Positions 1 to 45,826 of a stretch of 45,826 bases of DNA are shown piece by piece; position 1 is the first letter of the stretch; each line of letters starts with the position of its first letter. Source of the stretch: Pseudomonadales bacterium (GTDB taxonomy: Bacteria; Pseudomonadota; Gammaproteobacteria; Pseudomonadales; Pseudohongiellaceae); contig JAJDYJ010000099.1 in NCBI GenBank assembly GCA_022822865.1, forward strand, positions 1 to 45,826, read 5' to 3'. The position numbers were made by a program, and so were the translations under genes. Below the pieces are notes generated by a model. The model was not told where the DNA came from. It did not search any database and worked only from the letters and a program-made list of their open reading frames with translations.

Positions 1-99
1 GTGCGCCCGCGAACCGCGAAAAGGGACGGGAACCTGTGTTTCGGGCCGATTTTCGGGCGCTGGAACGGCGCCGGAGCGGTCGGAAGGCCGGCGAACCAC

Positions 100-130
100 C
101 TGAACAAGCGCCAAATCGGGCCTTGTTCAG
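100..130. repeat. Hairpin at the end of the orphan ORF
   Basis: A perfect 9-bp inverted repeat (CTGAACAAG / CTTGTTCAG) encloses a smaller GCC/GGC pairing. The stop codon of the small leftward ORF lies in the stem. There is no T run, so it is not a classical terminator. The remaining bases at the left edge (1-99) show no gene or repeat that I can support. Confidence 0.5.
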
Positions 131-264
131 ACCTTCCCTAAGGCCATGCAGGCTAGCGTAATCGCTGTGGTCCTGCCTTCTTTGGATTTGGTTGAAAGAA
201 TTGGGAACAGGCGTGCTTTTTCACCCCACGCGACGTTCTCTGGAAGTTGGCCAGTTGTCTTCAT
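127..264 (-). CDS. Orphan 45-residue ORF, possibly a truncated gene
   Basis: This small ORF is too short for most gene callers. Translation begins MKTTGQLPENVAWGEKARLF and ends after 45 codons. A strong Shine-Dalgarno (AAGGAGAT) sits six bases before the ATG, which is unusual for a chance ORF. The N-terminus vaguely recalls, from memory only, the start of larger hypothetical proteins found in accessory islands. If so, this is a remnant whose downstream part was lost and replaced by the hairpin at 100-130. It follows the DUF2797 gene by 70 bases on the same strand. It could equally be a real small protein. I do not assign a function. Confidence 0.45.
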   Translation of the reverse strand: MKTTGQLPENVAWGEKARLFPILSTKSKEGRTTAITLACMALGKV

Positions 265-334
265 ACGTTTATCTCCTTTTCAATTCGCAAATCCAAGAAT
301 GCTCTCTGATTACTGGCACGTTTGTAGATCAGCA

Positions 335-1186
335 TCACTGTCGCAACTCTATCTCGTAACCCGCAAAACGGCGCAGGTTGATCACGCCCTGGTCGAAAAT
401 CAGATATTGGCCCTTGATGCCTTGCAGGATGCCGCCAACCGTGGGTTCCTTCTCGAAGTTGAAGGAATTCAGTTTTTCGGGGTAATTGAGAACCGGGTAG
501 CGGATCTCCACCGGATCGAGGCCGGTGAGAACGCTGATGGCGAAGAAGCCGAAACGCTCGGCGAGATCGTCGATGCCGGATTTACATAACTCGATCAGCC
601 GCTCTTTTTCGGCAAGCAGGTCGAGGGGTTCGGCGGTGCCCTTGAGCATGTCGCGCCAATTGGTCTTGTCCGCTACTTCCTGCTTGAACAGCACTTCGAG
701 ATAGCCCGACTGCATGCGGCTGCGGACGCGGATGATCGCCAGCGCCTGGGTCGCGCCCTGGTCGATCCAGCGCGTCGGCACCTGCACCGAACGGGTGATG
801 CCGACCTTGAGGCCCGACGAATTTGCGAGATAGACGATGTGGTCGCGCATGCAGACGCGCTCGCCCCAGTCGGGTTCGCGGCAGGTGCCCTGGTCGAAAT
901 GGCATTTTTCCGGATGGATGATGCAGGAATCGCATTGCGCGAGCTTGCGGAAACAGGGGTAGCAATAGCCCTGGTTGAAGCTCTTGTTGGTCTTGCGCCC
1001 GCAATGGACGCAGAAAATCCTGCCGGTATGCACGAGTTGCACATGCTCGCCAAGCGAATCGTTGAGCGGCACCCGCTCGTCCGAAAGCGCCATGCTGTAG
1101 GCCACCGGGTCTTCCAGGCGGGTTTCCATCTTCCGCATCGTGCCACAGGCCACGGTGCGGAGCGCGTTGTCTTGCAGGTCGAGCAT
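335..1186 (-). CDS. DUF2797 family cysteine-rich protein
   Basis: The protein has 283 residues and belongs, as I read it, to the DUF2797 family, whose function is unknown. Three CxxC pairs (C59/C62, C75/C78, C85/C88) plus C95, C102 and C112 suggest one or two bound metal ions. They are followed by a segment with YLANSSGLKVGITR (about 119-132) and an Arg a few residues later. That pattern resembles the core of GIY-YIG nuclease folds, but this is my inference. The open frame continues far upstream over glpG, but the only start that avoids that overlap is ATG 1186, five bases after the glpG stop. It is the last gene of a nadK-glpG-DUF2797 operon. Neighbours give no clue to its substrate. Confidence 0.82.
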   Translation of the reverse strand: MLDLQDNALRTVACGTMRKMETRLEDPVAYSMALSDERVPLNDSLGEHVQLVHTGRIFCVHCGRKTNKSFNQGYCYPCFRKLAQCDSCIIHPEKCHFDQGTCREPDWGERVCMRDHIVYLANSSGLKVGITRSVQVPTRWIDQGATQALAIIRVRSRMQSGYLEVLFKQEVADKTNWRDMLKGTAEPLDLLAEKERLIELCKSGIDDLAERFGFFAISVLTGLDPVEIRYPVLNYPEKLNSFNFEKEPTVGGILQGIKGQYLIFDQGVINLRRFAGYEIELRQ

Positions 1187-1191
1187 GTCGG

Positions 1192-2061
1192 TTATCCGAT
1201 CCTCCCGGTTTTTCTTCCGCCGCCCATGAACAGCGCCACAACGATACCGAGGAACAGGCCCGCGAGCAATCCGCCGAGATGCGCCGCGGTGGCGATCCAG
1301 GACGAGGCGAGCAATTCCATCGCCACGAGCATGAAGACGAAGACCATGAACATCTGGTCGCTGAGAATCGGCCTGCCGCCGGGGAGCATCTTTTGCATCA
1401 TCCAGGCGAAGCCGAGCAGGCCGTAGACGACGCCGGACATGCCGCCGAAATTGTTGCCGCCGCCAATCAGGAATTGCGCGGTATTGGCGGTAAACGAGGT
1501 GAAAAGGATTACGGCCGGATACAGCCAGCGCGGCCGCCTTGGCTCCAGTTGCCGGCCGAAATACCATAGCCACAGCATGTTGAAAACCAGATGCAGTTCC
1601 CCGAAATGCAGAAGCATTGGCGTCAGCGTGCGCAGCATCAGCGCCGGATGAACTAGTTCGCCGAGAAATGTGCCGATACTCTCGTCCGCCAACACAGGAT
1701 ACAGCAGACAGTCTACGCGCCCGACCTGCATGCCAAGCCTGCTGACGATGGCCACCAGCGCGCAGGCGAGCATCAGCGAAATGGTGATCGGGCACAGCCA
1801 CAGTTCACGAAAGAAAGCGTTCAGCAGCCGGCCGGGGCGGAACAGCGGCTGGCGCGAAGGCGCCGGAGTTTGTTGTTCGCGCTCAAGTTCGCTCCATTGG
1901 GCAAGGGCTTCGCGCACCATGCGCGATTCCGATTCAGTCTGCGTCCAGATCACCTGCCGGCCCGATTCCTCCATGATGCGATGCCGGATACCCTGGCGCG
2001 AAAGCGCCTGGCTGAATGCCAGCAGGTCCATATCGATCGGCAGACTGGCCGCCTTAATCAT
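1192..2061 (-). CDS. glpG: Rhomboid intramembrane serine protease GlpG
   Basis: This inner-membrane protease cleaves transmembrane helices within the bilayer. The 289 residues begin with a cytoplasmic domain of about 85 residues like that of GlpG, followed by six or so hydrophobic segments. Catalytic Ser209 lies in GGMSGVVYG and catalytic His261 in TAAHLGGLL. H157 and N161 in the HLVFN segment match the oxyanion-region residues H150 and N154 of E. coli GlpG. The start codon overlaps the end of nadK by eight bases, implying translational coupling. The natural substrates in this organism are unknown. In enterics glpG sits in the glp regulon; here it is in an operon with NAD kinase. Confidence 0.93.
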   Translation of the reverse strand: MIKAASLPIDMDLLAFSQALSRQGIRHRIMEESGRQVIWTQTESESRMVREALAQWSELEREQQTPAPSRQPLFRPGRLLNAFFRELWLCPITISLMLACALVAIVSRLGMQVGRVDCLLYPVLADESIGTFLGELVHPALMLRTLTPMLLHFGELHLVFNMLWLWYFGRQLEPRRPRWLYPAVILFTSFTANTAQFLIGGGNNFGGMSGVVYGLLGFAWMMQKMLPGGRPILSDQMFMVFVFMLVAMELLASSWIATAAHLGGLLAGLFLGIVVALFMGGGRKTGRIG

Positions 2062-2938
2062 CGGACTTGGCGAGTCGGCTGCCCCAGCCCAGTTTGCTGC
2101 GGCAGGCCTGATAACTGGTGTAGTCGAGGGGATGGATCAACTTCAGAAAAGTGGAGTTTTTTCGCACGAAGATCTCGTCGCCGGCACGGGCCGTGTAACG
2201 CACCTGTCCGTCGCAACTCAATTGCGGCTCCAGCTCTTCCTTGGCGCCGACGACGAGGCGAACTTCACTGTCTCCATTCACCGCCAGGGGCCGGCTGCTC
2301 AGCGAATGGGGATACATCGGCACGAGCACGATTGCATCGAGTTGGGGATGCATGATCGGTCCGCCGGCGGAAAGCGCGTAGGCCGTTGAGCCCGTCGGCG
2401 TGGCGACGATCAGGCCGTCGGATTCCTGGCTGTAGACGAATTGCCCGTCGATGAACAATTCGAAGGAGATCATCTGCGCCGCCTTGCCCGGATGCAGCAC
2501 GACATCGTTGAGGGCGCGGCCGACAGCCTGCCGGCTGCCTTCCCTGACCACTTCGGCATCGAGCAGAAACCGGTCCTCGCTGACGAACCTGCCTTCGAGA
2601 ACTTCGCCGATGCGCTGTTCGATCTCATCGGGCAAGACATCGGTGAGAAAGCCGAGCCGGCCGCGATTGACGCCGATTACCGGCACCTCGTAGACGTGTT
2701 TCGCCACGTGCAGCAGGCTGCCGTCCCCGCCGACTACGATGACGAGGTCGCAATGACTTGCGAGTTCTTCGACCGGAACAGACCGCTGCCGCGGTATCTG
2801 CATCATGCCGGCGGTAACTTCGTCGAAAACGATGTTGCGGTCCCTGCTTTCGAGGAATGCCTGCAAGCGTTGCAGCGTTTCAACCGCGCCGTTATGGCCC
2901 GGCCGCCCAATCACGCCGATGCTGATGAATTCCGCCAT
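2054..2938 (-). CDS. nadK: NAD kinase
   Basis: NAD kinase phosphorylates the 2-prime hydroxyl of NAD to make NADP in the cytoplasm. The 294-residue length is typical. The diagnostic GGDGS motif is at residues 70-74, followed by the conserved NxGxLGFL-like segment (GVNRGRLGFLTD) and the ESDGLIVATPTGSTAY region that closes the nucleotide site. The ATG is at 2938, with an extended -10 promoter about 50 bases upstream. The gene leads a three-gene operon with glpG and the DUF2797 gene. Nothing looks truncated. Confidence 0.96.
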   Translation of the reverse strand: MAEFISIGVIGRPGHNGAVETLQRLQAFLESRDRNIVFDEVTAGMMQIPRQRSVPVEELASHCDLVIVVGGDGSLLHVAKHVYEVPVIGVNRGRLGFLTDVLPDEIEQRIGEVLEGRFVSEDRFLLDAEVVREGSRQAVGRALNDVVLHPGKAAQMISFELFIDGQFVYSQESDGLIVATPTGSTAYALSAGGPIMHPQLDAIVLVPMYPHSLSSRPLAVNGDSEVRLVVGAKEELEPQLSCDGQVRYTARAGDEIFVRKNSTFLKLIHPLDYTSYQACRSKLGWGSRLAKSDD

Positions 2939-2984
2939 GTCGCCAATTCCGGCCTGGGCGCGGGGAAGCCGCCAAGGGGCACGG

Positions 2985-2993
2985 AGTATAGCA
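2985..2993 (-). promoter_or_regulatory. Extended -10 promoter of nadK
   Basis: On the minus strand TGC-TATACT matches the extended -10 form TGnTATAAT. Transcription would start near 2978, about 40 bases before the nadK ATG. A TTGACC lies upstream but at 21 bases spacing, too far for a standard -35. Confidence 0.6.
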
Positions 2994-3028
2994 TGCGGGA
3001 CTATCGCGAACGGTCAATGACTCCGCGG

Positions 3029-4843
3029 TCAGTCCGTAAACCGCAGGCGCAAGGGCTGCGGCAGATAGACGATTTCGCCCGGAATCTGATAGGCCAGATA
3101 GATCTGGATTTCGATGCCGCGCAGATTGGCGGCGACTTCGTAATTATCGACGATGTGGAATCGCTCCACCGGCCGCAGGGCCCGTTCGAACGTGGCCGAT
3201 CTGAGTCCGCCCAGGGTTCCGTCCCACAAGGTAAGGCCGATTTCCCGGTCGAGTTGATGATATTGCCGGGAATCCGGGGTGATGAGAATATGGAATGAAC
3301 CCGTCAATCCGACGTGTTCCGGGTCTACTTCGATTTCGGCCACCAGGCGCAGGACATCCCCGGAGCCGGCGCTGTCGGTGTAACCGAGCGCATCGTTGAT
3401 CTGGCCGGCCAGGGCCAGTCGCGCGGACGTGGCTCCGGCGACAAGGCTTCGTCCAGGCAAGGAAGGCAGGTCGGGCATTGCCCGGGGCATCCACGATTCG
3501 ACCTGGGGCGCCACGATGTTGAGAGCCGCCGTCGCGTTCGCTCCCATGTCTTCGTTTTCCGGGCGGCCGCAGGCGGAATCGCCGCAACGCAGATCGGGAT
3601 TGGAAAAGACCGGGGTTCTGTTTGGCACCGAGAATAGCGACGGAGTGGCCATGACCGTGGCGAATTCTCCATCGGCTCCATAGCCCGTGGCGAAGTCGAA
3701 AGTGCCTCCAAAGCCGTCTTCCCGGTGCGAATGGGTCAGACCCAGGTTGTGTCCGATTTCATGCGCAAGCACCAGATCTTCGGCGCAGTCGACGGCGACC
3801 CAGGCGTAGCCGTAGGCCTTTTCCGCCGGATCGCTGAAGTCGCCCTGCATGCCGAATCCGCCGATCGGCGCCAGACCGCATCTGGCGTCGCTTTCGGTGG
3901 CATCGAAAAGCACCACGAGGTCGGCGCCATAATGCTGCCGCATCTGCTCCACACCGGCAAAGGCGGGATGGAATCCGTTCATCAATTCAGTCAGCGTGCG
4001 GTTCGCGTCTCCGCTTTCGATATAGGAAACGGACCGGAAATGTACCGGTCGCAGGCGAATGCGGGCCTCGCTGTTGTACCAGGCGCTGTTGGCCGCGTTT
4101 ATGAAATTGTTTATTCGATTCTCGACGCTCGCCGGATACAGCCTGGCTGCAGCCGGCGTATACAGGGCCATGAAATCGATTACGGCTTTCGAATCGTCTA
4201 CCGAAGAGGCGTCGCCGGGATCGGTTCGGCGTAGCGTCTCGATGAAATTGCTGACTCCGTCGCCGTCATCGTCGCTGACAGTGTCGTGAACCACCGGCGC
4301 CGATGAATCCACCCGCAGGTCACCGATCAACGCGGAGGCGACCACGGCCGGGCGGCTGTCTTGCGAGGTCGCCACCGTCACCGAAAAAGACCTGCGGTTC
4401 CCCGGAGCAAAATCCCCGAGTTCGCAATAGAGAATCTCCTGCCCCGAAAGGCTTGGCTGCCGGCGGCACTGGCCGGGCGCGGAGACCAGGCCGGTGTTCT
4501 CCAGCAGAAAATAGATTTCCAGGGCAATGTCCGACCTGGCGCCGGCGCCCCGGTTCTCGAGTTCATAATCAATCGTGAGATTGCCGCCGATGACTACGCT
4601 GGGGTCGGTGAAATGCTGGGACAGGCGAAATCCGTCCGCGTCAACCGCGACCGAGGGGCCCATGTCCGGCACGGGCAACGTATCCTGCGCGACCGCATGC
4701 ATTCCCGCCGTCAAGAATAGCAACGCGGCAAGAATGGAATCCGAACTCAGCAATGAATCATGTCCAAACGGGATATTGCGCCGTTTGCGGGAATTTTTGC
4801 CAATTATCCTGCTACACTCAAGCGCAATTTTCTCAATGACCAT
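3029..4843 (-). CDS. Exported zinc metalloprotease of the metzincin clan
   Basis: This is a predicted secreted peptidase of about 604 residues. A hydrophobic signal segment ending ...GMHAVAQ follows a basic n-region. Next come a beta-rich domain, an acidic Asp-rich stretch (DDDGDGVSNF) typical of calcium-binding thrombospondin-3-like loops, and then the catalytic domain. The zinc motif HEIGHNLGLTH is at about residues 361-371 of the chosen start, and a Met-turn (ATVMATPS) follows about 30 residues later. These define a metzincin, probably of the reprolysin-like group. About 145 further residues follow as a C-terminal domain I cannot name. The start is uncertain: ATG 4870, ATG 4843 and TTG 4753 are all in frame and none has a good Shine-Dalgarno. 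The frame runs through the promoter of the divergent gene. Substrates are unknown; extracellular protein degradation is likely. Confidence 0.82.
   Translation of the reverse strand: MVIEKIALECSRIIGKNSRKRRNIPFGHDSLLSSDSILAALLFLTAGMHAVAQDTLPVPDMGPSVAVDADGFRLSQHFTDPSVVIGGNLTIDYELENRGAGARSDIALEIYFLLENTGLVSAPGQCRRQPSLSGQEILYCELGDFAPGNRRSFSVTVATSQDSRPAVVASALIGDLRVDSSAPVVHDTVSDDDGDGVSNFIETLRRTDPGDASSVDDSKAVIDFMALYTPAAARLYPASVENRINNFINAANSAWYNSEARIRLRPVHFRSVSYIESGDANRTLTELMNGFHPAFAGVEQMRQHYGADLVVLFDATESDARCGLAPIGGFGMQGDFSDPAEKAYGYAWVAVDCAEDLVLAHEIGHNLGLTHSHREDGFGGTFDFATGYGADGEFATVMATPSLFSVPNRTPVFSNPDLRCGDSACGRPENEDMGANATAALNIVAPQVESWMPRAMPDLPSLPGRSLVAGATSARLALAGQINDALGYTDSAGSGDVLRLVAEIEVDPEHVGLTGSFHILITPDSRQYHQLDREIGLTLWDGTLGGLRSATFERALRPVERFHIVDNYEVAANLRGIEIQIYLAYQIPGEIVYLPQPLRLRFTD
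4810..4818 (+). promoter_or_regulatory. Extended -10 promoter of the DUF1428 gene
   Basis: TGC-TACACT fits the extended -10 pattern, 46 bases before the ATG at 4864. No convincing -35 is present at 17 bases. A ribosome-binding site AGGAGA lies at 4852-4857. Confidence 0.5.
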
Positions 4844-4863
4844 CGAACTACAGGAGATTTGAC

Positions 4864-5229
4864 ATGGCATACGTAGACGGCTTCGTGCTTGCGGTTCCGG
4901 CCGCCAACCGCCAGGAATTCATCGAACATGCGGAATTCGTCGATGGCCTGATCAAGGAATGCGGCGCCGACCGAATCGTCGAGTGCTGGGCCGACGACGT
5001 GCCCGACGGCGAGGTCACCGATTTCCGACGGGCCGTAAAGGCAAAGGACGACGAAATCATCGTATTCGCCTGGATCGAATGGCCCGACAAGGCGACGCGC
5101 GATGCGGGCATGAAAAAAATGCAGGAACACGCCGCGGGAGACGAACGCTGGGATCCGGAAAAGTATCCGCCCCCGTTCGACGGCAAGCGCATGGTCTGGG
5201 GCGGATTCACGCCGGTAGTGGATATCTGA
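4864..5229 (+). CDS. DUF1428 family protein (YbaA-like)
   Basis: A cytoplasmic protein of 121 residues. It starts MAYVDGFVLAVPAANRQEF and contains the family signatures ECWADDVPDGEVTDFRRAV, WIEWPDKATRD and FDGKRMVWGGF, so membership of DUF1428 is clear. The fold is a ferredoxin-like dimeric alpha/beta-barrel. The biochemical role is unknown. It is a single-gene unit, divergent from the metalloprotease and followed at once by the oppositely oriented tRNA-Pro, with its own promoter and a good AGGAGA site. Confidence 0.93.
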   Translation: MAYVDGFVLAVPAANRQEFIEHAEFVDGLIKECGADRIVECWADDVPDGEVTDFRRAVKAKDDEIIVFAWIEWPDKATRDAGMKKMQEHAAGDERWDPEKYPPPFDGKRMVWGGFTPVVDI

Positions 5230-5232
5230 AAT

Positions 5233-5309
5233 TGGTCGGGGCGGCGGGATTTGAACCCACGACCACTACACCCCCAGTGTAGTGCGCTACCAGACTGCGC
5301 TACGCCCCG
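5233..5309 (-). tRNA. tRNA-Pro (anticodon GGG)
   Basis: A 77-nt tRNA with encoded CCA. The acceptor stem CGGGGCG pairs with CGCCCCG, and the T-loop contains GTTCAAATC. The anticodon arm is CTACA-CTGGGGG-TGTAG, giving anticodon GGG, which reads CCC. It lies downstream of merR on the same strand, an arrangement also seen in Pseudomonas. A GATAAA preceded by TGT at about 5330-5338 could be its -10. Confidence 0.96.
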
Positions 5310-5358
5310 ATTACGTTTGGGCCGGTGAGTTTATCACAAGGGGGCCTGCACAGTGCGA

Positions 5359-5469
5359 GTCGCCGTCTGGCGTGCGCAGTGTAGCGGGCGTGTGAGGCAG
5401 GATGCCGAACGCGAAGCCTACATGGATGTATTTACGGCGTCCGCTACACTGTGCACGCCAGACGGCGAC
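5359..5469. repeat. Variable-stem palindromic repeat, copy A
   Basis: Arms of about 32 nt (from 5359 and ending at 5469) are complementary with one mismatch in the first 30 bases. The loop carries the family core, GGCAGGATGCC followed by CCTACATGGATGTA and then TTTACGGCGTCC. The outer flanks (GTGCGA before, GGGTCGAAGC after) also match other copies. It separates merR from tRNA-Pro and may act as a transcript-end structure. Confidence 0.85.
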
Positions 5470-5478
5470 GGGTCGAAG

Positions 5479-5811
5479 CTAAAGCAAGTCGATGACCTGT
5501 TCGAGTTCCCGCGCCAGGGCGCCGATTTCGGCCGCGTTGGCCGGCGGGTTCCTCGCGGCCTCGTTCAGTTTGCGCCGCGCTCCGTCGATGGTAAAGCCCT
5601 GTTCGTACAACAGCGTCCTGATATTGCGCACGAGCAGCACATCCTGCATGCGGTAATAGCGCCGGTTCCCCCGCCGCTTGTCCGGTTGCAGGCCGGGAAA
5701 CTCCTTTTCCCAGTATCGCAGCACATGCGGTTTGACCGCGCACAGTTCGCTGACTTCGCCGATGGCGAAATAACGCTTGGGTGGAATCGGCGGCAGTTCT
5801 GCGCTAGTCAT
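5479..5811 (-). CDS. MerR family transcriptional regulator downstream of ihfA
   Basis: A small MerR-type DNA-binding protein of 110 residues. The N-terminal winged helix-turn-helix reads [21 protein letters not shown], followed by the wing ([13 protein letters not shown]) and a short helical tail that would dimerise. There is no effector-binding domain and no cysteine cluster, so a metal sensor is unlikely. It is the standard gene after ihfA in gammaproteobacteria; its targets are not established. The ATG overlaps the end of ihfA by eight bases, so the two are translationally coupled. Confidence 0.92.
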
Positions 5812-6112
5812 CGGGGCCGTTGTATCCTTCCACGTTGGACTTCAGTTTCTGCCCGGGCCGGAAAGTCACGACGCGGCGCGCCTCGATGGGGATCTCTTCG
5901 CCCGTCTTCGGATTCCTGCCGGGCCGCTGCTTCTTGTTCCGCAATTCGAAATTGCCGAAGCCCGACAGTTTGACGGGCTGGTTGTTTTCCAGGGAAAGGC
6001 GGATCTCCTCGAAAAACAGTTCCACGATTTCCTTGGCTTCGCGCTTGTTCAAGCCCAGTTCTTCAAAAAGATGTTCGGCCAAATCTGCCTTGGTCAGCGC
6101 CTTGTCGCCCAT
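5804..6112 (-). CDS. ihfA: Integration host factor alpha subunit
   Basis: IHF-alpha forms a heterodimer with IHF-beta (also in this window at 28115-28423) and bends DNA at specific sites. The 102 residues start [20 protein letters not shown]. The HU/IHF family core [20 protein letters not shown] includes the intercalating proline of the beta-arm ([12 protein letters not shown]). The frame extends 23 codons upstream, but that part overlaps the pheT 3-prime end and is not conserved. ATG 6112 follows a GGGGA-type site 13 bases after the pheT stop. This is the normal pheS-pheT-ihfA order. Confidence 0.96.
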
Positions 6113-6125
6113 GGATGTCCCCGGT

Positions 6126-8515
6126 TCAGTTACGTAAAGAAGCGTTAAAACTTGTCTGTAGCGCCTTGATTGTACTGCCAATTACCTGGTCGATCTCGGC
6201 ATCTCCAAGAGTGCGCGAAGGATGTTGCCAGGTCAAGCCCAAGGCGATGCTTTTGCTGCCTGCCGGCACCGCGCCGCCGCGATACACGTCCAGCACGCGC
6301 AAACTCGCCAGCAGCGGTCCCGCCGCATCGCGCACGGTCCGCTCGATATCGCTTGCCTCGAATTCCTCGCCGATCACGATAGCCAGGTCCCGGCTGACCT
6401 CGGGAAAGCGCGACGGCTCCGCCGCCACCGGCACTTCCTGCCGACAGAGCGCGTCGAGGCCCACTTCAAACAGAATTACAGCCGGCAAATCGAATTCTCT
6501 TTGCAGCGCGGGATGCAATACGCCGACAGTTCCGGCGCGTTCTCCATCGAGCAGGATTTCGGCGCATTGACCGGGATGCAGACCGGGTCGGGCAGCGGCG
6601 GTAAAGCGAAGGCGGGAAATCCTGCCGCCCAGACCGAACACCGACTCCAGGTCCCCTTTCGCATCGAAAAAGTCGGCGATCTCGTCGGAATTACTCCAGT
6701 TCTTCGGTTCCCGACCGCCGGCGATCAGACCCGCCAGCATCGCCTGCTGGCGAAATCCTTCGGATGTACGGCCGAATGCGAGGCCGGTCTCGAACAGGCG
6801 CAAATGTTCCTGCCGCCGATTCACGTTGTAACGCAAGGTCTGCACCAGCCCGGGCATGAGACTGGCGCGCATGACCGACATGTCGCGCGAGATCGGATTC
6901 CGCAGTTCGACGGTTTCCGCGGCTTCGACGCTGAAGTGGCCGGCCAGTCCCGGTTCGATGAAGCTGTAGGTGACGACTTCCTGGTATCCCAGCGCCACGA
7001 GATGATCGCGGACGCGGTCCAGCGCGATCTCGCTTTCCGGCGCCTGACCCATTTCCTGCCTGTAAAGGCCCATGGCCAGGGGCAACTTGTCGTATCCGTG
7101 GATGCGGGCGAGTTCCTCGAGCAAATCGGCTTCGATTGCTACGTCGTATCGGTACGAAGGCGCTTCCACGGTGATGTATCCGGCGCTTTCCTCCAGTATT
7201 GCGAAACCGAGCCTTGACAGGATATCCAGGACATCCTCGCGCGGTATTTCAACGCCCAGTACACGCGCAATGGAAGCGAATTCCAGCCGCACCTGCCGCG
7301 CTTCGGGTATCTCGCCCAGCGCTTCGGTAACCGGACCTGCTTCGCCGCCGGCGATCTCGAGCAGCAATTCCGTAGCCCGCGCCATGGCGCGATGCTGCAG
7401 GAGATAGTCGACCCCGCGTTCGTATCTTTGCGACGCATCGGTCTGCAATCCTGCTGCGCGCGCCCTGCCGGCGACCGCGAACGGCGCGAAGGAGGCGCAT
7501 TCGAGAAAAACATCGCTGGTCCGCTCGCTCACCGCGGTGTTCATGCCGCCCATGATGCCTGCCATGGCCACCGCTCCGGCGCCGTCGGCGATGACCAGCG
7601 TATCGGGCTGCAACGCAAGTTCCTTGCCGTCTAGCAATGTCAGTTTCTCGCCCGGGCGGGCCAGCCGCACGTCGATATGTTGCCGCAATTTGCCGAGATC
7701 GAACGCGTGCAGCGGTTGGCCGAGTTCGAGCAGAACGAAATTCGTCACATCGACAACAGGGTCGATGCAACGCAGACCGCCTCGCCGCAATTTTTCCTGC
7801 ATCCACAGGGGCGTTTCCGCATCGAGATCGATCCCCCGAATGACCCTGCCGAGGTAGCGTGGGCATTCCTTTCCGGCGCTGATGCGTACTGGAAACTCGT
7901 CTTCCAGGGTTACGGCGGGTTCGGAATCCGGCGGCGCGGCGACGTTGAGCCGCATCATCGCGCCGACGTCCCGGGCCAGGCCGAGCATTCCCAGGCAATC
8001 GCCCCGATTCGGCGTGAGATCGAGTTCGATACTGCTGTCGTCGAGCGCGAGATAATCCCGGATATCGGTCCCGACCGGCGCGTCGGCAGGCAATTCGAGC
8101 AGGCCAGTGGAAGATTCGGCCATGCCGAGTTCTTCCGCCGAACAGAGCATACCGCTGGATTCGACCCCGCGAATATCGGCCGTGCCTGTTTCCCTGTCTT
8201 CGCCGTCCTCGCCCGCCTGCCGAAATCCGGCGCCGACCCTGGCGTACGGCGCTTTCAAACCGATTCTCGTATTCGGCGCGCCGCAGACGACCCGATGGCT
8301 CGAGACGCCGTCATCGACCTCGCACACGTACAACGATTCCGCCGCGGGATGCGCATCCACGGCCACGACTTCGGCTACGACCACACCTGAGAATTCACCG
8401 GCCACGCGGGTACGGCCCCCTACTTCGAGGCCCGCCATGGTCAGGCTTTCGGCGAGTTCGACCGTGCCGACCGGGATGTTCACCCATTCCCTGAGCCAGG
8501 ATTCGCTGAAAATCA

Positions 8516-8516
<1 letters not shown>
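6126..8516 (-). CDS. pheT: Phenylalanyl-tRNA synthetase beta subunit
   Basis: The beta chain of the alpha2-beta2 enzyme that charges tRNA-Phe; it carries the editing site for misacylated Tyr-tRNA. Length is 796 residues, normal for bacteria. The N-terminal tRNA-binding (EMAP-like) domain occupies about 40-150, the B3/B4 editing region about 200-400, then B5, the inactive synthetase-like core and a C-terminal anticodon-binding ferredoxin-fold domain ([14 protein letters not shown]). The ATG shares one base with the pheS stop (TGATG), so the subunits are coupled at translation. No sign of disruption. Confidence 0.97.
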
Positions 8517-9911
<1,395 letters not shown>

Positions 9912-9939
9912 TTGCTTTCTCCTAACGGCCCGCTAACGG

Positions 9940-10140
9940 CTACTTGTCGCCCAACATGCGCTTTACAGCCTTCACATCGGCGGGGTCCACATGGGAAGTG
10001 CCACGCAGATTCCGCTTTCGCTTGGTGGTCATCTTGGTCAGGATGTGACTCCGGTTGGCGGACTTGCGCTTGTAGCCCGAACCGGTCGCCTTGAATCTCT
10101 TGGCGGCGCCGCGCCTTGTCTTCACTTTTACGCTGCTCAC
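9940..10140 (-). CDS. rpmI: 50S ribosomal protein L35
   Basis: A 66-residue basic ribosomal protein with the family core [20 protein letters not shown] and [16 protein letters not shown]. The start is GTG at 10140, two residues longer than the usual M-P-K-x-K-T start. The Shine-Dalgarno is weak (GAGCGAG), in line with L35 and L20 being controlled through message structure in related species. It is 21 bases after infC. Confidence 0.95.
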
Positions 10141-10161
10141 TGTCTGTAGTCTCGCTCGCTC

Positions 10162-10689
10162 TTAACTGCGTTTCTTGATGGGCGCCAGCACCATGACGAT
10201 CTGGCGGCCCTCCATCTTGGGCTCCTGCTCCACCGTGCCGTACTCGTCCAGGTCCTGGCGAATACGTTCGACCAGTTCCTGGCCGATGTGCTGGTGAGCC
10301 ATCTCGCGGCCGCGAAACCGCAATGAAACCTTGGTCTTGTCTCCATCCGAAAGAAAGCGGATGAGATTGCGTAACTTGACCTCGTAGTCTCCCTGCTCGG
10401 TTCCGGGCCTGAATTTCACTTCCTTGACATGCACCCGACGCTGCTTCTTGCGATTGGCGGCGCGCTGCTTTTTCAGGTCGAAAACGTGTTTGCCGTAATC
10501 AAGAATCTTGCAAACCGGCGGGCTTGCGTCCGGGACGATCAGCACAAGATCAAGCTGAGCGTCCGACGCCGCATCGCGCGCGTCTTCAATGGAAACGATT
10601 CCGACCTGTTGACCGTCGGCTCCGATCAGCCGCACTTGCGGCGCATCGATCTGTTCGTTGATGATCGCCTTTTTGGCACTGCTCCTCAT
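10162..10689 (-). CDS. infC: Translation initiation factor IF-3
   Basis: IF-3 binds the 30S subunit, keeps it apart from 50S and checks start codons. The protein has up to 175 residues. The N-domain has [20 protein letters not shown], a basic linker follows, and the C-domain carries [20 protein letters not shown]. The usual rare AUU start is not found. An in-frame stop lies five codons before ATG 10689, and nothing between them is ATT. The ATG has GAGG only two bases upstream, which is poor spacing. Two consecutive ATC codons (residues 9 and 10) follow an AAAAAGG at suitable distance and could be an alternative non-AUG start. Gap to thrS is 18 bases. Confidence 0.94.
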
Positions 10690-10707
10690 ATCCTCAGCGC
10701 TTCAACC

Positions 10708-12654
10708 TCATGTTCCTGTCTGCCGGAGAGCGCCATCGGAGCCTGCGCGACCATATTCAGCGACATCCGCGCTCAAGTGGCCGCAAAATGCATCGAGTGT
10801 CATTGTGCCCAGATCTTCACCTCCCCGTTTACGCACCGAAACGGTGCCTGCCTGCGCCTCGCGGTCGCCTGCGACCAGCAGATACGGCGTCTTCTGTATC
10901 GTGTGTTCGCGGATTTTAAAGCCGATCTTCTCGTTTCTCAAGTCCGAATCGACCCTGAACCCCTTGTTTTTCAACGATTCTTCCACTTTCCGGCAATACG
11001 GCGCCTGATTGTCGGTAATGTTCATGACAACGGCCTGGACCGGCGCCAGCCAGGTCGGCATGGCGCCGCCATAGTGCTCGATCAGCACGCCGATAAAGCG
11101 CTCGAAAGAGCCAAGCGCCGCACGATGCAACATGACGGGATGCTTGCGGCTGTTGTCTTCGTCCACGTATTGGGCGCCCAGGCGTTCCGCCATGAAAAAA
11201 TCCACTTGCATGGTGCCGCATTGCTGCAATCGGCCCATGCAATCGCGCAGCGAATACTCGATCTTGGGACCGTAGAACGCCCCTTCTCCCGGAACGAGTT
11301 CCCATTCGCGGCCGGTGGCGTCGAGCGCCCGGCGCAAGGCGTCTTCCGCCCGGTCCCATAATTCGTCGGAGCCGACGCGTTTCTCCGGCCGCGTGGACAG
11401 CCGCAGCAATACGTCGTCGAAACCGAAATCCCGGTAGACCCTGAACAGCAATTCCATGAATTCCGCCACTTCCGACTGGATCTGTTCTTCGGTGCAGAAG
11501 ATATGCCCGTCGTCCTGGACGAAATTGCGCACGCGCATCAGTCCATGCATGCTGCCCGAAGGCTCGTAGCGGTGGCAGGAACCGAATTCGGCCAGCCGCA
11601 TCGGCAGGTCGCGATAGCTCTTCACTCCCTGGTTGAACACCTGGACATGGCAGGGACAGTTCATGGGCTTGATCGCGTACTGGCGATTGTCCGATTCCAC
11701 GGTGAACATCTCTTCGGAGAACTTGGCGGCATGGCCCGATTTCTCCCACAGCGAAAAATCCACGAGTTGCGGCGTGTTGATTTCGAGATAGCCGTGTTCG
11801 TCCTGCACTTTCTTCATGTAGGACTGAATGACCTGGTATACGGTCCAGCCTTTCGGATGCCAGAACGCCATGCCGGGCGCTTCTTCCTGGAAATGGAACA
11901 GGTCCAGTTGCCTGCCGAGTTTGCGGTGATCGCGCTTTTCGGCTTCCTCGATGCGTTGCAGATGCAGCCGCAATTCCTTCGCGTTTGGCCAGGCGGTGCC
12001 GTAGATGCGTTGCAGCATTTCCCGGTTCGAGTCGCCGCGCCAGTAGGCGCCGGCGACCGAAGTCAGCTTGAAAGCCTTGAACTTGCCGGTGCTGGGCACA
12101 TGCGGCCCGCGGCACAGGTCGATGAATTCACCCTGCCGATAGAAGGAAAGCGGCTCGTCCGAGGGTATCGACTCGATGATTTCGACCTTGTAATGCTCGC
12201 CCATTTCGCGGAATAACTTCACCGCTTCGTCGCGTTCGAGCAACTGGCGTTCGACGCCGAGATCTTCCTTGACGATTTCCGCCATGGTCTGCTCGATGGC
12301 GCCCAGATCTTCCGGCGTAAACGGCCGGCTATAGGCAAAATCATAAAAAAAGCCATCGTCGATCACGGGACCGATCGTGACCTGAGCCTCCGGAAACAGT
12401 CGCTGCACCGCCTGGGCCATGAGATGGGCGCAGGAATGGCGCAATACTTCGACGCCATCGCTGTCGCGCTCGGTAACGATCGCCACCCTGGCGTCGGTCT
12501 CGACGATATGGGAAGTGTCCACCAGCCGATCGTCCACGCGGCCGGCGAGCGCGGCCTTCGCCAGACCGGGGCCGATCGAGTGCGCGATCTCCGCGACGGA
12601 GACCGGCTGCTCGTATTCTCTGTTGCTGCCGTCCGGCAATGTAACCGTCAGCAT
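10708..12654 (-). CDS. thrS: Threonyl-tRNA synthetase
   Basis: This class II synthetase charges tRNA-Thr and edits Ser-tRNA-Thr. Length is 648 residues. The order is TGS domain (1-60), the editing domain with the zinc-like [11 protein letters not shown] and the SxxC-type motif, the catalytic core ([45 protein letters not shown]) and the C-terminal anticodon-binding domain ([10 protein letters not shown]). ATG 12654 with GAAGGGAAG upstream. It heads the leftward translation operon. In E. coli ThrRS represses its own message; I cannot confirm an operator here. Confidence 0.97.
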
Positions 12655-12679
12655 CTCTCACTTCCCTTCAATCGATAAA

Positions 12680-12699
12680 GGCCGGCAACGATGCCGGCC
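12680..12699 (-). terminator. Hairpin between tRNA-Val and thrS
   Basis: GGCCGGCA-TCGT-TGCCGGCC on the minus strand is an 8-bp perfect stem with a 4-base loop, followed by TTTAT. It could end the tRNA-Val transcript or reduce read-through into thrS. A TTGAAT and a TATAAA between the tRNA and the hairpin may form a weak thrS promoter, with short spacing. Confidence 0.5.
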
Positions 12700-12729
12700 C
12701 GTTTATACAAGTTCCCGGAATATTCAATC

Positions 12730-12806
<77 letters not shown>

Positions 12807-12954
12807 GCATGCCGCCATTCGAACCGGAAAGCCCGGTTTCCGGCAAGACCGGCGATTATACGAATTCCAGCCAGCCGCTGTCGAACTACTTCGCCTTTCT
12901 CCGACTATTCTCATCTGGGCTGCAATCACTCTCCGGAAATAGTGGCATCGATCC

Positions 12955-13068
12955 GTCACCGCCGGATGGCGGAGGGTACGGCGGACGCTGTGAATACATC
13001 CCTGTACGCTCCGCGCTCGGCATCCATGCCTCGCACGCCCGCCGTACCCTCCGCCATCCGGCGGTGAC
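12955..13068. repeat. Variable-stem palindromic repeat, copy B (reverse orientation)
   Basis: Thirty-base arms are perfectly complementary (from 12955 and ending at 13068). The loop read on the minus strand has GGCATGGATGCC, GAGCGCGGAGC and GTACAGGGATGTATTC. The flank after the right arm (TCACATGGTGCGGAAC) is the family outer flank. A short shared lead-in, ATTCTCATCTGGG, lies at about 12908. The stretch 12807-12954 holds no gene. Confidence 0.88.
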
Positions 13069-13123
13069 TCACATGGTGCGGAACTGATCGGAGCAACTTG
13101 AGTATGGAACCCGCATGATGTTA

Positions 13124-13170
13124 GTCGCCGTCGGGATGGGGGTGTGCGGCGGGCGTGCGAGGCAGGATGC
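13124..13170. repeat. Variable-stem repeat copy C, left half
   Basis: The left arm (13124-13156) and the first half of the loop (GGCAGGATGC) end where the integrative element begins. The matching right arm is at 20361-20393. The two arms differ at about three of 33 positions. The left flank CCCGCATGATGTTA is the normal family outer flank. Confidence 0.85.
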
Positions 13171-13189
13171 CGAGCCCTACCAGTACAGG
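13171..13189. other. attL of the integrative element
   Basis: The crossover core is CGAGCCC (13171-13177), followed by TACCAGTACAGG. The right end has CGAGCCC then GAAGCCTACAGG. The TACAGG at the same offset on both sides widens the similarity. The repeat sequence stops matching family members after the core, which places the boundary. Confidence 0.7.
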
Positions 13190-13474
13190 CCGCATTTTTA
13201 CTAGGTTTTTTTCCAAACTTACGTTAAATTACGTTAAGGCTGTAATTTTGTAGGCTTCCGTGCTGATGATTGATAGCGTCTAACAGTGTGTGATGGTTTG
13301 TGGCAGTGTTTTTCGCATGGTAGCATCTGCTCGCGTTCGCGTGAAATAGTTTTACCGGTCTGTTTCGTCTAGCGCGTTCGCTGCCGTGTCGCGTGGTTCT
13401 TGGTTAATCTTGCCGGATTGGTTGGGCATCGCGCTTCACGGTATTTTGATTATGGTCTTGTCTTGGAGTCCGTC

Positions 13475-13681
13475 ATGAATTCGTATCGTAATAAGAACTG
13501 CTCTAACTGTAAGTTTTCCGAGGTCTTTCAATCCGAGAATTACAAGGGTTCTCCGGCTGATGCCGGTCTGGTGATGTGTCGCCGTTATCCTGCTGTTGTT
13601 CTGCGTGATGCTGACAAGCTGGTTACTCGCTGGCCTGTTGTTCCTGCGTCGTCTTGGTGTGGTGAATGGCAAGCTGTTTAG
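13475..13681 (+). CDS. Four-cysteine mini-protein, possible zinc knuckle
   Basis: A protein of 68 residues starting MNSYRNKNCSNCKFSEVF. C9, C12, the C of VMCRRYP and the C of SSWCGEW give a CxxC...C...WCGE pattern. Small proteins with this CxxC, CRRYP and WCGE order occur in prophages and islands, from memory, but their role is unknown. Binding of one zinc ion is plausible. A TTG-started extension of 25 codons exists, but ATG 13475 has GGAG eight bases before it. It is the only cargo gene on the plus strand that I can support. The sequence before it (GGTCTTGTCTTGGAG) is repeated exactly at 17883-17897. Confidence 0.7.
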   Translation: MNSYRNKNCSNCKFSEVFQSENYKGSPADAGLVMCRRYPAVVLRDADKLVTRWPVVPASSWCGEWQAV

Positions 13682-14189
13682 GCTTGCTTTGTCTCTCTTG
13701 GTTCCTGATGCCCGTCTTGCGCTTTCTGCGCCGTACTCTCGTTGATCTCTGCCGTTCCCGTCCTGTTTGGTCCTGATGTCTGTCTCGCGCTCCCTGCGCG
13801 TCCCTGCTCGTCGATCTCTGCGTTTCCGGTCCATCGCGGTTCCGGTTCCCTTCCTCGCGCTCCTAGTGCTTCCCTGTGCGTCGATCTTTTCCGGTGTCGG
13901 CTTCCCGGTCTCGGTTCCTTTCCTACCCGTCTGGCGTTGCCTGTCAATTTCTGTCCCGGCGTGTTGTGGCACTCTGGCATGACTTCCCGTCCCGTTGGCA
14001 TGGCCCTTGCTCTCTCCCGCCTGATTACTGACTGCTTTCAGTAGTCCGCCTATCTAGCAGTCTCGCGGTTATGCTCTATCACGTTCGTGGTGATGGTTGT
14101 TCGCGGACGATTACCGATACCAGGGATGTATCGTGTTACAAGTGCATGGATGCACTTATAGACAGTTTGCGCGGCATCGCCGCGCTTCG
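13682..14189. other. Non-coding pyrimidine-rich stretch with hairpins
   Basis: No gene is supported. The plus strand from 13685 to about 13970 is strongly C+T rich with short recurring motifs (CGGTTCC, CGTCGATCT). Part of it (about 13871-13908) recurs in degenerate form at 17562-17602. At its end two hairpins follow the ankyrin gene: AAGTGCAT-GG-ATGCACTT (14140-14157) and GCGCGGC-ATC-GCCGCGC (14169-14185). The latter sits just after the ankyrin stop and may end that transcript. Confidence 0.6.
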
Positions 14190-15296
14190 TTACCTAGCAC
14201 CTGCATCTTCCAACATACGCACAATTTCTATATTCCCTTTTAGCTCCGCCAGACGTAAAGCACTCTCTCCCGCTTCACCGCTCGCGTCCGCTCCTGCTCT
14301 AAGTAGTTCGCTGACAATTTCGGGTTCATTGTTAGAAGTAGCTATCCACAACACAGTATCTGGGAAGTCCGGTGATACTGTTATTTCGAGATCGGCGTTG
14401 TGGGAAATAAGTAACCGTACCATATCCAAATTTCCATCTCTCGCAGCGTCCATTAGATGCGTATAACCCGCGCTGTCTGCCCAATTAACGTTGGCGCCTG
14501 CATCAATCAGTAGTTCTGCAATTTCCGGTCTTGATTCTCGAATAGCATTGCTTAGAGGGGTTCTATCACCATCGGTTGTGACAAAATTCACATCCGCCCC
14601 GGAATTTACCAGTGCTTGAATACTGTCAATGTCAGCGGAGTTTGACGCTGTTAAAAGACGGTGGTTATATCCTTGTGCGTCACGCCTTGCATCTTCAATG
14701 TTACGTTTTTCGCGCAAGTAATCTCCATATGCTTCATCGACTACATCAATGTTAACAAGCTGCTCTGAAGTCAGATAAGGTGCCAATCGTTCCTGCAAAT
14801 CTTCAATGGAGAGTAAGTTATTCAACATTTCAAATGGCGTTATATCTCCATTGGTCATTGCGTAATATATCTCAGAATTGAACTGCTCCCACTCCGTGAT
14901 AATGGCACGAACGACCGGCTCATTCTCAAGCCCCATGTTGTTAATGACCTCTTCCCACTTCTGCTTATAAGCACTTTCCGCCAATAAAACAGGTTCCGGT
15001 GCCTGCCGAAGAAAATCAGACCACACTGTTTTATATCCCGGTGGAGGTTCCGAGCGGGTTCCGGTGGATTCAACTGTTTGGCTCTGCTGTCTGTCGGTGC
15101 CAGATGGTTCTACTTCACGGGAAGTCAACTGTGTAGCGGACTGTTCGGATTCGACCTGCACTTGCCGCAATACTCCATCGGCGGATTCCCTAAAATCCGA
15201 GTCTTGCTCAGTAGGCCAAAACAGGGAAAGTGCTCCCAGGAACGCGACAGTTCCCAGGAGCAACAATCCTCGATTTTTCACGTTAAAGTGAATCAT
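14190..15296 (-). CDS. Membrane-anchored ankyrin-repeat protein
   Basis: This protein of 368 residues has one hydrophobic segment at about 10-28 (NRGLLLLGTVAFLGALSLFW) after a short basic start. It is a signal anchor, so the rest should face the periplasm. A Ser/Thr/Glu-rich linker (30-90) and a helical region (90-215) follow. The C-terminal part has at least four ankyrin repeats, with signatures such as ALVNSGADVN, TPLSNAIRES, LLIDAGANVNWADSAGYTHL and LLRAGADA. Ankyrin arrays bind other proteins. ATG 15296 overlaps the stop of the upstream secreted-protein gene by one base (TAATG), so the pair is translationally coupled and probably interacts. In other systems periplasmic ankyrin proteins can be immunity or inhibitor partners, but that role here is only a guess. 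Confidence 0.85.
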   Translation of the reverse strand: MIHFNVKNRGLLLLGTVAFLGALSLFWPTEQDSDFRESADGVLRQVQVESEQSATQLTSREVEPSGTDRQQSQTVESTGTRSEPPPGYKTVWSDFLRQAPEPVLLAESAYKQKWEEVINNMGLENEPVVRAIITEWEQFNSEIYYAMTNGDITPFEMLNNLLSIEDLQERLAPYLTSEQLVNIDVVDEAYGDYLREKRNIEDARRDAQGYNHRLLTASNSADIDSIQALVNSGADVNFVTTDGDRTPLSNAIRESRPEIAELLIDAGANVNWADSAGYTHLMDAARDGNLDMVRLLISHNADLEITVSPDFPDTVLWIATSNNEPEIVSELLRAGADASGEAGESALRLAELKGNIEIVRMLEDAGAR

Positions 15297-15928
15297 TATC
15301 CTGCATCCTGCTCGCAAGTGACTGTTCCTTCATCATCCTCCTCACAATTGGTTGTTCCGGAACCGCCGCCGGACCCGTTGCCAACTGGATACATAGTTAC
15401 TTTTCCAATGGGTTCAATAGGCAGATTGTACCGATCCCTGTAAGGTTGAGTTGGATCATAGTCTCCTCCCCCGCCTTCGCTGCCATCCTGATTGTCTTGC
15501 GGCTGGGAGTTATTGTTTGAGTCTGATGGCTCATCCGGCGGCGTACAGTTATCTATTGCTTCCCTCTGTTCATCCAGAACCTCGTTATACTCATCATTAT
15601 AATCCTCTTGAATCTGTGGTATCTCTCTTTGGTATTCTTCATACAAATCATTCAATTGTTCCTGTCGCTCGTCCGGGTCGGTTACTTCATTTTCAATCCG
15701 TTGCGCTTCCCTGATGTAATCTCTTTCGGCGTTTGTGAGGGCAATTGATTGCCTTCTTCTAACTTCGTTTAACAGTCTTGAGTATCTTAGTGATTCTCTA
15801 TCGATACAACTCGCAACCTCCCGCTGTGCATAGGCGTTTTGGGTTGGTGCGCTGGTGATAAAGAAAACCACAAACAACGCAACCGCATTGATTATAGTTC
15901 CTTTAACTGCTTTCTCTCTGAGTTTCAT
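15296..15928 (-). CDS. Secreted coiled-coil protein of unknown function
   Basis: The 210 residues begin with a clear signal peptide (basic KLREKAVKG, then hydrophobic NAVALFVVFFITSAPTQNAYA and a likely cleavage after AYA-Q). Residues 40-125 are charged and helical with heptad-like spacing (RRRQSIALTNAERDYIREAQ and on), predicting a coiled coil. The tail is Asn/Gln/Gly/Asp rich and contains GNGSGGGSG and a pair of cysteines (NCEEDDEG.VTCEQ) that could form a disulfide. No lipobox is present. AAGGAAA precedes the ATG. No family is recognised. It is coupled to the ankyrin gene and is the first gene of that pair. Confidence 0.8.
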   Translation of the reverse strand: MKLREKAVKGTIINAVALFVVFFITSAPTQNAYAQREVASCIDRESLRYSRLLNEVRRRQSIALTNAERDYIREAQRIENEVTDPDERQEQLNDLYEEYQREIPQIQEDYNDEYNEVLDEQREAIDNCTPPDEPSDSNNNSQPQDNQDGSEGGGGDYDPTQPYRDRYNLPIEPIGKVTMYPVGNGSGGGSGTTNCEEDDEGTVTCEQDAG

Positions 15929-16195
15929 GTGACGTTTTCCTTGCGTTTCCGATTACGTAAATTCCCGGATTGATGCCGGGCCGTACGTAATCGACGCAGT
16001 AACCCCACGTGACTCCTCGCCTATTTGCCGGACCCGGTAGCTAATCGGGTCTTGCTATGGCTGTTGTATTCAGCAAGCAACCCGGCTCGGACCGGGCTAC
16101 TGATCGATTACGTACTGGTGACGCTATCGCAGGTGATTGGCGGTTGTCAACAACCGCCCGCGTAGCGTTCCGGTTTTTCTGTGCAAGCACAAGAA

Positions 16196-16229
16196 AAAAG
16201 GCGAACCCCGTCCGTGGGGTTCGCCTTTT
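16196..16229 (-). terminator. Bidirectional rho-independent terminator
   Basis: AAAAGGCGAACCCC-GTCCGT-GGGGTTCGCCTTTT is a perfect 14-bp stem with A/T runs on both sides. It lies just after the leftward two-gene unit that ends at 16261. The remaining bases 15929-16195 hold only small hairpins such as CCCGGCTCGGACCGGG and no gene. Confidence 0.88.
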
Positions 16230-16260
16230 GGTTTGGGCCGTCCGTGGCCTCCAATGATCG

Positions 16261-16455
16261 TCAGTTCGTTTCGGTTTCCTGTTCGTCGAACAGTAGATCG
16301 GACGCGCCTTCTGTCTCGCTCTTGGCGCGGTCGATGTCGTGCATCGCGCCGTTGAGGTCGTCCAGATCTGGATTGCCTGCTAGCAGTTCGAGCGCGGATT
16401 GCAGGTGCTTCCGCGCTCGTTCGATGTTGCCGTTGATTTCCTGCCGATGGTTCAT
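16261..16455 (-). CDS. Small helical protein (64 residues)
   Basis: The sequence starts MNHRQEINGNIERARKHLQS and is acidic and helical throughout, with a single repeat-like pattern (RARKHLQSALELL / NGAMHDIDRAKSE). No family is recognised. AGGAGA lies seven bases before the ATG. It is the second gene of a two-gene unit 11 bases after its partner and ends at the strong terminator. Two-gene pairs of tiny proteins in mobile elements are often regulatory, but nothing in the sequence shows this. Confidence 0.7.
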   Translation of the reverse strand: MNHRQEINGNIERARKHLQSALELLAGNPDLDDLNGAMHDIDRAKSETEGASDLLFDEQETETN

Positions 16456-16466
16456 GGTTGCGTCTC

Positions 16467-16661
16467 CTATGCGGTCGGCTCGTCGTCACTTGGCAGGAAG
16501 CGGGTGCCCACGTCCTGCCAGTTGATGAACAGATTGTGAATCATGTGTTCCGCCCATTCCCTGGCGGCCTCGATGCTCTCGGCTTCGATGGTTTCCTCGT
16601 GCAATACTTCCCTGGTGCCCTTGCTGCCCCATTGGACTTTAACTGTTGCGGTGGTATTCAT
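16467..16661 (-). CDS. Small protein with a single beta-alpha domain (64 residues)
   Basis: The protein starts MNTTATVKVQWGSKGTREVL, predicting a beta hairpin, and continues with a helix (ESIEAAREWAEHMIHNLF). The frame extends 26 codons upstream, but ATG 16661 has AGGAGA at ideal spacing and is chosen. No family is recognised. It is the first gene of the two-gene unit. Its promoter region runs into the hairpin array to the right. Confidence 0.7.
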   Translation of the reverse strand: MNTTATVKVQWGSKGTREVLHEETIEAESIEAAREWAEHMIHNLFINWQDVGTRFLPSDDEPTA

Positions 16662-16856
16662 TGGATGATCTCCTGTTGTGCCCGTCGCTTCGTGCGCGGG
16701 ATGCTGCAAGGTGAACACGGATAAGTCAGGGCCGGGCAAAGCCCGCCCGTAGCGTAGCGAAGGGTTTAGCCTTGACCCGTGTTATCCTGAAAGCAACCCG
16801 CGTGCGTTGCGACTCTCCCTAGCGTTTTGGCCGTTGTGAAGTTTTCGCGTAGCCAG

Positions 16857-17322
16857 GCTTCGAGCGAAGCGAGTTAGCCAGGCTTGGCGAATACTGCACT
16901 TCGGCCAGCGGCCAGCTTGCATTGTCTCTATCGAAGTCTTTGGTTTTCCAGCGAGCGAAGCGAGCGCATGTAGGCGCGGACGCGCCGTGTGCTGTAAGTA
17001 GCAAGCGGAGCTTGCTTCATTGGTTTCCCGCCCTGGGCGCGAAGCGCCCGCCGTTCCCTCCGCGGCGCGAAGCGCCGCCCGGTTTTGACTTTCATACAGC
17101 GATGCGAAGCGTCGCCCGGTTTTGATCGTAATATGGCGCGGCGCGTAGCGCCGCTTCTTCTCACAACACATGGATGTGTTGTACGGCTAGGGTCAAGGGG
17201 ATGGGCCGCGTTCAGCGGCCACATGGCCTTGTTGATGGTGGAAACCGCGAAGCGGTTTCCGGCATCAAGCCCTTGACCTTGATTTTTCGCCGGCGCTGCC
17301 GGCGTTGCAGCCGATAGGCTGC
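16857..17322. repeat. Hairpin array with GAA/GTA triloops
   Basis: About a dozen strong hairpins lie in 466 bases without a gene. Examples: GGGCGC-GAA-GCGCCC (17035-17049), GCGGCGC-GAA-GCGCCGC (17062-17078), GCGATGC-GAA-GCGTCGC with one G-T pair (17099-17115), GCGGCGC-GTA-GCGCCGC (17138-17154), ACAACACA-TGGA-TGTGTTGT (17163-17182), GGAAACCGC-GAA-GCGGTTTCC (17240-17260), CGCCGGC-GCT-GCCGGCG (17288-17304) and GCAGCC-GATA-GGCTGC (17307-17322). A longer pairing, GGTCAAGGG with CCCTTGACC, would enclose two of them. The flanks 16662-16856 and 17323-17640 also lack genes; (GCCT)4 occurs near 17460. Confidence 0.88.
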
Positions 17323-17646
17323 TTTATCGTGAAGCTGGTTATTACCAGGCGTGTCAGGCTTATATCGGATTTCTGCAATTAATTTCTACAATCCTAAATT
17401 CTTACTCATTTTAATTTCACTGTATGAAATTTCTTTATTCAATCCCTATTGAATTTTATTGCCTGCCTGCCTGCCTGGGTTCTCTGCTTCACGTTGTAGC
17501 CGGTTGCGAATGCAAGCGGCGTTATTCTCTGTACCGGTTCCCTCCCTGGCGTTCTACGTGCTTCCCTGCTCGACGATCTTTCCCGGTCCGACCTCGGCTT
17601 GAATGCTTGCTCGCTTGCAGAATCCTGCAAGCCGAAAGGTCCAAAT

Positions 17647-17745
17647 TTGACAGTTTTCAAAATCCATTCTAAGCTGCGCCGCTTATGCGGGTTCCCTTGT
17701 TCTTTATCCCGCAACTTTTCAATAGGCCAATTCTTTGGCCTTTTG
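17647..17745 (+). ncRNA. Candidate small RNA unit (promoter to terminator)
   Basis: A TTGACA (17647-17652), 17-base spacer and weak TAAGCT would start a plus-strand transcript near 17682. It would fold GCGGG (17687) with CCCGC (17712) and end at GGCCAA-TTCT-TTGGCC followed by TTTT (17725-17744). This makes a 60-65 nt RNA. The same DNA is partly used by a small ORF on the other strand, so only one of the two may be real. Confidence 0.35.
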
Positions 17746-17856
17746 ATTGGTTATAGTCGTGCATGAAAAGCCGGGTTTCCCCGGCTTAGTCTTGTACGCT
17801 TTTTGATGGTCTCGGCGCGATAGCGCCGTTAGGATTCCGATACAGTATTCGTTCAT
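17719..17856 (-). CDS. Possible 45-residue protein
   Basis: The frame starts MNEYCIGILTALSRRDHQKA and ends KAKELAY. AGAGG lies six bases before the ATG. It contains two DNA hairpins (17813-17828 and 17768-17787), which is unusual for coding sequence but common in this element. No family is recognised. It could be a chance ORF. Confidence 0.35.
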   Translation of the reverse strand: MNEYCIGILTALSRRDHQKAYKTKPGKPGFSCTTITNQKAKELAY

Positions 17857-17934
17857 TTCGCACCTCTTGTTACGCTTTAATCGGTCTTGTCTTGGAGAAT
17901 CTTGTACTTTACTCCTTACGATTTTCTCGTTTTT

Positions 17935-18105
17935 CGGCTTCCAGGCTTGACCTGGTTGCCGATGTCTTCCGTGGTCGATTTCCGATCTGTTCAGTTCCAG
18001 GCGTTCGGCCTGGTCTCTTCTCCGGCTTCGAGGCTTTGACCTCGTTGCCGATCTTCTTCGGTTCGATCTTTGATCTGTGCCGTTAGGCTTCCAGGCTTGT
18101 CCTGG
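17935..18105. repeat. Degenerate tandem unit with compensated hairpins
   Basis: Three imperfect units share CGGCTTC-hairpin-TTGCCG followed by TTCGATC-like text. Their hairpins are CCAGG-CTTGA-CCTGG (17941-17955), CGAGG-CTTTGA-CCTCG (18029-18044) and CCAGG-CTTGT-CCTGG (18091-18105); a fourth is CCAGG-CGTTCGG-CCTGG (17997-18013). The second C-G pair changes to G-C in one unit on both sides, so pairing is kept. It lies just downstream of the AlpA-like gene. Confidence 0.65.
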
Positions 18106-18131
18106 TTGCCGGTTTCTGTCGGTTGGCTGGA

Positions 18132-18482
18132 TTAGCCGGGAATCCTGATGCTGCTGCGTCGCCTATCGTCGGCTGGTTCCGCCGGTGATTGAACGGTGAC
18201 GTTGATGATATTCAATACAGGGCTTTCTTGGTCTGGTTTTGTTTCGTGCCTGGTTTCTTCCGTCCGTGTCGTCGCGGTGCCGGTTGTCTGGTTGCCGTTC
18301 AGGAATGCTTCGCATTCGCTGATTTTCCATTTTGGTTTTGCTCCGATTTTCTTTCCCGGTGGCGGAAATTGTCCTTCTCTAATATGTCTGCGGAAGGTCT
18401 GTTCGCTCTTGTAACTGTAGTGCTCCATTATTTCTTTCCGGCTTTTCCACGGTTCCGGTTGTCCTGATCGTGGTTCGTTCAT
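18132..18482 (-). CDS. AlpA/excisionase-like DNA-binding protein
   Basis: The 116 residues hold a winged-helix domain at about 13-62: SRKEIMEHYSYKSEQTFRRH followed by IREGQFPPPGKKIGAKPKWKISE. The order start of helix, RRHI-like recognition helix, GxFPxP wing and W/K-x-xE ending matches AlpA and excisionase regulators of P4-type elements. In those systems the protein activates integrase transcription or directs excision. The C-terminal half is Thr/Glu-rich and probably unstructured. GAGG lies seven bases before the ATG. It sits 450 bases downstream of the integrase stop on the same strand, as expected for such an element. Confidence 0.75.
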   Translation of the reverse strand: MNEPRSGQPEPWKSRKEIMEHYSYKSEQTFRRHIREGQFPPPGKKIGAKPKWKISECEAFLNGNQTTGTATTRTEETRHETKPDQESPVLNIINVTVQSPAEPADDRRRSSIRIPG

Positions 18483-18933
18483 GCTGCGGCCTCGTTGTTC
18501 GGTCGGTCTCGGTTGTCTGGTCGGTTCTCGATCTTATCTGATCTCGGCCTGTCTGTCTGTTCGGTGTTTCTGGCGATTGCAAGTATTTTTGACAGTTTCC
18601 GATTTCTATGGTAAAAGAACGGTTTGCCGTTCTCGATACCCATACCTTAACTTTTCGTCTTCCGTAACTCTTTGATTTTCCGTCTTGGCCGGTGGTTCGT
18701 AATTCCGGGTTCAAGCTGCTGTTCGGTACTCGTTCACACTCTCGGTTGCCTCGGTTGGTTTCCTCTTGACCGTAAGGGCAAGAGGCGATTTTTTCGCCTT
18801 TGATCTTTCCTGATCCGTGGTTTGTTTGTGATTATTGGAGATGGTTTTCAGTTGATTATCGGAACAGTTGTTTACCTGAATTTCTCGTTCCCCGGTTTTT
18901 TGATGGTCTGATAACCGTTTCGATTGATGTGGC
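18483..18933. other. Gap between excisionase-like and integrase genes
   Basis: No gene is supported here. A plus-strand promoter-like pair TTGACA-17-TAAAAG lies at 18589-18617, followed at once by hairpin GAACGG-TTTG-CCGTTC (18617-18632). A hairpin AGGCGA-loop-TCGCCT at 18783-18799 with T-rich flanks could end the integrase transcript, and CCTCTTG/CAAGAGG lies just before it. The first 300 bases are again C+T rich on the plus strand. Confidence 0.5.
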
Positions 18934-20184
18934 TTAGGTCGCGTTCTGTGGCGTTCTGGCAGGGATTCCTTTCCCTGCCGCTTCTGTTAGAAACTTGCTG
19001 TATGCTTCCATGATTTCCCGCCGTCTCTCGATAGTCTGCGCCCGGTTGTATGCTCTCTCTACCATGCTTCCGACTTCATGCGCTAGACACTGTTCCACAA
19101 GGTCCGGCTTGTAGTCCGTTTCCTCGTGTGCCCAGGTCTTGAATACTGCCCGGGTTCCGTGGTTATCCATCTTTCCCTTGATGCCGATCTTTTCCCGTAG
19201 TCTGTCGAGGCTGATAATGTTCAGGTGCTTGGCTGCCTTGTTCGTCGATGGGAATACGTGTTCCCGTCCGTCTCCCAAGTCCTTCGCCTGTTTCAGGATG
19301 TCCATAGCTTCCGCGCTAAGCGGTATGCTGTGCTCCTTCGATGTTTTCATCCTCTCGGCTGGTATCGTCCAGATTCGGCTTTTCAGGTCTATTTCGGTCC
19401 ATTGGGCCGCCAGTGTCTCCGATGCTCTTGTAGCCGTGTGCGCCATGAATTGCCATGCCAGTTTGTGAATTGGATTTGCGTTGCATTCCCTGATCTTTCG
19501 GATTATCTCCGGCATTGCCGAATGATGTACGGCTTTTCGGTTCTGGACTTTGGCCTTGGTTCCCTTCGGTAGAATTGCGTCGATTACTTCCCCGGCCGCG
19601 TTGGTGTCGGTGTATCCCTTGCCGATCGCGTAACTGATCGCGGTTCGCAGGTCCGCCCGCATTCGCTTCCCGCTTTCCGTGTGCCATATCGGTTTCAGCA
19701 CGTCGCCGATGTCGTTCGGCGTGATCTGGTTGACCGGCTGGTCCAGTAGCGTCCCGCCGTTTCGTTCGATGAATCGCTGTTGCTTCGCCAGATTGCGCCC
19801 GCCGTCCTTCGCGGATTCCATTCGGATTTTGAACGATTCGGCCATGCAGTCCCGCAAGCTTGGCGCGTCCGTGCCTTGCGCGAATGGTATTACCAGGTCC
19901 GTCCCGTACTTGTGTTCAATGGCTACCGGTCTCGGGTCTTTCCCTCTGACCGTCATTCCCTTGTAGTGTCGCGCCAGGTTTCTGGCTTCCTCTATTTTCA
20001 GCTCCGGCAGTTTCCCTAGTCGTATCTCGATAATCTGTCCTTTCAGCATTCCACGATATACGAAATGCTTGTGTGGTTGCTTCTTGCCTGGTCTTACTTC
20101 GAGGTACAGGTTACAGCCGTCGCTCAGTCGGTACGGCTTGGCCTTCGCCCTTGCCGTCTTGATTTTCTGATTGTCTAGCCTCAT
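18934..20184 (-). CDS. Tyrosine integrase (P4/IntS type)
   Basis: This site-specific recombinase of 416 residues would insert and excise the element. The N-terminal arm-binding domain (DUF4102 type, about 1-90) has AKPYRLSDGCNLYLEVRPG. A SAM-like core-binding domain follows (about 100-195), then the catalytic domain. The active-site set is complete: R253 (ATRASE), K283, H342-x-x-R345 (HGTR), H369 and nucleophile Y379 (VERAYNR). CCGGAG lies nine bases before ATG 20184. The gene faces inwards, with attR about 150 bases upstream of its start. P4-type integrases usually use tRNA genes; here the target is an intergenic repeat. It appears intact. Confidence 0.95.
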   Translation of the reverse strand: MRLDNQKIKTARAKAKPYRLSDGCNLYLEVRPGKKQPHKHFVYRGMLKGQIIEIRLGKLPELKIEEARNLARHYKGMTVRGKDPRPVAIEHKYGTDLVIPFAQGTDAPSLRDCMAESFKIRMESAKDGGRNLAKQQRFIERNGGTLLDQPVNQITPNDIGDVLKPIWHTESGKRMRADLRTAISYAIGKGYTDTNAAGEVIDAILPKGTKAKVQNRKAVHHSAMPEIIRKIRECNANPIHKLAWQFMAHTATRASETLAAQWTEIDLKSRIWTIPAERMKTSKEHSIPLSAEAMDILKQAKDLGDGREHVFPSTNKAAKHLNIISLDRLREKIGIKGKMDNHGTRAVFKTWAHEETDYKPDLVEQCLAHEVGSMVERAYNRAQTIERRREIMEAYSKFLTEAAGKGIPARTPQNAT

Positions 20185-20240
20185 GATGCTACGCTCCGGT
20201 TACTTACAGTTTTATTACGTTAAATGTACTTACAGGATGG

Positions 20241-20270
20241 ATACTAACATGCACTTTCAAGGACTGTCAA
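20241..20270 (-). promoter_or_regulatory. Integrase promoter
   Basis: On the minus strand TTGACA (20265-20270), 18 bases and TAGTAT (20241-20246) preceded by TGT form a strong sigma-70 promoter with an extended -10. Between it and the gene are two copies of TACTTACAG (20201-20209, 20227-20235) 26 bases apart, with ATTACGTTAA (20214-20223) between them. These may bind the integrase or its regulator. Confidence 0.75.
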
Positions 20271-20329
20271 CAACTATTTTTTTATAATGTTTTCAGATAC
20301 TTATAGATTTCGCGCGGTGTGTAGTGGTT

Positions 20330-20348
20330 CGAGCCCGAAGCCTACAGG
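20330..20348. other. attR of the integrative element
   Basis: CGAGCCC (20330-20336) is identical to the core at attL, and is followed by GAAGCCTACAGG, which restores the repeat sequence seen in other copies (CGAACGCGAAGCCTACA in copy A). Left of it is element DNA with no repeat similarity. Confidence 0.7.
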
Positions 20349-20400
20349 GACGTATTTACGGCGTCCGCCGCGCACCCCCATCCCGACGGCGACGGCTCGA
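20337..20400. repeat. Variable-stem repeat copy C, right half
   Basis: The second half of the loop (CTACAGGGACGTATTTACGG) and the right arm (20361-20393) complement the left arm at 13124-13156. The outer flank GGCTCGAAGC matches the family. Together with the left half it makes one complete repeat once the element is removed. Confidence 0.85.
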
Positions 20401-20416
20401 AGCCTATAGCATGTCT

Positions 20417-22420
<2,004 letters not shown>

Positions 22421-22516
22421 GAGATGTCCTTTTTCGGCGACCAGTTCAAGTCTCCAATTTGCCAACCGCATATGTTAACAACAATCTGGATCGTGCCGCG
22501 CCGAGAATGCCCCCTC

Positions 22517-22556
22517 CGAATCCGCTTCGCAGATTCGACTCCCCCACAGGGGGAGT
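22517..22556. repeat. Twin-hairpin repeat, copy 1
   Basis: CGAATC...GATTCG is joined directly to ACTCCCCC-ACA-GGGGGAGT (22538-22556). The same pair of hairpins recurs inverted at 22636-22676 and again near 45680. Confidence 0.75.
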
Positions 22557-22635
22557 ATTCGATGCGCGGGAATTGAGCCAAAGGTGCGCCATCGGCCATC
22601 AGGGCGAATTGAAGTCCTCAACGCGCACGGAATAC

Positions 22636-22676
22636 ACTCCCCCGGTTGGGGGAGTCAAAACCGCGTAGCGGTTTTG
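22636..22676. repeat. Twin-hairpin repeat, copy 2 (inverted)
   Basis: ACTCCCCC-GGTT-GGGGGAGT (22636-22655) is followed by CAAAACCGC-GTA-GCGGTTTTG (22656-22676), both perfect. With copy 1 it forms an inverted pair about 80 bases apart in the otherwise gene-free stretch 22421-22740. Confidence 0.78.
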
Positions 22677-22740
22677 GTGGGGGCGAACCCGCTGCCGCAC
22701 GCGGCCATAACGGGATTCGGCGCCGTACGTCCATCGAGCT

Positions 22741-22769
22741 TTGACGCTAAGGTGGTTTGCGGGTAGTAT
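22741..22769 (+). promoter_or_regulatory. tRNA-Asn promoter
   Basis: TTGACG (22741-22746), 17 bases, then TAGTAT (22764-22769), followed by a GC-rich run typical of stable-RNA promoters. The tRNA begins 40 bases later. Confidence 0.75.
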
Positions 22770-22808
22770 TCTCCGCTCCCGAATCGGCGCTGGTCCGGTT
22801 CGCGAATT

Positions 22809-22884
22809 TGCCCAATAGCTCAATTGGTAGAGTAGGTGACTGTTAATCACTTGGTTCCTGGTTCGAGTCCAGGTTGGGCAGCCA
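22809..22884 (+). tRNA. tRNA-Asn (anticodon GTT)
   Basis: A 76-nt tRNA with encoded CCA. The acceptor TGCCCAA pairs with TTGGGCA, the T-loop has GTTCGAGTC, and the anticodon arm GGTGA-CTGTTAA-TCACT gives GTT. The cyclophilin gene starts 19 bases after the CCA, so both may be on one transcript. Confidence 0.96.
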
Positions 22885-22903
22885 GATTTCCAGGAGTCAA
22901 GAC

Positions 22904-23464
22904 ATGCGATCCCTTCTTTTCACCCTTCTCCTCAGCCTGAGCGCCGCGGCCTCGGCCCAGGAAAACCCCGTCGTCGTCATGGAAACCAGCATGGGTTCCA
23001 TCGTCATCGAATTGTGGGAGGATCGGGCGCCGGTCACCGTGGAAAATTTTCTGCGCTATACCGACAACGACTTCTTCAGCGGTCTCGTCTTCCATCGGGT
23101 GATCCCCGGATTCATGATCCAGGGCGGCGGGTTTGACGAGGGACTTGTGCAGAAATCCACCTACGAACCGATCGTAAACGAGGCGCGGTCGGACACAGGC
23201 AACGACCGCGGAACCATCGCCATGGCGCGAACCAGCGTGGTCAATAGCGCTACCAGCCAGTTTTTCATCAACCTCGTCGACAATGGCTTCCTCAATCATG
23301 TCGACCAAACTCCACAAGGCTTCGGCTATGCCGTCTTTGGCGCCGTGATCGAGGGAATGGACGTGGTTGACGCGATTGCCGCGGTGGAGACCGCGCCCGG
23401 CCGGGGCGGACACCAGAATGTGCCGGTGGAGCCGGTTACCATCGTCTCGGTAAGCCGGCGCTGA
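22904..23464 (+). CDS. ppiA: Periplasmic cyclophilin-type peptidyl-prolyl isomerase
   Basis: This enzyme speeds proline cis-trans isomerisation of exported proteins. It has 186 residues, with a signal peptide MRSLLFTLLLSLSAAASAQ. The cyclophilin core has VVMETSMGSIVIELW, the catalytic FHRVIPGFMIQGG (R and F of the active site) and SATSQFFINLVDN. The frame runs ten codons further upstream into the tRNA, but ATG 22904 has AGGAG at good spacing. No terminator or promoter separates it from tRNA-Asn. It converges with the wbpM-like gene across nine bases. The symbol is by similarity; ppiB-like cytoplasmic forms lack the signal peptide. Confidence 0.92.
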   Translation: MRSLLFTLLLSLSAAASAQENPVVVMETSMGSIVIELWEDRAPVTVENFLRYTDNDFFSGLVFHRVIPGFMIQGGGFDEGLVQKSTYEPIVNEARSDTGNDRGTIAMARTSVVNSATSQFFINLVDNGFLNHVDQTPQGFGYAVFGAVIEGMDVVDAIAAVETAPGRGGHQNVPVEPVTIVSVSRR

Positions 23465-23475
23465 AGCGGCCGGCT
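23453..23475. terminator. Hairpin spanning two convergent stop codons
   Basis: AGCCGGC / GCCGGCT forms a 7-bp stem that covers the stop of the cyclophilin gene and touches the stop of the wbpM-like gene. It could terminate both transcripts. The U run is short (TATTT), so efficiency is doubtful. Confidence 0.4.
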
Positions 23476-25435
23476 ATTTCTTGAACAGTCGAGTGACGTT
23501 TTCCTGTTGCGGCAGAGTGTGTTCGCGTTGCATGTTCCATAGCGGATCGATGACCTCTTCCTTCGGGTCGAAACCGTCTACCGCCTCTTTCAGCACGAGT
23601 TGAATCTCCTCCAGATCGAACTCGCCACAGGCCTGCTCAAGCCGGGCCAGCAGCGTTTCGAGCCGCTCCCAGCTCAGGGTTTCCTCTTCCGCGCGCAAGA
23701 TCTTCGGATGCTCGGTGCCGGTCACCGATTCGCCGATCATCAGTTCCTCGCGCAGTTTTTCGCCCGGTCGCAGGCCGGTGTATTCGATAGCGATATCCCC
23801 GCGATAGGTATTGCCGTCCCGCACGTCGTAGCCCATGAGATGAACCATCTTGCGCGCCAGGTCGACGATCCGGATCGGCTCGTGCATGTCAAGCACGAAT
23901 ACGTCGCCGCCGGTCGCCATCGAGCCGGCCTGGATCACGAGTTCGGCCGCTTCCTGCACCGTCATGAAATATCGCGTCACTTCGGGATGGGTGACCGTCA
24001 CAGGCCCGCCCGCGCTGATCTGTCGCCGGAACAGGGGCACGACCGAACCCGAGGAACCGAGCACGTTGCCGAAACGCACCATGCTGAATTTCGTCGTGCC
24101 GCCGCCCTGGGCCATGGCTTGCAGAAGTTGTTCCGCAAGTCGCTTGGTCGCACCCATGTAATTGGTCGGGCGCACCGCCTTGTCGGTTGAGATCAGCACG
24201 AAATTGCTGACGCCGTGCTTGCGCGCCGCCTGCGCCGCGACCAGGGTGCCGAAAACATTGTTGCTGACGCCTTCGAAGATGTTCTTTTCGACCATCGGCA
24301 CCTGTTTGTACGCGGCGGCGTGGTAGATCGTTTCGATGCGGAAGGTCTCGATCAGGTTTTCCATGTGCCCCTGGTTGCAGACGGAGCCAAGCAGGGCGAC
24401 GATTTCGATGCGAGGAGCGCCTTCGGTTGCGCCCTCAATCGTTTCCAGGCGCTTGCGCAATTCGTTCTCGATTTCATAGAGACCGAACTCGGAAGAGTCA
24501 AGCAGCACGAGGCGGGCCGGATTGACGTTGATGATCTGGCGGCAAAGTTCGGAGCCGATCGAGCCGCCGGCGCCGGTCACAAGTACGGACTTGCCCGTGA
24601 TGCAGGCGCCGAGCAGACGCTGACTCGGCGGCACGATGTCGCGTCCAAGCAAATCCTCGATGTCGATTTCCCTCACTTCGTGCACTTCCACCTTGCCCGA
24701 CACCATGTCGAACAGGTCGGGCACCGTCTTCACATGAACCGGCAAATGTTCGAGACGATTGATGATCTCCTTGCGTTCGGCGTGAGTGGCCGACGGTATC
24801 GCAAGCAGAATCTGGCGCGCCGACCAGGTTTCGATGAGGTCGTACAGCGATTTGGGGCTATAGACGCGAATACCGTGCACCGTGCTGCCGATCATGCGAT
24901 GGCTGTCGTCGACGAAAGCCACGGGCAGATACTGGTCTCCGCTTTGCAAGGCAACGAGCAATTGCATGCCGGAAGAGCCCGCGCCATAGATGATTACCGG
25001 TTCCTTCGGCCGGAAGTTCTGGATCAGCGCCTGGGTCATGGCCTTGACCAGAAAACGGCTGCCGCCGGTGAATAGAAGGGCGAGCATCCAGAAAATCGGA
25101 AACAGCGAATAGTCGAGCGCCTCGGGCGGCAAGGAAAGGAAACAGGCCGCGGCAACAAGACAGGTGGCGAAAGTCACCGCCTTCAACAACTGGAAAACGA
25201 ATTGCAATCCCAGGTAGAGAACCAGCGCCCGATACACGCCCATACGCATGAACACGAGCAGGCTGAAGGCGACGGCAGCGGCAAGATAAGCCTGGAACAA
25301 TTGACTTTGCGCACTGAAATCGAGGCCAAGCAGGCTGAAGGAAAGCGACAGCGCCGTGACCAGCATGACGGCGTCCGCCAGCAATAGCCCGACCAGCTTG
25401 GTGGTGCGAGAAAGTGGAAAATTGTACAGATGCAT
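23474..25435 (-). CDS. wbpM: Membrane-bound nucleotide-sugar dehydratase (WbpM/PglF type)
   Basis: An inner-membrane enzyme that converts UDP-GlcNAc to a 4-keto-6-deoxy sugar at the start of QuiNAc, FucNAc or bacillosamine-type sugar synthesis. The chosen start gives 653 residues. Four hydrophobic helices fill the first 145. Then comes a first nucleotide-fold (VIIYGAGSSGMQLL) and the catalytic SDR domain with VTGAGGSIGSELCRQI. In the usual YxxxK position the sequence is MGATK (within PTNYMGATKR), that is, a Met as in WbpM-type enzymes. ATG 25435 is four bases after the stop of the wbpL-like gene, so the two are coupled. The same wbpL-wbpM pair ends the O-antigen locus of P. aeruginosa. Confidence 0.92.
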   Translation of the reverse strand: MHLYNFPLSRTTKLVGLLLADAVMLVTALSLSFSLLGLDFSAQSQLFQAYLAAAVAFSLLVFMRMGVYRALVLYLGLQFVFQLLKAVTFATCLVAAACFLSLPPEALDYSLFPIFWMLALLFTGGSRFLVKAMTQALIQNFRPKEPVIIYGAGSSGMQLLVALQSGDQYLPVAFVDDSHRMIGSTVHGIRVYSPKSLYDLIETWSARQILLAIPSATHAERKEIINRLEHLPVHVKTVPDLFDMVSGKVEVHEVREIDIEDLLGRDIVPPSQRLLGACITGKSVLVTGAGGSIGSELCRQIINVNPARLVLLDSSEFGLYEIENELRKRLETIEGATEGAPRIEIVALLGSVCNQGHMENLIETFRIETIYHAAAYKQVPMVEKNIFEGVSNNVFGTLVAAQAARKHGVSNFVLISTDKAVRPTNYMGATKRLAEQLLQAMAQGGGTTKFSMVRFGNVLGSSGSVVPLFRRQISAGGPVTVTHPEVTRYFMTVQEAAELVIQAGSMATGGDVFVLDMHEPIRIVDLARKMVHLMGYDVRDGNTYRGDIAIEYTGLRPGEKLREELMIGESVTGTEHPKILRAEEETLSWERLETLLARLEQACGEFDLEEIQLVLKEAVDGFDPKEEVIDPLWNMQREHTLPQQENVTRLFKK

Positions 25436-25439
25436 CCGA

Positions 25440-26462
25440 TTATCGACCCCGCTCCGTGGCGGGAACGCCGGCGCCCAGGCGCAAAGCAAGTATCACGAGC
25501 GGCGCCAGCCCCGCCAATGCCAGCGGCATGCCCCATTGTGGCCGGATCACCGTCCACCATGCAAGCGGCGCCAGCCACAAACAATTGAGCGCCAGAATCG
25601 CCAGGGTTACCCGCCGGTGGCCGCCGAGCCTCTCGACCGCGTGCTGATAGGCATGACAGCAATGTCCTTCATACCATTTGTCGCCCCGGGCAATTCGGCG
25701 AACGAGCGTTACGGTGGCGTCGCTGACGAATACCCCGAGCAGCAACAGCCAGGTCCAGACCGTCATGCTGTCGTGCCGCATGCTCAGCAACGCCAGCACG
25801 CCGAGACTGAAGCCGATGAAATTGCTGCCCGCGTCCCCCATGAATATCCGCGCCGGCGGCCAGTTCCAAACGAGAAAGCCCAACGCCACAGCACCGAATC
25901 CGGCGCTCAACAGCCCCAGCACGGCATCGTCGGCCAAGACCGCGATCATGAAGCCCAACACATTGACGAACACGAGTTCGCCCGCCGCGAGCCCGTCGAC
26001 GCCGTCCATGAAGTTGTACAAATTGAGTAGCCAAACCAGGGCCAGCACCGCCAGAGCGTTAAGCAGAAAAGACTCGCCGAGAACAAAGAAATAGAAGTCG
26101 ATGGGTGGAACGTTTCCCAGCCACAAAATGACCCAACTCGCTGCCGCGAATTGCGCCGGAATGCGCCAAGCCAGCGACAACTTCCAGAGATCGTCAAGCA
26201 GCCCGACCAGGGCGACAAGAGCGCCACCAGCCAAAGCCAGAAATTCACGTAATGGAATACTGCCCTGCAAATGGCATGCGCCGGCATAAGCCAGAAACAG
26301 CAATGCGATGACAATGCCGCCGCCGACAGGCTTCGCTTCCTCGTGCAAGCTGCGGGATACCGGAATATCGAGCATGCCGCCGCGCAGGGCGATCCGCTGG
26401 ACCGCGCCGGTCAACAAAAAAGAAGCGATGAACAATCCGCTGAGAACGGCCGCAAGAAACAT
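25440..26462 (-). CDS. wbpL: Undecaprenyl-phosphate sugar-phosphate transferase (WbpL/WecA family)
   Basis: This integral membrane enzyme moves a HexNAc-phosphate from its UDP form to undecaprenyl phosphate, the first step in building O-antigen or similar polymers. It has 340 residues and about ten hydrophobic segments. Family motifs are LLDD (about 86-90), NLYNFMDGVDGLA and RIFMGDAGSNFIGF, plus HAYQHAV near the end. A TTG start five codons earlier (26477) is possible, but it would lie only nine bases after a TATAAT, whereas ATG 26462 gives an N-terminus like other WbpL proteins. No O-antigen or polysaccharide genes lie next to it in this window. Confidence 0.9.
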   Translation of the reverse strand: MFLAAVLSGLFIASFLLTGAVQRIALRGGMLDIPVSRSLHEEAKPVGGGIVIALLFLAYAGACHLQGSIPLREFLALAGGALVALVGLLDDLWKLSLAWRIPAQFAAASWVILWLGNVPPIDFYFFVLGESFLLNALAVLALVWLLNLYNFMDGVDGLAAGELVFVNVLGFMIAVLADDAVLGLLSAGFGAVALGFLVWNWPPARIFMGDAGSNFIGFSLGVLALLSMRHDSMTVWTWLLLLGVFVSDATVTLVRRIARGDKWYEGHCCHAYQHAVERLGGHRRVTLAILALNCLWLAPLAWWTVIRPQWGMPLALAGLAPLVILALRLGAGVPATERGR

Positions 26463-26485
26463 CGGGCGATTTGACAAAGAATGCG

Positions 26486-26491
26486 ATTATA
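26486..26491 (-). promoter_or_regulatory. -10 box of wbpL
   Basis: A perfect TATAAT on the minus strand. The start of transcription would be at about 26479, giving a leader of about 17 bases before ATG 26462. The -35 is poor. Confidence 0.45.
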
Positions 26492-26504
26492 CCCCGGCCC
26501 GGAA

Positions 26505-26588
26505 GCAATTCTCATATTGGCTTCTAGTATCTCTTCGAGGTCGACAACGGCCGGTTCCGCACAATGTGAGTCGCCGCCGGGTCGAAGC
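26505..26588. repeat. Remnant of the variable-stem repeat, copy D
   Basis: The lead-in GCAATTCTCAT (26505-26515) is identical to that before copy E at 36803-36813. GTTCCGCACAATGTGAGTCG (from about 26554) is the outer left flank and is joined almost directly to GGGTCGAAGC, the outer right flank. Arms and loop are missing, as if excised cleanly. Confidence 0.65.
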
Positions 26589-26627
26589 AAAAAATCGGGC
26601 GCTTGAGAATAATCTGCAAGCGCCCGA
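26589..26627 (-). terminator. Terminator of the ComEA-like gene
   Basis: On the minus strand TCGGGCGCTTG / CAAGCGCCCGA forms an 11-bp stem with an 11-base loop, followed by TTTTTT. It begins 10 bases after the gene ends. Confidence 0.88.
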
Positions 26628-26636
26628 GGCAAAGGT

Positions 26637-26945
26637 CTACTCGCTTTCCAGCACGATCCGGTCGCGATTCCGCTCCAGGGTGCTGGGCCCGATGCCCTTG
26701 ACTTCCGTCAATTCCTCGACGCTCTCGAAAGCGCCGAACATCTCGCGGTAGGCGACGATCTCCTGGGCCTTGACCAGGCCCACGCCGTCCAGCGCAGCGG
26801 CGATGGCGGCTGCATCGGCGGAGTTGATATCGATCTGCACGGTCTCCCCGTCGTCGGCAGCCGGTTCATCGGCGGCCAGGCTCAGGGGAGCGGCGAGCAG
26901 CGAGAGAAGAAAAATTGCAATGGCAAACCAGTTGGTTTTGGTCAT
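26637..26945 (-). CDS. ComEA-like helix-hairpin-helix protein
   Basis: A small exported DNA-binding protein of 102 residues. The signal peptide is FAIAIFLLSLLAAPLSLAA, followed by an acidic linker and a pair of helix-hairpin-helix motifs (INSADAAAIAAALDGVGLVK and FESVEELTEVKGIGPSTLER). In naturally competent bacteria ComEA binds incoming DNA in the periplasm. This protein is the short, widespread form whose role is less clear, and other competence genes are not in this window. It has its own terminator and lies after the pyrF terminator. P. aeruginosa carries a similar gene next to wbpM. Confidence 0.9.
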   Translation of the reverse strand: MTKTNWFAIAIFLLSLLAAPLSLAADEPAADDGETVQIDINSADAAAIAAALDGVGLVKAQEIVAYREMFGAFESVEELTEVKGIGPSTLERNRDRIVLESE

Positions 26946-26968
26946 GGTCGTGTCCTCATCCGTAATTG

Positions 26969-26995
26969 AAAAAATGAAACAGCCTTTCGGCTGTT
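26969..26995 (-). terminator. Terminator of the gyrA-to-pyrF operon
   Basis: AACAGCC-GAAA-GGCTGTT with a GNRA-type loop, followed on the minus strand by TCATTTTTTC. It lies eight bases after the pyrF stop. Confidence 0.85.
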
Positions 26996-27002
26996 CAAAA
27001 GG

Positions 27003-27743
27003 CTAGTACGGATTCGGAGGATTGCCTGAAATGGCGGACAAAAATTCCGCGAGCGACGCCTGCGGGTCCTCGGCGCGGGTAATCGGGCGTCCCACTACCA
27101 GATAATCCGCGCCGGCGGCAATGGCTTCGGCCGGCCCCATGACACGCTTCTGATCGCCGCGCGCATCGCCGGGACGACGGATTCCGGGCGTTACCAGCAG
27201 AAATTCCCCGGGCATCTCCTTGCGCAGCGTAGCGACTTCCCCCGCCGAGCAGACTACGCCGCCGAGATTAGCGTCACGGCACAGGCGGGCAAGCCGAACC
27301 ACCTGCTCCCGGGAGGTGTCCTGGACGCCCAGTTCCGACAGATCCCTATCGTTCAGACTCGTCAGGACTGTAACGCCAATGATGTGCGGTTGCCGGCTAT
27401 CAATGCCGGAGAGCGCCCCGGCGGCGGCTTTGAGCATCGCCCTGCCGCCGGATGCATGCACGTTGACCATCCAGACGCCAAGCTCCAGCGCGGCGGCGCG
27501 CACTGCGCCGGCCACGGTGTTCGGAATGTCATGAAACTTGAGATCGAGGAAGATGTCGAAGCCGCGCTTGCCGACCTTCTTCACCAGAGCGGGACCGCAG
27601 GAGGTAAACAGCTCCTTGCCTATCTTCACCCGGCAATTGTCGGGATCGAGTTGGTCCAGCAGGCGCAGAACTTCCTTTTCCGTGGCGAAATCGAGCGCGA
27701 CGATTATGCGCTTGCGGTTTTCTTCCTCGGTGTGAGTGAGCAT
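27003..27743 (-). CDS. pyrF: Orotidine 5-phosphate decarboxylase
   Basis: The last step of UMP synthesis: decarboxylation of OMP. It has 246 residues. The catalytic DxKxxD motif is DLKFHDI with D67, K69 and D72. The second signature is VTPGIRRPGDARGDQKRV near the C-terminus and GADYLVVGRPI binds phosphate. The ATG at 27743 is 19 bases after lapA. A terminator follows, so it is the end of the long operon that begins with gyrA. Confidence 0.96.
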   Translation of the reverse strand: MLTHTEEENRKRIIVALDFATEKEVLRLLDQLDPDNCRVKIGKELFTSCGPALVKKVGKRGFDIFLDLKFHDIPNTVAGAVRAAALELGVWMVNVHASGGRAMLKAAAGALSGIDSRQPHIIGVTVLTSLNDRDLSELGVQDTSREQVVRLARLCRDANLGGVVCSAGEVATLRKEMPGEFLLVTPGIRRPGDARGDQKRVMGPAEAIAAGADYLVVGRPITRAEDPQASLAEFLSAISGNPPNPY

Positions 27744-27762
27744 TCTCAGGCGTCCGCAGCGG

Positions 27763-28071
27763 TCAATCCGGTCCGGGATCGCCCGTTTTGAGCCGCTCGA
27801 TTTCCTGACGGGCCGCGGCCAGTTGCCGGGACAGTTTCCTGACCCGGCTGTTCCTTCGAAATCCCTGAAAAAGTCGCAGGCCCAGCAGGAGTCCCAGGGC
27901 GCCGCCGATGACGAATGCGCCGAGAATCCAGATCGAGACGGCTTGCGGCGGCAGCCGCCAGTCGCCCAGGCCGACGGCCACCGGAGTATCGTTGTACCAG
28001 GCGAAAGCCACCGTGGCGACGAATACGCAAACTACGAAGAACCCGGCCAGCAATCGCTTCAATGTGCGCAT
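27763..28071 (-). CDS. lapA: LapA-domain membrane protein
   Basis: A 102-residue inner-membrane protein with two hydrophobic helices (about 8-26 and 46-66) and a basic cytoplasmic helix after them (FRRNSRVRKLSRQLAAARQE). In E. coli LapA acts with LapB in controlling LpxC and so lipopolysaccharide levels. Here lapB is absent between lapA and pyrF, where it normally lies. It is 43 bases after ihfB. Confidence 0.85.
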   Translation of the reverse strand: MRTLKRLLAGFFVVCVFVATVAFAWYNDTPVAVGLGDWRLPPQAVSIWILGAFVIGGALGLLLGLRLFQGFRRNSRVRKLSRQLAAARQEIERLKTGDPGPD

Positions 28072-28114
28072 GAGTGACGCGCGAATTCCTTGCCGGTCAC
28101 TGCCGGCCCGACGA

Positions 28115-28423
28115 TCAGACGCCTGCCGCCCCTTCGGCCAGCATGCTGTCGTTCACCCGCTCGCGCAGTTCCTTGCCGGGCTTGAAATGTGGCACGTACT
28201 TGCCGGGCAGCGATACCGGGATGCCGGTTCGGGGATTTCTGCCCACGCGCGGTTGCCGGAAATGCAATGAAAAACTGCCGAAGCCCCGAATCTCGATCCG
28301 ACGCCCCTGCGACAGCACCCACGCCATGTGGTCCACGGTCGCCTTGACCGCGAGTTCCACATCCTTGGACGAAAGCTGGTCCTGCTTCACGGCAATTCGA
28401 TCGATCAATTCGGATTTCGTCAT
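28115..28423 (-). CDS. ihfB: Integration host factor beta subunit
   Basis: Partner of IHF-alpha (5804-6112). The 102 residues start [20 protein letters not shown] and contain the family core [20 protein letters not shown] with the beta-arm proline in NPRTG. The order rpsA-ihfB-lapA is standard. The ATG is only ten bases after rpsA without a clear Shine-Dalgarno. Confidence 0.96.
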
Positions 28424-28433
28424 TACGCCGTCT

Positions 28434-30119
28434 TTACTCCGCGCTGCCCTTTTTCATCTGCGCCTTGATCAGGCCGCCGATCGTGCCGGGCGATACCTCT
28501 TCCGCCTCCTGGCTCTTGTGCTGTTCGATCGCTTCTCTTTCCTGATCGATTTCGATCGCCTTGATCGACAGGTTCAGCGCGCGATTCTTGCGGTCGACTC
28601 CGACGATCTTCACCTCGACTTCGTCACCGTCGTTCAGCTCCGTGCGCGCGTCCTTGACTTTTTCGCGCTTGATTTCAGAGGCTTTCAGTATACCTTCCAT
28701 TTCATCGTCCAGCGCAATAATCGCCGCCTTGGCCTCCACCGAAACCACGCGCCCCTTGACGATGCTGCCGACGCTGTTGGAGGAAATATAGCTCGAGAAC
28801 GGATCGTCACTGAGTTGCTTGATGCCGAGCGAGATGCGTTCGCGCTCCGGATCGATCGACAGGATGACGGTTTCGATTTCCTGGCCCTTGCTGAACCGGC
28901 GCACCGCGTCCTCGCCCGACTCTTCCCAGGAGATGTCCGAAAGGTGCACCAGGCCGTCGATACTGCCTTTCAGACCGATGAATATGCCGAAATCCGTGAT
29001 CGACTTGATCGCGCCTGAAATGCGGTCGCCCTTGTTATGCTCCTCGGCGAATCGTTCCCAGGGATTCTGGTGGCATTGCTTGATGCCAAGCGAGATACGG
29101 CGGCGCTCCTCGTCGATGTCGAGCACCATGACTTCGACTTCGTCGCCGAGTTGCACCACTTTCGACGGATGGATATTGCGATTGGTCCAGTCCATCTCGG
29201 AAACGTGCACCAGGCCCTCGACGCCCTCTTCGAGTTCGGCGAAACAGCCGTAATCGGTGACGTTGGTAACCACGGCCTGGACCCGGGTGTGCATGGGATA
29301 GCGCTTCTTGATGGCGACCCAGGGGTCTTCGCCCATCTGTTTCAGCCCAAGCGAGACGCGGCTGCGCGTGCGGTCGTACTTGAGAATCTTGACTTCCAGC
29401 TCGTCGCCTACACTGACGATTTCGGAAGGATTCTTGATCCGCTTCCACGACATGTCGGTGATGTGCAGCAGTCCGTCGACGCCGCCGAGATCGACGAAAG
29501 CGCCGTATTCGGTGAGGTTCTTGACCACGCCCTTGATGAACATGCCCTCTTCCAGTTTCTCGAGCAGGGCTTCGCGTTCTTCCGAACTGACCGATTCGAG
29601 CACCGCGCGGCGGGAGACGACCACGTTATTGCGCTTGCGGTCGAGTTTGATCAGTTTGAATTCAAGATTCTGGCCTTCCAGGTGCTGGGAATCGCGAATC
29701 GGCCGCACATCCAGCAGGGAGCCGGGAAGAAAAGCGCGGATATTGTTCAGGTCGACGGTGAAACCGCCCTTGACCTTGCCGTTGATGACGCCCTTGACGG
29801 GTTCGTCCTTTTCGTAGGCCGCTTCCAGCTGCAGCCAGGACTCGGCCCGCTTGGCCTTTTCCCGGGAAAGCCGGGTTTCTCCGAAACCGTCCTCGACGGT
29901 TTCGAGAGCGACCTTGACTTCGTCGCCCACGGACAAGCTGAACGCGCCGTCTTCATCGAGAAACTGACTGCGCGGGATCACGCCTTCGGACTTCAGTCCG
30001 GCATTGACGGTAACCCAATCGGTGTCGATATCGACAATGGTGCCGGTGACGATGGCCCCCGGCGTCATATCGATATTGTGCAAACTTTCTTCGAAAAGCT
30101 CCTTGAAACTCTCAGTCAT
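28434..30119 (-). CDS. rpsA: 30S ribosomal protein S1
   Basis: S1 binds mRNA at the 30S platform. It has 561 residues and six S1 (OB-fold) repeats from about residue 20 to 540, for example [40 protein letters not shown] and [20 protein letters not shown]. The frame opens 18 codons earlier, but [13 protein letters not shown] at 30119 is the usual start. There is no good Shine-Dalgarno, as in E. coli rpsA, where S1 controls its own message through leader structure. The 145-base leader contains a 6-bp hairpin (CCGCAC/GTGCGG). Confidence 0.97.
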
Positions 30120-30264
30120 GAAATGTACCAGTCTCACGCGAGCAATGCCTGGCGGCGCTGCTCGACTAATCAATCCGCACGCCAGTGTGCGGGCCAGTTT
30201 TTGCCATGTTCATCCGAAGCCGATACTGGCCGGGTCTCCGGAAGAACACCGATAATCTCCAGAT

Positions 30265-30933
30265 TCAGCCGCCGCGCCGGGCGGCAATCAATTGCATGAC
30301 CTGATCGACAACCTGATCTATGCTCAATTGTGATGTGTCGATCTCGATCGCGCCGGTCGCCGGCCGCAACGGTGAAACGCTCCGTTGCTCGTCGCGCCGG
30401 TCCCGCGACCGCAAGTCCCGCAAAAGGTCGGGCAGTCTAGCACCGAGACCCTTATCAATCAACTGCTTATGTCGTCTTTCCGCGCGGACATCGGCACTGG
30501 CGGTAAGGTAAAACTTGACCTCGGCGTCGGCGAAAACGACAGCGCCCATATCGCGTCCTTCGGCGACGAGTCCGGGCTGGCGGCGAAAATCCCTTTGCCA
30601 GGGCAGCAAGGCCTCGCGCACTTCGGGCAAGGCCGCGATGCGGCTTGCCAGTTCGTCCACCAGTGCGGTGCGGATAGCGGTGCTTACATCCTCGCCATGC
30701 AGTCTAATGCCCCCGCCCGCGTTGAACTCCACCGGCAGTCCCGGCGCGAGCGCGGCAATCCCGGCGCCGTTGTCCGGATCGATGTTGTCCCGGTGAGAGG
30801 CAAGCGCGAGCACGCGATACAGGGCGCCGCTGTCGAGCAGACGATACTCCAGCATCGCCGCCACTCGCCCGGCGATGGTCCCCTTGCCCGTGGCCGACGG
30901 TCCGTCGAAAGTGATGACAGGCGCATCGCTCAC
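30265..30933 (-). CDS. cmk: Cytidylate kinase
   Basis: Phosphorylates CMP and dCMP. It has 222 residues from a GTG start. The P-loop GPSATGKGT is at 11-19, followed by LDSGALYRVLAL and the GRDMGAVVFADA nucleotide/lid region, then RAERRHKQL. The start codon overlaps the stop of the tyrA-aroA gene as GTGA, so it is coupled to it. The frame continues upstream into that gene, but those residues are not conserved. In several Pseudomonas relatives aroA and cmk are likewise adjacent. Confidence 0.95.
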   Translation of the reverse strand: MSDAPVITFDGPSATGKGTIAGRVAAMLEYRLLDSGALYRVLALASHRDNIDPDNGAGIAALAPGLPVEFNAGGGIRLHGEDVSTAIRTALVDELASRIAALPEVREALLPWQRDFRRQPGLVAEGRDMGAVVFADAEVKFYLTASADVRAERRHKQLIDKGLGARLPDLLRDLRSRDRRDEQRSVSPLRPATGAIEIDTSQLSIDQVVDQVMQLIAARRGG

Positions 30934-33170
30934 GGAATCAGGTCCGATTCGGCGATATCGAGCCCGGCCTTGCGCGCCAGCGTGGCGAAGCCGGGAAATG
31001 AGGTAGCGACGTTCGCGCAATTGCGAATCGTCACGGCTGCGCGGCAGCGCAAGCCCGCCACGGCAAAGGCCATGGCGATGCGATGGTCGCCGTGACTGTC
31101 GATGACGCCGCCGCCCGGTTCGCCGCCGACTACACGGATGCCGTCGGGCCAGGTCTCGTTTTCGATGCCGAGCACGCTCAGTCCCCGGGCCATGGCGTCG
31201 ATGCGGTCGCTTTCCTTGACGCGCAGTTCGCCGGCGCCTCGAACCCGGGTTTCACCGTCGGCGCAGGCGGCAGCGATGAGCAGCGCGGGAAATTCGTCAA
31301 TGGCCAGTGCGATCTGTTCGCCGTCGATGTCAACGCCGTGCAAGGGGCGATAACGCACTTCGATATCGGCCACGGGTTCGCCGCCCGATTGCCGTTCATT
31401 GCGCAAACGGATGTCGGCGCCCATCTGCCGCAGAATATCGATGACGCCGGTGCGAGTCGGATTGACGCCGACGTGTTCCAGCGTCACCGCCGAGCCGGGG
31501 GTGATCGCCGCGGCGACCATGAAGAAAGCCGCCGAGGAAACATCGCCGGGAATATCGATCGAGGCGGCGGTCAGCGCCTGGCCTCCCCTGATGCCGATAC
31601 TGCCTTTTTCAGGTCCGGCTTCCAGTCGTACTCCGAATCCGCGCAACATGCGTTCGGTGTGGTCGCGGCATGGGCCCGGCTCGCGAACCGTGGTCACGCC
31701 ATCCGCGTACAGGCCGGCAAGCAGCAGGCAGGATTTCACCTGGGCGCTCGCGACGGGCATGTCGTAGTCGATGCCTCGCAATCCGTCGGCAGCGCCGCCA
31801 TTCAATCGCAAGGGCGGCAAACCCCCGGATTCCGCGCCAATGCGCGCGCCCATGGCCGACAAGGGCTCGATGATGCGATTCATCGGCCGTGCGGAGAGGG
31901 ATTCGTCGCCATGCAGTTCGCTGGCGAATTCCTGTCCGGCCAGTACGCCTGCGAGCAAGCGCATGGCAGTGCCCGCGTTGCCCATGTACAAGGGTTTGCG
32001 CGGCGCCAGAAGGCCCTTCACGCCGACGCCGTAAATCCGCAAACAGCCGTTCTCCGGTCCGGCGATGGTGACGCCGAGTTCGCGAAACGCCGCCAGGGTG
32101 TTGAGCGCGTCTTCGCCTTCCAGAAAACCGCTGACGTTCGTCACGCCTTCGGCCAGCGAGCCCAGGATCACGACGCGATGGGAAATCGACTTGTCGCCGG
32201 GAACGCGGATGCGGCCTTTGATCGAGCCTCCCGGCTGCACCAGGAAGTTCTTTTGCGAGCTCTTCTGAAATCCGGGATCGCTCCTCGAATGCGGCTTCAA
32301 TTCGTCTCCGCGAGCGAGATTGAATCTCTCCCGCGCCAGCCGCCCCCGGCGCAGACGCTTGTCCAGCGCCGCACGGTCATTCTTCGCCAGAGCCCGGCGC
32401 ATCTGCTTCAAGTCATCCGCCAGTGCGTCCAGCGCTTCCCCGGCAGCCGAAGAATTGGCGCTTAAAATATCGGCCCAGAGATCAGGGTCGCTCGCTGCCA
32501 GCCTGGTGAAATCGGCGAATCCGCTGGCGGCATAGCGATTCACGTCAGGACCGGCTTCCCGCCGGGTCAACAGATCGGCCACGGCGAAAGCGAGCAGGTG
32601 CGGCAGATGGCTCGTCAGCGCGAGAATGCGATCATGACGCGCCGCGCTCATGGCGAGCACGTTGGCGCCGAGTTTGCGCCACATATCGTGGACCGCGGCA
32701 ATTGCCGCGGAGTCGGTGTCGTCAAGCGGGGTGAGGACGACGTTGCGGTCCAGGAACAGGTCCGCTTTCGAAGCTTGAAAACCGCTCTGCTCCGAACCGG
32801 CAAGCGGATGACCGGGAACCACCCTGCTCCTGAAGCCCGCCGGCAGCGCCGCAAGCGCTTCGGCCAGATGCCCCTTGACGCTGGCCACGTCGGTAATCAC
32901 GGCATCCGGAGCGGTACATTTTTCAAGTTCGCGCAGTATTGCGGGCGCCGCCAGCGGCGGCGCGGCGATGATCACCAGATTCGCACCGGAACAGACTTCG
33001 CTCAAACCGCCGGCAGCGTCGATGGCCTGCTCGCCGAGCGCCGACTGCACCGCTTTTTCGTCAAGGTCCACGGCGCCGATCCGCAGACCGGCGTCAGCGC
33101 GCTTGAGAGCCCTGGCCAGCGATCCTCCGATCAGGCCCAGTCCGATAATGGCGATTCTGCTCGGTTTCAT
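30930..33170 (-). CDS. Fused prephenate dehydrogenase and EPSP synthase
   Basis: A bifunctional protein of 746 residues in aromatic amino-acid synthesis. Residues 1-290 are a TyrA-type dehydrogenase: Rossmann motif GLGLIGGS (10-17), VASVKG and PGHPLAGSEQSG with H121. Residues 310-746 are AroA (EPSP synthase): GGSIKGRIRVPGDKSISHR (about 314-332), GNAGTAMRLL and the C-terminal DSHGDHRIAMAFA. A 20-residue basic linker joins them. The same fusion is known in Pseudomonas and Acinetobacter. So this one gene covers one shikimate step and one tyrosine step. It is followed by cmk with a GTGA overlap and preceded by pheA at 35 bases. Confidence 0.95.
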   Translation of the reverse strand: MKPSRIAIIGLGLIGGSLARALKRADAGLRIGAVDLDEKAVQSALGEQAIDAAGGLSEVCSGANLVIIAAPPLAAPAILRELEKCTAPDAVITDVASVKGHLAEALAALPAGFRSRVVPGHPLAGSEQSGFQASKADLFLDRNVVLTPLDDTDSAAIAAVHDMWRKLGANVLAMSAARHDRILALTSHLPHLLAFAVADLLTRREAGPDVNRYAASGFADFTRLAASDPDLWADILSANSSAAGEALDALADDLKQMRRALAKNDRAALDKRLRRGRLARERFNLARGDELKPHSRSDPGFQKSSQKNFLVQPGGSIKGRIRVPGDKSISHRVVILGSLAEGVTNVSGFLEGEDALNTLAAFRELGVTIAGPENGCLRIYGVGVKGLLAPRKPLYMGNAGTAMRLLAGVLAGQEFASELHGDESLSARPMNRIIEPLSAMGARIGAESGGLPPLRLNGGAADGLRGIDYDMPVASAQVKSCLLLAGLYADGVTTVREPGPCRDHTERMLRGFGVRLEAGPEKGSIGIRGGQALTAASIDIPGDVSSAAFFMVAAAITPGSAVTLEHVGVNPTRTGVIDILRQMGADIRLRNERQSGGEPVADIEVRYRPLHGVDIDGEQIALAIDEFPALLIAAACADGETRVRGAGELRVKESDRIDAMARGLSVLGIENETWPDGIRVVGGEPGGGVIDSHGDHRIAMAFAVAGLRCRAAVTIRNCANVATSFPGFATLARKAGLDIAESDLIP

Positions 33171-33205
33171 GCCAGCGAATTCATGTTGAAAGGCCTGGCG
33201 CGACT

Positions 33206-34024
33206 TCAGGCGCCGGCCGGATAAGAGCCGAGTATTTTAACCGCGTCCGTACACGCGCTTAAGCGGCGGAACAATTCCTCGACTTTTTCATCCCGGCAGT
33301 GGCCCTCGAAATCCATGAAAAAGATGTATTCCCATTTTTCGTCTCGTGACGGACGCGATTCGAGGCGGCTCAGACTGATCTGCAGATTCTCGAAAGGCTC
33401 GAGTACCCGGAACAGTGCGCCGGGACGGTTTTCCGCGTAAACCAGGATGCTGGTCTTGTCGTGCCCGCTCGGTGCGGTCTGGTCCCGGCCGAGGACAGCG
33501 AAACGCGTGCGATTGCCCGCCTGGTCCTGGATCGATTCTTCCAGCGCCTGCAAGTCGTAGATCCTGCGCGCCATGTTGCCGGCGATCGCCGCGACGGACG
33601 GGTCTTCCGCCGCCATTCGCGCCGCCTGGCCATTGCTCGCGCATTCGCGCAGCGGCACATCGGGCATATGCGTCCGCAGCCATTTGCGGCATTGGGCCAG
33701 GGATTGCGGATGCGACGCGATACAAGCGACAGCGGATTTGTCGATCCCTTCCCGGGCGAGCAGATGATGTTCGATCGCCACGACCTGTTCGGCGACGATT
33801 CGCACCGGACTGTCGATCAGGCAATCCTGGGTATTGTTCACGGCGCCTTCGGTGGAATTCTCGATCGGCGCCACGCCATAAGCGGCGCTGCCCGATTCCA
33901 CCGCCGCGAAAACTTCATCGATGGCGCGGCAATCGAGCAATTCGCAGTCATTGCCGAACTGGCGCAAGGCCGCTTCCTGGGAAAAAGTGCCTGGCGGTCC
34001 CAGGTAGGCGATTCTGGCGGTCAA
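33206..34024 (-). CDS. pheA: Prephenate dehydratase without chorismate mutase domain
   Basis: Converts prephenate to phenylpyruvate. The protein has 272 residues: a dehydratase domain ([48 protein letters not shown] with the catalytic TRF) and a C-terminal ACT domain ([33 protein letters not shown]) for feedback by phenylalanine. The AroQ-type chorismate mutase of about 90 residues that precedes these in the usual gammaproteobacterial P-protein is absent. The start is TTG overlapping the gyrA stop as TTGA, and no upstream frame encodes the missing domain. A separate mutase must exist elsewhere. Confidence 0.94.
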
Positions 34025-36615
34025 TGGGTCTGGTCCGCCGGAGGCGGTTCTTCGTTCGCATCCACGACGTCTTCCGATTCGTCGATCTGTTCGAGACCCA
34101 CCAGCTTTTCTCCTTCCTTGAGATTGATCAGCGTTACGCCCTGGGCGGACCGGCTGACTGTGGAAATTTCGTCCACCCGCGTTCTCACCAGTGTCCCTTT
34201 GTCGGAGATCAGCATGATCTCGTCGTTTTCCGTGACTTGCACCGCGCCGACGACAGGCCCGTTGCGCTCGCTGGTTTTCAAGCCGATCACGCCCTGGGTC
34301 GCCCTTCCCTTTACCGGAAACTGCGAGGTGTCGGTCCTCTTGCCATAGCCGTTTTCACTCACGGTCAGGATCTGCTTGTCGTCGTCGGGAATGATCAGCG
34401 AGATCATTTCGGCGCCGGGTTGCAAACGCATGCCGCGTACGCCTCTTGCCTGACGGCCCATGACCCTGACGGCGGATTCATTGAATCGCAAGGTCTTGCC
34501 GCTACTGCTCACGAGCATGATGTCCTGCTTGCCGTCGGTAATCGCGGTTCCGATCAGGGTGTCGTCGTCGCGCAATTCGATCGCCCGCAGGCCAACGCTG
34601 CGCGGTCGCGCGAACTCGGTCAGGACGGTCTTCTTGACGGTTCCGTTTCGCGTCGCCATGAAGACGAAATGGTCTTCGTCGAATTCCTTGACGGCCAGCA
34701 TCGCCGTGATGCGTTCGCCTTCGTCCAGGGTCGGAATGATGTTGATGATGGGCTTGCCGCGGGAAGTGCGGGACGCGGGTGGAATCTGGTAGACCTTGAG
34801 TTGGTACACCTTGCCCGCGTTGCTGAAACACAGCAGCGTATCGTGGGTATTGGCGATCAGCATCCGGGTGACGAAATCCTCACCCTTGACGGTGGCGGCG
34901 GCCTTGCCCATGCCGCCGCGCCGCTGGGCGCTATAGTCCGCAACGGGCTGGGTCTTGGTATAGCCGAGATGGGAGATCGTGACCACGCGGTCTTCGGGCG
35001 TTATCAGGTCTTCCATCGTCAGGTCGTGCTGGCTGCCGACGATTTCGGTGCGGCGCGAGTCGCCGTAGTCCTTGCGCACCTGCTCGAGTTCCTCGCGCAC
35101 GACCCCGAGCAGGCGTCCGGGATCGTCGAGGATTTCGATGTATTCCGCGATCTTGCCGAGCAGGTCCTTGTAGTCCTTTACCAGCTTCTCGTGTTCGAGC
35201 CCGGTGAGCCGGTGCAGGCGCAGGTCGAGTATCGCCTGGGCCTGTTCCGGGGAGAGGAAGTATTCACTGCCTGCTTTCCCTTCCTTGAGGCCGTAGGCGG
35301 GGTCGAGATCGTCCGGACGGCAAGCGTCGGCGCCGACCCCGCTGAGCATTTCCACCACTTCGGCCGAGACCCAGGATTGCGCGAGCAATTTCTCCCTGGC
35401 TTCCACCGGCGTCGGCGAGGTCTTGATGAGCTCGATGACGGCGTCGATATTGCCGAGGGCCACGGCCAGGCCTTCGAGCAGGTGGCCGCGCTCCCTGGCC
35501 CTGCGCAACAGGTACATCGTGCGGCGGGAGACGACTTCGCGCCGGTGCCGGATGAAGGCCTCGAGCATGCCTTTCAGGTTGAGCAACTTGGGCTGGCCGT
35601 CGACGAGGGCGACCATGTTGATGCCGAATCCCGATTCCATCTGGGTGTGGGAATAAAGGTTGTTCAGCACCACTTCGCCCATTTCGTTCTTGCGCAACTC
35701 GATGACGATGCGCATGCCGTCCTTGTCGGATTCGTCGCGCAACTCGGTGATGCCTTCGATTTTCTTTTCCTTGACGAGATCGGCGATGCGTTCGATCAGC
35801 CTGGCCTTGTTCACCTGGTAGGGAATCTCGTTGACGATGATGGTTTCCTTGCCGCTGTTCTCGTCCCTCAGAATCTCGGCGCGGGCCCTGACGTAAACCA
35901 TGCCCCGGCCCGAGCGATAGGCCTGCACGATTCCCGCCCTGCCGTTGATGATGGCGGCGGTGGGGAAGTCGGGCCCGGTAATATGTTCCATCAACTCATC
36001 GACGCTGATTTCCGGATCTTCCAGCAAGGCGATCGCGCCATTGATCACTTCTTCGAGATTGTGCGGGGGAATATTCGTCGCCATGCCCACGGCGATGCCC
36101 GAGGAACCGTTGATCAGCAGATTCGGAATCCGCGTCGGCAACACGTCGGGAACTTCTTCGGTATCGTCGTAATTCGGCGAAAAATCGACGGTTTCCTTGT
36201 CGAGATCGGCGAGCAGTTCCTGGGAAATGCGCGCCATGCGAATTTCGGTGTAACGCATGGCCGCGGCCTGGTCGCCATCGACGGAACCGAAATTGCCCTG
36301 ACCGTCGACCAGGGGATAGCGCAGGGAGAAATCCTGGGCCATCCTGACGACGGTATCGTAGACGGCGCTCTCGCCATGCGGATGGTATTTGCCGATGACG
36401 TCGCCGACGACGCGGGCGGATTTCTTGTAGGGCTTGTCGTGGTCATTGGACAGCACGCGCATGGCGAACAGGATGCGGCGATGCACGGGTTTCAGGCCGT
36501 CGCGCACGTCGGGCAGCGCCCGGCCCACGATCACGCTCATGGCATACGCGAGATAGGATTCCCGCATTTCGGTTTCTAGCGCAACGGGAGAAACCTGCTG
36601 GTCGGATTCCGGCAT
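34021..36615 (-). CDS. gyrA: DNA gyrase subunit A
   Basis: The breakage-reunion subunit of gyrase. The 864 residues align residue for residue with E. coli at the N-terminus. The quinolone-resistance region reads [14 protein letters not shown] with S83 and D87, the drug-sensitive type, and the catalytic Tyr is Y122 (AAMRYTE). The C-terminal pinwheel has a GyrA-box QRRGGMG, with Met where Lys or Arg is usual. The acidic tail ends [13 protein letters not shown]. No obvious Shine-Dalgarno precedes the ATG. It starts the operon, and pheA follows with a 4-base overlap. Confidence 0.97.
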
Positions 36616-36743
36616 AATTTGAAAATACTTTGAACTGCGTTACTTATTGATTTATCGGCGGATTTCGCGGCTGCTGAACGCACCGGGGAATGACGCGAAT
36701 TTTAACACACTGTCGCTTCGATTGCTTAGGCCGATGCACATTG

Positions 36744-36786
36744 GCTTCGATCCGTCTCCGCCGGGTGGAGCGGGGTGCGGCGAAGG
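36744..36786. repeat. Fragment of the variable-stem repeat
   Basis: GCTTCGATCCGTCTCCGCCG and the following GGGTGGAGCGGGGTGCGG are one outer flank and one arm of the family, closely similar to copy E 100 bases away, but the partner arm is missing. The space 36616-36743 upstream of gyrA holds no gene. Confidence 0.6.
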
Positions 36787-36855
36787 ATGAATTGTTGCTG
36801 CGGCAATTCTCATTTGGGTCTGAAGTGTTCTTGTGAGGTTGTGTGGATTCTACCC

Positions 36856-36968
36856 GTCGCCTCCGGGTGGCGCGGGGTGCGGCGGACGCTGTAAATACAT
36901 CCCTGTAAGCTCCGAGCTCGACATCCTGTCTCGCACGCCCGCCGCACCCCGCGCCACCCGGAGGCGAC
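36856..36968. repeat. Variable-stem palindromic repeat, copy E (reverse orientation)
   Basis: Thirty-base arms are perfectly complementary. The loop read on the minus strand has GGATGTCGAGCTCGGAGC and TTACAGGGATGTATTTAC. The outer flank (TAACATGGTGCGGGACC) is well preserved, as is the lead-in GCAATTCTCAT at 36803. Confidence 0.88.
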
Positions 36969-37026
36969 TAACATGGTGCGGGACCTGAGGAGCTGGGCTT
37001 CGATTACGAAACGAGAATTTTGGTGT

Positions 37027-37035
37027 TGCTATAAT
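37027..37035 (+). promoter_or_regulatory. Extended -10 promoter of the mtaD operon
   Basis: TGC-TATAAT is a perfect extended -10 (37027-37035), 27 bases before the TTG start. No -35 is evident, as allowed for this promoter class. Confidence 0.75.
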
Positions 37036-37061
37036 CGCGGGCCGTTTTGGAGGTTCCCGGT

Positions 37062-38396
37062 TTGAATTCGGCACGGCCTGAAGAAGTTGATTTGCTCTTG
37101 CTCGCGCGATGGGTCGTGCCCGTTGTTCCCCGCGGCGAGGTGTTGTGCGATTTTGCGTTGGCGGTGCGCGATGGGCGTATTGCGGGGTTGAGCCCGGTGG
37201 ATGAAGCCCGCGCGCTTTGGCAGGCGGAGGAAGTGCTGGATCTGGGGAATCATGCGCTGATTCCCGGGTTGGTCAACAGTCATGGGCATACGCCGATGAG
37301 CTTGTTGCGCGGGGTTGCGGACGACGTGCCGCTGAAGGGATGGCTGGAAGATCATATCTGGCCGCTGGAGGAACGCCTCATTGGCCCGGAGTTTGTCCGG
37401 GCGGGCGCGCAATTGGCCATGGCCGAGATGATTCGCGGGGGCACGACTTGTTTTGCCGACATGTATTTTTTCCCCGACGTGGTGGCGGAATGCGTGACCG
37501 ACGCGGGCATGCGCGCGCAGCTTTGCGGGCCTGTTCTGGAGTTTCCCTCGATCTGGGCCGCTGACGCGGAAGAATACTTGAGTAAGGCCCGGGATTTGTG
37601 CGAGCGCTTTCGGGAGCATCCGCGGCTGCATATCGCATTCGGTCCCCATGCGCCGTATACGGTTTCGGACGGTCAGTTGCGCGCGGCGGCGGAACAGGCG
37701 GCGGATCTCGGTGCGCCGATTCATATTCATGTGCACGAAACCGCGGCAGAGGTCGAGGAGGCGGTGCGCGCAAGCGGCCGGCGCCCCCTCGCCCGGCTCA
37801 AGGATCTCGGCGTGGTCGGGCCGCGCTTCCAATGCGTGCATGCCACGCAATTGCTGGATGAGGAAATCGCCATGCTTGCCGCGACAGACGCTTCGGTGGT
37901 GCATTGTCCCGAATCGAATATGAAGCTCGCCAGCGGCGGCTGCCGCGTTGCCGACCTGCTCAAGGCTGGTGTGAACGTGGCGCTGGGCACCGACGGCGCG
38001 GCGAGCAACAACGACCTGGACATGTTCGGCGAAATGCGCAGCGCGGCCCTGCTCGGCAAGTTCGTGGCGGAAGACGCGGCCGCCCTGCCCGCGGCGGCGG
38101 TGCTGGAAATGGCCACGATCAACGGGGCGCGGGCGCTGGGAATCGACGCGGAAACCGGCAGCCTGGAAGCGGGCAAATGGGCGGACCTGTGCGCGGTCGA
38201 TCTTGGCCGGCTCAATACCAGTCCGCTGTATGATGTCTGTTCGCACCTCGTTTATGCCGCGCAGTCTTCCCAGGTCAGCCATGTCTGGTGCGCCGGCCGG
38301 CCTTTGCTCGCAGACGGCGAATTGCTCACGCTCGAGGAGAATGCCGTGCTGGAATCCGCGGCGCGTTGGCGGGAACGAGTGTTGGGCCTTCGTTGA
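37062..38396 (+). CDS. mtaD: 5-methylthioadenosine/S-adenosylhomocysteine deaminase (MtaD type)
   Basis: An amidohydrolase that deaminates methylthioadenosine or S-adenosylhomocysteine. It has 444 residues. Metal ligands are H74 and H76 in VNSHGHTPMS, then IHIHVHETAAEVEE, the H of CVHATQLLDE and the Asp of LGTDGAASNNDLDM. The chosen start is TTG 37062, with GGAGG eight bases upstream; an earlier TTG at 37047 would overlap that site. It is first in an operon with ubiG and a reductase, the same order as in P. aeruginosa. The exact substrate cannot be told from the sequence; related enzymes also act on guanine or chlorinated triazines. Confidence 0.9.
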   Translation: MNSARPEEVDLLLLARWVVPVVPRGEVLCDFALAVRDGRIAGLSPVDEARALWQAEEVLDLGNHALIPGLVNSHGHTPMSLLRGVADDVPLKGWLEDHIWPLEERLIGPEFVRAGAQLAMAEMIRGGTTCFADMYFFPDVVAECVTDAGMRAQLCGPVLEFPSIWAADAEEYLSKARDLCERFREHPRLHIAFGPHAPYTVSDGQLRAAAEQAADLGAPIHIHVHETAAEVEEAVRASGRRPLARLKDLGVVGPRFQCVHATQLLDEEIAMLAATDASVVHCPESNMKLASGGCRVADLLKAGVNVALGTDGAASNNDLDMFGEMRSAALLGKFVAEDAAALPAAAVLEMATINGARALGIDAETGSLEAGKWADLCAVDLGRLNTSPLYDVCSHLVYAAQSSQVSHVWCAGRPLLADGELLTLEENAVLESAARWRERVLGLR

Positions 38397-38413
38397 ATAC
38401 GGGCAGGACCGCA

Positions 38414-39127
38414 ATGGAAAATCTCGATCCACAGGAAATCCGCAAGTTCGAGGAACTGGCCAGCCGCTGGTGGGATCCGAACAGCGAATTCAGGCCCTTG
38501 CATGAAATCAATCCCCTGCGCATGGGGTACATCGCACGCATGGTCAATCCAGCCGGGAAAAAAGTAGTTGACGTAGGCTGCGGCGGCGGGATCCTCACCG
38601 AAGCCATGCGCCGCCATGGCGCCGAGGTCACCGGCATCGACATGGCCGACGCCGCGCTTGCGGTCGCCCGGCTGCATTTGCAGGAAAGCGGCCTCGATAT
38701 CGACTACCGGAAATGCACGGCGGAACAACTCGCAGACGAGGCGCCGGAAGAATTCGACCTGCTGACCTGTCTGGAAATGCTCGAACACGTACCCGACCCG
38801 GGCTCGGTGGTCGAGGCCTGCCGGCGCCTGCTCAAACCTGGAGGACTGGCGGTTTTCTCCACGATCAACCGCAATCCGAAATCCTGGCTGTTCGCCATTG
38901 TCGGCGCCGAATACATCTTGCGCCTGCTCCCCCGGGGCACTCACGAATACGCGAAACTGATCAAGCCGTCGGAACTCGCGGGCTGGTGCCGCGCCGCCGG
39001 TCTGGAACTCGAAGCGCAGATCGGCATGGGCTACAACCCGATTACCAAAAGGTATTTTCTGCAACGGAACCTGGACGTGAATTACATCGCCTGCTATCGC
39101 AAGCCCGCCGCGCCGGAAGCCCATTGA
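38414..39127 (+). CDS. ubiG: Ubiquinone biosynthesis O-methyltransferase
   Basis: Does both O-methylations in ubiquinone synthesis using SAM. It has 237 residues and starts MENLDPQEIRKFEELASRWW. SAM motif I is VVDVGCGGGIL (51-61), then VTGIDMA and the LEMLEHVPDP segment; RLLPRGTHEY near residue 175 is the UbiG-specific membrane-binding stretch. AGGA precedes ATG 38414, which is 17 bases after the mtaD stop. The stop overlaps the next start by one base (TGATG). Confidence 0.96.
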   Translation: MENLDPQEIRKFEELASRWWDPNSEFRPLHEINPLRMGYIARMVNPAGKKVVDVGCGGGILTEAMRRHGAEVTGIDMADAALAVARLHLQESGLDIDYRKCTAEQLADEAPEEFDLLTCLEMLEHVPDPGSVVEACRRLLKPGGLAVFSTINRNPKSWLFAIVGAEYILRLLPRGTHEYAKLIKPSELAGWCRAAGLELEAQIGMGYNPITKRYFLQRNLDVNYIACYRKPAAPEAH

Positions 39128-39885
39128 TGTTCGACTATCGTCCCCCCGCGGACCTGCTCGCGGGCCGCACGATCCTGGTTACCGGCGCCGGCAGCGGCAT
39201 CGGCCGGGCTTGCACACTGAGCCTGCTGGCGCATGGCGCGAACGTCGTCATGTTGAGCCGCAGCCGGAGCAAACTGGAAAACCTGTACGACGAGGCGGAG
39301 CGGTCCTGGCCGGGCCGGAGCTTCATTCAGCCGATAGATTTGAGCCGCGCCGGGACCGATGACTATGCCGCCATCGCCGCGAGCGTCGAACGGCAGTTTC
39401 CCGCCCTCGACGGGCTCGTGCATAACGCCGCCGTGCTCGGGCCGCGTTCGCCGATCGAATTCTATCCCGAGAAGCAATGGCGGGAAGCGATGCAGGTTAA
39501 CGTCAACGCGGCTTTCCTGCTGACGCAATGCCTGCTTCCCTCACTGGCGAAATCGGCCGATGCCCGCATCCTGTTCACCGCTTCCTCGGTAGGCCGCGAA
39601 GGGCGCGCCTGGTGGGGCGCCTACGCGGTGTCGAAGTTCGCCGTGGAAGGGATCATGCAAACCCTGGCGGCGGAAGTCGGCACGACTACTTCGATCCGGG
39701 TCAACAGTCTGAATCCCGGCGGCACGCGTACCGCGATGCGCGCCGCGGCCTATCCCGGCGAAAATCCGGACACCCTGCCGACGCCGGAATCGCTCATGCC
39801 GGTGTATCTCTATCTGCTCGGGCCCGATGGGCGAGACCTGCACGGTCAGGCATTGGATGTGCGGGATTTCGATCCGCGTCCGTAA
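39127..39885 (+). CDS. Short-chain dehydrogenase (YciK-like)
   Basis: A cytoplasmic oxidoreductase of 252 residues. The cofactor site TGAGSGIG is at 19-26, NAAVLG at about 100, and the catalytic set is S143/S144 (TASSVG), Y156 and K160 (YAVSK). In YciK-type proteins the substrate is not known. In Pseudomonas a phosphatase gene (mupP) lies between ubiG and this gene; here they touch. Its 3-prime end overlaps the convergent rluB by 40 bases. Confidence 0.92.
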   Translation: MFDYRPPADLLAGRTILVTGAGSGIGRACTLSLLAHGANVVMLSRSRSKLENLYDEAERSWPGRSFIQPIDLSRAGTDDYAAIAASVERQFPALDGLVHNAAVLGPRSPIEFYPEKQWREAMQVNVNAAFLLTQCLLPSLAKSADARILFTASSVGREGRAWWGAYAVSKFAVEGIMQTLAAEVGTTTSIRVNSLNPGGTRTAMRAAAYPGENPDTLPTPESLMPVYLYLLGPDGRDLHGQALDVRDFDPRP

Positions 39886-40604
39886 TTCCGCAATTCATCG
39901 ATTTCCGCTTGCTTGAGTTCGTGAAATTTACCCGCGGACACCGAACTCGGAATGAATACGGGGCCGAAACGCACTCTTTTCAGGCGGCTGACCTTGACGC
40001 CCTGGGACTGCCAGATTTTCCGCACCTCCCGATTGCGGCCTTCCATCAGTACGACGTGATACCACTGGTTCGCGCCTTCGCCGCCGAAAAAGCGGATATC
40101 GCTGAAACGGCACTCGTGGCCGTCTACGTCCACGCCTGTGCGCATTCGCTGCAACATTTCCCCGGTTACCTCTCCGAGCACGCGCACGGCGTATTCCCGA
40201 TCGATGCCGCTGGACGGATGCATGAGGCGGTGGGCCAATTCGCCGTCGTTGGTGAACAACAACAGTCCGCTGGAATTCAGATCGAGCCTGCCGACGGAAA
40301 TCCAGCGGCTGTTGCGCAGGGGCGGCAGGCGGTCGAATACGGTGGGACGTCCTTCCGGGTCGGAACGGGTGCAGACTTCATTTTCCGGCTTGTTGTACAA
40401 CAGCACGCGGCAGCGCGGCTTTTTCTTCCTGTCCGCCCGGATTTTCCTGCCGTCGACCGCTATCCGGTCTTCCGGCTCGACCCGGTCTCCAAGCGTTGCA
40501 AGCCTGCCGTTGACCTGCACGCGGCCTGCGCTGATCCATTCCTCCAGCGTTCTGCGCGAACCGAGGCCGGCGCGCGCCAGCACTTTTTGCAGTTTCTCGC
40601 TCAT
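39846..40604 (-). CDS. rluB: 23S rRNA pseudouridine synthase RluB
   Basis: Makes pseudouridine 2605 in 23S rRNA (E. coli numbering). It has 252 residues. An S4 RNA-binding domain (SEKLQKVLARAGLGSRRTLE) is followed by the RsuA-family catalytic domain with D108 in GRLDLNSSGLLLFTNDGEL, and the motif MEGRNREVRKIW. ATG 40604 is chosen, since the 33-codon extension lies in the repeat copy F. RluE or RluF types differ mainly by length, and 252 residues with this start fit RluB. The short C-terminus lacks the long basic tail of some RluBs. Confidence 0.9.
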   Translation of the reverse strand: MSEKLQKVLARAGLGSRRTLEEWISAGRVQVNGRLATLGDRVEPEDRIAVDGRKIRADRKKKPRCRVLLYNKPENEVCTRSDPEGRPTVFDRLPPLRNSRWISVGRLDLNSSGLLLFTNDGELAHRLMHPSSGIDREYAVRVLGEVTGEMLQRMRTGVDVDGHECRFSDIRFFGGEGANQWYHVVLMEGRNREVRKIWQSQGVKVSRLKRVRFGPVFIPSSVSAGKFHELKQAEIDELRNYGRGSKSRTSNA

Positions 40605-40623
40605 GACTTCGTGGCTTCGATCC

Positions 40624-40736
40624 GTCGCCGTCGGGTTGCGACTAGTGCAGCGGACGCCGTAAATACATCCCTGTAGGCTTCGCGTTCGACATCCATGTCT
40701 CACACGCCCGCTGCAATGAGCCCGCCTGACAGCGAC
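40624..40736. repeat. Variable-stem palindromic repeat, copy F (reverse, degenerate)
   Basis: The loop is well preserved (CGTAAATACATCCCTGTAGG and GACATCCATGTC on the plus strand) but the arms have decayed and pair poorly in the middle. The ends (GTCGC, GCAGCGG) still match. It lies between rluB and the acyltransferase gene, 20 bases upstream of the rluB start. Confidence 0.8.
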
Positions 40737-40760
40737 TCACGCCGTGCGGGACCCCCTCTG

Positions 40761-41663
40761 TCAATAGAACCCGGTGTTGTCGGGTTGGCGGCGGAAGCGT
40801 TTGTATTCCCATTGATATTGGTCGGGGCATTCCTGGACCATTTCTTCGATGGCCTGGTTCATGGCTGTCACGGAATCGTCGAGATTTTCGTAGCGCAGGT
40901 CCAGTTCCCGGACCACGGCGCGGAAGCCGGCGCTTTTGGGCAGTCTCGCGGCGTAGCCACAGAAAACTCTGACTCCGTTGCGCTGCGCCAGTTTGCAGGC
41001 CAGGGTCATGGTGTAGGCGGGCTGGGCGAAGAAGGGAGCGAAGACGCCGCTGCCGTCGGCTGGGACCTGATCGGGCAGGATGCCGACGAGTTCGCCGGCG
41101 CGCAAGGCTCGCAGCAGCTTGTTGACGCCTGCCTGTCCGCCGGCGGCCATGCGCAATCCGCCGCGGGCGCGGCTGCGCACCAACAGGCGATCAAGCGCGG
41201 GATTGTCGGGGGGCATGTACAGGAAGTGGGCGGGTGAGCCGTGGCACATTGATATTCCGAATATTTCCCAGTTTCCCAAATGCGGCGCGAGCAGAATGAC
41301 CCCGTTGCCGGCTGCGACGGCATCGCGAAACTCGTTGACGCCTTCCGCCTCCCGGATCAGTTTAGCCATCCGCGGCATCGGCCAGATCCACGCGCGGCCC
41401 ATTTCGAACAGGGCGCACAGCGAATGCCGCAGGCTGCGCCGGGCGAGATCGCGGACGGACGGCTCGTCGAGCTGCGGAAAGCATGCCTTCAAATTGCGCA
41501 AGGTGGTGCGCGCCGCTCGGTTCGGCAAGCGCAGCAGCAGGCTGCCGAGCGGTCGCGCCAGGCCATGCAGCAACGGCAGGGGCAGCAGGGCGCTAGTCGT
41601 TAGAAAAAGCCGTAAAAACAAATACTTGATTATGGCGGCGATCCTTGTTTGATGTTGCGGCAC
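40761..41663 (-). CDS. Lipid A / lysophospholipid acyltransferase (LpxL/HtrB family)
   Basis: An inner-membrane enzyme that adds a secondary acyl chain to lipid A. It has 300 residues from a GTG start with AGGAG just before it. One N-terminal hydrophobic segment (AAIIKYLFLRLFLTTSALL) anchors it. The catalytic H-x4-E is H128/E133 in APHLGNWEIFG. Further family blocks are RARGGLRMAAGG and the ILPDQVPADGSGVFAPFFAQ stretch. The gene is divergent from glyQ; P. aeruginosa also has a lauroyl transferase gene near glyQS. Chain length and position preference cannot be told from sequence. Confidence 0.9.
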   Translation of the reverse strand: MPQHQTRIAAIIKYLFLRLFLTTSALLPLPLLHGLARPLGSLLLRLPNRAARTTLRNLKACFPQLDEPSVRDLARRSLRHSLCALFEMGRAWIWPMPRMAKLIREAEGVNEFRDAVAAGNGVILLAPHLGNWEIFGISMCHGSPAHFLYMPPDNPALDRLLVRSRARGGLRMAAGGQAGVNKLLRALRAGELVGILPDQVPADGSGVFAPFFAQPAYTMTLACKLAQRNGVRVFCGYAARLPKSAGFRAVVRELDLRYENLDDSVTAMNQAIEEMVQECPDQYQWEYKRFRRQPDNTGFY

Positions 41664-41752
41664 CCGCTCCTGGCCGGCGGGGCGGTGGCTTCGAGCGGCT
41701 CCGCGGGCGGAAGTCCCCTCGAAGCCACCACTCAACGGATCCCTCAGCCCGA

Positions 41753-41986
41753 GTCGTCGTCATGTGGGCTTATTTCAGCGGGCGTGTGAGGGTGAGGCCC
41801 GGTCGGCAAAGCCGACAAGAAGCAGCGCTTCTTGAGGACCGAACGACTTGCCATGGATGGCAAGGCTGGAGTTGATCGGAGTCTACAGCCTTGCGCCAGG
41901 GATGGCATGTACAATCCTACTCGAAGTCAATGATTGAATGACCCTAATTTACGGCGTCCGCTGAACTAAGCCCACCTGACGACGAC
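41753..41986. repeat. Variable-stem palindromic repeat, copy G (long loop)
   Basis: Arms of 32 nt pair with two mismatches in the first 30, ending in GCGGGCG / GGCGTCCGC as usual. The loop is about 170 bases instead of 50 and holds different small dyads (GCCATGGATGGCAAGGC, AAGAAGCAGCGCTTCTT-like) while keeping the closing TTTACGGCGTCCGC. It fills the space between the acyltransferase and glyQ. Confidence 0.75.
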
Positions 41987-42040
41987 GTATCGAAGCTCAA
42001 TACCAGAAGCCTCATAATGGATAAAGCACGGAAATTCTAG

Positions 42041-42046
42041 GATAAT
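42041..42046 (+). promoter_or_regulatory. -10 box before glyQ
   Basis: GATAAT followed by CGCGGCC, like TATAAT-CGCGGGCC before mtaD. It is 34 bases before the glyQ start. No clear -35. Confidence 0.45.
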
Positions 42047-42079
42047 CGCGGCCTTTCTTGAAGCCGCCCCCGACTTGAC

Positions 42080-43003
42080 GTGAATTCCTCCGCAGACCTG
42101 AAAACATTCCAGGGACTGATCCTGGCCTTGCAGCAGTTCTGGGCGGACAAGGGCTGTGTCATCCTGCAACCATTGGATATGGAAGTCGGCGCCGGCACGT
42201 TTCATCCCGCGACTTTTTTGCGCGCCATCGGCCCCGAAAGCTGGAATTGCGCTTATGTGCAGCCGAGCCGGCGGCCCGGCGACGGCCGTTACGGCGAAAA
42301 TCCCAATCGGCTGCAGCATTATTACCAGTACCAGGTGATTCTCAAGCCTTCGCCGAAGGAGATCCAGCAACTTTATCTCGATTCTCTTGCTTTCCTCGGC
42401 ATCGACTCAGCCGTACACGACGTGCGCTTCGTCGAGGACAACTGGGAATCGCCGACCCTCGGCGCCTGGGGGCTCGGGTGGGAAGTCTGGCTCGACGGCA
42501 TGGAGATTACCCAGTTCACCTACTTTCAGCAGGTTGGGGGGCTGGAATGTCATCCCGTAAGCGGCGAGATTACCTACGGGATCGAGCGCATCGCCATGTA
42601 TCTGCAGGAAGTGGACAGCGTCTATGACATCGTCTGGTGCGACGGGCCCAATGGCGTGGTGACCTACGGCGACGTCTTCCTGCAAAACGAGAAAGAGATG
42701 TCCGCCTACAACTTCGAGGTCGCCGATACCGGGAAACTGTTCGGCTATTTTGACGATTGCGAAAGTCAGTGCAAGGAGTTGCTTGATCGGAATCTGGCAT
42801 TGCCCGCATACGAACAGGTGCTGAAGGCCTCGCATTTTTTCAATCTGCTCGATGCCCGCAAGGCGATTTCGGTGACCGAGCGGCAACGATTCATCCTGCG
42901 CGTGCGCGCGCTTGCCCGGGCGGTTGCCGAGGAATACCTGGAAAGCAGGCGCAAACTCGGTTTCCCGTTGGCGCCGGAAGAGGCGCGACGTGATTATGCC
43001 TGA
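42080..43003 (+). CDS. glyQ: Glycyl-tRNA synthetase alpha subunit
   Basis: Catalytic subunit of the alpha2-beta2 type GlyRS. It has 307 residues from a GTG start, beginning [20 protein letters not shown]. Signatures include [39 protein letters not shown] and [20 protein letters not shown]. The Shine-Dalgarno is weak. It is followed by glyS with an 8-base overlap. The standard proteobacterial pair is complete. Confidence 0.97.
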
Positions 43004-45083
43004 AGCCATGGAGACCGCGGCGCGCGACTTTCTGTTCGAAATCGGCACCGAGGAGTTGCCGCCGAAGGCCCTGCGCGGCCTGTCGCAAGCGCTTGAGGCG
43101 GAATTCCGCTCGCTTCTCGCCAAGGCCGGTCTGGAACACGGAGAACTGCGCAGTTTCGCCACGCCGCGCCGGCTTGCGCTGCTTGCAAGAGATCTCGCCG
43201 GGAAACAGCCCGATCGCGAGATCGAACGATTCGGCCCGGCTGTTAGCGCGGCCTATGACGCCGACGGTGCGCCCACGGCCGCGGCGCTGGGTTTTGCCCG
43301 CTCTTGCGGCGTTGCGGTGGAAGAACTCGGCAGTTCGGAGCGCCAGGGCGCGGCCAAACTCTGTTTTACCAGACAGGAGCCGGGGACGGCCACGATAGAA
43401 CTGTTGCCGGAATTGGCGGAAACCGCGCTGGCCGCCCTGCCCATCCCCAGGCGCATGCGCTGGGGCGCCTCGCGTACCGAATTCATACGCCCGGTGCATT
43501 GGGCGGTGATGTTGTTCGGCGAAGAGGTCGTTCCGGCCCCGATTCTGGGAGAAACCGCAGGTAATGTGACCTTCGGACACCGGTTTCATCACAACGAGCC
43601 CATCGAATTGTCATGTCCGGGGGATTACGAGGCGGCCCTGGAACAGCCCGGCCGGGTGATTGCCGATTTCGCGCGGCGCCGGGAAATGATTCGGGAGCTG
43701 GTCACGGAACAGGCGAACCGGCTGCAAGCCCGGGTGGCAATGGACGAGGAACTGCTCGATGAGGTGACCAGCCTGGTCGAATATCCCGTCGCGCTGACCG
43801 GGGAGTTTGATCGGGAATTTCTCCAGATTCCCGACGACGCGCTGATTCTCACCCTGAAACACCACCAGAAGTGCTTTTGCCTGGAAGACGCGGACGGGCG
43901 GCTCGTGTCGAACTTCGTCACGGTCAGCAATATTGAAAGTCTCGACCCGAAGGAGGTCATCAAGGGGAACGAGCGCGTGATCCGGCCGCGGCTGGCGGAT
44001 GCGCGGTTCTTTTTCGAAACCGACAAGGCGCGCAGTCTCGAATCCCGGTTGCCGGAACTCGAAAAAGTGGTTTTTCAAGACAAACTTGGCACGATCGCTG
44101 CAAAATCGCGACGAGTTGCAGCACTTTCGCAACAAATAGCTGATGTTTTGGGTGTAGAGCCGGATGCCTGCGAGCGCGCGGCGATGTTGGGGAAATGCGA
44201 TCTCGTGAGCGATATGGTCGGCGAGTTTGCCGAGTTGCAAGGGATCATGGGTTCGTATTACGCGCGCAACGACGGCGAACCGGAATCCGTCGCGGCGGCC
44301 ATTCTGGAACAATATCTGCCCCGGCACACTGGAGACCGGCTGCCTGAGACCGCGGCGGGCCGGGTCGTCGCCCTGGCGGAAAAACTCGACACGCTGGCGG
44401 GGCTCTTCGCGATCGGCCAACCGCCGACCGGCTCCCGTGACCCCTTCGCCTTGCGCCGCGCCGCGCTCGGCGTATTGCGAATTCTTATCGAAGGCGGGCT
44501 GGAACTAGACCTCGTTGCCGCGATCGATGCGGCGGTTGCAGCCTACACCGAAACAGAACCGGCCCCTGATTGCCGACAGCAACTATACGACTTCATCTTC
44601 GATCGCTTGCGCGCCTGGTACGTCGATGCCGGAACCGACGCGAAAATCTATCTTTGCGTGCGGGCATTGAATCCGGCCAGCCCGCTCGACTTTCATCGCC
44701 GCGTCGAAGCCGTTGCCGATTTCGCCGGCAGGCCGGAAGCCGCCGCGCTCGCCGCGGCCAACAAGAGGGTTTCCAATTTGCTCGACAAGAGCGGGGAAGA
44801 AGCGCGGCAGGACGCGGTTTCCGCCGATTTGCTGTCCGAGACCGCGGAAAAGCAATTGCTTTCGCGCCTTCAGCAGCAAAGCGAGGCCGTGGCGCCCCTG
44901 TTCGAGGCCGGAAACTACCGCGAAGGATTAACGCGGCTGGCAAGCCTGCGGGACGATGTCGACAGGTTCTTCGACGAGGTCATGGTGATGGTCGAAGACC
45001 CCGCAGTGCGCGCCAACCGCCTGCGGCTGTTGCGCGACTTGCGTGAACTCTTCCTCCAGGTCGCGGACATCTCACTGCTTTGA
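42996..45083 (+). CDS. glyS: Glycyl-tRNA synthetase beta subunit
   Basis: The tRNA-binding subunit of GlyRS, 695 residues from ATG 42996 (a second ATG is at 43008). Signatures: [57 protein letters not shown] and [17 protein letters not shown] long HD-like and anticodon-binding C-terminal part follows. An earlier start in the same frame (42912) would overlap glyQ by 92 bases and is rejected. Its stop overlaps the gmhB start as TTGA. Confidence 0.96.
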
Positions 45084-45649
45084 ACGGGAAAACCGCCAAA
45101 GTGGTCGTGCTTGACCGGGACGGCGTAATCAACCGGGATTCCGACGACTTCATCAAGACTCCAGCGGAATGGCAGCCGCTTCCGGGCAGCATCGAAGCCA
45201 TCGCGGACCTGAGCCGGGCCGGATTCCTCATCACTCTGGCCACCAACCAATCCGGTCTGGCGCGCGGACTGTTCGACCTGGCCGCGCTCAATGCGATTCA
45301 CGAAAAGTTCCGCGGCCTCGTGGAAAACGAAGGCGGCGCCGTCAACGGCATCTTCTTCTGCCCCCACGGCCCCGACGAAGGATGCCGCTGCCGCAAACCC
45401 GCCACGGGCCTGCTCGAACAAATCGAAGCCGAGTTCGACCTCAGCCTGCGCAACCGCTGGTTCATCGGCGACAGCCTCAGGGATCTGCAAGCAGCCCGAA
45501 CACACGGCTGCAAGCCGGTACTTGTACGCACCGGCAATGGATCGACCACCGAAAAGTTATTGAAAAATAACGGTTTTATTGGAATTGACGTGTTCAACGA
45601 CCTGAGCCAAGCGGCAAACGCGCTGCTGTCATGCGGGAACAAAGACTGA
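45080..45649 (+). CDS. gmhB: D-glycero-beta-D-manno-heptose 1,7-bisphosphate 7-phosphatase
   Basis: Removes the 7-phosphate in ADP-heptose synthesis for the lipopolysaccharide core. It has 189 residues. The HAD motif DRDGVIN is at 12-18, ATNQSG at 54-59 and GDSLRD at 130-135. The zinc ligands C94, H96, C102 and C104 (CPHGPDEGCRC) mark the GmhB subgroup. The start is TTG, overlapping the glyS stop. The order glyQ-glyS-gmhB is shared with Pseudomonas. Confidence 0.94.
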   Translation: MNGKTAKVVVLDRDGVINRDSDDFIKTPAEWQPLPGSIEAIADLSRAGFLITLATNQSGLARGLFDLAALNAIHEKFRGLVENEGGAVNGIFFCPHGPDEGCRCRKPATGLLEQIEAEFDLSLRNRWFIGDSLRDLQAARTHGCKPVLVRTGNGSTTEKLLKNNGFIGIDVFNDLSQAANALLSCGNKD

Positions 45650-45679
45650 AACCGCGTGCGGTATTGGGCAACCCCCACC

Positions 45680-45718
45680 AAACCCGCTTCGCGGATTTGA
45701 CTCCCCCAAAGGGGGAGT
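45680..45718. repeat. Twin-hairpin repeat, copy 3
   Basis: AAACCCGC-TTC-GCGGATTT (one C-A mismatch) then ACTCCCCC-AAA-GGGGGAGT (45700-45718), in the same order and with the same spacing as the copies near 22.5 kb. It lies 30 bases after gmhB and may end its transcript. Confidence 0.75.
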
Positions 45719-45738
45719 AGCCGCGGAGTTTGATCGTG

Positions 45739-45826
<88 letters not shown>

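What the first reader, a model, noticed from the sequence alone, without database searches (positions are those of the whole stretch)
5359..41986. Dispersed repeat with a constant loop but copy-specific, self-complementary stems
Six full copies (5359, 12955, 13124 split, 36856, 40624, 41753) share outer flanks and, except for copy G, a loop (GGCAGGATGCC, then CTACAGGGATGTATT). Arms begin GTCGCC and end GCGG. The 15 bases between, however, differ almost totally among copies (TGGCGTGCGCAGTGT, GATGGCGGAGGGTAC, GGTGGCGCGGGGTGC, ATGTGGGCTTATTTC) while staying complementary within each copy, perfectly in two of them. Simple copying followed by decay cannot produce this. It implies arm-to-arm correction (for example template switching in a hairpin) or selection for a hairpin with free sequence. 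I do not know a named family with this behaviour.
Basis: partly seen in the sequence, partly recalled or inferred. Interest (0 to 1): 0.78.

Follow-up and report, generated by a model that had tools for sequence, protein, structure and literature searches.

The report
Dispersed hairpins with self-matching stems
Scattered through this bacterial genome are copies of a hairpin element whose tip looks like a docking site for a known regulatory protein, while the sequence of its long stem drifts freely but seems to be copied from one arm to the other, so that the two sides keep matching.

Summary
The copies belong to a dispersed non-coding repeat: 60 exact cores in this genome, 48 and 43 in two congeners, 355 in one other genome, with relatives across Gammaproteobacteria. 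On one strand a copy can fold into a ~29-bp stem capped by two small hairpins with GGA loops, the CsrA/RsmA motif; one nearly matches the CsrA SELEX consensus. Outside the genus hairpin 1 has 53 different stems but keeps GGA in 82 of 90 copies. Long stems are copy-specific: arms 96% alike within a copy, 67% between copies, with all four Watson-Crick pairs, matched indels and many paired transversions. At four orthologous loci stems changed on both sides about as fast as flanks; arm-to-arm copying predicts this, selection for pairing alone about fifty-fold less. Three copies have an inverted loop, a known template-switch by-product. G·U exceeds A·C 48 to 9, so the GGA strand itself is constrained. 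CsrA binding, transcription and the means of spread are not shown; orientation to genes is unbiased. Yersinia and Pectobacterium relatives match Rfam Ysr224.

The parts
5359..5469 (+). Copy A, complete short (two-hairpin) copy, GGA strand is +
   Evidence: folds into the stem plus two GGA hairpins, z -11.4
12955..13068 (-). Copy C, complete short copy, perfect arms, GGA strand is -
   Evidence: z -12.6
13124..13177 (+). Copy D, left arm and hairpin 1, up to the insertion point
20330..20393 (+). Copy D, hairpin 2 and right arm, after the 7,159-bp insert
   Evidence: arms complementary to 13124-13152 with one G.U
36856..36968 (-). Copy E, complete short copy, perfect arms, GGA strand is -
   Evidence: z -10.3 for 36859-36969
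40624..40736 (-). Copy F, short copy with degraded arms; its counterpart in G021 (L196) has perfect arms
   Evidence: z -3.1
41753..41986 (+). Copy G, long-loop class with its own GGA hairpins (CCAUGGAUGG and CCAGGGAUGG)
   Evidence: z -7.1
36742..36789 (-). Fragment of another copy (outer flank and one arm) beside copy E
26556..26590 (+). Remnant: outer flank and the start of an arm
45739..45764 (+). Start of a further copy, running into a long G tract near the contig end

Best explanation
This is a family of dispersed, non-coding hairpin elements of Gammaproteobacteria. On one strand the element can fold into a stem of about 29 bp capped by two short hairpins, each with a GGA apical loop, which I read as a paired site for the CsrA/RsmA dimer. 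The small hairpins and the ends of the stem are conserved. The middle of the stem only has to pair, and it is kept paired mainly by arm-to-arm copying (replication template switching, or conversion within the palindrome): a new mutation is either copied to the other arm or erased. Weaker selection on the folded GGA strand adds to this. Shown by sequence comparison: the family, covariation with transversions and matched indels, near-neutral paired change at four orthologous loci, loop inversion, strand-specific tolerance of G.U, GGA kept on varying hairpin stems. Inferred: CsrA binding, transcription of the GGA strand, which copying pathway. Unknown: what spreads the element.
For: 60 cores in G000 and none with the reversed pattern. 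103 aligned copies: 98.0% of cells paired, 606 cells changed on both sides against 148.7 shuffled, slid structures 31-49% paired. Within-copy arm identity 96.4%, between-copy 67.3% in 31 own copies; left arm against the right arm of another copy 53.7%. Paired transitions to transversions 21:17 in 18 contrasts of the genus and 10:16 in 13 contrasts outside it, against 405:326 in orthologous flanks. Four orthologous pairs: 16 paired and 5 single changes in 116 stem pairs, flanks 15.6% diverged; expected paired changes 14.6 with copying, 0.3 with selection alone. 72 of 74 readable copies have equal arms of 27-31 bp. Loop inverted relative to the outer flanks in L001, L043 and L253, all with perfect arms, against 70 in the usual order. 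G.U 48, A.C 9 in 3,045 pairs (p 1.5e-7); 135 to 45 in 99 copies elsewhere. Hairpin 1, which was not in the search pattern: GGA in 82 of 90 copies, 53 stems. CsrA gene in 20 of 20 carriers examined. Template switching homogenises arms and inverts spacers (PMC8604942, passages) and was proposed to maintain RNA stems (PMC8794818, passages).
Against: No binding or expression data. Copies show no preference for the sense of neighbouring genes (own 5 sense, 3 antisense; elsewhere 27 and 31). Rfam's Ysr224 is modelled on the opposite (UCC) strand. GGA in hairpin 2 was fixed by the search pattern, so its conservation is no evidence. Energy folding gives both small hairpins in some copies (A and F; L010, L231) but not in others (E, L012; only hairpin 1 in L018, L140, L068). 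CsrA is common in the class, so its presence in carriers is weak support. Copying alone predicts equal G.U and A.C and about twice the unpaired changes seen, so it is not the whole story. Four further orthologous pairs could not enter the rate test; three of them show many unpaired differences. Exchange between copies at different loci could mimic fast paired change.
Confidence: 0.58

Rival explanations
1. Ordinary compensatory evolution: an RNA hairpin under selection for pairing only, each pair changing in two separate steps, mostly through G.U, with no copying between arms.
For: Strong covariation; G.U more frequent than A.C; the model's expected number of unpaired changes (about 4.6 of 116) fits the 5 seen.
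Against: Expected paired changes at four orthologous pairs 0.3, observed 16; expected paired transversions 0.08, observed 6. Positions alternate U-A and G-C with no G.U at all (columns 29/97). Matched indels and loop inversions are not explained. The model ignores double mutants arising together in very large populations.
Confidence: 0.12
2. A mobile DNA hairpin recognised as single-stranded DNA by an unknown recombinase or transposase; the GGA loops are its recognition signal and no RNA function exists.
For: Patchy, bursty distribution within one genus; unbiased orientation to genes; G.T pairs are also tolerated in single-stranded DNA (recalled); relatives on plasmids.
Against: No Y1 transposase in any of the six same-genus carriers (the same-order carrier G041 has one); no target duplication in 50 copies; no enzyme identified; the close match to the CsrA consensus would be a coincidence.
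Confidence: 0.2
3. Stems differ between orthologous loci because whole copies were overwritten by other copies (exchange between loci), not because arms changed together in place.
For: The orthologous copies L020/L231 and L286/L247 also differ in loop type, and the same loop types recur at unrelated loci.
Against: It moves the problem elsewhere: the stock of more than 100 distinct paired stems must still be made. Within one locus, L018/L285 and L278/L171 differ by only 1 and 3 paired changes.
Confidence: 0.08
4. Assembly artefact at palindromes in a draft genome.
For: Many copies lie at contig ends; L004, L200 and L279 have flanks that mirror each other, like fold-back contigs.
Against: Same structure in isolate genomes, for example Methylotuvimicrobium buryatense 5G and Methylomicrobium sp. 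wino1; most interior copies have different flanks on the two sides; two contigs that end in a loop carry the two halves of one copy-specific stem (L006 and L039).
Confidence: 0.02

Closest known systems
Ysr224 (Rfam RF02770, Yersinia sRNA)
   Same: Yersinia similis and Pectobacterium copies score above its cut-off (L106 129.9, L074 126.5, L080 73.3 bits; cut-off 70). Multicopy and transcribed in Y. ruckeri (PMC12112432, passage); among the 20 most prevalent annotated sRNAs (PMC9029176, passages).
   Different: The Rfam model is on the UCC strand and does not draw the stem plus two GGA hairpins. The window's copies reach no cut-off (best own-genome score 20.6 bits in L020).
Csr/Rsm sponge sRNAs (CsrB/C, RsmX/Y/Z)
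   Same: Several GGA motifs in hairpin loops; CsrA SELEX consensus RUACARGGAUGU (PMC7652899, passages).
   Different: Tens to hundreds of dispersed copies, very long free stem, no U-tract seen after the copies read, no expression data here.
TwoAYGGAY RNA (RF01731)
   Same: Two GGA terminal loops on a shared stem, predicted to bind CsrA (PMC4333381, passages).
   Different: No match at E up to 5 in 12 loci with copies, nor at the cut-off in the window or 18 further loci.
Quasipalindrome correction / template-switch hairpins (Ripley 1982; Lovett; Monttinen and Loytynoja 2022)
   Same: Arms become or stay perfectly complementary by copying one from the other; spacers may invert (PMC8794818 and PMC8604942 passages, PMC7202029 abstract).
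   Different: Here it would act repeatedly on a dispersed family, with orthologous loci, over long times.
REP/RAYT palindromes
   Same: Short intergenic palindromes in many copies.
   Different: Longer, with a two-hairpin cap; no Y1 transposase in the six same-genus carriers.

Membership tests
CsrA/RsmA-binding RNA | GGA in the apical loop of a hairpin, stem sequence free | tested here: met
   Hairpin 1: 82 of 90 copies outside the genus, 53 stems. Hairpin 2 was fixed by the search pattern.
CsrA/RsmA-binding RNA | Host has CsrA | tested here: met
   20 of 20 carriers examined; weak, since CsrA is common in the class
CsrA/RsmA-binding RNA | Constraint on the GGA strand rather than its complement | tested here: met
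   G.U 48, A.C 9; 135 and 45 elsewhere. Would also fit single-stranded DNA.
CsrA/RsmA-binding RNA | Binds CsrA; transcribed from the GGA strand | not testable with these tools
   No expression or binding data
Csr/Rsm sponge sRNA | Sense placement in transcripts, if made by read-through | tested here: not met
   Sense 5 and 27, antisense 3 and 31, with a home-made gene caller
Ysr224 (RF02770) | Score above the Rfam cut-off | tested here: not met
   Window: no match. Met by L106, L074 and L080.
TwoAYGGAY (RF01731) | Match to the Rfam model | tested here: not met
REP/RAYT | Y1 transposase in the genome | tested here: not met
   0 in G000, G018, G021, G029, G032 and G036; 1 in the same-order carrier G041
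Template-switch-maintained hairpin | Paired changes with the mutational spectrum, at the neutral rate | tested here: met
   four of eight orthologous pairs usable
Template-switch-maintained hairpin | Spacer inversion | tested here: met
   3 inverted, 70 usual, of 122 copies classed; the rest unclear or with like flanks
Template-switch-maintained hairpin | Single-step change of both arms seen in a lineage | not tested
   Needs strains closer than those held

The most novel reading that the evidence does not exclude
A widespread mobile RNA element that carries a CsrA-dimer docking site as its conserved cap and uses template switching as a built-in self-repair of its stem, so that the fold is inherited independently of the sequence; genomes with tens to hundreds of copies would carry a dispersed set of CsrA decoys.
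Probability: 0.3. Interest if true: 0.85.

Novelty: new variant of a known kind. Interest (0 to 1): 0.68.

Why it matters
Whether long perfect RNA stems are kept by selection or by copying between arms is an open question. This family offers more than a hundred replicate hairpins in one genus, with orthologous loci, in which the two can be told apart. If the cap binds CsrA, it also adds a dispersed source of CsrA sites to a well-studied global regulator and suggests a function for Ysr224, listed among the 20 most prevalent annotated bacterial sRNAs (PMC9029176, passages).

Tried and rejected
Host-mRNA element as the sole role: not supported, orientation is unbiased. REP/RAYT: no Y1 transposase in the six same-genus carriers, though the same-order carrier G041 has one and five non-carriers of the genus (G001, G004, G005, G015, G027) lack it too. 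Target-site duplication: none above the shuffled control in 50 copies; sites without copy G in relatives (L295-L297) were too diverged for exact junctions. Ysr224 and TwoAYGGAY as names for the window's copies: no match. Phage vehicle: no blastn match in phage records for a Yersinia copy, one exact core in viral contigs, not followed. Plasmids: no match for copy A, 17 records for the Yersinia copy. Literature searches for CsrA with dispersed, interspersed or palindromic repeats listed no paper that by title describes this family; I saw the listings, and passages of the papers cited. Searches were for mechanism, consensus and Yersinia; of the last only the listing was seen.

Rows left out: of 173 exact cores in seven genomes 163 were fetched; 110 had both arms readable, 105 ungapped and 5 gapped, 103 aligned. 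The others lack an arm at a contig end, have long loops or are decayed. Of eight orthologous pairs four entered the rate test. Left out: L179/L206 (1 paired, 16 unpaired) and L013/L196 (1 paired, 15 unpaired), decayed or shifted arms; L182/L280 (5 paired, 15 unpaired), register unclear; L286/L247 (7 paired, 2 unpaired), one indel. All eight: 30 paired, 53 single or unpaired. Picking pairs with intact arms favours paired over single changes, so the share is biased; the count of paired changes is the firmer figure. Counts from related copies are not independent, so p-values are overstated.

Full report
What was checked. Copy D is split by a 7,159-bp insert between two copies of CGAGCCC (13171-13177 and 20330-20336); its two half-stems still match, 7.2 kb apart. 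Copy F has poor arms and copy G a longer, different loop. The genome holds 48 exact matches to a 16-base loop pattern and 60 to a 23-base pattern, none to the reversed patterns, and 103 places matching the outer flank with up to one mismatch.

Anatomy. On the strand with GGA the element reads: outer flank TCCGCACAATGTGA, arm GTCGCC...GCGG, hairpin 1 (GGCA-UGGA-UGCC and variants), a linker, hairpin 2 (UACA-GGGA-UGUA inside GCC...GGC), second arm, outer flank GGATCGAAGCCAC. Folding copy A gives this shape (-81.9 kcal/mol, z -11.4), and so do L010 and L231; in E and L012 the minimum-energy cap differs, and in L018, L140 and L068 only hairpin 1 forms. Hairpin 2 in its commonest form matches the CsrA SELEX consensus RUACARGGAUGU at 11 of 12 positions; in that work ACA and GGA were invariant and 51 of 55 ligands had GGA in a hairpin loop (PMC7652899, passages).

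Classes. Thirty places found by the outer flank alone (part of the 103) comprise 11 short two-hairpin copies, nine readings (eight loci) of the long-loop class of copy G, six with an inserted-looking sequence beginning GGTCCGCTCC at contig ends, and four others. The long loop carries its own GGA hairpins (for example UUGCCA-UGGA-UGGCAA). Long loops of other lineages also carry GGA in apical loops, several of them on the opposite strand.

Relatives. The plan is shared across lineages while stems differ. In 90 short copies outside the genus, hairpin 1 has 53 stems and GGA in 82. Of 369 genomes drawn from the class 14 have the exact core, one of them 355 times. In the window's genus six genomes carry it (60, 48, 43, 10, 9, 1 cores) and 31 examined do not. 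A relative of the Yersinia copy is on 17 plasmid records, 14 predicted conjugative, and in 5 of 5,426 E. coli genomes, four times on plasmids.

Stems covary. In 103 copies from five genomes 98.0% of cells pair, 606 cells changed on both sides against 148.7 shuffled, covariation 0.447 against 0.134; sliding the partner by 1-3 columns leaves 31-49% paired. Columns 23/103 hold G-C 45, C-G 31, U-A 19, A-U 7, other 1; columns 29/97 hold U-A 46, G-C 42, A-U 12, C-G 1, other 2.

Copying or selection. Eighteen reciprocal nearest-neighbour contrasts give 21 paired transitions, 17 paired transversions, 20 single changes; 13 contrasts outside the genus give 10, 16 and 23. Arms range from 27 to 31 bp but are equal in 72 of 74 readable copies. 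L020 and L231 sit at the same place in two genomes, both with perfect 29-bp arms, and differ at 8 of 29 pairs, each time on both sides, two of them transversions. Four usable orthologous pairs give 10 paired transitions, 6 paired transversions and 5 single changes in 116 pairs, with flanks 15.6% diverged. A 16-state pair model expects 0.3 paired changes under selection alone and 14.6 under arm-to-arm copying; single changes expected are 4.6 and 10. Thus copying explains the paired changes, while the fewer single changes and the G.U excess ask for selection as well. In L001, L043 and L253 the loop is inverted relative to the flanks, against 70 in the usual order among 122 copies classed; L007 looks inverted by eye. 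Arm homogenisation and spacer inversion are the two products described for template switching (PMC8604942, passages); its role in keeping RNA stems was proposed in PMC8794818 (passages).

A strand matters. Copying alone would leave G.U and A.C equal. Seen are 48 and 9 in 3,045 pairs of 105 genus copies and 135 and 45 in 2,841 pairs of 99 other copies, with an aligner that treats both alike. So the GGA strand is constrained as a single strand, RNA or DNA; the GGA loops favour RNA.

What does not fit. Copies do not prefer the sense of their neighbours. Ysr224 is modelled on the other strand. No mobilising enzyme was found, and no target duplication. Three of the eight orthologous pairs show decayed or shifted arms, so not every copy is kept paired.

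Verdict. The finding is real and belongs to a broad, largely unnamed family. Arm-to-arm copying plus constraint on the GGA strand best explains the stems; the cap is most likely a CsrA/RsmA docking pair. The first part rests on sequence comparison, the second is an untested inference.

Noticed in passing
window 13178-20336; L232 (G018): A 7,159-bp element with a tyrosine recombinase (18934-20184, minus; Pfam Phage_integrase) and an ankyrin-repeat gene sits in the loop of copy D between repeated CGAGCCC. A similar element end lies at the same loop position of another copy in G018. The junction resembles a tRNA T-arm (GGTTCGAGCCC; resemblance recalled).
   Followed up: partly
L306, L308, L309, L319, L322, L332; L008, L040: Two repeated sequences, looking like ends of mobile elements, start inside the loop of several copies at contig ends.
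   Followed up: no
L052, L073, L079, L087, L098, L115, L128, L141, L147: In several lineages the loop of hairpin 1 is interrupted or replaced by longer sequences, some with GGA hairpins on the opposite strand.
   Followed up: partly
window about 45760-45797: A run of more than 30 G within a truncated copy near the contig end; probably a sequencing artefact at the hairpin.
   Followed up: no
L004, L200, L279: Copies near contig starts whose two flanks mirror each other; possible fold-back assembly artefacts.
   Followed up: no
G305: A 5.1-Mb genome in two contigs with 355 exact cores, 181 on one strand and 174 on the other; suited to testing effects of replication strand.
   Followed up: no
left arms of genus copies: The variable part of the 5' arm is 53% G and 21% T but only 7% A; the reason for this skew is unknown.
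   Followed up: no
17 plasmid records: A relative of the Yersinia copy lies on plasmids of Klebsiella, Citrobacter, Escherichia and others, without an annotated gene under the 15 matches listed.
   Followed up: no
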